From assembly GCA_913055605.1 (NCBI GenBank), contig CAJXKJ010000006.1, positions 1 to 64,000 of the forward strand: a stretch of DNA of 64,000 nt. The letters run 5' to 3'. Shown here piece by piece: positions 1-64,000 of this stretch. The stretch is from an uncultured Euryhalocaulis sp. (GTDB lineage: Bacteria; Pseudomonadota; Alphaproteobacteria; Caulobacterales; Maricaulaceae). The stretch's first letter is position 1, and each line of letters opens with the position of its first letter. Both the position numbers and the translations under genes were made by a program. Below the pieces are notes generated by a model. The model was not told the origin of the DNA. It did not search any database and saw only the letters and a program-made list of their open reading frames with translations.

Positions 1-780
<780 letters not shown>

Positions 781-791
781 GCGGGTGCGCC

Positions 792-1133
792 CTAGTCCTC
801 GTCGTTGGCGGACTCGGCCGGAGCCGGCTCGGTCTTGGAGCGGACCTCGGTGACCGTGCTGCGGACCACGCGGACGCGCACGCCCTCGGCCAGCTCCACC
901 GTCAGCTCCGTGTCCGCGACCTTCACCACCTTGCCGATCATGCCGCCGCCGGTGACGACGACATCGCCGCGGCGCAGCCCGTCGACCATGGAGCGGTGTT
1001 CTTTCATGCGCTTCTGCTGGGGCCGGATCAGCAGGAACCAGAAAACGGCGAAGATCAGGATCAGCGGCAGAATCTGCATCACCATCCCGGTCCCCCCGGC
1101 GGCGGCTGCCGCGAAAGCGGGCGCAAAAGACAT
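792..1133 (-). CDS. yajC: Preprotein translocase subunit YajC
   Basis: 113 aa, one TM helix followed by RPQQKRMKEHRSMVDGLRRGDVVVTGGGMIGKV; adjacent to secD. Confidence 0.95.
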   Translation of the reverse strand: MSFAPAFAAAAAGGTGMVMQILPLILIFAVFWFLLIRPQQKRMKEHRSMVDGLRRGDVVVTGGGMIGKVVKVADTELTVELAEGVRVRVVRSTVTEVRSKTEPAPAESANDED

Positions 1134-1237
1134 GAAAGCTCCAAGCGTCAGGCACCCGGAAGGGGCGCGGCGTCATTACGAATTCGCGGCTTATATAGGG
1201 CTGAAGCGGCCGTGACAAAGCCGCGATCACGCCGGTG

Positions 1238-2299
1238 TTACGCAGGCGGCAGATAGCGCATCGGGTCGACCGGCTCGACGCCGTTGCGCACCTCGAAATG
1301 AAGCTGCGGCGAATTGACCGATCCGGTCTGGCCGACCTCCGCGATCGTCTGCCCCGCCTGCACCCGCGCGCCCTCGGCGACCAGCAGCCGACGGTTGTGG
1401 GCGTAAGCGGTGATGAAGCCGTCGTCGTGCTTCACCAGAATCAGCTCGCCATAACCGGCCAGCTCGTTCCCCGAATACACGACCGACCCGCCCGCGGCCG
1501 CCTTCACCGGCGACCCGGCGGCGGCGCGGATATTCACCCCGTCGTTGCGCTGGCCGCGCGACTTGGGCCCGAAATCGGAAATGATCTCCCCCTGGATCGG
1601 CCAGGAGAACCGGCCCGGCGTTCCCGTCGCCTGGCGGGTGGAGGTCACCGCCGGGGCGTCCGGCGCCGCCTCCCCCACCGCCGGCGCGCGCGGGGCCGGG
1701 GCGCCGCCCGGCGAAGGCGTGGGCGTGCGGCCGCCGGCCTGCGGCCCCAGCCCGCCGTCCGGCAGTTCGGGCAGGATCAGCACCTGGCCGGCGCGCAGAT
1801 TGTCCGGGTCCTCGATATAGTTCAGCAGCAGCAGCGAGGGCATGTCGACATTGGCGGCCAGCGCGATCTCGCTGACCGTATCGCCCGGCCGCACCGTATA
1901 GGTCGGCCATTGCGGCAGGATCAGCGTGCGGCCGACGATCAGCGTGTAAGGCGGCGACAGATCGTTCGCCTCGATCACCTGCTCCAGCGTCAGACGGTAT
2001 TGCTCGGTCAGGGAGAACAGCGTGTCGCCCGGCTGGATCACCACGCTGGACGGCCGCTCCGGCAGGATCACTGCCGGCGACGAATCCCGACGGCCGGATT
2101 GCCGCACCGGTTCGGGCGGCGGCGGTGTCAGGATGCGGGACTGGGCGACGCCGCCCTGGGGGCTGGCCGTGCGATAGTCGATATCCGGCGGCGTTCCCCG
2201 CGCCTTGCGGTGATCGATCGGGGCGGTCGGGCCGTTCGCGACACACCCGGCGAGACCCGCGGCCACGATAATGGCGACGATATGCGCGAGGCGACGCAT
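1238..2299 (-). CDS. LysM-repeat / M23 family metallopeptidase lipoprotein (NlpD/EnvC-like)
   Basis: 353 aa; lipobox LAGC; two LysM segments (VVIQPGDTLFSLTEQYRLT, YTVRPGDTVSEIALAANV); C-terminal M23 domain (NDGVNIRAAAGSPVKAAAGGSVVYSG...HLHFEVRNG-like end). Confidence 0.9.
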   Translation of the reverse strand: MRRLAHIVAIIVAAGLAGCVANGPTAPIDHRKARGTPPDIDYRTASPQGGVAQSRILTPPPPEPVRQSGRRDSSPAVILPERPSSVVIQPGDTLFSLTEQYRLTLEQVIEANDLSPPYTLIVGRTLILPQWPTYTVRPGDTVSEIALAANVDMPSLLLLNYIEDPDNLRAGQVLILPELPDGGLGPQAGGRTPTPSPGGAPAPRAPAVGEAAPDAPAVTSTRQATGTPGRFSWPIQGEIISDFGPKSRGQRNDGVNIRAAAGSPVKAAAGGSVVYSGNELAGYGELILVKHDDGFITAYAHNRRLLVAEGARVQAGQTIAEVGQTGSVNSPQLHFEVRNGVEPVDPMRYLPPA

Positions 2300-2358
2300 C
2301 GCGACTCCAGCTTCCCTGAAAGCCCGATCATTGCCGCTTATGCTTAATCGAACGCTAA

Positions 2359-2380
2359 GGGCGGGCGCTGTGGCCCGCCC
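2359..2380 (-). terminator. GC-rich hairpin between clpA and the M23 peptidase gene
   Basis: GGGCGGGC-GCTGTG-GCCCGCCC downstream of the clpA stop on the minus strand. Confidence 0.45.
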
Positions 2381-2439
2381 TCTAAAGGCGAAAGACGGGC
2401 GGGAGCGCCGCTGAAACGGCGCCCCCGCGTTCCTGACCG

Positions 2440-4773
2440 CTAGTCGACCAGTTCCTTCTTGCCTTTTTTCGAGCCCGACTTGGCCGGACGCTTCGATTTC
2501 AGCGTCTCCATGTCGGTCAGCTTGAAGGCCAGCTTGGAGGAGTCCTCGGGATCGACGTCGATCTCGACCACCCCGCCCTTCTGCAGCTTGCCGAACAGGA
2601 TCTCGTCGGCCAGCGGCTTCTTGATCGAGTCCTGGATGACGCGGCCGAGCGGCCGTGCGCCGAACTTCTCGTCATAGCCGCGTTCCGCCAGCCAGTGCGT
2701 GGCCGCGGGCGTCAGCTCGAACGTGATGTTGCGGTCGGACAGCTGGGCCTCCAGCTGCAGCACGAACTTCTCGACCACCTGGGCGATGATCTCCGGCGTC
2801 AGCGGACCGAAGCCGATGACCGCGTCCAGACGGTTGCGGAACTCCGGAGAGAACAGCCGTTCGATCGCCGCCGCGTCCTCGCCCTCGCGCCGGTCGCGGC
2901 CGAAGCCGATGGCGTTCTTGGCGTTGTCGGCGGCCCCGGCGTTGGTGGTCATGATCAGCACCACGTTGCGGAAGTCGATCTTCTTGCCGTTCGTGTCGGT
3001 CAGCGTGCCGTGGTCCATGACCTGCAGCAGCACGTTGAACAGGTCCGGATGGGCCTTCTCGATCTCGTCCAGCAGCAGCACGGAGTGCGGATGCTGGTCG
3101 ATCGCGTCGGTCAGCAGGCCGCCCTGGTCATAGCCGACATAGCCCGGCGGCGCGCCGATCAGACGCGATACGGTGTGCCGCTCCATATATTCCGACATGT
3201 CGAACCGGGTCAGCTCGACGCCCAGCGTATTGGCCAGCTGCCGCGCCACTTCGGTCTTGCCGACGCCCGTGGGGCCGGAGAACAGATAGCAGCCGATCGG
3301 CTTTTCCGGCTCCCGCAGCCCGGCGCGCGCCAGCTTGATGGCGGACGACAGCTGCTCGATCGCCGGGTCCTGGCCGAACACGACCCGCTTCAGGTCGTCG
3401 CCCAGCGTCTGCAGGGCAGCCGCGTCGGACTTGGTGACCTGTTTCGGCGGGATGCGGGCCATCTTGGCGACGACCGCCTCGATGTCCTTCACGCCCACCG
3501 TCTTCTTCCGGCGCGACGGGGTCTTCAGCATCTCGCTCGCCCCCGCCTCGTCGATCACGTCGATCGCCTTGTCGGGCAGCTTGCGGTCCGACATGTAGCG
3601 CGACGACAGGTTCACCGCGGTGCGGATCGCGTCGTTGGTGTAGCGCACCCGGTGGAAGTCCTCGAAATAGGGCTTCAGCCCCATCAGGATTTTCACCGTG
3701 TCGGGCTCGGACGGCTCGTTCACGTCGATCTTCTGGAAGCGCCGCGCCAGCGCGCGGTCCTTCTCGAAATGCTGGCGGAACTCCTTGAACGTCGTGGAGC
3801 CCATGCAGCGCAGCTGGCCGCTCTGCAGCGCCGGTTTCAGCAGGTTGGAGGCGTCCATCGCCCCGCCGCTGGTCGCCCCGGCGCCGATCACGGTGTGGAT
3901 CTCGTCAATGAAGAGGATGGCGCCGGGATAACCTTCCAGCTCCTTCACCACGGCTTTCAGCCGCTCCTCGAAATCGCCGCGGTAACGCGTGCCGGCCAGC
4001 AGCGCGCCCATGTCGAGCGCAAAGATGGTGTTGTCCTCCAGGACCTCCGGCACTTCGCTCTCGACGATCTTGCGGGCCAGGCCCTCGGCGATGGCGGTCT
4101 TGCCGACGCCCGGGTCGCCGACCAGCAGCGGATTGTTCTTCCGCCGCCGGCACAGGATCTGGATCGCGCGCTCGACCTCCGCCTCGCGTCCGATCAGCGG
4201 GTCGACCCCGCCTTCGGCCGCCTTGCGGTTCAGGTTGACGCAATAGGCCTCCAGCGCCTCCGCGCCGGTCTTCACCGACTCGTCGCCTTCGGTCTCCTGC
4301 GCGCCGCGCACCGGCCGCGCCTGACCGGCCCCGGGCCGCTTGGCGATGCCGTGGCTGATATAATTGACCGCGTCGAACCGGCTCATGTCCTGCTGCTGCA
4401 GGAAATAGACGGCGTGGCTTTCGCGTTCGGGGAAGATCGCGGCCAGCACATGGGCGCCCGTCACCTCGTCCCGTCCGGAGGACTGGACGTGGATGACCGC
4501 GCGCTGGATCACGCGCTGGAAGCCGGCGGTCGGCTTGGCGTCCTCGTCGCCCGAGACCGCCAGATTGGCGTGCTCGACATCGACATAGGCTGTCAGATCT
4601 TCGCGGAGTTCTTCGAGATCCACCTCGCAGGCCCGCATCACCGCGGCCGCGTCGGGGTCGTCGATCAGCGCCAATAAGAGGTGTTCGAGCGTCGCATATT
4701 CGTGCCCGCGTTCATTGGCGCAGCCGATGGCGCGGTGGAGTGTTTCTTCCAGGCCAGGCGAGAATGAGGGCAC
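2440..4773 (-). CDS. clpA: ATP-dependent Clp protease ATP-binding subunit ClpA
   Basis: 777 aa; two AAA modules ([30 protein letters not shown]); Clp-N domain; next to clpS. Confidence 0.97.
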
Positions 4774-4807
4774 GTCTCACACCTCCGTTTTAGAACAAAT
4801 CAGCGAG

Positions 4808-5137
4808 CTAGACCTTCTCCATCGTGCATTGCAGCGGATGTTGCGCACGCCGCGCAGCGTCCACCACCTGGACGACTTTCGTTTCGGCCACTTCGTACGT
4901 GTACACGCCGCATACTCCCACACCGTTCTGGTGCACGTGCAGCATGATGCGAGTCGCGTCTTCTGACGACTTGTTGAAAACCTGCTGCAGGATGGCGACG
5001 ACGAATTCCATCGGCGTGTAGTCGTCGTTGAGCAGCAGGACACGGTACATCGACGGCCGCTTGGTTTTCGGCCGGACCTTCGTCGCAACGCCAGTGTTGC
5101 GACCTGGATCGTTCGTGTCCCGTTTCTTTTCGGACAT
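4808..5137 (-). CDS. clpS: ATP-dependent Clp protease adaptor ClpS
   Basis: 109 aa; [25 protein letters not shown] ... [24 protein letters not shown]. Confidence 0.97.
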
Positions 5138-5221
5138 TGGTACCGCGACTCACATCGTCCCTCGGCATTATTAAATAGGCGCCAGGGGGCGCTCGAAAAG
5201 TGGGCAGACTGCGAAGCGGAC

Positions 5222-5250
5222 GAAAAAGGCCCGGCGCGAGCGCCGGGCCT
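5222..5250 (-). terminator. Intrinsic terminator of the phasin gene
   Basis: Inverted repeat AGGCCCGGCG-CGAG-CGCCGGGCCT; on the minus strand the stem is followed by a T-run (AAAAA at 5223-5227 on +). Confidence 0.85.
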
Positions 5251-5291
5251 GTTCACGTGGCGCCGTTTTTTGAACGGCGATCCGCGACATT

Positions 5292-5786
5292 CTACCGGCC
5301 TGCCGCCTGAAGCTGGTCCATCGCGACGACGGCGCGATCATTGATCGGCTTCCAGGCGTCCTTCATGGCCGCGGCCGCCATGTCGGCAGTCTTGGCCATT
5401 TCCGCCATGTAGGAGTCCAGCGCCGACTTGTAGAAGTCGGCCTGCATCTCGATCGCTTCCTGGATGCTCTTCACCGACGCCATCGACTTGGCGGCTTCCA
5501 TACCGTCTTCCATCGACTTCTTGGCGTAGGCGGACACGCTGGAATTGATCTTCTCGGCGCCCTGCGTGGCGGCGGTGAAGCTGGCGATCACAGCGTCGAG
5601 GTTGCCCTTGCTGTATTCGCTCATCTCGCCGAACGCGGCGGCCGAACGTTCGAAGCCTTCCTTGAACGCCGTTTGGCCGGCGTCCGTGAATGCATACACG
5701 CCGGTGTCGGCGGCGGATTTCGCCTTCGACGCCGTCTTCTTGGTGGCGGTGGCGACCTTTTCCGCCGCTTCCTTGGTCTCAGCCAT
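5292..5786 (-). CDS. Phasin family protein
   Basis: 164 aa, Ala/Lys-rich helical protein; GVYAFTDAGQTAFKEGFERSAAAFGEMSEYSKGNLDAVIASFTAATQGAEKINSS is typical of phasins. Confidence 0.9.
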   Translation of the reverse strand: MAETKEAAEKVATATKKTASKAKSAADTGVYAFTDAGQTAFKEGFERSAAAFGEMSEYSKGNLDAVIASFTAATQGAEKINSSVSAYAKKSMEDGMEAAKSMASVKSIQEAIEMQADFYKSALDSYMAEMAKTADMAAAAMKDAWKPINDRAVVAMDQLQAAGR

Positions 5787-6185
5787 CGGTGTGCCTACCC
5801 TTCTTCCTGGTGCGAAACACCGGCCCGCGGGCGGGGGCCTGGGGCCAGCCTCCCCTCAGTCAGGGGAGCGGTGTTCGCAATTGCACAAAACTGTGTCCCT
5901 GCGATGAAGGCAGCTGCGTTTCCGGCCTTCGAATTCCTAGGTAGGGCGATTGTGCGAATGCGTCAAGATTTATTGTGCAGTGCAACATGCGATCTGCAGC
6001 AATGAATTGCGGCTGGCCCTCTGGCGCTGGGCGCAAATTGTGCATTATCCTGCCCGGACACCTATGGGGAGGTGAGGCGTGTGCGAATTCGACACGCGCC
6101 GGCATGCGGGGCTCTGGGGTTTTACCGAGTGTAAATCACTCATTGTCACGATTTCGACTCGAGACGGCCTGGGAGCTGGCTAGGG

Positions 6186-7667
6186 ATGATTCGGGCGGCG
6201 ATTAAGTTTGTTGTGATTTGGCTGGCGGCCGCCTCTGCGACCGCCGGGACCGCCCTCGGCCAGCCTATAGAAGAGCGCTACGCCTCTTTCGTCGTCGATC
6301 TGGAAACCGACCGCGTGCTGCACGCCCGCAATGCGGACGAGCTGCGCTATCCCGCGTCGCTGACCAAGATGATGACGCTGTACCTCCTGTTCGACGCGCT
6401 GGAGGCCGGCGAGATCGGCTTGAACGACCAGATGATGGTCTCCCAGCGCGCGGCGGCCCAGGAGCCCTCCAAGATTTATGTGAAGGCCGGCGGCACGCTG
6501 CGCGTCGAGGACGCGATCCTGGCCCTGACGACCAAGAGCGCGAACGACGCCGCCGTGGTCATCGGCGAGCGCCTGGGCGGCTCGGTCGAGAATTTCGCGC
6601 GCATGATGACGGAAAAGTCCCGCGAGCTGGGCATGACCCGCACGCGCTGGCGCAATCCGAACGGCCTGCCGGACGAGGCGCAGGTCACCACCGCCCGCGA
6701 TCTGGCCAAGCTGGGCGAGGCGCTGTTCCGCGACCACCCGACCTACTACGCCTATTTCAAGGCGACCGAATTCCGCTACGGCAACGTCACCTACCGCAAC
6801 CACAACCGCCTGCTGGCGAATATGGACGGGGTGGAAGGCGTGGACGGGATCAAGACCGGCTATATCCGCGCCGCCGGCTACAACCTGGTGACCAGCGCCG
6901 AACGCGACGGCCGCCGGATCGTGGCGGTCGTGCTGGGCGGCTCCACCAGCCGCGTGCGCGACGCCCATATGGCCGATCTGGTCCAGCAGGCCTTTGTCGC
7001 GCTGGAAGCCGACGAGCCGGAGCCCATCCTGGTCGCCACGCTGTCGCCGACCGGCGAGCCGCTGTCGCATCTGAAGGGCGCGCCGCTGTCCGATCCGGAG
7101 ACCGAGCGCGCCAACGCCCTGGAACAGGAACAGACCATCGCGCTGGCCTCGCTGGAGCTGTCGCGCCCCGCCGAGCAGGGCGACGCCTCCGCCGACCGCG
7201 GTGTGCGAATCGTCTTCGCCGACACCGCCGGCGCTCCGGCCCCGGAAGAGAAGGCCAAAGAGGTCCCGGCCACCGTGCAGCCCGTCGTGCTGCGCATGCC
7301 GGCCGAGCCGGACCCCAAGGAGCCCGAGCGCGAACCGGCCCTGCGCACCGCCCTGCGCGCCGAGAGCGACGAGGAATTCGGTCCCGGCTGGCAGATCATG
7401 GAAAATCACGGCGAGTTCGCCGGCTGGCAGATCCAGGTCGGCGCCTATCGCGATCAGGACAAGGCGCAGGACCGCCTGAGCCAGCTGGAGGCGATGGCCC
7501 TGACCGTGCTGGCCGGCGCGGCCAGCCATATCGAGAACGCGACCGTCAACGACGCAAGCTGGTACCGCGCGCGGTTCGCCGGCCTGTCCGAAAAGGCGGC
7601 CCGCGAGGCCTGCGCCACGCTGACGGCGTCCGGCGACGGCTGCTTTACCGTTCGCCCGAACACCTGA
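6186..7667 (+). CDS. D-alanyl-D-alanine carboxypeptidase (S11) with C-terminal SPOR domain
   Basis: 493 aa; SLTKMMTLYLLFDAL (SxxK), KSANDAA (SxN-type), DGIKTGYI (KTG); C-terminal WQIQVGAYRDQDKAQDRL SPOR-like. Confidence 0.92.
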   Translation: MIRAAIKFVVIWLAAASATAGTALGQPIEERYASFVVDLETDRVLHARNADELRYPASLTKMMTLYLLFDALEAGEIGLNDQMMVSQRAAAQEPSKIYVKAGGTLRVEDAILALTTKSANDAAVVIGERLGGSVENFARMMTEKSRELGMTRTRWRNPNGLPDEAQVTTARDLAKLGEALFRDHPTYYAYFKATEFRYGNVTYRNHNRLLANMDGVEGVDGIKTGYIRAAGYNLVTSAERDGRRIVAVVLGGSTSRVRDAHMADLVQQAFVALEADEPEPILVATLSPTGEPLSHLKGAPLSDPETERANALEQEQTIALASLELSRPAEQGDASADRGVRIVFADTAGAPAPEEKAKEVPATVQPVVLRMPAEPDPKEPEREPALRTALRAESDEEFGPGWQIMENHGEFAGWQIQVGAYRDQDKAQDRLSQLEAMALTVLAGAASHIENATVNDASWYRARFAGLSEKAAREACATLTASGDGCFTVRPNT

Positions 7668-7747
7668 TCCCCTAGCTGATCCCCTGACCGATAGCGGCGG
7701 CGCGGCGCGGCCGTTAGACTCCCTCGCCCATGCGCGGGAGGTGAGTC

Positions 7748-8161
7748 ATGGCCATTACCGGCGGCTGTCTGTGCGGGTCCGTCCGCTATGAGATCGACGC
7801 GGCGCCGATCGTCTGCCGCACCTGCTGGTGCCGCTTCTGCCAGAAGATCGGCGCCGGCGGGCCGAGCGTGAATGTCGGCTTCCCCGTGGACCGCACAACG
7901 ATAAGCGGCGCGCTGACCGACTATCCGAGCACGGCGGACAGCGGCAACGCGATGCACCGGCGCTTCTGCCCGGCGTGCGGCGTGCATCTGTTCAGCGAGG
8001 CCGAGGCCCGGCCGAATCTGATCTTCGTGCGCGCCGGAACGCTGGACGATCCGGAAATCGCGAAGCCCGAGATCACGATCTGGACCGCCGAAGCCCCGTC
8101 CTGGGCCTGCATCGATTCGGAAATCCCGAGCCTTGAGGGCCAGCCGCCCGCGCCGAAATAG
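7748..8161 (+). CDS. GFA (glutathione-dependent formaldehyde-activating) family protein
   Basis: 137 aa; GGCLCGSVRYEI...CRTCWCRFCQK...FCPACGVHLFSE Zn-binding cysteines. Confidence 0.9.
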   Translation: MAITGGCLCGSVRYEIDAAPIVCRTCWCRFCQKIGAGGPSVNVGFPVDRTTISGALTDYPSTADSGNAMHRRFCPACGVHLFSEAEARPNLIFVRAGTLDDPEIAKPEITIWTAEAPSWACIDSEIPSLEGQPPAPK

Positions 8162-8181
8162 GCCCCCACCAAACGGACAGC

Positions 8182-9060
8182 CTAGAACGGCAGCGTGCGC
8201 CCTTCGAGCATCGGCAGTTTCAGCGCGATGACCAGATCGCGCAGCTCCTGCCGCGCGGCGATATGGCTCATGGTGAAGCGCACCGTGCTGCCCTGATCGG
8301 TCAGGTCCAGCAGGGTCAGTCCCTTCGGGAACAGCTCGCGATAGATCACGCGCTCCGAGAAGCCCGGGGCCAGCCGGAAGCCGACCTTCTTGGACAGCGC
8401 GTTCAGACCGCCGCCGACGCGGCGCTTGTTGCGCGCGTCCAGCGACGACATGCGGTTGCGCATCACGATCCAGTCGATCGGCTTCTTCTCGCGCGCGGCC
8501 TTGTGCTTGCGGCTGTTCCAGACCAGCTCGGCGTACAGGCTCGGTCGCTTCACCTCGAAGGTCGCCGGATCGACGGCGGCCAGCAGGTCGAAGTCCACAA
8601 AGGAGTCGTTGACCGGCGTGATGATGATGTCGGCCGCGCCGTGCGCCAGCCGGGACAGATTGGTGTCGCCGCCCGGCGTGTCGACGATGATGACGTCGCT
8701 GACCCGGTCCAGCTCCACGCGCGTCTCGCCCCAGATGGCGGCCTCGGCGCGCTCGGCGTCGTCCAGGCTGCGCAGCCGCGACGGCTCGATCTGAGCGGTG
8801 ACCGGCATGGCCAGCGAGACGCCGCTGCGCTCCGACCAGGCGCGGCGGTTTTCCAGATAGCGGTCCAGGCTGCGCTGGCGCACGTCCAGATCCAGCGTCG
8901 CCACGCGCAGCCCCATGCGCATCAGGGCGACGGCAAGATGGATCGCGACGGTGGACTTGCCCGCCCCGCCCTTTTCGTTGCCGACGACGATCACGAAGGC
9001 GCGCTTGGGCGGCGCGACATTGGCCGTGCGCAAACTCTCTGCGGGCAGCGGCGCGTTCAC
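8182..9060 (-). CDS. mipZ: Division-plane positioning ATPase MipZ
   Basis: ParA-type deviant Walker A (NEKGGAGKSTVAIHLAVALM) plus DLDVRQRSLDRYLENR, characteristic of MipZ. GTG start at 9060 overlaps the upstream stop (GTGA). Confidence 0.93.
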   Translation of the reverse strand: MNAPLPAESLRTANVAPPKRAFVIVVGNEKGGAGKSTVAIHLAVALMRMGLRVATLDLDVRQRSLDRYLENRRAWSERSGVSLAMPVTAQIEPSRLRSLDDAERAEAAIWGETRVELDRVSDVIIVDTPGGDTNLSRLAHGAADIIITPVNDSFVDFDLLAAVDPATFEVKRPSLYAELVWNSRKHKAAREKKPIDWIVMRNRMSSLDARNKRRVGGGLNALSKKVGFRLAPGFSERVIYRELFPKGLTLLDLTDQGSTVRFTMSHIAARQELRDLVIALKLPMLEGRTLPF

Positions 9061-9716
9061 AGCCGTTCTCCGGTGAAGTCGCCGGCCGTGCACACCGCGC
9101 CGGCCTGACGCAGACGGCCGCACAGCGCCTCGGCCTCCTGCGCGCTGGCGAAGGGCCCGGCCTTCAGCACATAGGCCGCCTCGCCGCTTTCGCGCGGCAC
9201 CGCCTCCAGCCGCGCGTCCAGCCCGGCCAGGGATTCGCCGTGGGCGGCGTTCATGCCGAACCAGGCGGCGCGGGCGGTGTCGGCGTTTGGATAGGCGCCC
9301 AGCTGCAGGGCGGAAAACAGGCTGCGCGCGCCGGACATTTCCGGGGCGGGCTCATAGGCGTCCGCGGGGGCCGGCGCGGCGGCGGCGGCCTGCACCGCTT
9401 CGGGCGTCGGCGGCGCGGGGTCCGGGCGCATTCCCGCGCCCTCCGGCTCGGCCGGTTGGGGCTGGGTCAGCGCGGCGCTCTGCACATAGGCCGCCGGCAA
9501 CGCGTCGGAGATGCGGCGCATCTCCAGTTCCAGCGCCGCCAGCCGCGCGGGATCGCCCGCGGCGGCGGCCTGAAGCTGTGCGGCGACGGTCTCGGCCAGA
9601 TAGGGCAAATCGGTCGCTGCGCCGGGCGCCGTCCGGTCGGACGCGCCCTGCGTCGCGCAAGCGCCCAGCGCCACCGCAATCGCCAGCACAGAGATTCTCG
9701 ACATGGGAATATTCAC
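9057..9716 (-). CDS. SPOR-domain protein (lipoprotein-like)
   Basis: 219 aa; N-terminal signal with GACA; C-terminal SPOR-like segment (LFSALQLGAYPNADTARAAWFGM...AYVLKAGPFASAQEAEALCGRLRQAG). Confidence 0.75.
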   Translation of the reverse strand: MNIPMSRISVLAIAVALGACATQGASDRTAPGAATDLPYLAETVAAQLQAAAAGDPARLAALELEMRRISDALPAAYVQSAALTQPQPAEPEGAGMRPDPAPPTPEAVQAAAAAPAPADAYEPAPEMSGARSLFSALQLGAYPNADTARAAWFGMNAAHGESLAGLDARLEAVPRESGEAAYVLKAGPFASAQEAEALCGRLRQAGAVCTAGDFTGERL

Positions 9717-9727
9717 CGTGATCCGGG

Positions 9728-9742
9728 TTAATTGCCGCTTAA
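9728..9742. promoter_or_regulatory. Exact CtrA-type binding site TTAA-N7-TTAA
   Basis: TTAATTGCCGCTTAA, 12 bp upstream of the SPOR-mipZ operon start and 41 bp upstream of panC. Confidence 0.65.
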
Positions 9743-9782
9743 TCCTTTCCCCCGCCCCGGCATTGCGTACATTCCGCGCGCC

Positions 9783-10676
9783 ATGACGAACGCCTCTGCT
9801 TTACCCGTCGTCCGCACCGTCGCCGCCCTGCGCGAGACGGTCGCGGGCTGGCGCGCGGCCGGCCAGTCGGTCGGGTTCGCGCCCACTATGGGCGCGCTGC
9901 ATGAAGGACATTTGTCGCTGATCGACGCGGCGCGCGGCGCGGCGGACCGGTGCGTGGCCAGCGTGTTCGTGAACCCGACCCAGTTCGGTCCGAACGAGGA
10001 TTTCGCCGCCTATCCGCGCACCGAGGACGCGGACGCGAAGCTGCTGGCCGGGCGCGGCTGCGACCTGCTCTACGCCCCTTCGGCGGACGAAATGTACCCG
10101 GCGGGCTTCGCGACGGAGATCAGCGTGTCCGGCGTGACGGAGATTTTGTGCGGGGCGAGCCGGCCCGGACATTTCGACGGCGTCGCCACCGTTGTCGCCA
10201 AGCTTTTCAATCAGGTACAGCCGGATCTTGCGGTCTTCGGCGAAAAGGATTTCCAGCAGTTGCAGGTCATCCGCCGCCTGGTCGCCGACCTCGACCTGCC
10301 CGTCCGCATCCTGTCCGCCCCGACGGTGCGGGAGGCGGACGGCCTGGCCATGTCGTCGCGCAACCGGCGGCTGACGCCGGCCCAGCGGGAGGTCGCGGCG
10401 CGGCTGAACCGGGTGCTGAAGGCGACCGCCGAGGCGCTGGCCGCCGGGGAGCCGGCCAAGCCGGTGCTGAACGCCGGGGCGGACGTGCTGAAAGAGGCCG
10501 GGTTCGACGGCGTCGATTATCTGGAGGCACGGATGGAGGACGGGCTGGCGCCGCTGCAAGAAGGCGCCGGGGGGCAGAAGGCGCGGGTGCTGGCGGCGGT
10601 GCGGCTGAACCACGACGATGGCGGCGACGTGCGCCTGATCGACAACTGGCCCTTCACCAGGCCCCAAGCTCGATAA
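9783..10676 (+). CDS. panC: Pantoate--beta-alanine ligase
   Basis: VGFAPTMGALHEGHLSLI, VFVNPTQFGPNEDF, GEKDFQQLQVIRRLV, SSRNRRL; start at MTNASALP. Confidence 0.97.
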   Translation: MTNASALPVVRTVAALRETVAGWRAAGQSVGFAPTMGALHEGHLSLIDAARGAADRCVASVFVNPTQFGPNEDFAAYPRTEDADAKLLAGRGCDLLYAPSADEMYPAGFATEISVSGVTEILCGASRPGHFDGVATVVAKLFNQVQPDLAVFGEKDFQQLQVIRRLVADLDLPVRILSAPTVREADGLAMSSRNRRLTPAQREVAARLNRVLKATAEALAAGEPAKPVLNAGADVLKEAGFDGVDYLEARMEDGLAPLQEGAGGQKARVLAAVRLNHDDGGDVRLIDNWPFTRPQAR

Positions 10677-11058
10677 GTTTCCGCTGCAGGTCGGCGGGCA
10701 GGTCGCCCCCGCCCTCGCCCGTCTTCAAATCCGCCGGAGCGTCGGCGTCGGTCAGATAGCGCCAGCCCTGGAACGGGCGGCGCAAAGCCGGTTCGGTGCG
10801 AACCAGTTTCGGCTCCAGGACGATGCGGCAGGAGGCGACGCCGTCGCGCTCGCAGGCCTCCAGGCCCAGAACGGTCTGGCGGCATTGCACGACGCCCTTG
10901 ATGACCCAGTAGAGCGAGCCGCCGGCGAGGATCTCCTCGCCCCTTCGGGGCGTCTGGCGAGTGACGTGGGTCTGGCGCTTCTTCCGGGTGGAGACCCAGC
11001 GCTCCAGATCGTCGACCGTGTCGACGCCGACGCAGAGCTTGATGAGGTGAAGCGGCAT
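10654..11058 (-). CDS. DUF1489 family protein
   Basis: 134 aa; MPLHLIKLCVGVDTVDDLERWV...GGSLYWVIKGVVQCRQ...; 3' end overlaps panC convergently by 23 bp. Confidence 0.8.
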   Translation of the reverse strand: MPLHLIKLCVGVDTVDDLERWVSTRKKRQTHVTRQTPRRGEEILAGGSLYWVIKGVVQCRQTVLGLEACERDGVASCRIVLEPKLVRTEPALRRPFQGWRYLTDADAPADLKTGEGGGDLPADLQRKLIELGAW

Positions 11059-11102
11059 GGCCCCGAAATAAAAGGGCCGCGCCGCCTCGCCAAGGGCTTC
11101 GT

Positions 11103-12026
11103 TCAGGCGATCTGCGGTGCCAGGGCTCCGGTCAGGTCTTCGGCCTGCGGCGGGGTCCAGGGCTCGGCCGCGTCGGCGCCCCAGCCCAGTTTCTGGAAGA
11201 CCCGCGCCATGGCCAGTTTCGCGACCCGTTCGGCGAGATTGGCGTTCGCCGCCGGAGACGGATTGAGGCCGAAGCGGCGGCGCAGCACGGCGTTGGTGTA
11301 ATAGACGCCGTTCTGCAGGGCCGAGCGCCAGCTGGAATATTCGGTGGTGACCGAGACGTTCAGGCCGGCCACGTTTTCGACCCGGTGCGGGCTGTGCAGC
11401 GGCCAGGACAGCATGTCGCCCGGCGTCAGCTCATAGATTTCCGCCGACCGCTCGAAACTGGCGTCGTAGGGCAGGTCGTCGCGGGCGATGTCCAGCATAT
11501 GCACTTCCATATCCTCGTCGCGCAGATGCGGCTGGGCGTTTGGATAGACGTGGATGCGCTTCACCCCGCGGACGTGCCACAGGATCACGTCGGTCTTGTC
11601 GGCGTGATAGGGCACGCGGGCGGCGGGCGAAGAGATCAGGATGCCGCCGGAAAACCGGGTCGGACGGAAGCGCGGCGCCAGGCGGCGCAGGTCGGAGAAG
11701 GCCGACTCGATCAGCTCCAGATATTCCGGGTGGATGTTCATCGCGCGGCGCAGATTGATCCACAGCTTGCCCTGGTGGGCGGCGTGGACCAGCGCGGCGC
11801 CGCTCATGTCGCCGATTTCCCCGGCGGGCAGGATCTCGTGGCCCTGCTCGTCATGGGTCGGCGCGCAGAAATCGGACAGTTCGCGCGGGTGTTTGTCGAC
11901 CAGGGCCGCCAGCGCTTCGTCGCTGAACAGCTGGGATTCCTGAAGACGGTGACGCGCCTTCACGATGGCCTCGCCGAAATCGCGGGACATGCGGGGAGTC
12001 CAGGATTGGAACGCCGAATGTTGCAT
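11103..12026 (-). CDS. Cupin/JmjC-like oxygenase-fold protein
   Basis: 308 aa from MQHSAFQSW; VPYHADKTDVILWHVRGVKRIHVYP ... LTPGDMLSWPLHSPHRVENVAGLNVSVTTEY. Confidence 0.7.
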   Translation of the reverse strand: MQHSAFQSWTPRMSRDFGEAIVKARHRLQESQLFSDEALAALVDKHPRELSDFCAPTHDEQGHEILPAGEIGDMSGAALVHAAHQGKLWINLRRAMNIHPEYLELIESAFSDLRRLAPRFRPTRFSGGILISSPAARVPYHADKTDVILWHVRGVKRIHVYPNAQPHLRDEDMEVHMLDIARDDLPYDASFERSAEIYELTPGDMLSWPLHSPHRVENVAGLNVSVTTEYSSWRSALQNGVYYTNAVLRRRFGLNPSPAANANLAERVAKLAMARVFQKLGWGADAAEPWTPPQAEDLTGALAPQIA

Positions 12027-12166
12027 TTCACCCTCCTTGGCCGCCGCTGTTGTCTCATTTCGGGCGGATCGGCGGCCCGTTCGGAGGGCACGGAGCAAGC
12101 GCCGGGCCAATTTCGCGCATTAGGGGAACGTTGACCGCGCCAGCGCGTGCGCCACACTCCGGCGCG

Positions 12167-13912
12167 ATGATCCCGGAGCGCGCCTTCGACACGCCTTTCC
12201 TGAAGCGCCTCGGCGAGGCCGGCCGGCGGGCGCTGCGCAAGGACGGGTCCTGGTACGCAGTGCCGGGCGGCAGCGCGCTGTATCTGAGAGGCGATCCGTC
12301 CGACTGCTTCTATGTGGTCATCAGCGGCGCGCTGGGCGCCTTCAACGAGACCGAGGACGGGCGGCTGGAGCTGCTGGGCCTGATCCGGCCCGGCCAGCCG
12401 GTCGGGGAAATGGCCCTGTTCGCGGACGAGCCGCACCGGTCCTCCGTCTATGCGGTGCGGGACAGCGAGGTCGTCGCCATCCCCAAGGGGCCGTTCTTCG
12501 CCCTGGTGCGGAATGACCCCGAGACGATGGGCGACCTGACAAGGCTGATGGTGGCGCGGATGCGCCGGGCGAGCCCGCAAAGCTCCGCGCCCCGGGTGTT
12601 CGCCCTGATCTCCACCTCCCCGTCCATCGACCTGACCACGCTCGGCCGGATGCTGGAATCCGAAATCCGCGCCAGCGGCGTGCGCGCGGCGTTCCGCCCG
12701 GCCGCCTCGCTGGAGGACGAGGAAGCCGAGATCAGCGCGATGGAGGCGGAGAACGATTACGTCATCCTGGGCGCGCCGCTGAACGACTCGCTGTGGACGC
12801 GGTCGGTGCTGCGCCAGGCCGACCGGATCTGGCTGATGGTGCGCGCCGACGCCCGGCCCTCCTACCCGATCTTTCCGGAGGATTTCTCCCCCCTCTCCGA
12901 CCTGCGGCTGGTGGACGTGGTGATGCTGCATCCGGGGGAGACCGGATACGGGGCCAGCGCCGAGCAATGGCGCGCGGCGGCCGGGGCGGCGCGCGTGTTC
13001 CACTGGCGGCCGGGCAACCGCGACGATCTGGCGATGCTGGGGCGCACCATGGCCGGCCGGTCGGTCGGGCTGGTTCTGTCCGGCGGCGGGGCGCGCGCCT
13101 ATGCCCATGTTGGCGCCATCCGGGCCCTGCGCGAGGCGGGCTTTACCTTCGACTTCCTGGGCGGCACCAGCATGGGGGCGATCATCGCCGCCGGCGTCGC
13201 CATGGGATGGGACGACGACGAGCTGGAGCGCCGGGTGCGCGAGGCGTTCGTCACATCGTCCCCCCTCAGCGACTGGGTGCTGCCGGTGGTGTCGCTGGCG
13301 CGCGGCGAACAGGTGGACCGGCGGCTGGCCACGCATTTCGGGGACACCGAAATCTGCGATATGGAGCGGCCGTTCTTCTGTGTGTCCGCCAATCTCAGCA
13401 GCGGCGAGCCGCATATCCACCGCTCCGGCGTGGTGCGGCAGGCCCTGCGCGCCTCGGTCGCCATTCCGGGCCTGCTGCCGCCGCAGGTGCGCGACGGACA
13501 GGTCCTGGTCGACGGCGCGGTAATGGCGAACTTCCCCGCCGAGCAGATGCGCAATTTCCATCGCGGCCCGATCGTGGGCGTGAATGTCAGCCGCGCCGGC
13601 GCCATCGACGCGGAGGATTTTGTCGATCCGCCCGGTTTTCTGGGCTGGATCCTGCGCCACGGCTTCCGCGATCCGCCGCCGATCGCCAGCCTGCTGATCC
13701 GATCGGCCACCGTCGGCGTACAAGGGGAAGCGATCCTGCATACGCGGATCGCGGACATGCTGATCGCGCCGAAGCTGTCAGGCATCGATATGCGCGACTG
13801 GCGCGCCTACGACATGGCCGTCGAGCAGGGCTATGCCGAGGCGGTGGCGGAGCTGAAGGAGCTGGGCGGAGGCCCGGAAAGCCTGCGCAGACGGCGTCAG
13901 CCCGTTACCTGA
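12167..13912 (+). CDS. Patatin-like phospholipase with N-terminal cyclic-nucleotide-binding domain (NTE/RssA-type)
   Basis: GLVLSGGGARAYAHVGAIRALREAG, GGTSMGAI (GxSxG), DGAVMANFPAEQM; N-terminal cNMP-like GGSALYLRGDPSDCFYVVISGALGAF. Confidence 0.93.
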   Translation: MIPERAFDTPFLKRLGEAGRRALRKDGSWYAVPGGSALYLRGDPSDCFYVVISGALGAFNETEDGRLELLGLIRPGQPVGEMALFADEPHRSSVYAVRDSEVVAIPKGPFFALVRNDPETMGDLTRLMVARMRRASPQSSAPRVFALISTSPSIDLTTLGRMLESEIRASGVRAAFRPAASLEDEEAEISAMEAENDYVILGAPLNDSLWTRSVLRQADRIWLMVRADARPSYPIFPEDFSPLSDLRLVDVVMLHPGETGYGASAEQWRAAAGAARVFHWRPGNRDDLAMLGRTMAGRSVGLVLSGGGARAYAHVGAIRALREAGFTFDFLGGTSMGAIIAAGVAMGWDDDELERRVREAFVTSSPLSDWVLPVVSLARGEQVDRRLATHFGDTEICDMERPFFCVSANLSSGEPHIHRSGVVRQALRASVAIPGLLPPQVRDGQVLVDGAVMANFPAEQMRNFHRGPIVGVNVSRAGAIDAEDFVDPPGFLGWILRHGFRDPPPIASLLIRSATVGVQGEAILHTRIADMLIAPKLSGIDMRDWRAYDMAVEQGYAEAVAELKELGGGPESLRRRRQPVT

Positions 13913-14122
13913 ATCTGAATCCTGCGCGGCGAAAATGCCACGCTTGGAGCGGATTTGAAGAAAAGCTGCACGACCCGGGCGCCACCTTTTCAAGCTTAAC
14001 CGTTTTTCAAGCTGAGCCCACGGAAACTCACGACTGTAGCGACCAAGAATAGGTCGTGGGGTGAGCAGGGAGCGACACGGACCCGGGGAAGGCCGACGCA
14101 CCCAATTTGTGGGAGAAGTTCC

Positions 14123-14413
14123 ATGGCGTTTACCGATGTCGAAGTTCAAGAAGCGCATCAGGCGCTGCAAGCCGACCCGTCCGGTGAGGACCTGTATCGG
14201 CTGGGCCTGATCTACTCCACCGGCGAAGGCGACACCGCCAACCTGGTCGAGGCGCATAAATGGTTCAATCTGGCGGCGATGATGGGCAGCGAAGCGGCGA
14301 AGCAATATCGCGGCGACCTGGCCCGTGAAATGAGCACGGCGGAAATCGCGGCGGCGCAACGTGCGGCCCGCGAATGGCTGCTGATGCAACGCGGCGAACC
14401 GACCCGTCACTGA
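14123..14413 (+). CDS. Small Sel1-repeat-like protein
   Basis: 96 aa; LYRLGLIYSTGEGDTANLVEAHKWFNLAAMMGSEAAKQYRGDLAREMS. Confidence 0.75.
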   Translation: MAFTDVEVQEAHQALQADPSGEDLYRLGLIYSTGEGDTANLVEAHKWFNLAAMMGSEAAKQYRGDLAREMSTAEIAAAQRAAREWLLMQRGEPTRH

Positions 14414-14428
14414 CGTCTCCTTCGCTGC

Positions 14429-14445
14429 GGGCGCCGATGGCGCCC
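14429..14445 (+). terminator. Hairpin downstream of the Sel1-like gene
   Basis: GGGCGCC-GAT-GGCGCCC followed by TTCCC; weak T-tract. Confidence 0.45.
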
Positions 14446-14887
14446 TTCCCGGCGCGGCTCGTCCGCGCAGGATAAATCGTCTCCGCGCGCACGGCGCCGG
14501 AGCGGCGAGAGGGATGCAGGACGCCTGAGGCTTCGCCTCGAAGTGTCTGTTGTATTGCGAAACGCCAGGCGCCCCGCGCGTGGATTTCTCGAAGGCTCTC
14601 GCCCCCGGTTCCAGAGCGGGATTGGGATGGTCGGTCGTGTAGTGCCATCCGCCCTGCCCGCCGGCCGCGCCGGTCCGCCGGATGTCACCCCGGCGTGCGG
14701 ACGCGCCACGCACTTCCAACCGCCGCAAGTGACTGAGCCCGCGTCCCGAGTGCGGCCGGAACGGTTTCATCCTATCCGCGATCCGCGCGCGGCGGAGACC
14801 GCCGGCGCTCTCCGCCCGATCAGGCGCGCGAAAGCCCCGCACGCGCGTATGGCGCACGCCGGACGTCCCCCGAATTTTCGATAAGGC

Positions 14888-15709
14888 TTACGGAATCGAG
14901 GCGTTGGTCTGAACGCGCTCGTAATCGTCGCCGAGCGCGTAGGAGAAGCCGATATTGAACGGGATCAGGTCGCGCACCTGCTGCATGAAGATCCCGGCGC
15001 CGGCGAGGCCCGAGCGCGGCACGAAAACGATGTCGTATCGGACCAGCACGTCGTAATCGCCGCCCTCCACGCCGCGCAGCGTGGCGGCCAGGTCGACCTC
15101 CCGCCGCATCGGGCGGCCGTTGGCGGCGCGCCGGATGATGGATACGTCCCCGCGGTCGGCCGAATCGGCGAAGCCGCCGGCCAGCGCGATGGCCTCCAGC
15201 GCCCCCATCGGCCCGGGCAGGTCGTACATGCCCGGCTGGCCGACCTCGCCCAGCACCAGAATTTTCTGAGAGCCGAAGCCGATCGGCGAAATCTCCACAT
15301 AAGGCCGGCGCAGGTCGCGCGAGAGCGCGCTGGACAGCGAGGCCTCCACATCCGGCGTGGAGCGGTTGGCCGCCATCACCGCCCCGGCATAGGGAAAGTT
15401 GAACCGGCCGTCCGGACCAATGATCACCTGACGCGAGAGCTCGGGCGCGGAAGGCACTGAAATATCGATCTGATCGCCCGGGTACAGCAGATAGTCCGGG
15501 GTGTTCGGACTCCAGGCCTGGAAGTTCGCCGCGGTCCAGTCGTCGACCGGCGGGGGCGGCGGCGCGGGGGCCGGGCCATAGCGGTTGGCGCTGGTCGCCT
15601 CGCGCGCAAAGGGGTTGGTGAGCCCGACCGACTGGGCGCCCTCCTCCAGCGTGCCGCAACCGGCAAGGCCGAGCAGCGCGAGGGCGGCAATTCGCAACGA
15701 AGCGTTCAT
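14888..15709 (-). CDS. hfsD: Polysaccharide export outer-membrane protein (Wza family; HfsD-like)
   Basis: 273 aa lipoprotein (LAGC); YLLYPGDQIDISVPSAPELSRQVIIGPDGRFNFPYAG; LVLGEVGQPGMYDLPG; holdfast-like neighbourhood. Confidence 0.82.
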   Translation of the reverse strand: MNASLRIAALALLGLAGCGTLEEGAQSVGLTNPFAREATSANRYGPAPAPPPPPVDDWTAANFQAWSPNTPDYLLYPGDQIDISVPSAPELSRQVIIGPDGRFNFPYAGAVMAANRSTPDVEASLSSALSRDLRRPYVEISPIGFGSQKILVLGEVGQPGMYDLPGPMGALEAIALAGGFADSADRGDVSIIRRAANGRPMRREVDLAATLRGVEGGDYDVLVRYDIVFVPRSGLAGAGIFMQQVRDLIPFNIGFSYALGDDYERVQTNASIP

Positions 15710-15802
15710 GGACGTAAATCTACCGGTAAAGAATAAGGAAAATTTAAAGTCTGGGGCTCAATTCTCGGTTCTTAACCATATCCGCGCGGACCCCTTTTCC
15801 TG

Positions 15803-17407
15803 ATGCCTCGCGAGCAGACCTATCGGCCCGCAGACGCGAGCCCCCCACCCCCGACCGGCATCGGCGATGTCGCGCTGATGCTGTGGCGCGAGCGCGGCTT
15901 CATGCTGGTCGTGTTCCTGATCTGCTTCGTGCTGCTGGCCGGGGCGGCCTATGCGGTGTTCGACAAGACCTATACCGCGCGCACCAGCCTGCTGGTCCGG
16001 CTGGACGAGGCCTACGCCTATAACCCGGTGCTGGGTCAGGCGAGCGCCGGCGGGTCGTTCGGCATCGACCAGATCATCCAGTCCGAAGTGAACATCCTGA
16101 ACGCCGAGGTTCTGAAACAGCGGACACTGGAGACGATGGGCCTGCGCGCGGTCTATCCGGACCTGGCCAACGATTTTGTCGAGGCCGCGCCCGGCGATGC
16201 GCGCGACCGCGTGTTCGCCCAGGCGGTGCGGCGGGTGAGCCAGAACCTGTCGGTCGGCTCCGCCCCTGGTGCTGCGAACATCCAGGCCAGCTTCACGCAC
16301 GAGCGCGCCGACACGGCGAGCCGATTCCTGAACGCGCTGGTGGCCGAATATCTGCGCTATCGCCCCGAGGTTCTGCTGTCCTACAGCCCCGAAGGCTATG
16401 CCGACCGGCGCGAGGATTACGAGGCGCGGCTGGCCGGGGCGAACCGGGCGCTGGAAGGCTTCCTGCAGGAAAACGAGATCGGGGATTTCGAATCCTATCG
16501 CGCCGGCCTGCAGGAACGGCAGGTGGACGTGGCCGCCGCCCTGTACGCCGCGCAGGCGGACCTGGCCCAGACGCAGGCCCAGCTGGGCGCGCTGCGCAGC
16601 CGGATGAGCCAGCTGCCCGCCGAGATCGAACAATATGTCGACAACGACGCCAGCGGGCGCCTGCTGGACCTGATGCTGGAGCGCGAGGAGCTGCGCTCCC
16701 GCTACACCGACGATTCGATCCCGGTTCAGGAGATCGACCAGCGCATCGCGCAGCTGTCCCAGTTCGTCGCCGCCGGCGGCGCGGAGGGCGCGGGCAGCCG
16801 CCGCGTCGGGCCGAACCCGGTGCGGCAGGCGCTGGAGACCGACGAGCTGCAGCTGACCGGACAGGCCGCGGCGCTGGACCGCCGGGTCGCCGAGCTGACG
16901 CGCCAGCGCAACCAGCTTCAGGACGAACAGATCCGCATCCAGGGCCTGGCCCCGCAATACGAACGGCTGGCGCGGGACATCTCCTCGCTGCAGGCGACGG
17001 TGGACGCCATCGCCACGCGGCAGGAGGCGGACCGCGCTCAGCGGGACCTCGCCTCCGGCGCGCTGGACAATGTCTCCATCGTGCAGCCGGCGGTGCCGCC
17101 CTCGCAGGGCAGCAGCATGAAGAAGCCGGCGATGGCCGGGGCGCTGATCGTGTCCGGTTTCATCTCGCTCCTGGCCGGTCTGGTGCGCGGCGTGCTGCGC
17201 GGCGGGCCGCTGACCTGGCCGGCCTGGACCGCGCCGGTGCGCACCGCGCCGCGTCCCGTGCAGGCGGCGCGGCCGAAGAAAGCCGCCGCCCAGCCGCGCT
17301 ATCTGGACGAGGCGGCGGCGGCGCCCGATCCCTATGACCCGCCGCCCAGACTGCCCGTGCTGGCCGTGATCCAGAAGCGCGCGGACCCGGCGCCAAGCTA
17401 TGTCTGA
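15803..17407 (+). CDS. hfsA: Wzz/GumC-type polysaccharide co-polymerase (HfsA-like)
   Basis: 534 aa; N- and C-terminal TM helices with long coiled-coil; SEVNILNAEVLKQRTLETMG. Confidence 0.82.
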   Translation: MPREQTYRPADASPPPPTGIGDVALMLWRERGFMLVVFLICFVLLAGAAYAVFDKTYTARTSLLVRLDEAYAYNPVLGQASAGGSFGIDQIIQSEVNILNAEVLKQRTLETMGLRAVYPDLANDFVEAAPGDARDRVFAQAVRRVSQNLSVGSAPGAANIQASFTHERADTASRFLNALVAEYLRYRPEVLLSYSPEGYADRREDYEARLAGANRALEGFLQENEIGDFESYRAGLQERQVDVAAALYAAQADLAQTQAQLGALRSRMSQLPAEIEQYVDNDASGRLLDLMLEREELRSRYTDDSIPVQEIDQRIAQLSQFVAAGGAEGAGSRRVGPNPVRQALETDELQLTGQAAALDRRVAELTRQRNQLQDEQIRIQGLAPQYERLARDISSLQATVDAIATRQEADRAQRDLASGALDNVSIVQPAVPPSQGSSMKKPAMAGALIVSGFISLLAGLVRGVLRGGPLTWPAWTAPVRTAPRPVQAARPKKAAAQPRYLDEAAAAPDPYDPPPRLPVLAVIQKRADPAPSYV

Positions 17408-19541
17408 CGCCGCCGCCGCCAGCTGGCGGGATGCGGCGATCATGGACCCCGCCGTTCAGGCGGGCCTGCGCCGCCTGGCGGCGATGATCGAGGTCGGCGC
17501 GGCGATTGTCTGCCTGCTGCTGTTCTCCCAGACGCTGGCGGTGTTTTTCGACCCGACCCTGACCTCCGACGAACAGCCGCTGCTGCGTCTGTTGTGGTAC
17601 CCGGTCTATCTGTTCGCGCTGGCCGCGGCGCTGATCCGGCCGCTGCGCTCGGCCCGCTATGTCGCGTTCAACGTGCTGGCGCTGGCCCCGGTGGCGGTGG
17701 CGGTGGCCTCCACGATGTGGTCGATCGAGCCGGACATCACGTTCCGGCGGACCGTGGCGCTGGCCTTCACCACGCTGTTCGGCCTGTACCTGGCCTCGCG
17801 CTTCAGCTGGCGCGACCTGATCCTGCTGCTGGCCGTGGTGTTCGGCGTGCTGGCGCTGGCCAGCCAATTCTGGATCGTCGCCATCCCCTCGCGCGGGATC
17901 ATGTCGGTGGAATTCCCCGGCGCGTGGCAGGGCGTGTTCCCGCAGAAGAACGAGCTCGGCTCCATGATGTCGCGCGGGGCGCTGGTGTTCGGGGCGCTGC
18001 TGGCGCTGTACCCGGATCTGCGGCGCAGGGCGTGGGTGTGGGGCGGGCTGACGCTGTGCGTCTTCCTCGTCCTCATGTCGACGTCGAAGACTTCGCTGCT
18101 GGCGCTGCTGTCGATCCCGACGGTGATGATCTCCGTCGCCCTGCTGCGCCGCGACGCGCTGAGCGCGCTGGCCTATGTCGCGCTGGTCGGGCTGGGCGCG
18201 ACGATCCTGGGCGGGCTGATGATCTGGAATCTCGGCATGTTCTTCGAACTGCTGGGCAAGGACCCGACCCTGACCGGCCGGACCGATATCTGGGAGGCGC
18301 TGCTGCGCTCCATCTCCGACAAGCCGTGGCTGGGCTATGGCTATGACGTGTTCTGGCGCGGGGAGTACGGGCCGGCCTACTGGGTCCGCGTGGCGACCGA
18401 GTGGAAGGTACCGAGCGCGCACAATGGCTGGCTGGAGACGGCGCTCTCCATCGGGGTGATCGGGCTGGCGGTCGCGGTCGTCTATGTCGCGGCGGGCGCG
18501 TTTGCGGGGTTTCTCAGCATCTGGACGCGGCGGGAGGCGCTGTTCGCCCTGCCCTATGTCGTGCTGACGCTGATCTTCAGCGTGTCCGAAAGCATCATCC
18601 TGCAGCGCAATAACCTCGCCTGGGTGATGTTCGTGGCGATCATCGGCAAGCTGTTCGCGGAGCCCGCCTGGGCCCGGGAGACCGCCCGCGAGACCCCGGC
18701 GAACGACCGGGCGCGGGCGGCTTTGACACCGATCAATACCGCAAAGCCTTGCGAAAGCGGCAGACTCGCCCGACGGGTGAAAGAGCCGTTAACCTTATTT
18801 CGCGTAACTCTGCGCCCAGGAGCGTCGATGATCGATCTCAGCGCGGACTTGGCAGGACTGGCCGCGGGCCTGGACCGAACCCGGCCGGCCGATGGCCGGG
18901 GCCGCGTCATCATGTTCACCTCTCCCCGCGGCGGCACGGGCGTGTCGCTGCTGTCGCGCGAGTTCGCCCGGATGATGGCGCGCCGCGCGCCGCGCGGGGT
19001 GTGGCTGTTCGACCTGGACCTGTCCCGCAACGAGCATTTCGGCGCCTTCACCGGGGCCGATGCGCGGCGGCGCTATGGCCCGATCGGGCCGGCGCTGGAC
19101 GCCACGCTGGGCGAGGACCCGTTCTGGCGCGTGGCCAGCGGCGAGGCCAAGCCGGGCGCGCGGCCCGAGACGATTCCGGCTCTGCTGACGCTGCACCGGG
19201 TCGGCGGCACGCGGCTGTTCGTGTCCCGCTTCCATCCCGAACTGCTGAGCCAGGGGCGGCGGGTGAATATCCGCGCGGCGCACAATTACTGGGAGAAGCT
19301 GCGCGACACGGTGGAGTTGGCGGTGATCGACGCGCCGGCGACCGAACGGTCCTTCGCCGGCCGCCCGCTCTATGGCGAGGCGGACGCGGTGGTGATCGTG
19401 GTGGACGACAGCGAGGAAGCGATCCGCGAGGCCGAATACCTGGCCGAGTCGGTGCGCGACCGCGGCGGCATGCCCGCCGGCGTGATCGTGAACATGGCCG
19501 AGCCGGACGCCGCGCCGGAGCCGGCGCGCCGGGCGAGCTGA
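17400..19541 (+). CDS. Continuous ORF: O-antigen ligase/Wzy-type polymerase (HfsC-like, aa ~1-440) joined to CpsD/BY-kinase-like P-loop domain (HfsB-like, aa ~477-713)
   Basis: 713 aa with no stop; N-terminal polytopic membrane region with PQKNELGSMMSRGAL and TGRTDIWEALL...AHNGWLETALSIGVIGL (Wzy/ligase); C-terminal RVIMFTSPRGGTGVSLLSREFARMM...VWLFDLDLSRNEHF...VIDAPATERSF. Internal SD (AGGAG 18818-18822) and ATG at 18828 in frame. Confidence 0.8.
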   Translation: MSDAAAASWRDAAIMDPAVQAGLRRLAAMIEVGAAIVCLLLFSQTLAVFFDPTLTSDEQPLLRLLWYPVYLFALAAALIRPLRSARYVAFNVLALAPVAVAVASTMWSIEPDITFRRTVALAFTTLFGLYLASRFSWRDLILLLAVVFGVLALASQFWIVAIPSRGIMSVEFPGAWQGVFPQKNELGSMMSRGALVFGALLALYPDLRRRAWVWGGLTLCVFLVLMSTSKTSLLALLSIPTVMISVALLRRDALSALAYVALVGLGATILGGLMIWNLGMFFELLGKDPTLTGRTDIWEALLRSISDKPWLGYGYDVFWRGEYGPAYWVRVATEWKVPSAHNGWLETALSIGVIGLAVAVVYVAAGAFAGFLSIWTRREALFALPYVVLTLIFSVSESIILQRNNLAWVMFVAIIGKLFAEPAWARETARETPANDRARAALTPINTAKPCESGRLARRVKEPLTLFRVTLRPGASMIDLSADLAGLAAGLDRTRPADGRGRVIMFTSPRGGTGVSLLSREFARMMARRAPRGVWLFDLDLSRNEHFGAFTGADARRRYGPIGPALDATLGEDPFWRVASGEAKPGARPETIPALLTLHRVGGTRLFVSRFHPELLSQGRRVNIRAAHNYWEKLRDTVELAVIDAPATERSFAGRPLYGEADAVVIVVDDSEEAIREAEYLAESVRDRGGMPAGVIVNMAEPDAAPEPARRAS

Positions 19542-19544
19542 GCC

Positions 19545-20324
19545 CTACGCCGCGGCGGCGATCACGTCCGCCGCTTCGCTGACGGGAAGAATATCCAGAT
19601 CCAGATCGTGCGCGGTCTCGACCGCCTTGCGCAGCATGTCCGGCGTGCAGCCCCAGCTGGTGGGATCGTCCTGGACGTCATGGGTGAACAGGATCACCCA
19701 AGCGGCTTCGGCGGCGGCGCGCTGCAGCGCCTCCAGCGCGCGGGCGAGGCCCGCCTCGCCATGGTCCAGCGCCACGGCGGGCAGCATGTTGAAATCGGCG
19801 CGGCCGCGCATGCAGCCCGGGCGGACGCCGCGCAGCGTGTCATAGCGCTCGGCCAGCGCGCGCTTCACGCGCGGACCGGCCTCCCCGAACGGAAAGGCGA
19901 AGCTGCGGATCGGGGTTTCGAACCCCATCTTGCGCAGTGCGGCGCGGTTGCGCTCGTCGTCGGCCAGGATGCGGTCCTCCGACGCGCGGGCGCAGTCGAT
20001 ATGGCCGTGCGTATGGGCGCCGATCTCGTGACCGGCGGCCACGAGCCGCGCCAGATCGCCGCCGTCGAACATGGCGCCGTGATGGGTGTCCTGCCCCGCG
20101 AAACCGGTGGAGGCGTAATAGGTGGCGCGGGCGCCGGCGCGCTCCATCTCGGCGGCGCCGACCGTGACGGCGGATTTCGGAAAATCGTCGAAGCTGAAGC
20201 TGACGATGCCGCGCGAGGGGCGCACGCGCTTCAGCCGGCGGCCGGTGGCGCGCGCCTTCCAGCGCAGCGCCTTGCCCATCAGATTGGCGGGCGGGATATA
20301 GGGCGCGTCGTGATCGCCGCTCAC
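19545..20324 (-). CDS. hfsH: Polysaccharide deacetylase family protein (HfsH-like)
   Basis: FSFDDFPKSAV (D-D motif), GHEIGAHTHGHIDC (HxxxH); likely GTG start at 20324 overlapping the GT2 stop (GTGA). Confidence 0.82.
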   Translation of the reverse strand: MSGDHDAPYIPPANLMGKALRWKARATGRRLKRVRPSRGIVSFSFDDFPKSAVTVGAAEMERAGARATYYASTGFAGQDTHHGAMFDGGDLARLVAAGHEIGAHTHGHIDCARASEDRILADDERNRAALRKMGFETPIRSFAFPFGEAGPRVKRALAERYDTLRGVRPGCMRGRADFNMLPAVALDHGEAGLARALEALQRAAAEAAWVILFTHDVQDDPTSWGCTPDMLRKAVETAHDLDLDILPVSEAADVIAAAA

Positions 20325-21217
20325 GGCAGAACCTCCGAATACCAGCTGGCGCGCCACAGCTTCAGCGCCAGGACCCGCACCGGCATCGGCGCGGGCGCAT
20401 GGCCGCGCGCCAGCGCCGCCAGAACCGGGCGGATGCGGCGGACCGCCGGGGCGCGCTTCACGCGCCGTGCCCAGGCATAGGAGCCGAGCGTGGCGGCCAG
20501 GTCCGGATGGCGGGAGACGAAGCGGGCATAGTTCACCGCCGAGTCGCGGAAGCGGGTCAGCAGCGTGTCGGCGCTTTCCAGGCCCAGATGGATGGCCGGG
20601 TTGTCGATATGATCGATGCGGAACTGCGCGGCGGCGCGGGCGGCCCATTCGGAATCCTCCCAGCCCCAGCCGGAGAAGCCGGCGTCGAACGGCGCCGCGC
20701 GCAGGACGTCGGCGCGGACCAGGAGATTGCTGGTGCAGACATATTGCGCCGGGTTGCGGTTGCGCGCCCGCGCATCGAGGCAGTCGCCGGAGGCGGAGAA
20801 GGCGCGGTGCAGCGCGCTTTCCGGCGCGACGCGGTCCGGCACCTGAAAGCCGCCGAAGACGATGTCCGGCCGGCCGCGCGCGGCGTTCAGCCAGCGGCAG
20901 ACGAAATAGGAATCCGACGGCAGCATGTCGGCGTCCAGGAACAGCAGATGCGGGGCGGTCGCGGCCTCCGCCAGCGCATTGCGCGCCGCGGCGCGGCCCT
21001 TGTTCACCCCGCCCAGGATCAGGCCGGCGGGACCGGGCCAGGCTTCCAGCGCGGTCTCGACACGGCCCGTGAGCTCGGAATCGGCGCTGCCGTCGTCATA
21101 CAGGATCAGCTCCGCCGCGCCGGATTCCAGATCGGCGTACTGGCCGGCCAGCGCGCGGACCAGACCGGACGGGTCGTCGCGATAGAAAGGGACGAGGATC
21201 GACAGGATCGGCGTCAT
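20321..21217 (-). CDS. hfsG: Glycosyltransferase family 2 (HfsG-like)
   Basis: 298 aa; LSILVPFYRDDPSGLVRAL...LILYDDGSADSE...LLFLDADMLPSDSYFV...FSGWGWEDSEWAARA. Confidence 0.85.
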   Translation of the reverse strand: MTPILSILVPFYRDDPSGLVRALAGQYADLESGAAELILYDDGSADSELTGRVETALEAWPGPAGLILGGVNKGRAAARNALAEAATAPHLLFLDADMLPSDSYFVCRWLNAARGRPDIVFGGFQVPDRVAPESALHRAFSASGDCLDARARNRNPAQYVCTSNLLVRADVLRAAPFDAGFSGWGWEDSEWAARAAAQFRIDHIDNPAIHLGLESADTLLTRFRDSAVNYARFVSRHPDLAATLGSYAWARRVKRAPAVRRIRPVLAALARGHAPAPMPVRVLALKLWRASWYSEVLP

Positions 21218-22686
21218 CGGGCGGGCTCCACGATCGGGGGAGTCAGGCGGCGCACGCGGCGCAGCGCCTCAAGGGCGAAGGCGCGGGATGGACCCGCGTC
21301 CAGAAGCAAGGCAGCGGCGGCGAAGGCGATCGCGCCCGCGCCGGCATGGATCAAGAGCGCAACCCATGCGCTGCCGAAATAGGGCAGCGCCAGCACGGCG
21401 ACGGCCATCACGGCGCAAGCCGCAGCCGTGCGTACGATGGCGCCCACCGGCAACGGCAGGGCGAACAGGCGCGATCCGACGATGAAGGTGGTGATCGCAC
21501 CAGCGGCGTAGGCGCAGACCGTGGCGACAACCGCCCCCGTCACGCCCCAGACCGGGATCAGCGCCAGATTGAGCACGATATTGGCGGCGGCGGGCGCCGC
21601 CAGAACCAGCGGGATGAGATGCGTCTTGCGCGTCAGCTCGAAGGACTGGTCCAGATAATAGGTGGTGAAACCGCCCAGCAGGCCGGCGGCGGCGACCCAG
21701 GGGATCAGGTGCGCGGCCTGGTCGCGGAAGGCCTCGCCCGTCATGACCGCAGCCAGCGGCCCGGCGACCAGCGCCAGACCGACCGCGGCCGGCATGGAGA
21801 TGAGAACCATGGTCTCGGCCTGGGTCTTCAGGGCGCGGCGGGCGCTTTCGCCCCCTTCCCGCTCGAACAGCGAGACGGCCAGCGGCGCGGCGGCCATGCC
21901 GACCCAGACGAACAGGATGTCCAGCGTGCGGTCGGCGAGCGCATAGCCGGCGGCATACACCCCGGCGGCGGCTTCGCCCAGGAAGCCGGCGATCATGAAA
22001 CGGTCGGAGACCGAGACGATCAGGCTCATCACCAGCGACAGGGACAGCGGCGCGCCGTAACGGGCGTAGGACACCGCGCGCAGGGTCTGGGCCCGCCCGC
22101 CGCGCGCCCGGCGCAGCATGACCGGCGCCTCCACCAGCACGCAGACCAGCGCGGCGACCAGAAGGCCGGCGAACGGCCCGGCCGCGCGCAGCGGCGTGCC
22201 GAGGACGAAGCCGATGCCGATACCGAAGCCGGCGAGGATATAGATGGTTTCCAGCACGCCGTAGCGGGCGGCGTCCTGCGCGGCGCGGCGCGATTCCTGG
22301 AACAGCTTCATGGCGGCGCGCGCGATCAGCGCCGCGCCGACAAAGCCGGACAAAGTACGGATTTCGGCCGGCAGCGGCAGCAGCCACAGCGCCAGGGCGA
22401 GGACCAGCGTGAAGCCGGCGGCCGCGACGGCCCAGACGGCGAACAGCGTGGCGAAATGGTCCGCCAGCCGGCCGCGCCGCTGGGCGCGGGCGTGGAAACG
22501 CGCGGCGGCGGATTCCAGCCAGGTGAAGACCGGGACATGCGCGAAATGGGTGGCGGCCAGCGCCAGGGCGTACAGCCCGTAATCGTGCGGCGACAGAAGG
22601 CGCGTCAGGACATAGATCGAGCCGAAGCCAACCACAGCCTGGGCCGCGTTGACCGGCAGATAATACAGCAGGTGTCGCCCCAGCAT
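21214..22686 (-). CDS. hfsF: Oligosaccharide flippase (Wzx/MATE-fold; HfsF-like)
   Basis: ~490 aa polytopic membrane protein from MLGRHLLYYLPVNAAQAVVGFGSIYVLTRLLSPHDYGLYALALA; ATGA overlap with downstream GT2. Confidence 0.85.
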   Translation of the reverse strand: MLGRHLLYYLPVNAAQAVVGFGSIYVLTRLLSPHDYGLYALALAATHFAHVPVFTWLESAAARFHARAQRRGRLADHFATLFAVWAVAAAGFTLVLALALWLLPLPAEIRTLSGFVGAALIARAAMKLFQESRRAAQDAARYGVLETIYILAGFGIGIGFVLGTPLRAAGPFAGLLVAALVCVLVEAPVMLRRARGGRAQTLRAVSYARYGAPLSLSLVMSLIVSVSDRFMIAGFLGEAAAGVYAAGYALADRTLDILFVWVGMAAAPLAVSLFEREGGESARRALKTQAETMVLISMPAAVGLALVAGPLAAVMTGEAFRDQAAHLIPWVAAAGLLGGFTTYYLDQSFELTRKTHLIPLVLAAPAAANIVLNLALIPVWGVTGAVVATVCAYAAGAITTFIVGSRLFALPLPVGAIVRTAAACAVMAVAVLALPYFGSAWVALLIHAGAGAIAFAAAALLLDAGPSRAFALEALRRVRRLTPPIVEPAR

Positions 22687-22828
22687 GGACCGCTCCGAAA
22701 TTCGTCTGACACGCGAAAATGCAAGACTCGGACCGCGCGGCAGGCGAATTTCACCCCTTCGATCGCCTTGTTCGGCCCGTAATACGGGCAAAGCGTTTCC
22801 CAATTCGAAACGGTGAGGCTGTTAGGGC

Positions 22829-23914
22829 ATGGGCGTGCGCATCACAGTGAAACACCCGGGCGTCCTGACCGCCGCCGAAATCGCCGGATGGCGCGCCATG
22901 CTGCAGGGCGAGGCGCTGTCCAGCCCGTATTTTGCCCCGGAATTCAGTCAGATCGCGGGCGATGTTCATGCGGACGCGCAGGTCGCGCTGGTCAATGACG
23001 GGGTGCGCCTGTCCGCGATCCTCCCCTTTCGCAAAGGCCCGCTCGGGTTCTGCCGGCCGATCGCCGGGGCGCTGACCGATTTCCAGGGCCTGATCGCCCG
23101 GCCCGAGACCTCCGTCGACGTGCGCGCAGTCGCCCGTGCGGCGGGGATCGGCGTGATGGCCTATGACGCCCTGCCCGCCGACCAGGGCCGCCATGGCTTC
23201 ACCGGCGAGGCGGACACGACCAGCGCGGTGATCGGGCTGGAGGACGGGTTCGAAGCCTGGCGCGATGCTCGCGCCGCGCAGAGCAGCGCGGTGAAGCGGC
23301 TGGGATCCAAACGCCGGGGACTGGAGCGCACGGCCGGGCCGCTGCGCGTGGTGATCGACGACCGGTCGGACGCGGCCTTCGCCCTGCTGCGCGGCTGGAA
23401 GCGGGAGCAGCTGGCGGCCGCGGGGCATTTCGACATTTTCGCCGCCGCCTCCACCGGCGCCCTGCTGGAGCGCATCCGGGCGCGTCACAAGCCGGCTTTT
23501 CGGGGCCTGCTGTCGACGCTCTATGCGGGCGAGCAACCGGTGGCGGCGCATTTCGGCATGCAGGCCGGACCGGTCCTGCACTATTGGTTCCCCGGCTATG
23601 ACCGGGCGTTCGGGAAATACAGCCCGGGCAATCTTCTGCTGGAGTCGCTGGCCGAGGCCGGGGCCGAGCATGGCTGGACCGCGATCCATCTGGGCGCGGG
23701 GGATTATTCCTACAAGCGGGAGTTCGCCAGCCGGACAATCCCGCTGCTGCGCGGGGCGCTGCGCACGCCATCGGCCGCCGGGCTGGCGCACATGGCGATG
23801 GACGGCGCGGCGCGCGCCGCGGAATCCGCGCCGCTGGGGCCTCTCTCCGCCCTGCCCGGCAAGGCGATGCGCAAGGCCGGACGGATCGCCGATTTCGGAT
23901 GGGCGGCCGCCTGA
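22829..23914 (+). CDS. hfsK: GNAT/FemAB-like (BioF2-type) acyltransferase (HfsK-like)
   Basis: 361 aa; YFAPEFSQIAGDVHADAQVALV...LPFRKGPLGFCRPIAGALTDFQGLI...LLSTLYAGEQPVAAHFGMQAGPVLHYWFPGYDRAFGKYSPGNLLLESLAE. Confidence 0.75.
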   Translation: MGVRITVKHPGVLTAAEIAGWRAMLQGEALSSPYFAPEFSQIAGDVHADAQVALVNDGVRLSAILPFRKGPLGFCRPIAGALTDFQGLIARPETSVDVRAVARAAGIGVMAYDALPADQGRHGFTGEADTTSAVIGLEDGFEAWRDARAAQSSAVKRLGSKRRGLERTAGPLRVVIDDRSDAAFALLRGWKREQLAAAGHFDIFAAASTGALLERIRARHKPAFRGLLSTLYAGEQPVAAHFGMQAGPVLHYWFPGYDRAFGKYSPGNLLLESLAEAGAEHGWTAIHLGAGDYSYKREFASRTIPLLRGALRTPSAAGLAHMAMDGAARAAESAPLGPLSALPGKAMRKAGRIADFGWAAA

Positions 23915-23930
23915 GGACCGCTCCGACGTC

Positions 23931-25436
23931 CTAGCGCGTGCGCAGGGAGTCGCCGAGGAAACAGGGGATGGTGCAGACCAGAATCCAGAGGTCCAGCAGC
24001 AGGTTCTGGCGCTGGATATAGTCGATGTCGTAGCGCACGCGGCGGGCGACATCCTCCGCAGTGTGGACCGGGCCGCGCGATCCGTGGACCTGGGCCCAGC
24101 CGGTGATGCCGGGCTTCACCCGGCAGCGATGGGCGTAGTCCGCCACCAGACGCGCGGACTCGATTTCCCCGGTCTTCATGCCGATGGCGTGCGGGCGCGG
24201 GCCGACCATCGACATCTCCCCGCCCAGCACGTTGAAGATCTGGGGCAGCTCGTCGAGGCTGGTCTTGCGCAGGAAGCGGCCGAAGCGCGTGACGCGCGGG
24301 TCGCCCTGCTCCACCTGCCGCACGGGCTGGTCGCAGGCGTCCGCGCGCATGGTGCGGAATTTCAGCACCTCGATGACGCTGTTGTTGAAGCCGTGGCGCT
24401 TCTGCCGGAACAGGACGGGGCCCGGACTGTCCAGCCGCACGCCGATGGCGACCACGGCCATGACCGGCGCGAAGACGACGAGCGCGAGCCCGGCAGTGAC
24501 GAGGTCCGCCGCGCGCTTCACCGCAAGGCGCGCCCAGCCATCCGGCCGGCCGGACACGAAGGCCACCGGCAAATCGGCGATGCGCGCCAGATTGGTCGCC
24601 TCCGGCTGGAAGGAATCCAGGTCCAGGAACAGCACGATCTTGTTGGGCAGCGGGCGCAGCCGCTCGATCAGGTCGCGCGTGCGCTCGGCCGCCAGCGAAG
24701 TAACGGTGATGATGATGCAGTCGGCGCGCGGAAGGTCCGGCCAGGCCATCAGGTCGTCCAGCGAGCCCAGCACGGGCGCGCCGCCGATATCGGCCGGCGC
24801 GCGGCCGCCCGCGGCGCGGTCGTCGAACACGGCCATCACATTGACCTCGCCGGTGCGGGCGTTGGTCTCGATCAGGCGTTCGGCGTTCGGCGTGGCGCCG
24901 ACGATGACGACATTGCGGGCGAACCGGCCGCTGCGCGACAGATAGCGGAACAGCGCGCGCCAGCCCTGATGCGCCAGCGCCGCAGCGCAGGCGCCGAGCA
25001 CGCCGGCGGTGAGCACCCCGCCCGCCGGCGCGGGCGAAACGAGCGCGGCAAGCGCCGCCAGGCCGGCGGCCGCGAGCGCGCCCCCGCCCGCCATGGCGGC
25101 GTGGCGACCGACGCTCTCATAGGCGTCGAAACGATAGGCGCCGGCGGCGCGCATCAGCGCCGCGGCGAAGAGCGGCCCCAGCAGCCAGGGCGCGGCGGAG
25201 GCCAGCGAGGCGTTGAGCAAGCCGTTCGCGGACAGCGCGTGACCGAGGCCGAAATAGAAGACGGCGAGCAGCGCGAAATCGGCCCAGCGCACCGCGCCGG
25301 CGAAGGCCGCGCGCGGCCAGGCTCCCGCCCCGTATTCGGCGGCGGCGGCGCCATGGGCGGATGCCGCGGCGGCGTTCGCCGCGCGCGCCGCAGGCGGCGC
25401 AGGAGGCGCGGCGTGCGCGCCGGCCGGATGGGCCAT
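23931..25436 (-). CDS. hfsE: Undecaprenyl-phosphate hexose-phosphate transferase (bacterial sugar transferase; HfsE/WcaJ-like)
   Basis: 501 aa; SPGPVLFRQKRHGFNNSVIEVLKFRTMRAD...FGRFLRKTSLDELPQIFNVLGGEMSMVGPRPHAIG...RCRVKPGITGWAQVHGSRG. Confidence 0.88.
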   Translation of the reverse strand: MAHPAGAHAAPPAPPAARAANAAAASAHGAAAAEYGAGAWPRAAFAGAVRWADFALLAVFYFGLGHALSANGLLNASLASAAPWLLGPLFAAALMRAAGAYRFDAYESVGRHAAMAGGGALAAAGLAALAALVSPAPAGGVLTAGVLGACAAALAHQGWRALFRYLSRSGRFARNVVIVGATPNAERLIETNARTGEVNVMAVFDDRAAGGRAPADIGGAPVLGSLDDLMAWPDLPRADCIIITVTSLAAERTRDLIERLRPLPNKIVLFLDLDSFQPEATNLARIADLPVAFVSGRPDGWARLAVKRAADLVTAGLALVVFAPVMAVVAIGVRLDSPGPVLFRQKRHGFNNSVIEVLKFRTMRADACDQPVRQVEQGDPRVTRFGRFLRKTSLDELPQIFNVLGGEMSMVGPRPHAIGMKTGEIESARLVADYAHRCRVKPGITGWAQVHGSRGPVHTAEDVARRVRYDIDYIQRQNLLLDLWILVCTIPCFLGDSLRTR

Positions 25437-25593
25437 TTGGGTCTCTCCCTAGGTCCTCCGGCAATAGCGCAGTCGCGGATAAGCCGCGGTTAAGTCCCAT
25501 GGTGAACGAAATTTTGACGGCCCTGCGCGAAAGGCAGCGGCGAGCCCAATCAAGGTCTTGCAGCCCCCCGGCGCAGCCTGTAGGTCCGGCGGC

Positions 25594-25683
25594 GGAGAGG
25601 TGGCCGAGTGGTCGAAGGCGCGCCCCTGCTAAGGGCGTAAACGGGGAACCGTTTCGAGGGTTCGAATCCCTTCCTCTCCGCCA
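25594..25683 (+). tRNA. tRNA-Ser (anticodon GCU), CCA encoded
   Basis: Acceptor stem GGAGAGG/CCTCTCC, anticodon loop CTGCTAA, long variable arm typical of class II tRNA, GGTTCGAATCC T-arm, terminal G-CCA. Confidence 0.96.
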
Positions 25684-25703
25684 CTCCCCCCTTGTTTCTC
25701 CCG

Positions 25704-25717
25704 TCAAAGCGCTTTGA
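25704..25717. repeat. 14-bp perfect palindrome TCAAAGCGCTTTGA overlapping a FixK-type site
   Basis: Direct reading; shares its right end with TTGAGCTGGGTCAA at 25714. Confidence 0.6.
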
Positions 25718-25727
25718 GCTGGGTCAA
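25714..25727. promoter_or_regulatory. FNR/FixK-type box TTGAG-CTGG-GTCAA
   Basis: Exact TTGA-N6-TCAA; 63 bp upstream of the cytochrome c start. Confidence 0.6.
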
Positions 25728-25790
25728 AAGCCGGGGATCGGCCGCCCGCTAGGCTGATTCCCACCGGGGCCGCCGAGGGAGCGTGATACC

Positions 25791-26237
25791 ATGTCCAGAC
25801 TCGCCATTCCGGCCGCCGTTTCGCTCGCGGCCCTGTGCGCGGCCCTCTGTGCGGCATGCGCGCCGGACGGCGCGATGCAAGCAGACGCCGCGGCGCCGGC
25901 CGTGGCCGAAGAGCCGATGATGGGCAGCGAAGAGCGGCTGATCGCGCGGGGACAGTTCATCGCCGAGAATAATTGCGCCGAATGCCACGCCACCGGGACG
26001 ACCGGCGACAGCCCGCGGCCGGACGCGCCGCCTTTGCGCCGGGTGCTGCTGCAATACCAGGCGGAGTCGCTGCGGCTCGATTTCGTGCACGGGCTGCGCG
26101 TCGGCCATCCGGACATGCCGCGCTTCCAGTTCGAGCCGGCGGTGATCGATGCGCTGATCGCCTATCTGATGTCGGTCCAAGACTGGGGCGTGGTGGATGC
26201 GTCCCCGGAACAGGAAACGGAGTCCGCGCCCTCCTGA
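25791..26237 (+). CDS. Small c-type cytochrome (monoheme)
   Basis: 148 aa; signal/lipoprotein-like N-terminus; heme motif NNCAECHATG; distal Met candidate HPDMPRFQFEP. Confidence 0.88.
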   Translation: MSRLAIPAAVSLAALCAALCAACAPDGAMQADAAAPAVAEEPMMGSEERLIARGQFIAENNCAECHATGTTGDSPRPDAPPLRRVLLQYQAESLRLDFVHGLRVGHPDMPRFQFEPAVIDALIAYLMSVQDWGVVDASPEQETESAPS

Positions 26238-26311
26238 CCGGATTGCCGAGCGGCCGGCGCGGTTTTCGCCAGTGCGTTACAGTGCGGCGGGACATCCGCA
26301 CCGGGCGCGCC

Positions 26312-27892
26312 ATGACCGACCGCGACAACCAGCCAGATCAGAGCCGGTCGGACCAAAGCCAGTCGGACCAGAGCGCCGTGATCGCCTTTCTCAGCGATCC
26401 GGCGTCGCATGGCGGTGAAGCGCCGCGCATCATCAAGACCCATGCGGCCGTGCTCTTCGTGGCGGGGAACGACGCCTACAAGCTGAAGCGCGCGGTGCGC
26501 CTGCCCTATCTGGATTTCACGACGCGGGCGGAGCGCGAGCGGGTGTGCCGGCGCGAGATCGAACTCAACCGCCGCACCGCGCCGGACATCTATCTCGGCT
26601 CCATCGCGGTGACCCGCGAGGCGTCGGGCGGGCTCGCTCTGGGCGGCCGCGGCGAGGCGGTGGACTGGGTGGTCCATATGCGCGCGTTCGATCCGGCGGC
26701 GACGCTGGATCACGCGCTGCGGCACGCGCCTCTGTCCGATGACGAGGCGGAGACGCTGGCCAGCGAAATCGCCGCGATGCACGAGGGCGCGGCGATGGCG
26801 CGGGTGAGCGACGGGGCGGAGCGCATCGCGCGCATCGCGCGGCAGAACATCGCGGATTTACGGGAGGCCGCGTCCATCGTCGCCGCATCGGACCTGGACC
26901 GCCTGGACGACGGCGTTTCGCGCATGCTGGAGCGCGTGGGGCCGCTGCTCGATCTGCGGGCGCGGGAGGGACAGGTGCGCCGCTGCCACGGCGATCTGCA
27001 TCTGGGGAACGTCGCGCGCATCGGCGGACGGCCGGTCATTTTCGATGCGCTGGAGTTCGACGAGGAGATGGCGACGATCGACGTGATGTACGATCTCGCC
27101 TTTCTGCTGATGGATTGCTGGCAAAGCGGGCAGCAGGATCTGGCGAACGCGCTGCTCAATCGCTGGATCGCGCTGAGGAGCGAGGATGCGGATCTGGACG
27201 GGCTGGCGGCGCTGCCGCTGTTCCTGTCCATGCGCGCGGCTGTCCGCGCGAAGGTCTGGGCGGTGCGGGCGGAGGAAGCGGCGGGACAGGCCGCCGATGA
27301 GGCGCGGGAGCAGGTGCAGGCCTATCTCGACACCGCGCTGAACATGCTCGCGCCGTCTCCGCCCGTCCTGCTGGCGGTCGGGGGATTTTCCGGCAGCGGC
27401 AAGAGCGTCATCGCCCGGAGCGCCGCGCCACGGATTGCGCCGCCGCCGGGCGCGGTCGTCCTGCGCAGCGACCAGATCCGCAAAGCCCTGGCCGGGGTCG
27501 GCGAGACCGAGCGGATGCCCGAGGCGTCCTATACGCGCGCGGCGTCGGACCGCGTCTATGCGGAGCTGCGGCGCCGCGCCGGGACGATTCTGCGCGCCGG
27601 CCATTCGGTCGTCGCGGACGCGGTGCACGGGCGGGACGAGGAGCGCGATGCGATCGGAGCGACGGCGCGCGCGGCCGGGGCGGCCTTCGCCGGGGTGTGG
27701 ATCACCGCGCCGCCCGGCGTCCTGAAATCCCGGGCCGCGGCGCGCAGCGGCGACGCCTCGGACGCCACACCCGAGATCGTGGAGCGCCAGCTGCGGACGC
27801 TGTCCGAGCCGGCGCGATGGACGCATATCGATAATTCCGGCGCGGTCGAGGACGCCGTGCGGGGCGCCCTCGCCGTGCTCGACGCCGACTAA
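26312..27892 (+). CDS. Bifunctional aminoglycoside-phosphotransferase-like / P-loop kinase protein (Rv2004c-type architecture)
   Basis: APH-like catalytic region CHGDLHLGNVARIGGRPVIFDALEFDEEMATIDVMYDLAFLLMD plus C-terminal GGFSGSGKSVIARSAAP Walker A; start at MTDRDNQ. Confidence 0.85.
   Translation: MTDRDNQPDQSRSDQSQSDQSAVIAFLSDPASHGGEAPRIIKTHAAVLFVAGNDAYKLKRAVRLPYLDFTTRAERERVCRREIELNRRTAPDIYLGSIAVTREASGGLALGGRGEAVDWVVHMRAFDPAATLDHALRHAPLSDDEAETLASEIAAMHEGAAMARVSDGAERIARIARQNIADLREAASIVAASDLDRLDDGVSRMLERVGPLLDLRAREGQVRRCHGDLHLGNVARIGGRPVIFDALEFDEEMATIDVMYDLAFLLMDCWQSGQQDLANALLNRWIALRSEDADLDGLAALPLFLSMRAAVRAKVWAVRAEEAAGQAADEAREQVQAYLDTALNMLAPSPPVLLAVGGFSGSGKSVIARSAAPRIAPPPGAVVLRSDQIRKALAGVGETERMPEASYTRAASDRVYAELRRRAGTILRAGHSVVADAVHGRDEERDAIGATARAAGAAFAGVWITAPPGVLKSRAAARSGDASDATPEIVERQLRTLSEPARWTHIDNSGAVEDAVRGALAVLDAD
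26330..26374 (+). repeat. Three tandem 15-bp units encoding (Q/R)(P/S)DQS
   Basis: CAGCCAGATCAGAGC / CGGTCGGACCAAAGC / CAGTCGGACCAGAGC. Confidence 0.75.
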
Positions 27893-27901
27893 AGCGAGGC
27901 C

Positions 27902-28369
27902 TCAGACTGCGGCGTCCGCCGCCGCTTTGCGCGGACTGGCCGGCTTTTCCGCCGGAGCGTCCGGCTCAGGCGCGGCGCCGGTCATGCCCAGTTCGGAGAC
28001 CGGCTCCATGCTGGCCACGGCGTCCACCGTCTCGGCAGCGGCGTTGGCGCCCATATTGAGCATGCGCGAGGTCTGGTCGGCATAGTCGCGCGCCGCCTCG
28101 CCCAGGAAATCGGCCTGGGCGCGGCAGACGTCGGAGAGCGATCGGCAGCCGGAGATCGCCTTTACGGCCTCCACGTCCTTCTTCATCCGCCCGCTGATGA
28201 AATTGCTGAGCTCCTGCCCCATGCCGAGCGCGCCCTGCAGCATTGCCTGCCCGGCGGTCTGCGCGATCTCGAAATTCTTGCCGGTCATCTCACTCAGCAC
28301 GCCCAGCTGGCTTCCCGGATCGGAAAACCATGCGGCGTATTGCGCATCCGTCTTCGGCGTTTTTGCCAT
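27902..28369 (-). CDS. Phasin family protein (second copy)
   Basis: MAKTPKTDAQYAAWFSDPGSQLGVLSEMTGKNFEIAQTAGQAMLQGALGMGQELSNFISGRMKKDVEAVKAISGCRSLSDVCRAQADFLGEAARDYADQTSRM. Confidence 0.82.
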   Translation of the reverse strand: MAKTPKTDAQYAAWFSDPGSQLGVLSEMTGKNFEIAQTAGQAMLQGALGMGQELSNFISGRMKKDVEAVKAISGCRSLSDVCRAQADFLGEAARDYADQTSRMLNMGANAAAETVDAVASMEPVSELGMTGAAPEPDAPAEKPASPRKAAADAAV

Positions 28370-28424
28370 CTCTGTCTCCTGGGTCCGATGTCCGGGCAGA
28401 TTAACCGCGCGCGCGCCCATGCCT

Positions 28425-28438
28425 TTGACGGGGATCAA
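28425..28438. promoter_or_regulatory. FNR/FixK-type box TTGAC-GGGG-ATCAA
   Basis: Exact TTGA-N6-TCAA; 55 bp upstream of the minus-strand phasin start. Confidence 0.6.
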
Positions 28439-28465
28439 ACCCGCCGCAGGCAAACGGACGCTCCC

Positions 28466-28930
28466 TCAGCCCTCCCCGCCGGCCAGGCGCCGCTCGATCT
28501 CGTCCAGCGGCAGATGCACCAGATCCTTGGTGACCTGCACGGTCTGTCCGGTCTGGCCGGCCGAGGCCGGCATGCGCCGGCGCAGCTCGGCAAGGAATTC
28601 CGGCGGGGCGGTCAGCAGGACGGGCGCGGGGTCCAGAAAGGCGGCGGCCACCTCGGCGGCGAACGCCGCCTCGGCCTCGCGGTGGCGGTCCGTCTGCTCC
28701 ACGGCGCTGCGCTGTCCGCCGGACTGCAGACGCCCGGGGCGGTCCGTCGCCTGATCGCGCGCGGGCGGATTGTCCGGCGCCTCCAGCACCCGCTCGATGC
28801 GCAGGTTCAGGACGTCCGCCTCGCCCTCATTGACCAGGAGCAGCGCCTTGCGCGCATCCGCGACGACGATGCGCGCCGCGTTCGGAATCCGCACCGGCGC
28901 AATCCCGGCTGAATGGCGTGCGTGGCTCAT
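28466..28930 (-). CDS. Host attachment family protein (baeRF/Host_attach-like)
   Basis: ~154 aa from MSHARHSAG; RIVVADARKALLLVNEGEADVLNLRIERVLEAPDNPPARDQATDRPGR...FLAELRRRMPASAGQTGQTVQVTKDLVHLPLDEIERRL. Confidence 0.75.
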   Translation of the reverse strand: MSHARHSAGIAPVRIPNAARIVVADARKALLLVNEGEADVLNLRIERVLEAPDNPPARDQATDRPGRLQSGGQRSAVEQTDRHREAEAAFAAEVAAAFLDPAPVLLTAPPEFLAELRRRMPASAGQTGQTVQVTKDLVHLPLDEIERRLAGGEG

Positions 28931-29060
28931 CGTTCCTCCGGCCTCAAAGCTGCGTCCCCCCCGTCCCTTGTCCGATCCGGCGGGCGGTTCGATCATCGCG
29001 GCGCCGGGCGTCTGCGGCTGCGATTCCGGCCGACCATCGCCCCTGCCGCCGGGCCCGGCT

Positions 29061-29074
29061 TTGAGGCGGATCAA
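29061..29074. promoter_or_regulatory. FNR/FixK-type box TTGAG-GCGG-ATCAA
   Basis: Exact TTGA-N6-TCAA; 55 bp upstream of the ABC ATPase start, in the divergent intergenic region with the host-attachment gene. Confidence 0.6.
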
Positions 29075-29129
29075 ATAACCGCGACGCGCGCCCGGCAGAA
29101 TGGCCGGCCCGCCGGCCCGGAGATTCGAA

Positions 29130-29849
29130 ATGGCGACAGCCGACGCGCCGCTGTGTTTCCGGACGCGGCGCCTGACCAAGATCTATGGCGATGGCGCCAC
29201 CGCCGTGCATGCGCTGCGCGGCGTCGATCTGGACCTACCGGAGGGGGAGATGATCGTCCTGCTGGGTCCGTCGGGCAGCGGCAAGTCGACCCTGCTGAAC
29301 ATCCTGGGCGGGCTGGATCACGCCACGTCCGGCGAGTTTCTGTTCCGGGGCCAGGACATGAGCGAGGCGAAGCAGAGCGCGCTGACCCGGTACCGGCGGC
29401 GGCATGTCGGCTTCGTATTCCAGTTCTACAATCTGATGCCGAGCCTGACCGCGCGGGAGAATGTGGCGCTGGTCACCGAGATCGCGGAGGACCCGATGAC
29501 GCCCGAGGAGGCGCTCGCCCTGGTCGGGCTGGAGGCGCGGCTGGACCATTTCCCGGCCCAGCTTTCCGGCGGCGAGCAGCAGCGTGTGGCCATCGCGCGC
29601 GCGGTCGCCAAGCGGCCGGAGGTGCTGCTGTGCGACGAGCCGACCGGCGCGCTGGACAGCGCGACGGGCGTGCGGGTGCTGGAGGCGCTGCAGACGGTCA
29701 ACGACCAGCTGAACTCCACGACGCTGATCATCACCCATAATTCCGGCGTGGCGGACATGGCGCACCGCGTCGTCACGTTTTCGGACGGCCGGATCGGCGA
29801 GGTGCGGCAGAACGCGGAGCGCACGCCGCCGCGGGAGCTGGCCTGGTGA
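29130..29849 (+). CDS. ABC transporter ATP-binding protein (LolD/MacB-type)
   Basis: [59 protein letters not shown]. Confidence 0.95.
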
Positions 29850-32233
29850 GCCGGCGCCGCCTTGTCCTGCTGCGGGCGACCGACCGCAAGCTGCTGCGCG
29901 ATTTGCGCGCGATGTGGCTGCAGGCGCTGGCCATCGCGCTGGTGATCGGCGCGGGCGTGTCGGTCCACCTGCTGGCGGTGGGGATGCTGTCCTCCCTGGA
30001 GCAGACGCGCGACGCCTATTACGAGCGGCACCGCTTCGCCCATGTCTGGGCGCCGGTGGTCCGGGCGCCGGAAAACCTGATGCCCCGCCTGCGCGGGATC
30101 GACGGGGTGCAGGCGGTGGAGACGCGGGTGCGCGCGCCGGCGCTGTTCGACCTGGACGATATGAGCGAGCCGGCGAGCGGCGAGGTCCTGTCCCTGCCCG
30201 ACGGGCGGGAGCCGCATGTGAACCGGCTCTATCTGGCGGAGGGCCACCTGCCGGCGCCCGGCCGGCGGGACGAGGCGGTGCTGCTGGACAGTTTCGCCGC
30301 GGCGCACGGGCTGGAGATCGGCGCGCAGGTGCGCGCCACCATCCGCGGCGGGCGCGAGACGCTGACCGTGGTCGGCCGCGCCTATTCGCCGGAACATGTC
30401 TACGCCATCGCGCCGGGCCAGCTGGTGCCGGACGACCGCCTGTTCGGCGTCGCCTGGATGTCGCGCGAGGCGCTGGGCGAGATGGCCGGCCAGGGCGGCG
30501 CCTTCAACGAAGCCGCGATCCGGCTGATGCGCGGGGTCAGCGAGGACGCGGTCATCGCCGCGCTCGACGCCCTGCTCGCCCCCTATGGCGCGCCCGGCGC
30601 CTATGGCCGCGAAGACCAGCTGTCCGACGCTTTCCTGACGAGCGAGCTGGAGCAGCTGGAAACCATGGGCGCCATCCTGCCCCCGATCTTCCTGGCGGTG
30701 GCGGCGTTTCTGGTGAACGTGGTGGTCGCCCGGCTGATCGCGACGGAGCGCAGCGCCATCGGCCTGATGAAGGCGTTCGGATATTCCGACCGGGCGGTGA
30801 TCCTGCACTATCTGAAATTCGTGGCGGCCATCGCCGCGATCGGCGTGGCCGTCGGCGTTGCCGTCGGGGTGTGGCTGGGGCGCGGCATGGCCGGGCTGTA
30901 TGCCGACTACTACAAATTCCCTTTCCTCGTGTTCCAGGCCGACGCGCGCGACTATCTGCTGGCCATCGGCGTGGCGACGCTCGCGGTGTGCGGCAGCGCG
31001 ATGATCTCGGTCCGCCGCGCGGCGCGGCTGGCCCCGGCCGAGGCGATGACGCCGCCGCCCCCGCCGGACTATTCGCGGGCGCTCGGCTCGCGGATCACCG
31101 CCTGGACGATGCTGGACCAGCAATCGCGCATGATCCTGCGCCAGATCACGCGCTGGCCCGGCCGGGCCGCGTTCACCGCCATCGGCGTGGCGACGTCCGG
31201 CGCGCTGCTGATCGGCACGCTGTTCTTCACCGACTCCATGGAGGTGATGACGGCCTCCTATTTCAATCTGGCGAACCGGTACGACCTCGCCGCCAGCTTC
31301 GTGGAGCCCCGAGGGCGCACCGCCTATTACAGCCTGGCCCAGGCGCCCGGCGTGGTGGCGGCCGAGCCCTATCGCGTGGTGTCCGCCCGCCTGCGCAACG
31401 GCAACCGGGAGGAACGGGCGGCGCTGACCGGCGCGCCGCCGGAAGCGCAACTCTCCCGCCTGCTCGATTCCAGCGGACGCTCCATCACGCCGCCGCCGGG
31501 CGGGCTGGTGCTGTCGCGCGATCTGGCGATCAAGCTGGACATCGCGGCGGGCGAGACGCTGGAGATCGAAATCACCGAGGGAAGGCGGCCGACCGTGCAT
31601 ATCCCGGTGGCGCGCGTGGTCACCACGCTGATCGGATCCGCCGCGACGATGGAGATCGAGGATCTGAACGCGCTGCTGCGCGAGGGGCCGGTCGTGTCCG
31701 GGGTCAACATGATCGTGGATTCCAGCCGGCTGGACGCGCTGTACGCGGACCTGAAGGCGGCGCCGGGGGTGGCGGGCGTCTCGCTGCACCGGCTGGCGGA
31801 GCGCAATTTCCGCGAGCTGATGGACCAGAATATGGGCCGCAACATCCTGATCTATACCGGCTTCGCCGCGGTGATCGCCGCGGGCGTGGTCTATAATAGC
31901 GTGCGCATCTCACTGGCCGAGCGGGAGCGGGAGCTGGCCTCCCTCCGGGTGCTCGGATTCACGCGGGGCGAGGTGTCCTACATCCTGCTGGGCGAGATCG
32001 CGCTGCTGACCGTGGCCGCGCTGCCGGCGGGCGCTCTGGGCGGCGCGGCGCTGGCGAGGTTCCTCGCCTCCGCGATGAGTTCGGACCTGTACCGCCTGCC
32101 TTTTATCATTCGCCCGGGCACGTTCGGGTTCGCCGGAGCGGTGGTGCTGTTCGTCGCGGCGGCGTCGGGCTTGATCGTCCGACGGCGGCTGGACCGGATC
32201 GATATCGTCGCGGTGCTGAAGACGCGCGAATAG
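29846..32233 (+). CDS. ABC transporter permease (two FtsX-type domains)
   Basis: 795 aa; GTG start overlapping the ATPase stop; FtsX-like blocks [31 protein letters not shown] and [35 protein letters not shown]. Confidence 0.92.
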
Positions 32234-32237
32234 GGAC

Positions 32238-33440
32238 ATGATGGTGAAGCTGAATTTCCGCATCGTTTTCTGGACCGCCGTGACGGTGATCGTCGGGGCG
32301 GCGCTGGTCTTTGCCTTCCGCCCCACCCCGCTTCTGGTCGATGTGGCGGAGGTTGCGCGCGGGGGCATGACGGTGAGCGTGCGGGACGAGGTGCGCGCGC
32401 GGGTGCGCGACGTGTTTGTCGTGTCCGCGCCCATTGGCGGTCAGCTGCTGCGCGTCGAGAAGGAGCCGGGAGACCCCGCGCACGCCGGGGAGACGGTGGC
32501 GCGCCTGCTGCCGCCAACCTCCGGCTTTCTGGACGCCCGCTCCCGCGACGAGGCTAACGCCGCGGCGGCGGCGGCCGAAGCGGCGCTGGCCGCAGCGGGC
32601 GACCGGGTGCGTCAGGCGAGCGCGGACTACGACCTCGCCGCCACGGAGGCCGAACGGTTCGAAAGCCTGGCGGAGACTGGCGTGGCGCCGATCGCGACGC
32701 GCGACCGCGCCCGGCGGGATCTGCGCGCGGCGGAGGCCGCGCTGGCCGCGGCGCGGGCCGAAAGCCGCGTGCGGGAGGCCGAACTGGCGGCCGCGCGCGC
32801 CCGGCTGGCCGGCCCGAACGCGGACGGCGGCGGCGCGATCCTGGAGATCGCCGCGCCGGTTTCCGGCAAGGTGCTGCGCGTCACGCAGGAGAGCGAGGCG
32901 GTGGTCGCGCCCGGCGCGCCGATCCTGGAGATCGGAGACCTGGCCGATCTGGAGATCATCGCCGAGCTGCTGTCCAGCGACGCGGCGCGCGTGCAGGACG
33001 GCGCCGATGCGGCGATCGAGAACTGGGGCGGCGAGCCCGATCCGCTGGCCGGCCGGGTGCGCCGGGTGGAGCCGTCGGGCTTCACCAAAATCTCCGCGCT
33101 CGGCGTCGAGGAGCAGCGCGTCAATGTGCTGATCGATCTGGAGGACCCGGCCGCCGCCGCGGAGGCGGGCCTGGGCGACGGCTGGCGCGCGGACGTGGCG
33201 ATCACGCTGTGGCGGGGCGAGGACGTGCTGCAGGCGCCGGTGTCCGCCCTGTTCCGGGACGGCGAGCAGTGGGCGACCTTCCGCGTGGAGAACGGCCGCG
33301 CGCGTCTGCGCCCGGTCCGGATCGGCCGGGACAATGGCGAGGTCGCCGAAGTGCTGGACGGGCTGGAGGCCGGCGACCGGCTGATCCTGTATCCGGGCGA
33401 ACAGGTGGCGGACGGCGTCCGGGTCGCTTCGCGCGATTAG
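32238..33440 (+). CDS. HlyD/MacA-like periplasmic adaptor subunit
   Basis: 400 aa; single N-terminal TM; RVEKEPGDPAHAGETVARL ... VSGKVLRVTQESEAVVAPGAPILEIGDLADLEIIAELLSSDAARV. Confidence 0.9.
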   Translation: MMVKLNFRIVFWTAVTVIVGAALVFAFRPTPLLVDVAEVARGGMTVSVRDEVRARVRDVFVVSAPIGGQLLRVEKEPGDPAHAGETVARLLPPTSGFLDARSRDEANAAAAAAEAALAAAGDRVRQASADYDLAATEAERFESLAETGVAPIATRDRARRDLRAAEAALAAARAESRVREAELAAARARLAGPNADGGGAILEIAAPVSGKVLRVTQESEAVVAPGAPILEIGDLADLEIIAELLSSDAARVQDGADAAIENWGGEPDPLAGRVRRVEPSGFTKISALGVEEQRVNVLIDLEDPAAAAEAGLGDGWRADVAITLWRGEDVLQAPVSALFRDGEQWATFRVENGRARLRPVRIGRDNGEVAEVLDGLEAGDRLILYPGEQVADGVRVASRD

Positions 33441-33476
33441 AGCCGCGACCGGGGCCGCCGGGCCACATCAGCGGAC

Positions 33477-33490
33477 ATGACACGGATCAA
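33477..33490. promoter_or_regulatory. FNR/FixK-like box ATGAC-ACGG-ATCAA (one mismatch)
   Basis: 71 bp upstream of the SQR-like gene start. Confidence 0.45.
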
Positions 33491-33561
33491 AGTCCGCCGC
33501 GCCGCGGCGGGTAGGATTCTGTCGCCAGGGGCCGAGAGCCCGCAGGCGGGAGGATTCAGCC

Positions 33562-34857
33562 ATGGCGCATATCGTGATTGTCGGAGCGGGAATCGGCGGC
33601 GTTCCCATGGCGCTGGAGATGCGGGGCCGGCTGGGCAAGCCGCACCGGGTCACCATGGTGGCGGACACGCCCACATTCCATTTCACGCCGTCCAACCCCT
33701 GGGTCGCGGTGGGCTGGCGGAAGCCGGCCCAGATCAAGGTCCCCCTCGCCCCGATGCTGAAGCGGCGCGGGATCGAGTTCGTGCAGCAGCGCGTGACCAA
33801 AGTGCTGCCCGATCAGAACCGGCTGGACCTCGCGGACGGGCAGACCCTCGCCTACGACTATCTGGTCATCGCCACCGGCCCGGAACTGGCGTTCGACGAG
33901 ATCGAGGGGCTGGGGCCGCATGGCGGCCACACCCATTCGGTCTGCCATGTCGACCATGCCGACTCCGCCTATGACGGCTGGCTGGAGTTTCTGGACAATC
34001 CCGGCCCGATCGTGGTCGGCGCGGTTCAGGGCGCGTCCTGTTTCGGCCCGGCCTATGAGTTCGCCTTCATCATGGACACCGAGCTGCGGCGGCGGAAGCT
34101 GCGCGACCGGGTCCCGATGACCTTCGTGACGTCCGAGCCCTATATCGGCCATCTGGGCCTGGACGGGGTCGGCGACACGAAAGGGCTTCTGGAAAGCGAG
34201 CTGCGCCAGCGGCACATCTCCTTCATCACCTCGGCCCGGGTCGCCAAGGTCGGCGCCGACGCTATGACGGTGGAGGAAGTGGGCGCCGGCGGCGAAGTGA
34301 CCGCCACGCACGACCTGCCCTTCAGCTACGCGATGATGCTGCCGGCGTTCCGGGGCGTGGAGGCCGTGCGCGGGGTCGAGGGGCTGAGCAATCCGAAGGG
34401 GTTCGTGCTGGTCGACAAGACCCAGCGCAACGCGGCCTACGGCAATATCTTTGCCATCGGCGTGTGCATCGCGATCCCGCCGATGGGCCAGTATCCGGTG
34501 CCGGTCGGCGTGCCGAAGACGGGCTTCATGATCGAATCCATGGTCCGCGCCACGGCGGACAATATCGCCGCCCTGATCGAGGGGCGCGAGGCGACGCACG
34601 AGGCGACTTGGAACGCGGTCTGCCTGGCCGATTTCGGCGACGAGGGCGTGGCCTTCGTAGCCATGCCGCAAATCCCGCCGCGCAACGTGAACTGGGCCAG
34701 CCAGGGCAAATGGGTGCATCTGGCCAAGATCGCGTTCGAGAAATTCTTCCTGAACAAGGTGCGCCGCGGCGTGGCCGAGCCGTTCTATGAGCGCTTGGCG
34801 CTGGACGTCATGGGCGTGACCAAGACGCGCAAGCGCGCCGCGGAAAAGGCCGGCTGA
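33562..34857 (+). CDS. Sulfide:quinone oxidoreductase-family FAD/NAD(P) flavoprotein
   Basis: HIVIVGAGIGGVPMALEMR; YDYLVIATGPEL; GASCFGPAYEFAFIMD and IFAIGVCIAIPP cysteines as in SQR. Confidence 0.85.
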   Translation: MAHIVIVGAGIGGVPMALEMRGRLGKPHRVTMVADTPTFHFTPSNPWVAVGWRKPAQIKVPLAPMLKRRGIEFVQQRVTKVLPDQNRLDLADGQTLAYDYLVIATGPELAFDEIEGLGPHGGHTHSVCHVDHADSAYDGWLEFLDNPGPIVVGAVQGASCFGPAYEFAFIMDTELRRRKLRDRVPMTFVTSEPYIGHLGLDGVGDTKGLLESELRQRHISFITSARVAKVGADAMTVEEVGAGGEVTATHDLPFSYAMMLPAFRGVEAVRGVEGLSNPKGFVLVDKTQRNAAYGNIFAIGVCIAIPPMGQYPVPVGVPKTGFMIESMVRATADNIAALIEGREATHEATWNAVCLADFGDEGVAFVAMPQIPPRNVNWASQGKWVHLAKIAFEKFFLNKVRRGVAEPFYERLALDVMGVTKTRKRAAEKAG

Positions 34858-34870
34858 TCCGGCGGGCCGG

Positions 34871-35341
34871 TCAGGCCAGCGCACCGCCGGGCTCGGCGAC
34901 CGTCAGTTCGCAATGGCCGAAGCCCTGGGCGTAATCCAGGACGGAGATCGCAACCGGATCGACCCGGACCAGCGCCGTATCCGGCGGCGGGCCGGCCTGC
35001 GCCACCGCCGCCGCCTGCGGGAATTTGGCGAACATCATCGCGCCGACCCGCTCGATCTCCGCCGGGTCGGATAGGACCGTCGCCAGTCCGCCGAGCGAGA
35101 CGCCGGTGATCGTATCCCAGCTGTCGTAAGGCAGGGTGATCGCGGCCGAGACTTTCGGGTCGCGCCTGATGTTGCGCAGCTTTTGGGATTCCGCGCCGCA
35201 GCCGAAATACAGGGCCAGCCCGTCATTGACGAAGCTGACCACCGTCGCCTGCGGGAACCCGTCCGCGCGATTGGTCGCCAGCGTCATGTCGGCGGCGCCG
35301 GACAGGATTGAAAGGATCTGCTCGCGCGTCGCCACATCCAT
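34871..35341 (-). CDS. Pyridoxamine 5'-phosphate oxidase family protein
   Basis: MDVATREQILSILSGAADMTLATNRADGFPQATVVSFVNDGLALYFGCGAESQKLRNIRRDPKVSAAIT. Confidence 0.85.
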   Translation of the reverse strand: MDVATREQILSILSGAADMTLATNRADGFPQATVVSFVNDGLALYFGCGAESQKLRNIRRDPKVSAAITLPYDSWDTITGVSLGGLATVLSDPAEIERVGAMMFAKFPQAAAVAQAGPPPDTALVRVDPVAISVLDYAQGFGHCELTVAEPGGALA

Positions 35342-35367
35342 CGTGGTTCCTCCCCTGCCCTTGCGTG

Positions 35368-35571
35368 TCAGCCGAAAGCGCCGCCGCGCGGCGCGCCGAG
35401 CGCGCGATAGATCATCGCCGCCGGGCAGAAACCGGTGAAGCTGGACTGGACGAGATTGGCCCCGACAAAGGCGGCCAGCAGCAGCCACCAGTCCGAGCCG
35501 ATCCAGGCGAAAACCAGAGACACGAGGATCAGGATCCCCGCTGTCAGGGTGACCAGACGTCCTACGGTCAT
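35368..35571 (-). CDS. DUF2892 family small membrane protein
   Basis: 67 aa; GRLVTLTAGILILVS...LVQSSFTGFCPAAMIYRALG. Confidence 0.85.
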   Translation of the reverse strand: MTVGRLVTLTAGILILVSLVFAWIGSDWWLLLAAFVGANLVQSSFTGFCPAAMIYRALGAPRGGAFG

Positions 35572-38500
35572 GAGCGATGCGCCTCCTGAGCGCCGGCTGG
35601 GACCGCCGGGGCCATCGGGGCGTCTGGATCCTTGAAGATCACATAGATCGCCGGGACGACCAGGACGGTCAGAATGGTGGACGAGGCGAGGCCGAACAGG
35701 AGCGAGATGGCCAGGCCTTGGAAAATCGGGTCGAACAGGATCACCGCCGCGCCGATCATCGCGGCCAGCGCGGTCAGCAGGATCGGCTTGAAGCGCACCG
35801 CGCCGGCGCGCAGCAGCGTCTCGCGCAGCGTGTCGCCCGGGCGCGCCTCATGGCGGATGAAATCCACCAGCAGGATGGAATTGCGCACGATGATGCCGGC
35901 GAGCGCGATGAAACCGATCATCGACGTCGCGGTGAACGGCGCGCCGAACAGCCAGTGGCCGAGGATGATGCCGATAAGAGTCAGCGGTATCGGGGTCAGC
36001 ACCACGAGCGGCACGCGGAAACTGCCGAACTGGGCGACCACCAGCCCGTAAATGCCGAGGATGGCGACGGCGAACGCCGCGCCCATGTCGCGGAAGGTCA
36101 CATAGGTAATCTCCCACTCCCCGTCCCACAGCAGCGTTGGCCGGGCGTCGGACTCGGGCTGGCCGTGCAGGCGGATGTCGGGCCGCGCGCCGGGCGCCCA
36201 TTCGCGCTCGGCCAGCGCCTTCTGCACCGCCAGCATGCCGTAGATCGGCGCCTCGAACGCCCCGGCGAGATCGCCCATCACCATCTCGGCATAGCGGCCG
36301 TCGCGGCGGAAGATGGGGTATGAGCCGGGCTCTTCGGTGGCGGTGACCACGTCGCCCAGCTCCGTCACCGCGCGCGCGCCGGGAAGGGCGTTGGCCGGGG
36401 TCGGCGTCGCCTCCATCCGCGCGTCCCAGATCAGCTCGCCGCGCGGCATGGCGACGGCGATCTCCATCGGGTTTCGCCCCTCCCCGCGATGGGAATAGCC
36501 GACCGGCGCGCCGCGCAGCAGGGTCTGCACCGTCTCGTACACGTCCTGCTGTTCGACCCGGAAATATTCCAGCGCGTCCTGATCGATGGCGATGCGCAGG
36601 CGCGGGCGCGGTTCGCCGAAACTGTCGTCCACGTCGACGATGAAGGGCACGCCGTCGAAAGCTTCGCGCACCGCGCGGGCGGTCTGCCTGCGGGTGTCGG
36701 CGTCCGGGCCGTAGATTTCGGCCAGCAGGGTGGCGATCACCGGCGGTCCGGGCGGGACCTCCACCACGCGCAGCGCGGTGCCCGGCGGGGCGTCCAGACC
36801 GGCCAGCCGCTCCCGCGCCTCCAGCGCGATGGCGTGGCTGGCGCGATGGCGGTCGTGCCGGGGCGCCAGATTGACCTGGAGGTCGCCCTGCTCCGGCCTG
36901 TCGCGCAGATAATAATGGCGGACCAGGCCGTTGAAATTGAACGGCGCGGCGGTCCCGGCATAGAGCTGGATCGACTCGACTTCCGGGATTTCCGCAAGGC
37001 GGGCCGCCGCCTCGTCGAGCACGCGCTCGGTGCGCTCCAGCGTGGCGCCTTCGGGCAGGTCGAGGACGACCTGGAACTCGCTCTTGTTGTCGAAGGGCAG
37101 CAGCTTCACCGTCACCGTGCGCGTGGCGAAGGCGGTCATGGAGATCAGCGTCGCCCCGCCGACCACGGCCAGGAAGATCCAGGCGTTGCGCCGGCTGGCC
37201 ACCACGGGCGCGGCGGCGCGGCGGTACAGGCGCGGAAGCCGCCCGCCGTCATGTCCGGCGCCATGCCCGGCCTCCCCGCCGGCGAAGGCGCGGCGGCCGG
37301 CGGTGCGCAGCATCAGCCAGGGCGTCAGGATCACCGCGACGAAGAAGGAAAACGCCATCGCCGCCGAGGCGTTGATCGGGATCGGCGCCATGTACGGCCC
37401 CATCAGGCCGGACACGAACAGCATCGGCAGAAGCGCGGCGATCACCGTCAGCGTGGCGACCAGCGTCGGATTGCCGACCTCGGCCACCGCGTCGATCGCG
37501 GCGGCTGCGCGCGGCCTGCCGTCTTCCATCGCCCAGTGGCGGGCGATGTTCTCGATCACTACGATGGCGTCGTCGACCAGGATGCCGATGGAGAAGATCA
37601 GCGCGAACAGGCTGACCCGGTTGATGGTGTAGCCCATCAGGTTCGACGCAAAGAGCGTCAGCAGGATGGTGGCCGGGATCACCGCCAGCACGACCAGCCC
37701 CTCGCGCCAGCCGATCAGGACGGCGACCAGGATGACGATGGACAGCGTCGCCAGCGCCAGATGGAACAGAAGCTCGTTCGCCTTCTCGTTCGCGGTCGCG
37801 CCATAGTCGCGCGTGACGGTCACCGTCAGCCCCTCCGGCACCAGCGGGCCGCGCAACAGGTCCAGCCGCGCCGCCACGCGGCGGGAGACCTGGACCGCGT
37901 TTGCCCCTTCGCGTTTGGCGACGGCGATGCTGACCGCCGGGGCGCGGGCCCAGCCTGCGGCTTCGCCCGCCGCCTCCGGCCGGGTCAGCGCCCAGGCCCG
38001 GCTGTCCGGCGGCGCGGCGCCGATGGCCACATTGGCCACATCGCGGACATAGACGGGCCGTTCGTCCCGCGTGGTCAGCAGCAGCAGGCCGATATCCTGC
38101 GCCCCGGCCAGCGTCTGGCCCGCGACGACGGACCAGGCGCCGTCGGCGCCCATCACCCGGCCGGCGGGAAACGCCCTGTTGGCCGCCTGGATCTTGCCGA
38201 CGAGCTGCTGGAGCGTGACGCCGTACAGGGCCAGCGCCTCGGGATCCGGCTCCACGCGGATCTGGTCCGGCGCGCCGCCGACCAGATAGGTCAGGCCGAC
38301 ATCGGTGACCGAGGCCAGTTCGCTGCGCAGCTCCTCGGCCACGTTGTACAGCGCGTCCTGCGTCCAGCGCCCGGCCCCCTCGCCCGGCTGCGGCGAAAGG
38401 GTCAGCACCATGACCGCCACGTCGTTGATCCCGCGGCCGACGATCAGCGGCTCCGGAATCCCGATCGGGATGCGGTCCATATTGGCCCGCACCTTTTCAT

Positions 38501-38840
38501 GGATGCGGACGATGGCGTCGTCCGCGTCAGTGCCGACCGCGAACCGGGCGGTGACCAGAACCCGGTCATCATCCGACTGGCTGTAGACATGCTCCACCCC
38601 GCCGATTCCGGTGACGATGGCCTCCAGCGGCTTGGTCACCAGCTCCACGGCGTTCGGCGCGCGTAGCCCGTCGGCGCGCACCATGATGTCGACCATGGGC
38701 ACGGAGATTTGCGGCTCTTCCTCCCGCGGGATCGAGAGCAGCGCGATCAGGCCGAGGCCGAGCGAGGCCAGCAGCAGAAGAGGCGTCAGGGGCGAACCGA
38801 TAAAGGACGCCGTCAGATATCCGGCGACCCCCTTCTTCAT
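35568..38840 (-). CDS. RND-family efflux permease (AcrB/HAE1-like)
   Basis: 1090 aa; FALIFSIGILVDDAIVVIENIARH; IGFIALAGIIVRNSILLVDFIRHE; VVPAIYVIF. Confidence 0.95.
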   Translation of the reverse strand: MKKGVAGYLTASFIGSPLTPLLLLASLGLGLIALLSIPREEEPQISVPMVDIMVRADGLRAPNAVELVTKPLEAIVTGIGGVEHVYSQSDDDRVLVTARFAVGTDADDAIVRIHEKVRANMDRIPIGIPEPLIVGRGINDVAVMVLTLSPQPGEGAGRWTQDALYNVAEELRSELASVTDVGLTYLVGGAPDQIRVEPDPEALALYGVTLQQLVGKIQAANRAFPAGRVMGADGAWSVVAGQTLAGAQDIGLLLLTTRDERPVYVRDVANVAIGAAPPDSRAWALTRPEAAGEAAGWARAPAVSIAVAKREGANAVQVSRRVAARLDLLRGPLVPEGLTVTVTRDYGATANEKANELLFHLALATLSIVILVAVLIGWREGLVVLAVIPATILLTLFASNLMGYTINRVSLFALIFSIGILVDDAIVVIENIARHWAMEDGRPRAAAAIDAVAEVGNPTLVATLTVIAALLPMLFVSGLMGPYMAPIPINASAAMAFSFFVAVILTPWLMLRTAGRRAFAGGEAGHGAGHDGGRLPRLYRRAAAPVVASRRNAWIFLAVVGGATLISMTAFATRTVTVKLLPFDNKSEFQVVLDLPEGATLERTERVLDEAAARLAEIPEVESIQLYAGTAAPFNFNGLVRHYYLRDRPEQGDLQVNLAPRHDRHRASHAIALEARERLAGLDAPPGTALRVVEVPPGPPVIATLLAEIYGPDADTRRQTARAVREAFDGVPFIVDVDDSFGEPRPRLRIAIDQDALEYFRVEQQDVYETVQTLLRGAPVGYSHRGEGRNPMEIAVAMPRGELIWDARMEATPTPANALPGARAVTELGDVVTATEEPGSYPIFRRDGRYAEMVMGDLAGAFEAPIYGMLAVQKALAEREWAPGARPDIRLHGQPESDARPTLLWDGEWEITYVTFRDMGAAFAVAILGIYGLVVAQFGSFRVPLVVLTPIPLTLIGIILGHWLFGAPFTATSMIGFIALAGIIVRNSILLVDFIRHEARPGDTLRETLLRAGAVRFKPILLTALAAMIGAAVILFDPIFQGLAISLLFGLASSTILTVLVVPAIYVIFKDPDAPMAPAVPAGAQEAHRS

Positions 38841-39859
38841 GGGGCGATCAGGACATCGCCCGGCCCGAGCCCGGACAATATTTCGACCGCATCGGGAATA
38901 TCGGCGGCGGGGCGTACGGGGCCCATCTGCACCACGACCTCCCGCGCCGCGCCAGCAGCGCCGGCCAGCAGCGCATAGTCGACGCCGAAGCGGGTGCGGA
39001 TGAAGGATCGCGGGACCAGGATGGCCTCGCGCTCGTCCACCGCCAGATAGACGCGCACCCGTTCGCCGACGAAATAGTCGCCCAGCCCCTCGGCGCGGGC
39101 GTCGGCGACGACCCGGCCGTTCTGAATCTCCGGATAGACCTGGACGATCTCCCCCTGTGCCGACAGCGCCCCGCCAAGCGCGGCCCCGCCCAGGCGGATC
39201 GGGTCGCCGACCGCGATAGTGCGCGCGTGCCGTTCGGGAAGGCGCAGGCGCAGGACGCGCGTGTCCAGCGCGATGTCCGCGATGGTTTCGCCGGGGCGTA
39301 CGACCGTCCCCTCCACCACCGGCACGCGCAGCACGCGCCCGTCCGCCGGGGCCTGCACGTCGCCCTCGCGCGAGCGCTCCATCAGCACGCCGCGTTCCTG
39401 CCCTGCGGCGCTCAGCTGGCTTTCCAGCACGGCGACACGGGTGCGCGCCTCGTCCAGCTGGGCGCGGGGCGCGGCGTCGCGCGCGGCCAGAACCTCTGTC
39501 CGCTGCAGGTCGAGCCGGGCCTGGGCCAGTTCGGCCTCGACCGCCGCGATCCGTGCGGCGGCGGAGGCGATCTGGGGATCCAGCTGACCGGCGACGATGA
39601 CGGCGATCACCTGGCCGGCGGTCACCACATCCCCCTCATCCACGCGCAGATCGGTCACCGTGCCGTCCAGCCGGGCGCGCGCCGGGATCATGTTGACGCT
39701 TTCGATCGTGGCGAAGACCGCCTTTTCGTCGGCGATCGGCGCGGCGGCGACGGTGAAGCGTTCGCCCGAATCCTGCGCGGAGGCGGCGGACGGGGCGAGC
39801 GCGAGGCCCAGGGCCAACGCGCCCAGAGCGGCGCCGAGAACGGCGGTCGAAGCAGTCAT
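38837..39859 (-). CDS. RND efflux periplasmic adaptor (MFP)
   Basis: ~340 aa from MTASTAVLGAALGALALGLALAPSAASAQ; LRVDEGDVVTAGQVIAVI; 4-bp overlap with permease. Confidence 0.9.
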   Translation of the reverse strand: MTASTAVLGAALGALALGLALAPSAASAQDSGERFTVAAAPIADEKAVFATIESVNMIPARARLDGTVTDLRVDEGDVVTAGQVIAVIVAGQLDPQIASAAARIAAVEAELAQARLDLQRTEVLAARDAAPRAQLDEARTRVAVLESQLSAAGQERGVLMERSREGDVQAPADGRVLRVPVVEGTVVRPGETIADIALDTRVLRLRLPERHARTIAVGDPIRLGGAALGGALSAQGEIVQVYPEIQNGRVVADARAEGLGDYFVGERVRVYLAVDEREAILVPRSFIRTRFGVDYALLAGAAGAAREVVVQMGPVRPAADIPDAVEILSGLGPGDVLIAP

Positions 39860-39906
39860 GACGGCCGGACTATACGAGCGCCGCGCGCGGCGGATTTTGC
39901 GATGGC

Positions 39907-40488
39907 TCAATTCGCCGCCGCCGGCTCCGGCCGGATCCACTGGATGCGCGCGCGCTGGCGCGGCGGCGCGTCCGGCTTGCCGCGCGGGCGGCCGATGACG
40001 ATCGGCGCGACGACGCGTGCGCCCTCCGGCAGGTTCAGCTCCGCGACCCCGTCCGGGCTTTGCAGCCAGGCCTGCGCGAAGCCGATCCAGCACGTGCCCA
40101 GCCCGTCGGCATGGGCGGCCAGCATGAAATTCTCCGCCGCGAGGCAGCAATCGATCGTCGCCATCTCGTCCGGCGCGGTGGCGCAGATCAGCATCAGCGC
40201 CGGCGCGCCGTAAAAGATGTCGAATTCGGGGTCGGAGAGCTGGGCGCTGTATTGCTCCAGCCCCGGCGTGGCGGCGAGGTTCGCCAGCGTGTGCGCCTTG
40301 GCGGCGTCGGAAATGCGCTTCAGCTGGGCGCGGTCGGTGACTGCGGCGAACAGCCAGGGCTGCCGGTTCATGGCGTTCGGGGCGGTCACCGCCGCGTCCA
40401 CGAGCCCGGACAGCAGATTCTTGTTCACCGGTTCGCCGCTATAGGCGCGCACAGCGCGGCGGCCGCGAATGGCGTCGAGAACATTCAT
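39907..40488 (-). CDS. Nitroreductase family protein
   Basis: MNVLDAIRGRRAVRAYSGEPVNKNLLSGLVDAAVTAPNAMNRQPWLFAAVTD. Confidence 0.92.
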   Translation of the reverse strand: MNVLDAIRGRRAVRAYSGEPVNKNLLSGLVDAAVTAPNAMNRQPWLFAAVTDRAQLKRISDAAKAHTLANLAATPGLEQYSAQLSDPEFDIFYGAPALMLICATAPDEMATIDCCLAAENFMLAAHADGLGTCWIGFAQAWLQSPDGVAELNLPEGARVVAPIVIGRPRGKPDAPPRQRARIQWIRPEPAAAN

Positions 40489-40499
40489 CGGGGGCGCTC

Positions 40500-40934
40500 C
40501 TACAAGCCGTCGATGACCGCGCGCAGTTTTCCGCGCACGGCCTGCGCGACGCCGGCCAGCGCCGGATTGTCGATCGCCTGCATGGAGGCGACCGGATCGA
40601 CGGCCGCGATTTCGACGCTGCCGGGCGCGAGGGCGCGGACGGTCACATTGCAGGGCAGCATCAGGCCGATATGCGGTTCGGCCTGCAGCGCCCGATGCGC
40701 CAGCGCCGGGTTGCAGGCGCCCAGAATGACCTGCGCCGGCACGTCCTCGCCCAGCTTTTCCTTCATCGTGGCGCGGACATCGATGCGCGTGAGGACGCCG
40801 AAGCCTTCTTTCTTCAGCGCGTCCTCGGCCCGGGTCAGGGCGCTGGCGAAATCGCTTTCCTCCAGCGTCCGGGCGAAGAAATACGCCTCGCCCGGCGCCG
40901 GAGAATCCGCGCCGCCGCTACGGGGCTTCGCCAT
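40500..40934 (-). CDS. DUF302 domain protein
   Basis: EDALKKEGFGVLTRIDVRATMKEKLGEDVPAQVILGACNPALAHRALQAEPHIGLMLPCNVTVR. Confidence 0.9.
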   Translation of the reverse strand: MAKPRSGGADSPAPGEAYFFARTLEESDFASALTRAEDALKKEGFGVLTRIDVRATMKEKLGEDVPAQVILGACNPALAHRALQAEPHIGLMLPCNVTVRALAPGSVEIAAVDPVASMQAIDNPALAGVAQAVRGKLRAVIDGL

Positions 40935-41382
40935 AGGGCTGGTTCCACAGGTCGCGGTCCAGAAGCCAGTCGCCGTTCTCGTCCAGCTCCCAGATATGGG
41001 CGAAGCGCCCGGCGCCCAGCGGCACGCCGGTGTCGCGGTCCAGCACCTGGTAGTTGCCGTGGACCAGAACCATGTCGATCCCGTCGACCGAATTGGTGAC
41101 GGTCAACACGGTCAGCGGATTGTCGACCTGCATGTCGTCGGCCCAATAGGCGGTGATCTCTTCCCGCCCCTGATAGGTGGGCAGGCCGTGCAGATAGAGG
41201 TGCGCATCCTCGGCATAGAGCGCGCCCAGCGCCTGCTCGTCATGGCTGTTATAGGCGGCGGTCCAGCGGTCCGCGAGCGCCTGGACGGAGCCGTTGGCGT
41301 CCGCGTCGTCCTGCGCCTGCGCCCCGAAGGCCAGCGCCGTCGCGCCCATCGCCGCCAATACCGCCACAGTCTTCAATTTCAT
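40918..41382 (-). CDS. Secreted SnoaL/NTF2-like (DUF4440-type) protein
   Basis: MKLKTVAVLAAMGATALAFGAQAQ signal peptide; ALADRWTAAYNSHDEQALGALYAEDAHLYLHGLPTYQGREEITAYWADDMQ. Confidence 0.85.
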   Translation of the reverse strand: MKLKTVAVLAAMGATALAFGAQAQDDADANGSVQALADRWTAAYNSHDEQALGALYAEDAHLYLHGLPTYQGREEITAYWADDMQVDNPLTVLTVTNSVDGIDMVLVHGNYQVLDRDTGVPLGAGRFAHIWELDENGDWLLDRDLWNQPYGEAP

Positions 41383-41457
41383 GCGTCCCTCCCTGGAATC
41401 GTCGCTCCGGTCGCCGCCGGCTCGGGCCGATCCTGGGGGAGCGGCTGTCATAAAGGT

Positions 41458-41471
41458 TTGCGCCAGATCAA
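41458..41471. promoter_or_regulatory. FNR/FixK-like box TTGCG-CCAG-ATCAA (one mismatch)
   Basis: In the divergent region, 75 bp upstream of the 7-gene minus operon and 66 bp upstream of the thioredoxin gene. Confidence 0.5.
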
Positions 41472-41537
41472 AACGGCGCGCGTCCCGCCCTCCCATCTAG
41501 GGAACGGCGAACGCCGACCTATATCTGGAGACCCAGG

Positions 41538-42005
41538 ATGGCGCGGGAGAGCAGGATGCGCGTGGTCTGTCCCCATTGCGACGCGGTGAACAACGTGCCG
41601 GCCGGACGGCCGGCGCAGGCGGCCAAATGCGGCCGGTGTCACGAAAAACTCTTCACCGGCCGCCCGGCGGCGCTGGACGCGGCGCGCTTCCGCAAACATG
41701 TCGGCGCCAGCGACATTCCCGTCATCGCCGATTTCTGGGCGGCGTGGTGCGGACCGTGCCGGGCGATGGCGCCGATCTTCGAACGCGCCGCGGCGGAGCT
41801 GGAGCCCCGGGCCCGGTTCGTGAAGGTCGATGTGGACGCCAATCAGAGCCTGGCCGCCGAGCTGGGCGTGCAGGGCATTCCGGCCCTCTTCGTGTTCTCC
41901 GGCGGGACCGTCGCGGCGCGCCACGCGGGCGTCGCCGACTCCGCGCTGCTGCGCGACTGGACCCGGCGGTTCGCCGCGAAGGACGCGGCGCCGGAAAAGA
42001 CCTGA
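41538..42005 (+). CDS. trxC: Thioredoxin-2 type (TrxC) with N-terminal Zn-ribbon
   Basis: RVVCPHCDAVNNV...AKCGRCHEKLF; active site WAAWCGPCRAMAP. Confidence 0.93.
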   Translation: MARESRMRVVCPHCDAVNNVPAGRPAQAAKCGRCHEKLFTGRPAALDAARFRKHVGASDIPVIADFWAAWCGPCRAMAPIFERAAAELEPRARFVKVDVDANQSLAAELGVQGIPALFVFSGGTVAARHAGVADSALLRDWTRRFAAKDAAPEKT

Positions 42006-42027
42006 CCGGCATTGCGTGGGGCGGCGT

Positions 42028-42041
42028 TTGATCCGCCTCAA
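42028..42041. promoter_or_regulatory. FNR/FixK-type box TTGAT-CCGC-CTCAA
   Basis: Exact TTGA-N6-TCAA; 62 bp upstream of the flavodoxin GTG start. Confidence 0.6.
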
Positions 42042-42103
42042 ACCGTTCGCCCGGTCCTTCCCTATCCTTGCATCGCGCACGCGCGCCAAGGCTGGAGGGA
42101 ATC

Positions 42104-42661
42104 GTGTCCGACGTATTGGTGCTTTACGCGACGGTCGAGGGGCAGAGCCGCAAGATCGCCGAACATGTCTGCGACCACGCGGTGCGCCAGTGCCGGATGG
42201 CGCGCGTGGCGAACATCACCAACTTGCCGGACGATCTGGACCCCGCGGCCTATGACGCGCTGATCCTGGTCGCGCCGGTCCATATGGGGCGGCACCACCA
42301 GAGCGCGGTGCATTTCATCCGGGACAATGCGGCGCTGCTGCAGAAACATCCCGCCGCGCTCGTGTCGGTGTCGCTGCACGCGGTGGGGCTGGAGCCGGGC
42401 GACGCGGACGAGGCGCGCGAATATGTCGACCAGCTGGCCGGGGAGACGGGCTGGATTCCCGAGGCCGTGCACTACGCCGCCGGGGCGCTGAAATACGCCA
42501 AATACGATTTCTTCAAGCGCTGGATGATGCGGCGCATCGCCAGTGAAAAGGGGTTGTCCGGCGAACCCGGGGACGGCGACGAGATCGAGTTCACCGACTG
42601 GCGCGCGCTGGACGATTTCGTCGACGACTTTCTGCACCGCCATGCGCCGGTGGGCGCCTGA
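42104..42661 (+). CDS. Flavodoxin-domain protein (HemG-like menaquinone-dependent protoporphyrinogen oxidase fold)
   Basis: VLVLYATVEGQSRKIAEHV; ALILVAPVHMGRHHQSAVHFI; KYAKYDFFKRWMMRRIA; GTG start with GGAGGGA upstream. Confidence 0.8.
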   Translation: MSDVLVLYATVEGQSRKIAEHVCDHAVRQCRMARVANITNLPDDLDPAAYDALILVAPVHMGRHHQSAVHFIRDNAALLQKHPAALVSVSLHAVGLEPGDADEAREYVDQLAGETGWIPEAVHYAAGALKYAKYDFFKRWMMRRIASEKGLSGEPGDGDEIEFTDWRALDDFVDDFLHRHAPVGA

Positions 42662-42682
42662 CCGGAGCCTCAGGCCGACGTG

Positions 42683-43333
42683 TCAGGCCGCCAGCGTGCT
42701 GAGCGCGTCCTCTTTCAGGATGCGCAGGGAGCGGGAATGGGCGATCTCCACCAGGCCGGAGCGCTGCAGATGGCTCAGCATCCGCGACACGGTCTCGATC
42801 GTCAGGCCCAGATAGTCGGCGATGTCCTGGCGCCGCATCGGCAGCTCCCGGATCCCGCGCGCGTTCAGGTCGCACAGGAAGGCCGCCACCCGCTCTTCCG
42901 CCGTCTTGCGGCCGAGCAGCAGGAGGTGGTCCTCCGCCCGCGCCAGCTGGAGAACGATGGCGTTTTCCGGCCCGGCGCACGGTCCGGCCGCGCCGCCCAG
43001 GGTCAGGACGCTGCGCGGATAGGCCTCCACCACAGCATCCGACACCGCCTCCGCCCCGAAGCGGTGGGCGCCGTCGGCGCTGAGGCCGAACCAGTCGCCC
43101 GGGAAATGAAACGCCCCGATCTGGCGGCGGCCGTCGCACAACAGGCGCACGGTGCGCACCGCGCCGGAAAGCACCCGGTACAGGCGCGTGGCCGGCACCT
43201 CCTGCGGGAAAATCTCCTGATCCTGGAGGAAGGAGAGCCGCGCGACCCGCACGCGGCCGTCGCCCTGCCCCAGATCGTTGGAATTGCGGGAAACGGCCCG
43301 CGCGTCGATGGCTGTGTCTGACTGGTTCAGCAT
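42683..43333 (-). CDS. fixK: Crp/Fnr family regulator, FixK-type (lacks FNR N-terminal Cys cluster)
   Basis: cNMP-fold followed by HTH RQDIADYLGLTIETVSRMLSHLQRSGLV; recognition helix E-VSR as in FNR/FixK; adjacent to fixLJ. Confidence 0.85.
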   Translation of the reverse strand: MLNQSDTAIDARAVSRNSNDLGQGDGRVRVARLSFLQDQEIFPQEVPATRLYRVLSGAVRTVRLLCDGRRQIGAFHFPGDWFGLSADGAHRFGAEAVSDAVVEAYPRSVLTLGGAAGPCAGPENAIVLQLARAEDHLLLLGRKTAEERVAAFLCDLNARGIRELPMRRQDIADYLGLTIETVSRMLSHLQRSGLVEIAHSRSLRILKEDALSTLAA

Positions 43334-43404
43334 GACACGGTCCCTCTGAAACGCCCGGGATAAAAATCGCGCCGCAGGCCGGGGAGCGAAACTCGTGACC
43401 GCCA

Positions 43405-43420
43405 CCTAAGGGAAAATACG
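43405..43420 (-). promoter_or_regulatory. FixJ-type K-box candidate (CGTATTTTCCCTTAGG on minus strand)
   Basis: 72 bp upstream of fixK; resembles rhizobial FixJ sites containing GTAATTTCCCTTA as I recall them. Confidence 0.4.
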
Positions 43421-43423
43421 GAG

Positions 43424-44980
43424 GTGCGCGGCCCGGCCCGTATTGGCCATATGCCGCCAGCAGATAGACTGGCGGTCGTGGACGTACGGGACGGGACAGA
43501 GGGACGGGAAACGCCCCGCTTTGCAGGACTGCGCATCCGCAGGCGGGAGGCGTTGGCCTATGGCCTGACGGCGGCGGCGTTCGCCGGCGCGCTGATTCTG
43601 AGCCTGCATACCGGGGACGCGGCCTATCTGTTCTTCGCGCTGGTCGTTCTGGTCGGTTCGGCGACCGGCGGGGCCGGTCCGGCGGTCCTGGCCGCGCTCG
43701 CCGGCGCCTCGGCGCTCGCCGCCCTGTCCCGGGACACCGGCTGGGACATGGTGCATTTCGCCGGCTTCCTGGCGCTGTCGCTTCTCAGCGGCGTGTGCGG
43801 CGCGGCGAAATACCGCAACCGGCGCACGATGGAGGGCGCGTTACGCGACGTACGCGCACACGAGGCGCATCTGCAGTCCATCCTGAAATCGGTGCCCGAG
43901 GCCATGATCGTGATCGACGAGAAGGGCCTCGTGCGGTCGTTCAGCAGCACGGCCGAACGCATGTTCGGGTACGAAGCCGGCGAGGTGGTCGGCAAGAATG
44001 TCAGCATGCTGATGCCGCCGCCGGAGCATGAGCGCCACAATTCCTATCTGGAGCGATACCGCCGGACCGGGGAGGCCCACATCATCGGCGTGGGGCGGGT
44101 CGTCACCGGCCGGCGCAAGGACGGGTCGACCGTGCCGATCGAACTGGCGGTCGGGGAGATGCGCTCCAACGGCTATCATTTCTTCACCGGCTTCCTGCGC
44201 GACCTGACCGAGCGTCAGGAGACCGAGACGCGGCTGCAGGAGCTGCAGTCGGAGCTGGTGCACATGTCCCGCTTCACCGCGCTGGGCGAGATGAGCTCGG
44301 CGCTGGCGCACGAGCTGAACCAGCCGCTGTCGGCGATCGGCAATTATCTGGGCGGGGCGCGCCTGCGCATGGAGCGCGGCCAGGGCAACGACCCGGCCAC
44401 GATCGAGGCGCTGGGCAAGGCGGCCGAACAGACCCGCCGCGCGGGCGAGATCATCCAGCGCATCCGCGACTTCATCGCGCGCCGGGAGATCGAAAAACGC
44501 TCCGAAAGCGTGTCCAAACTGGTCAACGAGGCCAGCACCCTGGCCCTGATCGGGGCCAAGCCGCTGGGCATTCATGTCCGCCAGGATTTGGCCCCGGAGG
44601 CCCCGACCGTGTTCGCCAGCGGCGTGCAGATCCAGCAGGTTCTGGTGAACCTGATCCGCAACGCCATCGAGGCGCTGGAGGAGTCCGATCCCGGCCGGCG
44701 GGATCTGATGATCAGCACGCGCCGCGCCGAGCATGACACGGTCGAGATCAGCGTCGCCGACACCGGGCCGGGGCTGGCGGAAAACGTTCAGGACCGCCTG
44801 TTCCAGCCTTTCGTCTCGACCAAGGACGCCGGAATGGGCGTGGGCCTGTCGATCTGCCGCACGATTGTCGAGGCGCATGGCGGCGCGATCTGGGCCGAAA
44901 GGAATGAGGCCGGCGGGACGATTTTCCGCTTTACCCTGCCGGCTACCGCCGCTGCGGCGAAGGCGGAGACGGCGACATGA
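43424..44980 (+). CDS. fixL: Oxygen-sensor histidine kinase FixL (heme-PAS)
   Basis: LMPPPEHERHNSYLERYRRTGEAHIIGVGRVVTGRRKDGSTVPIELAVGEM (heme PAS); HisKA ALAHELNQPLSAIGNYL; N-terminal TM region. Start may instead be ATG at 43451. Confidence 0.92.
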   Translation: MRGPARIGHMPPADRLAVVDVRDGTEGRETPRFAGLRIRRREALAYGLTAAAFAGALILSLHTGDAAYLFFALVVLVGSATGGAGPAVLAALAGASALAALSRDTGWDMVHFAGFLALSLLSGVCGAAKYRNRRTMEGALRDVRAHEAHLQSILKSVPEAMIVIDEKGLVRSFSSTAERMFGYEAGEVVGKNVSMLMPPPEHERHNSYLERYRRTGEAHIIGVGRVVTGRRKDGSTVPIELAVGEMRSNGYHFFTGFLRDLTERQETETRLQELQSELVHMSRFTALGEMSSALAHELNQPLSAIGNYLGGARLRMERGQGNDPATIEALGKAAEQTRRAGEIIQRIRDFIARREIEKRSESVSKLVNEASTLALIGAKPLGIHVRQDLAPEAPTVFASGVQIQQVLVNLIRNAIEALEESDPGRRDLMISTRRAEHDTVEISVADTGPGLAENVQDRLFQPFVSTKDAGMGVGLSICRTIVEAHGGAIWAERNEAGGTIFRFTLPATAAAAKAETAT

Positions 44981-45582
44981 CGGACGGCGCCATTGTCTGC
45001 GTCATCGATGACGACGAAGCGGTTCGGGATTCGCTGGACTTCCTGCTGGGCGCCGCCGGCTTCGACGTGCGCCTGCACGCCTCGGCGGAGGATTTCCTGT
45101 CCGACATCCCGGCCGAATGCGGGTGCGTCGTGACGGACGTGCGGATGCCGGGAATGGACGGGGTGACCCTGATCCAGACGCTGAGACAGCGCGGCTGTAC
45201 GGCGCCGGTCATCGTGATGACCGGTCATGGCGATGTGCCGCTGGCCGTCGCGGCGATGAAGGCCGGGGCGGCCGATTTCCTGCAGAAGCCGTACAGCGAC
45301 CAGGCGATCCTGGACACGGTGCGCACGGCGCTCGGCACGGAGACGGTCAATCTGAGCGACGCGCAGAAAGAGGCGCGCGCGCGTCTGGCCCAGCTTTCGG
45401 GGCGGGAGGCGCAGGTTCTGGAGCGGCTGGTGAACGGCGACGCCAACAAGGTGATCGCGCAGGACCTGGGCCTCAGCCCCCGGACGGTGGAGGTCTATCG
45501 CGCCAACGTCATGACCAAGATGCAGGCCGGCAGCTTCGCCGAGCTTGTGCGCCTCGCGGTGTATGGCGGGCTGGAGCCCTAG
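44977..45582 (+). CDS. fixJ: Response regulator FixJ
   Basis: VCVIDDDEAVRDSLDFLL...CVVTDVRMPGMDG...FLQKPYSD; LuxR HTH LSGREAQVLERLVNGDANKVIAQDLGLSPRTVEVYRANVMTKM; ATGA overlap with fixL. Confidence 0.96.
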   Translation: MTDGAIVCVIDDDEAVRDSLDFLLGAAGFDVRLHASAEDFLSDIPAECGCVVTDVRMPGMDGVTLIQTLRQRGCTAPVIVMTGHGDVPLAVAAMKAGAADFLQKPYSDQAILDTVRTALGTETVNLSDAQKEARARLAQLSGREAQVLERLVNGDANKVIAQDLGLSPRTVEVYRANVMTKMQAGSFAELVRLAVYGGLEP

Positions 45583-45593
45583 TCGCCCGCCGC

Positions 45594-45607
45594 TTGCGCT
45601 GCATCAA
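45594..45607. promoter_or_regulatory. FNR/FixK-like box TTGCG-CTGC-ATCAA (one mismatch)
   Basis: 48 bp upstream of the FixT-like gene. Confidence 0.5.
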
Positions 45608-45655
45608 AGTCAGCCACGCCCTGCCCGTTCCAATCTCCGGTCGGGAGGGGGCCGA

Positions 45656-46081
45656 ATGGACGCGTCAGACACAACGTCCACTGAACCGGATAAGCGATTG
45701 ATCGTGATCGTTGAATCCGACGAGGCGATAAGGAATTCGATGGCGTTTCTTCTGGAGGCTGACGACTACCGGGTGCGGGCCTTCGGCAAGGGAGAGGCGC
45801 TGCTTCTGGACCCGCCGCCGTTTTCCGCCGACGCCTTCGTCATCGGCCATCAGCTCGTCGACATGCCGGGCGCGCGCCTGTTGAAGCAGCTGCGCGACGC
45901 CGGCGCCCGGGCCCCCGCCCTGTTCGTCGCCAGCGCGCCCTCGGCCATGACGCGCCGCGCCGCCGCCGCGCTGGGCGCCGCGATCCTGCAGAAGCCGCTT
46001 CTGGGCAACGCGCTGCGCCAGGCCCTGCAGGGATGCCTCGCCTGCGCGCCGGACAGCGGCGCGGCGGCGCGCCTGCCCTGA
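45656..46081 (+). CDS. fixT: Stand-alone pseudo-receiver domain protein, FixT-like
   Basis: 141 aa; VIVESDEAIRNSMAFLLEADDY ... AFVIGHQLVDMPGARLL (canonical D position occupied by H/G) ... ILQKPL; C-terminal GCLAC; directly after fixJ. Confidence 0.7.
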   Translation: MDASDTTSTEPDKRLIVIVESDEAIRNSMAFLLEADDYRVRAFGKGEALLLDPPPFSADAFVIGHQLVDMPGARLLKQLRDAGARAPALFVASAPSAMTRRAAAALGAAILQKPLLGNALRQALQGCLACAPDSGAAARLP

Positions 46082-46110
46082 GCCCGCAGCGAGCCGGGGC
46101 GAACCGGGCC

Positions 46111-48639
46111 ATGGACCAGACCCAAGCGCGGCCTTCGCCCGCCCCGCCCGCCCCCGCCGCGCCGAACGAGGGACTGACCGAGGCGGAGGCGGAAGCGCGG
46201 CTGAGCGCGGACGGGCCGAACGAATTGCCGTCCCAGGCGCGGTTCAACTGGACCGAACGGCTGCTCGGCCCGTTCCGGGAGCCGGCCTATCAGCTGCTCG
46301 TCGCCGCCGGCGCGGTCTATCTGGCGCTCGGCGACCGGCTGGAGGGCGCGCTGCTGTTCGCCGCGGCGGTGCTGGCCGTCGGCATCGCCATTGTCCAGGA
46401 CTACCGGACCGAGCGCACGCTGATCCGGCTGCGCGATCTGGCCAGCCCGCGCGCGCTGGTCCGCCGCGGCGGCGCGACGCGGCGCATTCCGGCGCGGGAG
46501 CTTGTGACCGGCGACATCGTCCTGCTGGAGGACGGCGACCGCGCCCCGGCGGACGGCGTTTTGCTGGCCGCCACGGGACTGGCCGCCGATGAATCCCTGA
46601 TGACCGGGGAGTCCGCGCCGGTGGACAAGGCGGCCGCGCCCGCCCCCGATGCGGAGAGCGAGCCGGACCCGCTGGGCTTCGTGCTCGGCGGTTCGGTGAT
46701 CGTCCGCGGCGAAGGGGTGATGCGCGTCACCGCGACGGGGCCGCGCTCCCGGCTCGGCCAGATCGGCGTGGCCATCGCGGGATCGCCGTTCGAACCGCCG
46801 CGGCTGACCGTGCATCTGCGCCGGCTGGTGCGGCTGTTCGCCGTCGCGGCGGTGGGGGCCAGCCTTCTGCTGTTCGCCGGTCAGGGTCTGGCGACCGGGG
46901 AATGGATGGGCGCCCTGCTGCTGTCGCTGGCGCTGGCCATATCGCTGGTGCCCGAGGAAATCCCGCTGGTCATCGCCGTGTTCACGGTGATCGGGGCGCT
47001 GCGCATCGCGCGCGCGGGCGTACTGGCGCGTCAGGCCGCCGCGATCGAGACGCTGGGGGAGACCACGGTCCTGTGCCTGGACAAGACCGGCACGCTGACG
47101 CGCAACCGTATGGAAGTGTCGGCGGTGTGGACGCCGGCGGACGGGCTGGCCCCCGCCGATGGACCGGGCGGCGACGGGGGCGGCGCCCTGCGCGCGGCCG
47201 CCGCCGCGTGCTCCCCCAATCCGCGCGACCCGATGGAGCTGGCGATCCTGCGCGCCGCGCCGCAGGCCGGGGACGGCCAGTGCATCGTCCAGTCCTGGCC
47301 GTTCGAGCGCGCGTTGATGGCGATGGCCAATCTCTGCCGCGCGGATGACGGCGGCGAAACCCTGTTCCTGAAGGGCGCGCCGGAAGCCGTCATCCCCTGG
47401 GCCGAAACCGCGCCCGGCCGCCGCGCGGAGGCCGAGCGCGCCGCCGCGGACATGGCCGCGCGGGGAATGCGCGTGATCGCCGTCGCGGAAGGCCTGCCGC
47501 CGCAGGGTTCGCTGCGCGATGCGCCCTTGCGGCTGACCGGGCTGGTCGGCCTGGCCGATCCGCTGCGCCCCGAAGCGCCGGAGCTGATCGCCCAATGCGC
47601 CGCCGCCGGAATCCGGGTGATGATGATGACCGGCGACCATCCCGCCACGGCGATGGCGATCGCGCGCGAAGCCGGAATCGCGGACGGCGGCGCGGTCGTG
47701 GACGGCCCCGCCCTGGCCGCCATGAACGAAGGGCAACGGACCGAGGCCTGCGCCCGGGCGGCGGTCTTCGCGCGCGTCGTGCCGGAGCAGAAGCTGATCA
47801 TCGTGAACGCCCTGCGGGAGGCCGGGGAGATCGTCGCCATGACCGGCGACGGGGTGAACGACGCGCCCGCCCTGAAGGCCGCCCATATCGGCGTGGCGAT
47901 GGGCGACCGGGGCTCCGACGTGGCGCGCGAGGCCGCGGCGCTGGTCCTGGTGCACGACGACCTGGCCTCGCTGGTGAAGGCGTTCCGCCTCGGCCGCCGG
48001 ATTTCCGACAATGTCCGCAAGGCGCTGGCCTATATCTTCTCCATCCATGTGATGATCGCGGGGACGGCGCTGGCGCCGCTGCTGTTCGGCATGCCGCCGA
48101 TCCTGCTGCCGCTGCATGTGGTCATCCTGGAATTCGCCATCGACCCGGTGTGCGCGATCGTGCTGGAGGCCGACAAGCCGCAGCGCGGCGTAATGCGCCG
48201 CCCGCCGCGCCGGCCGGACCAGCCGCTGTTCGGCGTGCGGGACATCGCGGTCAATCTGACATTGGGACTCGTCGCGCTGGCCGGCGTGCTGGCCGCTTAT
48301 GTCTGGACCATGCGGACGGGGGACGCCGATACGGCGCGGGCGACCGCCTTCCTGACCATCATGGCGCTGAACGCCGCGCTGATCCTGGTCACGCGCGCCC
48401 AGGGCGGGCGCCTGGGCGCGATCCTGCGCACGCATAATCCGCTGCTGTGGCCCGCGGTGGTCCTGATCTTTGGGGCGGGCGTATTGGCGACCCATCTGGG
48501 ACCCGTCGCTGCGGTGCTGGATTTCGCGCCGCCCCGGATCGCCGTCTCGGCCGCCTGCGCCGCGGCGGCGCTGGCTCTGGCGCTGAGTCTGGAGGCGGCC
48601 TCCCGGCTACTGTTCCGGGCGCGCCGGCGCGCGGCGTGA
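46111..48639 (+). CDS. Cation-translocating P2-type ATPase (ion unknown)
   Basis: 843 aa; SLVPEEIPLVIAVFTVIGALR; LCLDKTGTLTRNRM; MTGDGVNDAPALKAAHIGVAMGDRGSDVAREAA. Confidence 0.95.
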   Translation: MDQTQARPSPAPPAPAAPNEGLTEAEAEARLSADGPNELPSQARFNWTERLLGPFREPAYQLLVAAGAVYLALGDRLEGALLFAAAVLAVGIAIVQDYRTERTLIRLRDLASPRALVRRGGATRRIPARELVTGDIVLLEDGDRAPADGVLLAATGLAADESLMTGESAPVDKAAAPAPDAESEPDPLGFVLGGSVIVRGEGVMRVTATGPRSRLGQIGVAIAGSPFEPPRLTVHLRRLVRLFAVAAVGASLLLFAGQGLATGEWMGALLLSLALAISLVPEEIPLVIAVFTVIGALRIARAGVLARQAAAIETLGETTVLCLDKTGTLTRNRMEVSAVWTPADGLAPADGPGGDGGGALRAAAAACSPNPRDPMELAILRAAPQAGDGQCIVQSWPFERALMAMANLCRADDGGETLFLKGAPEAVIPWAETAPGRRAEAERAAADMAARGMRVIAVAEGLPPQGSLRDAPLRLTGLVGLADPLRPEAPELIAQCAAAGIRVMMMTGDHPATAMAIAREAGIADGGAVVDGPALAAMNEGQRTEACARAAVFARVVPEQKLIIVNALREAGEIVAMTGDGVNDAPALKAAHIGVAMGDRGSDVAREAAALVLVHDDLASLVKAFRLGRRISDNVRKALAYIFSIHVMIAGTALAPLLFGMPPILLPLHVVILEFAIDPVCAIVLEADKPQRGVMRRPPRRPDQPLFGVRDIAVNLTLGLVALAGVLAAYVWTMRTGDADTARATAFLTIMALNAALILVTRAQGGRLGAILRTHNPLLWPAVVLIFGAGVLATHLGPVAAVLDFAPPRIAVSAACAAAALALALSLEAASRLLFRARRRAA

Positions 48640-48649
48640 TCCTGATCAA
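48636..48649. promoter_or_regulatory. FNR/FixK-like box GTGAT-CCTG-ATCAA (one mismatch)
   Basis: 54 bp upstream of the Pta-like start at 48704; overlaps the ATPase stop codon. Confidence 0.5.
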
Positions 48650-48703
48650 AGGCGCGGCGCCGCCGCTGGGGAATTCTGTTTCGCGGACATGCGGGATTGC
48701 GCA

Positions 48704-49705
48704 ATGACGGACGAGCACAGACCCCAGGACACCACCGCGCTGATCGCGGCCGCCGCGCCCGGCGTCGGGGAGCCGCGCAGCTGGGAAAAAGGCCTGCGCC
48801 TGGCGGCGCTGGTGGAGCGTGCCCAGACGCGCAACCCTCTGCGCACCGCGATCGTGCATCCGGTCGACCCGCTGTCGCTGCGCGGCGCGATGGTGGCGGC
48901 CGAGGCGCGTCTCATCTCCCCGCTTCTGATCGGCCCGCGCGGGAAGATCGAGGCGGCGGCCGAAGCCTGCGGAATCAATCTGCGCGGACACGACATTGTC
49001 GATGTCCCGCACAGCCACGCCGCCGCCGATTGCGCCGCCGCGCTGGCGCATGAAGGCCGCGCCGCGGCGGTGATGAAAGGCGCCCTGCACACCGACGAAT
49101 TGCTGCACGCCCTGTTCTGTCCGGAGTCCGGCCTGCGCACCGACCGCCGCGCCAGCCATGTCTTCGTCGTGGATGCGCCGGCCTATCACAAGCTGCTTCT
49201 GGTGACGGACGCGGCGGTGAACATCCGCCCCGACCTGCAACAGAAGGCCGACATCGTGCAGAACGCGATCGACCTGGCGCGCGCCATCGGGGTAGAGCGG
49301 CCAAAGGCCGCCATCCTGTCCGCTGTGGAGACGGTGAACCCGCGCATGACCGCGACGCTGGACGCCGCAGCCCTGTGCAAGATGGCGGAGCGCGAGCAGA
49401 TTCGCGGCGGCGTTCTGGATGGTCCGCTGGCCTTCGACAACGCCATTTCGGCCGAGGCGGCGCGCGCCAAGGGGCTGGTCTCCGCCGTCGCGGGCGACGC
49501 CGACATCCTGGTCGCGCCGGATATCGAGGTCGGCAACATCCTGGCCAAGCAGATGGACTATCTGGGCGGGGCCATCGCGGCGGGCTTGCTGACCGGCCTG
49601 CATGTGCCGGTGATGCTGACCAGCCGCGCCGACGGCGACGCCGCGCGCATGGCGTCCTGCGCGCTGGCGCATTTTTACGCCGCGCCGCCCGGTCCGCCGG
49701 CATGA
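48704..49705 (+). CDS. Phosphate acetyl/butyryltransferase family protein
   Basis: AEARLISPLLIGPRGKIEAAAEACGI...HEGRAAAVMKGALHTDELLHAL...DILVAPDIEVGNILAKQMDYLGGAIAAGLLTGLHVPVMLTSRAD. Confidence 0.93.
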   Translation: MTDEHRPQDTTALIAAAAPGVGEPRSWEKGLRLAALVERAQTRNPLRTAIVHPVDPLSLRGAMVAAEARLISPLLIGPRGKIEAAAEACGINLRGHDIVDVPHSHAAADCAAALAHEGRAAAVMKGALHTDELLHALFCPESGLRTDRRASHVFVVDAPAYHKLLLVTDAAVNIRPDLQQKADIVQNAIDLARAIGVERPKAAILSAVETVNPRMTATLDAAALCKMAEREQIRGGVLDGPLAFDNAISAEAARAKGLVSAVAGDADILVAPDIEVGNILAKQMDYLGGAIAAGLLTGLHVPVMLTSRADGDAARMASCALAHFYAAPPGPPA

Positions 49706-50829
49706 CGCGCTTCGCTGCGGCCCTGAATATCGGGTCGTCCAGCATCAAACTGGCCGTCTATTCCGAAGACCAGCTGGCCGAACGGACCCCGCCCGCGCCC
49801 TTCCTGTCCGCGCGCCGGACCGTGAACGGTCCGGCGGCGCTGGACGCCGCCCTGAACGACGTTCTGCGTCAGGCGAAGGCCCGCCTGCGCGAAGGCGGCG
49901 TCGCGGCGGTCGGCCATCGCATTGTTCATGGCGGGCGGGATTTCACCGCGCCGGCTGTGCTGACCGACGCTGCGCTGGCCGATCTCACCGCCCTCGCGCC
50001 GCTGGCGCCGCTGCACCAGGCGGTCAATCTGGCGGGCGTTCGCGCCGCCATGGAGGCCTGGCCGGACGCGGCCCAGGTCGGCTGTTTCGACACCGCCTTT
50101 CACCGCACCCAGCCGCGCGTGGCGGAGCTGTTCGCCCTGCCCGCCGCCTATGCGGATGAAGGCGTGATCCGGTACGGCTTTCACGGCCTGTCCTACACCC
50201 ACATCGCCCGCACGCTGCCCGGGCTTGTGGGAGAGCGGCCGCGCGGGCGCGTGATCGCGGCGCATCTGGGCGCCGGGGCCAGCATGTGCGCGATGAAGGG
50301 CGGAAAAAGCGTCGCCACAACGATGGGCTTCACCGCGCTGGACGGCCTGCCCATGGCGCACCGCAGCGGCGCGGTCGATCCGGGTCTGGTCCTGCACCTG
50401 ATCGAGCAGCGCGGCATGACGGCCGCTGAGGTGCGCACCCTCCTCTATGAGCAATCCGGCCTGCTCGGAATGTCGGGCGTCAGCGACGACATGGAGATGC
50501 TGCTCAGGAGCGAAGACCCCGCCGCGCGGCTGGCCATCGATCATTATGTCTATCGTGCGGGGCGGGAGATCGGCTCGCTGGCCGCGGCGCTGGGCGGGCT
50601 GGATGCGCTGGTCTTCACCGGCGGCGTCGGCGAGAACGCCCCCGCGATCCGCGCCGCGATCTGTACGGCGGCCGACTGGCTGGGCGTGAAAGCCGACGAG
50701 GACGCCAATGCGCGCGGCGGCCCGCAGATCAGCGCGGCGGACAGCGCCGTCTCTGTTTGGATGATCCCGGCGAACGAGGAATGGGGGATCGCCTCGGACG
50801 CCTGGCGCACATCGGAAGCGGGCGGATAG
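49702..50829 (+). CDS. ackA: Acetate/propionate kinase
   Basis: MTRFAAALNIGSSSIKLAVYS; VGHRIVHGGRDF; YGFHGLSYTHIARTLP; VIAAHLGAGASMCAMKGGKSVATTMGFTALDGLPMAHRSGAVDPG; FTGGVGENAPAIRA; ATGA overlap with pta-like gene. Confidence 0.95.
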   Translation: MTRFAAALNIGSSSIKLAVYSEDQLAERTPPAPFLSARRTVNGPAALDAALNDVLRQAKARLREGGVAAVGHRIVHGGRDFTAPAVLTDAALADLTALAPLAPLHQAVNLAGVRAAMEAWPDAAQVGCFDTAFHRTQPRVAELFALPAAYADEGVIRYGFHGLSYTHIARTLPGLVGERPRGRVIAAHLGAGASMCAMKGGKSVATTMGFTALDGLPMAHRSGAVDPGLVLHLIEQRGMTAAEVRTLLYEQSGLLGMSGVSDDMEMLLRSEDPAARLAIDHYVYRAGREIGSLAAALGGLDALVFTGGVGENAPAIRAAICTAADWLGVKADEDANARGGPQISAADSAVSVWMIPANEEWGIASDAWRTSEAGG

Positions 50830-50832
50830 GCC

Positions 50833-52893
50833 CTATTTGGCCGGACCGAGCACCTGGACCAGCGATGAGGAAAGCTGGGCCTGGGTGTAGGGCTTGGCGA
50901 GGAAGGTCGTGTTGCTGCCCGCGATCGGGTGTTCCCGCGTCTGGTAGCCGGAGGTGAACACGATCGGGATGCCGGGCTGACGCTCCGCGCATTTCTGCGC
51001 GAAGGCCGCGCCATCCAGCGTTCCGGCCATGTGGCAGTCCGTGAACAGGAGGGAGAATTCGCCCAGATTCGGGAGCTGTTCGAACGCCGTGTCGGCGTCC
51101 GGCAGGCTGACCGGCGTGCAGCCGAGCGACTCCAGCATGGCCGTCGTCGTCTCCCGCACATGATCGTTGTCCTCGATCACCAGCACGCGCAGCCCCTTCA
51201 GCACCGCGGCCTCGCCGCGCGCCTTCGACGCCTGGCGGACCGGCCCCTGCTTGGTCGAGCGCGGCAGATAGAGGTGCACCGTGGTGCCCTTCCCCGGCGC
51301 GCTCTCCAGCCGCAGGCCGCCGCCGGAATCCTTCAGGAAGCCGTGGATCGTGCTGAGCCCGAGCCCGGTGCCCTTGCCCTGCGATTTGGTCGTGAAGAAG
51401 GGCTCCAGAGCGCGCGCCTGCGTCGCGTCGTCCATGCCGATGCCGGTGTCGATCACGGCCAGATGCACATAGTCGCCGGGCGGCACGCCGGCCTTGGCGG
51501 CCTTCTGGCCCGGCAGTTTCAGATTGCGCGCCTTGATCGTCAGGACGCCGCCATCGGGCATGGCGTCCCGCGCATTGACGACCAGATTGACCACGGCCGC
51601 TTCGAACTGGGAGGAGTCCAGATAGGTCGTCCAGAGGTCGTCCGGGCAATCGATGGCGGACTTGATATTGCCGTTCAGGATGCGTTCGAACAGGCCGCTG
51701 ATCCGCTCGATCTCGGCATTCACGGACAAGGGATGCGGCTCCAGCGCCTCGCGCCGCGCAAGGCCCAGCAGGCGCTTGGTCAGGTCCGCGCAGCTGCGGG
51801 CCGCGTGCATGGCGAGCGACAGCTGGCGGCGCGCCTTGTCGCTGAGGTCTTCCTGCGTCAGCGTGCGGTCCAGCCCGCCCATGATGACGGCGAGCATATT
51901 GTTGAAGTCGTGGGCGACCTGGCCGCTCATCTGGCCGATCACCTCCATCTTCTGGGCGTGGGTGACCTGCGCCTCGAGACGGCGGCGGTCGGTGATGTCG
52001 GTGATCAGGCCGAACGCGTCGGGGCTTTCGCCGTCGCTGTTACCGTTGCCTTCAGAGCGGATTTCGATCCGCTCCGACAGCCAGCCATATTCGCCCTTCT
52101 CATAGCGGAAGCGGTATTGCGCCTCCGCCGAGCCGTGCTGCACCGCCGCCTCGATGGCCTCGGCCAGCATTCCGCGGTCGTCCTCGTGCACGAACTCGAA
52201 CCAGTCCGCCTGGCCTTTCGAGATCGCCTTGTCGGCCTCGCGGAACAGCTGCTTCGTGTTGCCGCCGACGAAGCGGCGGCGGCGGCAGCCATCCTCGGCG
52301 GAGGCGACGAACAGCGCGATGGGCAGGGAGTCGATGACCAGCGACTGCTGCAGCAGGCTGCGCTCCAGGGCCTGCGCGACCTCCGCCTGGTGGGTGCGCA
52401 CGCGCAGGTTTTCCGCCAGCAGACGCTTTTCCTCTTCGGCCTGGCGCAGGATCGCCTGGGATTTTTCATAGAGCTCGGCGAAGACCGCGATCTTGGAGCG
52501 TAGGATCACCGGCTCCACCGGCTTGAAGATGAAATCCACCGCCCCGGCGGCATAACCCTGGGACAGGTTCGAGGAATCCTTGTCGACGCCGGACAGGAAG
52601 ATGATCGGCACGTGCCGGCTGCGGCGGCGGCTACGGATCAGCTCCGCGGTCTCGAACCCGTTCATACCCGGCATGCGCACGTCCAGCAGGATGACGGCGA
52701 AGTCCTCCTCCAGAACGTGGCGCAAGGCCTCCTCCCCGGAGGCCGCGCACACGACGGCATGGCCGAGGTCGGAGAGCAGCGAGCTGATCGCCAGCCGGCT
52801 GGCCTCGTCGTCGTCGACGATGAGGATTTTCGGCGCCGACGGATCGTCGCCGGCTTCGGTGTTCGCCACGAGTTCGGGTGCGGCGGCGGCCAT
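50833..52893 (-). CDS. Hybrid signalling protein: REC-PAS-HisKA-HATPase-REC
   Basis: 686 aa; N-terminal ILIVDDDEASRLAISSLL...AVILLDVRMPGMNG; VAHDFNNMLAVIMGGLDRTL; GTGLGLSTIHGFLKDSGGGLRLES; C-terminal LRVLVIEDNDHVRETTTAML. Confidence 0.93.
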   Translation of the reverse strand: MAAAAPELVANTEAGDDPSAPKILIVDDDEASRLAISSLLSDLGHAVVCAASGEEALRHVLEEDFAVILLDVRMPGMNGFETAELIRSRRRSRHVPIIFLSGVDKDSSNLSQGYAAGAVDFIFKPVEPVILRSKIAVFAELYEKSQAILRQAEEEKRLLAENLRVRTHQAEVAQALERSLLQQSLVIDSLPIALFVASAEDGCRRRRFVGGNTKQLFREADKAISKGQADWFEFVHEDDRGMLAEAIEAAVQHGSAEAQYRFRYEKGEYGWLSERIEIRSEGNGNSDGESPDAFGLITDITDRRRLEAQVTHAQKMEVIGQMSGQVAHDFNNMLAVIMGGLDRTLTQEDLSDKARRQLSLAMHAARSCADLTKRLLGLARREALEPHPLSVNAEIERISGLFERILNGNIKSAIDCPDDLWTTYLDSSQFEAAVVNLVVNARDAMPDGGVLTIKARNLKLPGQKAAKAGVPPGDYVHLAVIDTGIGMDDATQARALEPFFTTKSQGKGTGLGLSTIHGFLKDSGGGLRLESAPGKGTTVHLYLPRSTKQGPVRQASKARGEAAVLKGLRVLVIEDNDHVRETTTAMLESLGCTPVSLPDADTAFEQLPNLGEFSLLFTDCHMAGTLDGAAFAQKCAERQPGIPIVFTSGYQTREHPIAGSNTTFLAKPYTQAQLSSSLVQVLGPAK

Positions 52894-52896
52894 GTC

Positions 52897-55800
52897 CTAT
52901 CCCTCGCCCGCCCCGGAGGAATTCCGCCGGCGGATCCATGTGCGCAGCACGGCGATCAGCTCCTCGTTATCGACGGGCTTGGACAGATAGTCGGAAGCCC
53001 CGGCCTCGAAGCATTTCTCCCGGTCCTCGGCCATCGCCTTGGCCGTGACGGCGACCAGCGGAAGCTCCTTCAGCGCCTTGGTCTTGCGCAGGCGGCGCAT
53101 GACCTCATAGCCGTCCATTCCGGGCATCATGATGTCGACCAGGGCGGCAGCCACGTCCGGGTTCTCCTTCAGCAGCGCGATGCCCTTTTCGCCATTCTCC
53201 GCGTGCAGGACCTCGACTTCGTGCTGCTCCAGCAGCGCGGTGAGCGAGAAGATGTTCCGCATGTCGTCGTCGATGACGGCGATCCGGCGGCCCTTCAGCT
53301 CCGGCGCGACCTGCCGCATGTCGGAGATCGCGTCCCGCATGGCGGCGGGCAGCGCGTCCACCGACAGGTGAAGGGCGCGGGTCAGTTCGTCCAGCGCCGT
53401 CGCCTCCCCGGCGTCGCGCGGAATGATCACCGCGTCGAGCTCGCGCAGGGCGGCGGCGTCCTCGGCGGAGGGCTCCTCCTCCAGCTCCACGACGATGGAG
53501 GCCGAGGCGTTCGGCTGGCCGCCCCGGATCGTCTCGATCAGAGCGCGCACCTCCCGCGTCGCTTTCGCGGCGACGATCAGGATGGCGTCGAACCCGTCCT
53601 TCGACAGCGTGTCGCCAGCCGCGCGCAGCTGGGCGGTCTCCACCGCCAGCGGCTCGATCTCCGCCAGCACGGATTCGACCTGGCTTTGCGCCTTGCCGGC
53701 GCGCGCGATCAGCAGGCGCCGCTTTTTCCGCGACGACAGGTCGCGAAGCTGGGCGAAGGCGGCGGACAAATCCTCCTTGCTGGCCGGCTTGGCGCTGTAT
53801 TCCACCGCCATATGGGTGTGCAGCCGGCGCTGGTCCTCGACCACGGAGATCACATGGACCGGCAGATGCTGCAGCTCCGGATCGTGCTTCAGCAGGTCCA
53901 GCAGGGCCCAGCCGTCGATATCGGGAAGCTGGATGTCCAGGCTGAGCGCGTCGGGGCGGTGCTGCCGGATCGCGGGGCGCACATCACGCCCGCGCGACAC
54001 GACCAGGCCCTCGAAGCCCTGCTCGCCTGCGATCTCCTCCAGGATGCGGGCAAAGATCGGGTCGTCCTCCACGATCATCACCAGCGGCTTGTCGCGCTTG
54101 CGCGCCGGCGCCGCCTGCCCGGCCGGCTGGGGCTCGGCGCGCGACGCCGTGTCGCCCGCGGCCGGCAGTTTCAGCGCCGGCGGCGCCAGCTGTTCGACGG
54201 TCGCGTCGCCATTGGCGCGGGGACCGCTGAGCGGCAGAAGCAGCACGAACGTGCTGCCCTTGCCCGGCTCGCTCTGCACCCGGATTTCGCCGCCGAGCAG
54301 CGCCGCCAGCTCCCGGCTGATGGACAGGCCGAGGCCCGTGCCGCCATAGCGCCGGCTGGTGGTCCCGTCGGCCTGCTGGAAGGCTTCGAAGATCACCTTC
54401 TGCTGTTCGGGGGTGATGCCGATGCCGGTGTCGCTGATCGTGAAGGCCACGATATGGCTCGCGGCGGCCAGACCCGCATGCTCGTAATGCAAATCCTCCG
54501 GCGCCGGGCCGACCTTCAGGCTGACCTTGCCCTTCTCGGTAAACTTGAAGGCGTTGGACAGCAGGTTGTTGGTGATCTGCTGCAGACGCATCGCGTCGGT
54601 GAACATCGTTTCCGGCAGGCTGGGATCGACATCGATGGAGAATTTCAGCTTCTTCTCCTCGGCCATCTCCCGGAACGTGCGCTCGGTCTGCTGAGCGAAC
54701 GTCTCGAAATCCATGTCGGCGGTGTCCAGCGCCACGGTGCCGGATTCGATCTTCGACAGATCCAGAATGTCGTTGATCATGCGCAGCAGGTCGGAGCCGG
54801 CCGAATGGATCGTCCGCGCCTGTTCGACCTGCTTCTCCTTCAGATTGCCGCCGGCGTTTTCCGCCAGCAGCTTGGACAGGATCAGCAGGCTGTTCAGCGG
54901 CGTGCGCAGCTCGTGGCTCATATTGGCCAGGAACTCCGACTTGTATTTGGAGGTGAGCGCGAGCTGTTCGGCTTTCTCCTCCAGCGCCGAGCGGGCCTGC
55001 TCGACCTCCCGGTTGATCGCCTCCACCTGACGCTTTTCGGCCTGCAGCTGGGTCGCCTTTTCCTCCAGCTCCTCGTTCTTGGTCTGCAGCTCCTCCTGCT
55101 GGGTTTTCAGCATCTCCTCGGACTGGCGCATGCTCATGGCCTGCTGTTCGAGGCGGTCGTTGGAGCTCTTCAGTTCGTTCTGCTGGCTCTGCAGCTCCTT
55201 GGTCAGGATCTGCGACTGTTTCAGCAGCGCCTCGGTGCGCATGCTGGCGCTGATCGTGTTGAGCACGATCCCGATGCTTTCCACCAGCTGGTCCAGGAAG
55301 GACAGGTGAACCGAGGTGAAGCGGTTGAACGAGGCGATCTCGATCACCGCCAGCACCTCTTCCTCGAAGATCACCGGCAGGTCGACGATGTTCAGCGGCG
55401 GCCCCTCGCCCAGGCCGGAGGAGATCTGCACATAGTCCTTCGGCGCGTTGGTCAGCAGGATGCGCTGGCGCTCGAACGCGCACTGGCCGACCAGGCCTTC
55501 GCGCAGATGCACGCGGTTGGACACGTGCTTGCGCTCGGTCATCGCGTAGCTGGCGGTCAGTTCGAAGAGCGGGCCTTCGTCCTCTTCCTCCGCCGCCTTG
55601 CCGGTCTGCACATAGAGCGCGCCGTGCTGCGCATCGACCAGCGGCGCGATCTCCGACAGCACCAGGTTACAGACGGTCACCAGATCGCGCTCGCCCTGCA
55701 TCATCCGGGTGAAACGGGCGAGGTTGGTTTTCAGCCAGTCCTGTTCCTCGTTGTACTCGGTGGTCTCCCGCAGGTTGGAGATCATCTGGTTGATGTTGTC

Positions 55801-58710
55801 CTTCAGGGCAGCCACTTCGCCTGAGGCCTCGACCGCGATGGACCGCGTCAGGTCGCCCGCGGCCACGGCGGTGGCGACCTCCGCGATGGCGCGCACCTGG
55901 GTGGTCAGATTGTCGGCCAGCTGGTTCACGTTGTCGGTCAGGTCGCGCCACAGACCAGCGGCCCCCGGCACCTTCGCCTGGCCGCCCAGCTTGCCCTCGA
56001 TCCCCACTTCGCGCGCCACGTCGGTCACCTGGTCGCCGAACGTGGCCAGCGTGTCGATCATGCCGTTGATGGTTTCGGCCAGTTCTGCGATTTCGCCCTT
56101 GGCGTCCACGGTCAGCTTGCGCTTCAGATTACCGTTGGCGACCGCCGTCACGACCTGGGCGATGCCGCGCACCTGATTGGTCAGGTTGGCGGCCATCATG
56201 TTCACGTTGTCGGTCAGGTCCTTCCAGGTGCCGGCGACGCCCTCCACCTGCGCCTCGCCGCCCAGCTTGCCCTCGGCGCCCACTTCGCGCGCCACCCGCG
56301 TCACTTCCGAGGCGAAGGACGACAGCTGATCCACCATCGTGTTGATGGTGTTTTTCAGCTCCAGGATCTCGCCCTTCACGTCCACGGTGATCTTCTTGGA
56401 CAGGTCGCCCCGCGCCACCGCCGTCGTCACGTCCGCGATGTTCCGCACCTGGCTGGTCAGGTTGCCGGCCATGGCATTCACGTTGTCGGTCAGGTCTTTC
56501 CAGGTGCCGGCGACGCCTTCCACGCGCGCCTCGCCGCCCAGCTTCCCTTCGGTGCCCACCTCGCGCGCCACGCGCGTCACTTCCGAGGCAAACGAGTTCA
56601 GCTGGTCCACCATCGTGTTGATGGTTTCCTTCAGCTCCTGAATCTCGCCCTTCACGTCCACGGTGATCTTCTTGGACAGGTCGCCGCGCGCCACGGCCGT
56701 GGTCACGTCCGCGATGTTCCGCACCTGGCTGGTCAGATTGCCGGCCATGGCGTTCACGTTGTCGGTCAGGTCTTTCCAGGTGCCGGCGACGCCTTCCACG
56801 CGCGCCTCGCCGCCCAATTTCCCTTCGGTGCCCACGTCACGGGCCACGCGCGTCACTTCCGAGGCGAAGGAAGACAGCTGATCCACCATCCGGTTGATCA
56901 CGTCCTTGATCTGCAGAATTTCGCCCTGCACATCGACGGTGATCTTCTGGGTCAGGTCGCCGTTGGCGATGGCGGTGGCGACCTTCGACACGTCCCGCAG
57001 CTGGACGGTCAGATTGCCGGCCATGGCGTTCACGTTGTCGGTCAAATCCTTCCAGGTGCCGGCGACGCCTTCCACGCGCGCCTGCACGCCCAGCTTGCCC
57101 TCGCCGCCCACCTCGCGCGCCACCCGCGTCACTTCCGAGGCGAAGGACGACAGCTGGCCAACCATCACGTTGATGACTTCCTTGATCTGCAGGATTTCGC
57201 CCTGCGCATCGACGGTAATCTCCTGGGTCAGGTCGCCCCGGGCGATGGCGGTGGCGACCTTCGACACGTCGCGCAGCTGGACGGTCAGGTTGCCGGCCAT
57301 GGAGTTCACGTTGTCGGTCAAATCCTTCCAGGTGCCGGCGACGCCTTCCACCTTGGCCTGGCCGCCCAGCTTCCCTTCCGTCCCCACTTCGCGGGCCACC
57401 CGCGTCACTTCCGAGGCGAACGAATTCAGCTGATCCACCATCGTGTTGATGGTTTCCTTCAGCTCCAGGATCTCGCCCTGGACGTCCACGGTGATCTTCT
57501 TGGACAGGTCGCCCCGCGCCACGGCGGTGGTCACGTCCGCGATGTTCCGCACCTGACCGGTCAGGTTGGTCGCCATCGCGTTCACGTTGTCGGTCAAATC
57601 CTTCCAGGTGCCGGCGACGCCTTCCACCTTGGCCTGACCGCCCAGCTTGCCCTCGGTGCCCACTTCGCGCGCCACCCGCGTCACTTCCGAGGCGAAACTG
57701 GAGAGCTGCCCCACCATCGTGTTGATGGTGTTCTTCAGCTCCAGGATTTCGCCCTTCACGTCGACGGTGATTTCCTTGGACAAATCGCCCCGGGCGACGG
57801 CCGTGGTCACCTCGGCGATGTTCCGCACCTGGCTGGTCAGATTGCCGGCCATCAGGTTCACGTTGTCGGTCAAATCCTTCCAGGTGCCGGCGACGCCGAC
57901 CACCTCCGCCTGGCCGCCAAGTTTCCCTTCGGTGCCCACCTCGCGCGCCACCCGCGTCACTTCGGAGGCAAATGAATTCAGCTGGTCCACCATCGTGTTG
58001 ATGGTGTTTTTCAGCTCCAGGATCTCGCCCTTCACGTCCACGGTGATTTTCTTGGACAGGTCGCCCCGGGCCACCGCCGTGGTCACGTCCGCGATGTTCC
58101 GCACCTGGCTGGTCAGGTTGGACGCCATCGCGTTCACGTTGTCGGTGAGGTCTTTCCATGTGCCGCCGACGCCCTTCACGCGCGCCTGACCGCCCAGCTT
58201 GCCCTCGGTGCCCACCTCGCGCGCCACGCGCGTCACTTCGGAGGTCACCACGCCCAGCCGCTGGACCATGGTGTTCATCGTCTTGGCGTTCTTCAGGAAG
58301 TCGCCCTTCAGACGCCGGCCGTCGACCTCCACGGCCATGGTCTGGGACAGATCGCCATGGGCCACCGCGCTGACGACGCGGGAGACCTCGGCGCTCTGCT
58401 GCATGGTGTCGTCGATCAGCTCGTTGACGGAGTCGATACAGTCGCGCCAGCCGCCGGAGACGCCCTCCAGCTCCGCCCGCTCGGACGTCTTGCCGTCGCG
58501 CCCGAAGGATTTGCGCAGCCGGGCCAGTTCCTTGGTCAGCGCCTGGTTGCGCTCCACCACATCGTTGAAGGCCTCGGCGATCTCGCCGTCCGAGCCTGCC
58601 AAATCCTCGGGCAGCCGCGCCGAAAAATCCCCCCGCCGGAACGCACGCAACGCACCAAGCATCTGCCGATCGGTGAGCTTCGACCGACCGGTGGCAAGCA
58701 CTTTATCCAT
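52897..58710 (-). CDS. Poly-HAMP hybrid histidine kinase (HAMP array-GAF-HisKA-HATPase-multiple REC)
   Basis: 1937 aa; eight near-identical [14 protein letters not shown] units plus divergent flanking units; GAF-like [92 protein letters not shown] and [22 protein letters not shown]. Confidence 0.95.
55760..58260 (-). repeat. Tandem coding repeats, 276-bp period (92 aa HAMP units)
   Basis: e.g. TTGTCGGTCAGGTCTTTCCAGGTGCCGGCGACGCC recurs with 276-bp spacing (GTCGGT at 56485 and 56761). Confidence 0.9.
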
Positions 58711-58858
58711 GAGATTTCCTGCTCAGATCACAGGGAACCGTGTCCCCAACCCCCGCTGATCCCCGGTCTTGAGCACAATCCCGGAGGAACGAGCTAACGG
58801 TCGGGTTGTCAGTTGGTTCCTGCAGTGCCGGGAAATCGAAGGAAATCGCCACGCCGGC

Positions 58859-58885
58859 GGGTCCGGCCGCCTGGCGGCCGGACCC
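58859..58885 (-). terminator. Strong 27-bp palindrome downstream of the MFS-LLM-M20 operon
   Basis: GGGTCCGGCCGCC-T-GGCGGCCGGACCC just past the M20 stop on the minus strand; no clear U-tract. Confidence 0.55.
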
Positions 58886-58918
58886 GGATAGGGAGCAAAG
58901 CGGGCCGCGAGGCCCGGA

Positions 58919-60277
58919 TCAGGAGAACGGATTGTCGCCGTAGACGGTGCGGCCGGCGGCCTCCGCCGCGGGGTCGGCGCGGCCGCAGACGGCCAGCGCG
59001 GTCAGCGCGTAGATCAGCGTGGCGTCGAACAGATCCTCGGGCGTCGGGCGCCAGCGGGTCGGGCCGGTCGTGATGGCCGGGATGCGGTTCATGTTGAAGA
59101 CGTTATGGTCGCGCCACATGCTGGAATAGACCGGCTTGGCGGGGCCGGCGGGCCGGCCGATGGCCGCGCGCGTGGCCGCGTCCACCGCGCGCACCAGCGG
59201 GGCGACCTCGTCCGCGTCCGCCTCGAACCCGTGGCGAACCGTGACCGGCTCGATATCGAACTCCCAGCCGCCCGTGCGCATCACCGCCTCCAGCTCGTGC
59301 AGGACCTGGGCGGCCTTCTGCCGGGGGGACAGGTCGCAGCCGACATAGATGTGGCAGATCTCCGTGCCGCCGCCATAGGGCACCCCGCCCTGGACGCAGG
59401 AGATCGTGGCCTTCGGAATAGATGTGCCGCAGGCAGTCTCGTAGCGGCTCTCCGCCTCGAACTTGCGGCTCCAGGCGTGCAGCGCGTCGATCACGGGCCC
59501 GAGCTTGTAGATCGGGCTGGGATGGTCGGTCGCGGCCTCCGGCGCGTTCAGCAGCGGGCGGAAGATCGACTGGCCATAGATGCGGATGCGGAACAGCGCC
59601 CCGCCCGTGCCCATCCAGGTATAGTCGAAATCCGTGCCCTCGGCGGCGATGGCGTAATCCGCCGCGACGCCGCCATGGTGGAACATGTACTGGGCGCCGA
59701 TTTCCTTGCCCATATAGGCGACGCCGCAGCGGTCCTCGACCGGCTCCGGCCCGCACTCGCCGGGACAGGCGGTGAGGTACATCCGCCCCGACAGGCCGTA
59801 GCCCGCGCGTTTCAGGGCCTTGGCCGCCATCAGGAAACAGCTCATCGGGCCGCGGTCGTTGGCGACCGCATAGCCGTAGAATTTCCCGTCCTCCAGCCAG
59901 CATTCGCGCCATTCGCGATTGGTGACGCTGGCCGGGCGCTTGGTCTTGGCGTCCAGCAGCGGGTCGTCGAACGGGCTTTCGGTGTCCAGGTGCGCGGTGA
60001 ACAGCAGGTTCGGCCCGGGACCGGACCCGCCATATTCGCCGATCACATTGGGCCGTTCTGGCGTGGCGCCGACGGTGCGCGGGTTGAACCCCTCGCGCGC
60101 CATCCAGTCGCGGACGTAGGCCGCGGCCTCCGCCTCCCCGGTCGAGGGGCTGTAGATATTGCTCAGCTCCAGAACGAGCCGGGTCAGCTCCTCGCGGTCG
60201 ATCGCGGCCGCGATGGCCTCCCGGTCGGCCGGGTCCACCATGTCCGCCATTCCGGCGGCGGCGCCTCCGTCAGCCAT
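58919..60277 (-). CDS. M20 family metallohydrolase (ArgE/DapE-like)
   Basis: 452 aa; LSNIYSPSTGEAEAAAYVRDWM; NLLFTAHLDTESPFDDP (HxD); YAVANDRGPMSCFLMAAKAL. Confidence 0.88.
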   Translation of the reverse strand: MADGGAAAGMADMVDPADREAIAAAIDREELTRLVLELSNIYSPSTGEAEAAAYVRDWMAREGFNPRTVGATPERPNVIGEYGGSGPGPNLLFTAHLDTESPFDDPLLDAKTKRPASVTNREWRECWLEDGKFYGYAVANDRGPMSCFLMAAKALKRAGYGLSGRMYLTACPGECGPEPVEDRCGVAYMGKEIGAQYMFHHGGVAADYAIAAEGTDFDYTWMGTGGALFRIRIYGQSIFRPLLNAPEAATDHPSPIYKLGPVIDALHAWSRKFEAESRYETACGTSIPKATISCVQGGVPYGGGTEICHIYVGCDLSPRQKAAQVLHELEAVMRTGGWEFDIEPVTVRHGFEADADEVAPLVRAVDAATRAAIGRPAGPAKPVYSSMWRDHNVFNMNRIPAITTGPTRWRPTPEDLFDATLIYALTALAVCGRADPAAEAAGRTVYGDNPFS

Positions 60278-60292
60278 GGTCCCGCCCTCGCC

Positions 60293-61372
60293 TCAGGCGC
60301 TCTTTGCCTGGGGGGGACTGTAGCGTGACCGAAGCGAGGGCAGGATTTCGGCGCCGAACATCTCCAGCCCCTTCACATAGTCGGGGAAGATCAGCATCAC
60401 GCCGTCCAGCTCGCAGTAGTCGAGATAATGCTCGATCTTCTCACGGCAGGTTTCCGGCGAGCCGGCGACCGTGTGGTTCTGGCTGGCGCTCATCTTGCCG
60501 GCGTTGGCGGCGATCTTTTCGGGCTCCATGCCCCAGCTTTTCATCTGGGACATGATCGCGCCCATATCCTTGCCGTCCTCGAAGCGCTGCAGCAGCGCAT
60601 CGGCCTTGGCGTCGGTTTCGTCGTGGACGACCGTGCACATGGCGCAGACCTTCACCTCGTTGCCGTTCTCCGCGGCGATCTCGCGCGCGCGGCGGCTATG
60701 GGTGCGGCGCTCGTCGTCGGTGCGCCCGCCGATGAAGCAGGCGTCGGCGTGCTTGGTGGAGAAGCGGAAGCCGCGGTCGGACTGGCCGGCGGCGATCAGG
60801 TCCGGTCGCGGCCGCGACAGCGGCTTCGGATCGGACTGGCAGTCCTCCATCTTGAAGAAGCGGCCGTCGAAATCGACCGACTCTTCGGACCAGAGACGTT
60901 TGATGATGGTGATCCACTCCTCGGTCCGCTGATAGCGGTCCTCGTGGGTCTCCTCATCGTTCCAGGCGCCCATCTGGGAGAATTCCTCGCGGTATGCGCC
61001 GGCCACGATGTTCAGGCCCGCCCGGCCCTTGCTGATGTGATCCAGCGTCGTGACCATCTTCGCCACGACCGCCGGGTTGTGCAGCAGCGCGTGCATGGTG
61101 GCCCAGACCTTCACCTTCTCGGTGACCTCGGCCAGGCCGGCCATCATGGTCATGGACTCCATCGAGGTGCGCCAATGGTCGGTCTCGCCGCCAAAGCCGC
61201 GCCACTTGGCCATCGACATGATGAAGTCGAGCCCGATCTTGTCGGCGATCAGCGCTGCGTCGCGGTTAGTCTGATAGAGGCCGTCCAGGTTCGGAGCATT
61301 CTTGGAAATGATCCACCCGCCATTGGCGATCGGCAGGAAGACGCCAAACATTTTCTCGTCCATGGAATTCAC
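60293..61372 (-). CDS. LLM-class flavin-dependent monooxygenase, RutA-like
   Basis: 359 aa; FGVFLPIANGGWIISKNAP...LDFIMSMAKWRGFGGETDHWRTSMESMTMMAGLAEVTEKVKVWAT...IAAGQSDRGFRFSTKHADACF; resembles E. coli RutA (remembered FGVFVPIGNNGWLIS..., [32 protein letters not shown]). Confidence 0.85.
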   Translation of the reverse strand: MNSMDEKMFGVFLPIANGGWIISKNAPNLDGLYQTNRDAALIADKIGLDFIMSMAKWRGFGGETDHWRTSMESMTMMAGLAEVTEKVKVWATMHALLHNPAVVAKMVTTLDHISKGRAGLNIVAGAYREEFSQMGAWNDEETHEDRYQRTEEWITIIKRLWSEESVDFDGRFFKMEDCQSDPKPLSRPRPDLIAAGQSDRGFRFSTKHADACFIGGRTDDERRTHSRRAREIAAENGNEVKVCAMCTVVHDETDAKADALLQRFEDGKDMGAIMSQMKSWGMEPEKIAANAGKMSASQNHTVAGSPETCREKIEHYLDYCELDGVMLIFPDYVKGLEMFGAEILPSLRSRYSPPQAKSA

Positions 61373-62721
61373 CCTCTACGCAGAGACAAACGGATTTTGG
61401 CAGCAACCGCGCCGACGGAGGTGCGGCTGGAGGCATAGATCGGCGGCCGCATCAGCGCGGACATCACGCAGACCGCGGCGGCGATGCCGGACAGCAGGAG
61501 GAAGACGATGATGAAGCTGCCGGTCAGGTCGCGCAGGATGCCGCCGATCGCCGGCCCCAGGGCCGACGCGGCGCCGACCAGGCACATCGTGGAGAACAGC
61601 TCCAGATTATAGCGCTGGCCGAAATAGTTGAGCATGAGCACGGTGCAGGCGAGCTGGACCGTGCCGAAGCCGATGCCGGTGCCGAGCGCATAGAAGAGCA
61701 GCCAGGGCTGGCTCTGCGACACCGCCAGCACGAAGCAGCCGATGGACGTCGCGGCGAGCGCGCCGGCCAGAAGGAAGCGCGGCTCCACATGGTCCCCCAG
61801 CACGCCGGACAGCGCGCGGAAGATCACGGCGATGAACGCCTCCAGGCTCAGCATCGCGCCGGCCATGGTGGTGGACACGCCGCGCTCGACCAGATGGCCG
61901 ACCGACAGGCTGGTGATCGTCACCAGACAGATGATGTTCGAGAAATAGGCCGCCAGCAGGACGTAGAACTGGATGGTCGACATCGCCTCCTGCGGCGTCC
62001 AGTTCCGCCGCGTGCGGAAGACCTTCAGGCTGGCGTCCTCATAGGCGGCGACCTCGGTGTCCGGCTCCGGCGGATGGGGCTGCTCCAGCTCCTCCTTCGC
62101 GGGCCGGGCGAAGCGATTGTCCATGCCGATCACCGCCGCGCACAGGATGCCGTAGGTCAGCAGCAGGATGGCCTGGTACATCCAGTATTCGCGCCAGGAC
62201 TGTTCCGGCAGAGCGAGCACGGCCAGCACCATCCACGGGCCGAGCACGTTCCCGAATCCGCCGATCGTGCTGTAGACGCCGAGCGCGGTGGATCGCCGCT
62301 TGAACAGGCGCGCGATGATGAAGGTCGCGGGAATCGCGCCCATCATCTGGAACGAGACGCCGCAGATCGCCGCGCCGACGAAATATTCCAGCAGGCTGTT
62401 GACGTTGTGCAGCAGGAACAGCCCCACCGCCATGAAGATCGCGCCGAGCAGAAGCGTCGCGCGAACCCCGAAGCGGCGGATCAGTTTGGGAGGCAGCAGC
62501 GCCGAGCCGCCGCAGGCCGCGCCCAGAATGGTGAAGCCGATGCCGGCCTGCGACCAGTTCCAGCCCAGATCCTCGACCATGTGGGGAAGGACGACGCCGA
62601 GCGAAGAGAAGGTCGCCGCGCCGATCAGCAATTCGAGGACGCTGACCGATATCAGCTGGTTGCCGGCCTTCCACGGGATCACGATCTCCCGCCCCGACCG
62701 CCACGGTAGCGCCTCCAGCAT
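61369..62721 (-). CDS. MFS transporter
   Basis: 450 aa, ~12 TM; LLIGAATFSSLGVVLPHMVEDLGWNWSQAGIGFTILGAACGGSALLPPKLIRRFG; 4-bp overlap with the LLM gene. Confidence 0.9.
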   Translation of the reverse strand: MLEALPWRSGREIVIPWKAGNQLISVSVLELLIGAATFSSLGVVLPHMVEDLGWNWSQAGIGFTILGAACGGSALLPPKLIRRFGVRATLLLGAIFMAVGLFLLHNVNSLLEYFVGAAICGVSFQMMGAIPATFIIARLFKRRSTALGVYSTIGGFGNVLGPWMVLAVLALPEQSWREYWMYQAILLLTYGILCAAVIGMDNRFARPAKEELEQPHPPEPDTEVAAYEDASLKVFRTRRNWTPQEAMSTIQFYVLLAAYFSNIICLVTITSLSVGHLVERGVSTTMAGAMLSLEAFIAVIFRALSGVLGDHVEPRFLLAGALAATSIGCFVLAVSQSQPWLLFYALGTGIGFGTVQLACTVLMLNYFGQRYNLELFSTMCLVGAASALGPAIGGILRDLTGSFIIVFLLLSGIAAAVCVMSALMRPPIYASSRTSVGAVAAKIRLSLRRG

Positions 62722-62800
62722 TCCCGTCTCTCCCCGCTTCAGCGTCGGGCGACCGTTCGCAGGCGCAATAACCGCCTTTCGAACCGTCGCCAGACCGTCA

Positions 62801-62812
62801 CTGACATGTCAG
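62801..62812. promoter_or_regulatory. 12-bp palindrome CTGACATGTCAG upstream of the MFS-LLM-M20 operon
   Basis: Perfect inverted repeat 80 bp upstream of the MFS start. Confidence 0.4.
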
Positions 62813-62872
62813 CTAAAATGTCGACGGAATGCAAGGCAGGAAAAGGATTTTTAATGTGAAACTCGCAGCGCC

Positions 62873-62890
62873 CAGCGCATGGATGCGCTG
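62873..62890 (-). terminator. Hairpin downstream of the RutE-like gene
   Basis: CAGCGCAT-GG-ATGCGCTG. Confidence 0.4.
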
Positions 62891-62903
62891 CAACATTGCA
62901 TAG

Positions 62904-62925
62904 CTGCGCCGCACAATGGGCGCAG
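62904..62925 (-). terminator. Hairpin immediately after the RutE-like stop
   Basis: CTGCGCC-GCACAATG-GGCGCAG. Confidence 0.4.
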
Positions 62926-62933
62926 CGCCCGCC

Positions 62934-63527
62934 TCAGGCGAAGCTGGCGGCGTCCTCAAAGGACAGGCGGGGAAGGCGCGGGCCGAGCGAGGACGAATCG
63001 CCCCTGCCGATATTGATCAGGAAGTTCGACTTCACCCGCGTGCCGGCGAAGAACTCGGCGTCCACGCCGTCATTGTTGAAGCCGCTCATCGGTCCGCAAT
63101 CATAGCCGAGCGCGCGCGCGGCCATGATGAGGTACGCGCCCTGAAGGCTGGAATTGCGCAGCGCCGTGTCGTGCTGGACCACCGGGTCGGCGTACCAGGA
63201 CGCCGCGCCCGGATTGTGCGGAAACAGCTCCGCCAGACGGTCGGCGAAATCCAGGTCATAGGCGACGATCACGCAAACCGGCGCGGCCATCGTCTTGTCG
63301 TGATTGCCGCGCGACAGGTGCGGCGACAGGCGCTTCTTCCCCTCCCCCGAATGGACGAAGACAAAGCGCGCCGGCGAACAATTGCCGGAGGTCGGGCCGA
63401 GTTTGGCGAGGGCGTACAGCTCCCGCATCTCGGCCACCGAAAGGGTCTCCGGCCGCCAGACATTATAGGTCCGCGCCTCGCGGAAGAGCTGGTCGATCGC
63501 CGCGTCGTTCAAAGCCGTGTCTGTCAT
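62934..63527 (-). CDS. RutE-like malonic semialdehyde reductase / nitroreductase family
   Basis: 197 aa; [53 protein letters not shown]...[20 protein letters not shown]. Confidence 0.87.
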
Positions 63528-63531
63528 GGGT

Positions 63532-64000
63532 CTATTCCGCCGGTAGGTTTGCGTGGGTGACGTCGCCGGCTTTGCGGCGGCGTCCGTCGATCAGCACCAG
63601 GCCGATGAACACGGCGCACAGCACCGCGCAGATGACGAGCGGCCAGCGATAGCCGAGCGTGTCCAGAACGACGCCGACGCCGAGCGCGCCCAGCGCCGGG
63701 AAGCCGCGCATCAGCGCGCCCCAGACGCTCAGCACCCGGCCGCTGGTCGCGTCCTCGGCGTCCATGATGACGACGAGCTGGGACGCCGCCGCGCTCATGC
63801 ACATGAAGAAGCCGAGCACCGCCGCCGCGGCGAGCGCGGCGTGAAGCGTGGGCGACAACGCGAAGGCCAGCAGCGCGCCGCAGGCCGCCAGGGACGACCC
63901 CATGAACATGCGCGCCGGACGCGACGGGGCGTTGAGCGTGACCACGATGGCGCCGCCGATCGCGCCCAGGCCCACCGCCATGATCAGATAGGAATAATCC
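63532..64000 (-). CDS. MFS transporter, C-terminal part (runs off right edge)
   Basis: Minus-strand frame stays open to the window edge ([20 protein letters not shown]...); repeated TM helices; stop at 63532. Confidence 0.82.

Follow-up and report, generated by a model that had tools for sequence, protein, structure and literature searches.

Among Caulobacterales, the published FixLJ-FixK-FixT regulon comprises 70 genes in 21 operons, with cco, cyd, hemN, cta, fixLJ and fixK named, and the targets in C. crescentus (fixK CC0752, cydA CC0762, ccoN CC1401, CC2115 and CC0277) are distributed chromosome-wide (PMC4999443, PMC7078487, PMC3751524). The targets of FixK2 in B. diazoefficiens are likewise genome-wide and include fixNOQP and an acetate/propionate kinase, and boxes with one mismatch, such as TTGATCCAGCGCAA and ATGATCTGGGTCAA, are located upstream of FixK2-dependent units (PMC9104804). 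The lxa locus of Burkholderia cenocepacia is a contiguous stress and electron-transfer block that is raised at low oxygen and rich in universal stress proteins; a FixLJ-controlled FixK was suggested as its regulator, with FixLJ (BCAL2210/2211) and FixK (BCAM0049) encoded elsewhere (PMC6127331). Alphaproteobacterial plasmids carry a module of sulfide:quinone reductase (SQR), RND efflux and rhodanese-type genes with an ArsR/SmtB-type regulator (SqrR/BigR-like), usually with no FixK box.

We analyzed a 64,000-nucleotide stretch of the genome of an uncultured Euryhalocaulis sp. (the window), in which positions 25714-50829 very probably constitute a compact FixLJ-FixK regulon, with FixK acting as a class II activator at eight operators (Table 1). 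Judged from its sequence, this island looks like a compact variant of the known Caulobacterales regulon with unusual contents. The two have in common FixL, FixJ, FixK and a FixT-like protein, a FixJ-type box before fixK, TTGA-N6-TCAA operators, redox cargo and an enrichment of sites around fixK. The cbb3 oxidase (cco, including ccoN) is a classic FixK target, usual but not defining. Unlike C. crescentus, the genome studied here lacks ccoN by profile search (TIGR00780), and nearly all of its good intergenic predicted FixK sites sit in one 23-kb block. The cargo also differs from that of the Caulobacterales regulon in including SQR-RND genes, an ABC exporter, a P-ATPase, phasin and pta-ack. The likeness to the lxa locus lies in the contiguous block of stress and electron-transfer functions, whereas the regulators are inside the block in the window.

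Table 1 Features of the FixK island and its left border in the window.
Feature	Position	Strand	Remarks
tRNA-Ser(GCT)	25594..25683	+	ARAGORN; directly left of island
FixK box 1, TTGAGCTGGGTCAA, exact	25714..25727	+	cytochrome c/kinase unit; TAGGCT 22 bp downstream
c-type cytochrome	25791..26237	+	Pfam Cytochrom_C E 1.9e-7
APH + AAA_33 kinase fusion	25973..27892	+	Pfam; ORF as listed, true start probably further in
Phasin	27902..28369	-	Pfam Phasin_2 E 1e-10
FixK box 2, exact	28425..28438	-	faces phasin
baeRF12/Host_attach family protein	28466..28930	-	Pfam; without own operator
FixK box 3, exact	29061..29074	+	ABC exporter
ABC ATPase, FtsX-type permease, HlyD adaptor	29130..33440	+	Pfam; relatives adjoin FixK in G705
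FixK box 4, ATGACACGGATCAA, one mismatch	33477..33490	+	SQR
Sulfide:quinone reductase	33562..34857	+	A. ferrooxidans SQR E 1.5e-150
Six-gene unit (SnoaL, DUF302, nitroreductase, MFP, RND, PNPOx)	34871..41382	-	Pfam
FixK box 5, TTGCGCCAGATCAA, one mismatch	41458..41471	.	between trxC and RND unit
Thioredoxin 2 (TrxC)	41538..42005	+	Pfam
FixK box 6, exact	42028..42041	+	flavodoxin
Flavodoxin / HemG-like	42104..42661	+	Flavodoxin_5; PRK11104 under cut-off
FixK	42683..43333	-	ATG at 43333, ORF open to 43405; PDB 4i2o FixK2 E 3.9e-44
FixJ-type box, CCTCCGTA-N6-CTTAGG	43405..43424	-	upstream of fixK
FixL heme-PAS histidine kinase	43424..44980	+	ORF as listed; in-frame ATG at about 43451
FixJ	44977..45582	+	NCBIfam PRK09390 FixJ 282.7 bits, cut-off 255
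FixK box 7, TTGCGCTGCATCAA, one mismatch	45594..45607	+	fixT/P-ATPase
FixT-like lone receiver	45656..46081	+	NCBIfam FixT E 6e-7, 29.4 bits vs cut-off 150
P-type cation ATPase	46111..48639	+	Pfam
FixK box 8, GTGATCCTGATCAA, one mismatch	48636..48649	+	pta-ack
Phosphate acetyltransferase + acetate kinase (pta-ack)	48689..50829	+	Pfam

All eight TTGA-N6-TCAA-type palindromes of 14 bp reported in the first-pass annotation were recovered at their positions, four of them exact and the rest with a single mismatch, and each is followed immediately 3' of TCAA by an A. Their consensus agrees with published FixK boxes (PMC3050613, PMC4999443). The gap from the 14-mer to the start codon is 63 bp for cytochrome c, 55 for phasin, 55 for the ABC ATPase, 71 for SQR, 66 for trxC, 75 for the SnoaL/RND unit, 62 for flavodoxin and 48 for FixT (ATG at 45656). 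For pta it is 39 bp to the first ATG or 54 bp to the second. Another three palindromes of the window were treated as decoys: an exact one at position 18723, within an O-antigen-ligase coding sequence, and two with one mismatch, at 39897 and at 41093, which lie in or at genes.

Matches with at most one mismatch number 14 in the window against 5.9 expected, and none of 100 shuffles reached this count. A pattern search of the 3.16-Mb genome yielded only 10 exact TTGA-N6-TCAA sites, five of them in the window (four intergenic in the island, the fifth being the intragenic site at 18723). Random placement gives P ~1e-5 for 5 of 10 exact sites within 23.4 kb and P 1.4e-4 for four exact sites within 16.4 kb. 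The pattern TGAN5RTCAAA likewise falls in the window at 7 of its 16 genome places, while the spacing control TTGN8TCAAA, with one extra N, had 10 genome matches and none in the window. Matches outside the window are mostly intragenic; a perfect TTGATCTGGATCAA on C37 was considered as an outside operator and rejected, being located within carD. Sites with at most one mismatch are frequent (344 places genome-wide), so any single one-mismatch site may be due to chance.

In 80 related loci (1.35 Mb), 174 exact TTGA-N6-TCAA sites were found around FixK, compared with 2, 1 and 5 for the reversed, N7 and N5 controls in the same sequence. Enrichment in the block and conservation of the sites, the two computational checks proposed in the first-pass annotation, were both borne out. 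Clustering recurs in independent islands of individual genomes, with 8 of 16 genome sites within 22 kb (G376), 11 sites within 39 kb (G705) and 6 sites each within 25 kb (G091 and G630). Where SQR adjoins FixK, an operator lies 67-71 bp upstream in 4/4 cases, counting the window with its one mismatch; the three FixK-linked relatives have an exact site at 67-68 bp. A Brevundimonas MAG and two further genomes from the order also have much of this cargo beside FixLJK, namely SQR, RND efflux and the P-ATPase, and one of them has the ABC exporter as well.

A -10-like hexamer is located 20-23 bp past the 14-mer at 8/8 sites, which is the class II FNR/FixK layout. These hexamers are degenerate; their summed match to TATAAT was 27, other upstream regions scoring 15.8 +/- 2.6 (P 5e-5), and the related loci show the same A+T peak at +23/24/27/28. 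The predicted -10 spacing would place the operators near -41.5, as in class II promoters. With half-site mismatches in 4/8 operators, FixK could control only the operons with exact sites (cytochrome c/kinase, phasin, ABC exporter and flavodoxin), the remaining genes being neighbours. We regard this as unlikely: the 3' A and the spacing to the -10 hexamer are kept at all four mismatched sites, FixK-adjacent SQR orthologues have exact sites at the same place, and in B. diazoefficiens boxes with a similar single mismatch are found ahead of FixK2-dependent genes (PMC9104804).

The local FixK is a FixK2-like member of the Crp/Fnr family, matches NCBIfam TransRegFixKCaul with E 2.7e-53 (under cut-off), and carries the ETVSR recognition helix (E-xx-SR) noted earlier, with FixL and FixJ identified beside it. 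It lacks the N-terminal FNR cysteine cluster, having no Cys in ORF residues 1-80, and the redox-sensitive C183 of B. diazoefficiens FixK2 is replaced with Arg (PMC9104804). FixL retains its heme-PAS residues (RHNSY and HIIGVGR segments). Across 2.36 Mb of related loci, the FixJ-type box has 18 matches, each of them located upstream of fixK. The oxygen sensor is FixL, and FixK is the effector of FixLJ. The FixT-like protein has the position and size of FixT and a weak profile match; in contrast to Caulobacterales FixT, it lacks the 4-Cys motif and has just CLAC close to its end.

The genome encodes two more HTH_Crp_2 proteins over cut-off, and the sites could be real and bound mainly by another member of the Crp/Fnr family, responding to a stimulus other than FixLJ-sensed oxygen. 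This is very improbable, as the helices of these two proteins (VHVSR and VHTNR) lack the Glu, the local FixK is the only one of the three with E-xx-SR, and both here and in related genomes the sites cluster around fixK. It is hardly credible that the palindromes match a degenerate 8-letter consensus by chance and that the genes are unrelated neighbours: the 344 places at up to one mismatch and the three further window matches in or at coding sequence are outweighed by the clustering relative to the own genome, the intergenic placement and -10 spacing, the strong enrichment in the 80 related loci with their negative controls, and an operator placed equally far upstream of SQR in the relatives where SQR adjoins FixK.

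A single regulon encoding its own regulators, as first annotated, is well supported by the sequence, and its expression would be FixK- and O2-dependent. The earlier account is corrected in that FixL senses O2 and no FixK box was found here upstream of fixK or fixLJ. For this FixLJ-FixK regulon we infer a pathway in which, at low oxygen, O2 would leave the FixL heme-PAS domain and FixL would phosphorylate FixJ. FixJ~P would then bind the box at 43405-43424 and turn fixK on. FixK would bind the eight operators, whose centres lie ~41 bp upstream of the predicted transcription starts, and recruit RNA polymerase as a class II activator. Its putative targets comprise electron-transfer and redox genes (cytochrome c, SQR, flavodoxin and TrxC), ABC and RND efflux, the P-ATPase, phasin and pta-ack. 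FixT would also be a FixK target and may in turn feed back on FixL.

The gene first annotated as SQR-like is a genuine SQR, retaining the three catalytic cysteines at the positions they have in A. ferrooxidans SQR, while the RND operon contains six genes rather than seven. The SQR and RND proteins of the plasmid module are 63-68% and 60-67% identical to those of the window, where a FixK box precedes SQR and neither an ArsR nor a rhodanese gene adjoins. A search of the literature on FixK together with sulfide:quinone reductase found nothing relevant.

The distribution of the FixK island is patchy within its family. We do not claim a mobile genomic island or excision at the tRNA-Ser, since the window contains no second copy of the tRNA-Ser 3' end and the island shows no G+C shift from its surroundings; no integrase was found among the proteins scanned (Pfam). 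In a tree of FixL+FixJ+FixK, the window sequences fall outside the main Caulobacteraceae group (100/99). One clade of the window and two same-family genomes is compatible with the data (AU p 0.11), so transfer and loss both remain readings. It is conceivable, if rather doubtful, that sensor, transducer, regulator and an essentially complete operator set were packed into one block that a genome could acquire or lose whole. Comparable blocks would then have formed repeatedly within the order as different FixLJK lineages recruited the same cargo (SQR-RND, ABC exporter and P-ATPase), and SQR-RND would have switched from sulfide-type (ArsR) to oxygen (FixK) control.

For Caulobacterales, the regulon predicts that SQR, the RND pump, the ABC exporter and pta-ack are under FixK/O2 control, none of which the comparative reconstruction (PMC4999443) names as a target in this order. 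It further predicts that the SQR-RND module has been rewired, with oxygen-type control in place of the sulfide-type. FixK, a regulator of global type, would here govern a local regulon, either shrunk to that size or kept at it, in which the operators adjoin the regulator gene. With the regulator beside its operators, the movement and growth of a regulon become testable questions.

The eight TTGA-N6-TCAA palindromes (14-mers) proposed as FixK boxes by the first-pass annotation were confirmed at the coordinates given, four being exact and four having one mismatch, and 8/8 lie between genes or at gene ends as described. The distance to the start codon, given as 48-75 bp, was measured as 39-75 bp; the original range is correct if pta begins at its second ATG. 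A further exact palindrome, which lies within an O-antigen-ligase CDS and has no promoter features, is best read as a chance match.

Read toward the gene, the base directly 3' of the 14-mer is A in 8/8 sites, and a -10-like hexamer (TAGGCT, TAATCT, AGAATG, TAGGAT, CATCTA, TATCCT, CAATCT or GAATTC) lies 20-23 bp past the 14-mer in each. At this spacing the TATAAT match summed over the eight sites was 27; other spacings scored 5-21, and the window's other upstream regions 15.8 ± 2.6 (P 5e-5). Given the hexamer spacing, the operator comes to lie near -41.5, which matches the class II position described for promoters of the FNR/FixK type (PMC7713065); another study describes a FixK box at -44.5 (PMC3050613). 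In loci of G376 and G705, two other Caulobacterales genomes, TCAA is mostly followed by G (L137, L138, L242, L243); in the window it is always followed by A. From these sequences, the flank of the FixK box seems to be lineage-specific.

The enrichment expected for a regulon was borne out in the organism's own genome (3.159 Mb, 98 contigs), where five of ten exact sites fall inside 23.4 kb (P ~1e-5 under random placement). Five are in the 64-kb window, four of them intergenic in the island. A stricter pattern, TGA-N5-R-TCAAA, occurs at 16 places genome-wide, seven in the window and six of those in the island, while a spacing control with one added base gave 10 genome matches and none in the window. 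Among 24 matches examined outside the window, 19 were within called reading frames, two of these (L208 and L211) near a called start, and five were outside; inspection of these five intergenic matches by eye revealed none clearly having both the 3' A and a correctly spaced -10. The sole perfect consensus elsewhere, on contig C37, falls within carD. A one-mismatch site on contig C36 (L209) is the likeliest weak additional site. With at most one mismatch tolerated, the genome offers 344 matching places, so a single one-mismatch site carries little weight.

The sites are also conserved in relatives. In 80 related loci taken from named records, most of them Caulobacteraceae, the 1.35 Mb surrounding FixK contained 174 exact sites, versus 2 (reversed), 1 (N7) and 5 (N5) for the controls, and A+T content peaked at +23/24 and +27/28. 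G376 has 8/16 of its exact sites inside 22 kb adjoining FixK (P 2e-13), and G705 has 11 sites in 39 kb. For TTGAY-N4-RTCAA, the same-family genomes G091 and G630 each have six sites close to FixK, 6/8 and 6/7 of their genome-wide totals; elsewhere in the order the sites are more scattered (e.g. G624, 3 nearby versus 36 genome-wide). Phenylobacterium sp. Root700 (L074, L085) carries two FixK genes ~22 kb apart on the same contig, and a pair of FixK genes is likewise present in several further genomes of the order.

Window FixL aligns with FixL structures across the heme PAS and retains RH-SY and HIIG-GR, segments that we take to hold the heme ligand and O2 contact, as established for B. japonicum FixL. 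FixJ scores above its NCBIfam cut-off. The ETVSR recognition helix attributed to the local FixK is present, as I-E-T-V-S-R; the genome's two other HTH_Crp_2 proteins above the family cut-off have helices VHVSR and VHTNR. No N-terminal cysteine cluster was found in the window's FixK. Arg occupies the position of the redox-active (redox-sensitive) C183 of FixK2, suggesting that FixK2-type oxidative control via this residue is probably missing; the PDB 4i2o protein carries C183S, according to the published text. A search of 2.36 Mb from related loci gave 18 matches to the FixJ-type box pattern, 18/18 upstream of fixK, which agrees with the Caulobacterales FixJ box derived from the same region (PMC4999443). 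No FixK box was found at fixK and fixLJ in the window. The FixJ-type box upstream of fixK, here and in related loci, points to an arrangement in which fixK is most likely under FixJ control and the remaining genes under that of FixK.

Coordinates of features in the window
Feature	Position	Strand	Remarks
Cyclic-nucleotide-binding domain fused to patatin-like phospholipase	12050-13912	+	
Further exact palindrome	18723-18736		
tRNA-Ser(GCT)	25594-25683		Exactly at island's left edge, between polysaccharide cluster and first FixK box
Island	25714-50829		
Other palindrome matches	39897; 41093		Also in or at genes
FixK2-like Crp/Fnr protein	42683-43333		PDB 4i2o match, E 3.9e-44
FixJ-type box	43405-43424	minus	CCTCCGTA-N6-CTTAGG, upstream of fixK
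Hybrid kinase	50833-52893		Adjoins 1937-residue kinase
Hybrid histidine kinase	52897-58710	-	1937 residues; 9-10 HAMP repeats, GAF, two receiver domains

By sequence, the SQR-like gene encodes a genuine sulfide:quinone reductase: it scores 505 bits against A. ferrooxidans SQR and retains the three catalytic cysteine positions of that enzyme. The RND operon is divergent from trxC as annotated, and has six genes rather than seven. Two of the remaining units pair a cytochrome c with an APH/AAA kinase fusion and a FixT-like protein with a P-ATPase; the rest are phasin, an ABC-HlyD exporter, a flavodoxin and pta-ack. ccoN was not found in the genome, and the classic FixK output is therefore absent.

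The distribution of FixK in the family is patchy: at E <= 1e-25, matches come from only three of the same-family genomes sampled, the window's included, and G003, a genome of the same genus, possesses just a distant FixK. Acquisition of the island by transfer is possible. It begins 31 bp past the tRNA-Ser gene; the window contains no repeat of the tRNA end, the island shows no G+C shift, the scanned proteins include no integrase, and the regulator tree did not fix the window's position.

Much of the cargo recurs beside FixK elsewhere. The G376 locus contains P-ATPase, SQR (68%), MFP, RND (63%), DUF302, FixK/L/J, PNPOx and cytochrome c; the G705 locus contains SQR (68%), RND (64%), DUF302 and an ABC exporter (ATPase 76%, permease 62%, HlyD 55%); and L070, from a Brevundimonas MAG, contains SQR, RND, MFP, P-ATPase and cytochrome c. 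Site-adjoining genes in G705 also encode Hsp20, Usp-fold, acetyl-CoA hydrolase-like, alcohol dehydrogenase-like and flavodoxin-fold proteins, a low-oxygen/stress set. In 4/4 FixK-linked SQR genes the start is preceded by an operator at a distance of 67-71 bp (with one mismatch in the window's); where no FixK neighbour was detected, only 1/16 SQR loci has an exact site. Cyanobacterial plasmids and an Aeromonas record also carry same-type SQRs. SQR-MFP-RND accompanied by ArsR-type regulator and rhodanese-type genes is a recurrent alphaproteobacterial plasmid module (L159, L160, L161, L162), from which it is reasonable to infer that SQR-RND control changed from sulfide-type to oxygen-type. Independent sequence tests support the interpretation of the island as a single regulon, which would be a compact FixLJ-FixK regulon, of a type already known, held in one block.
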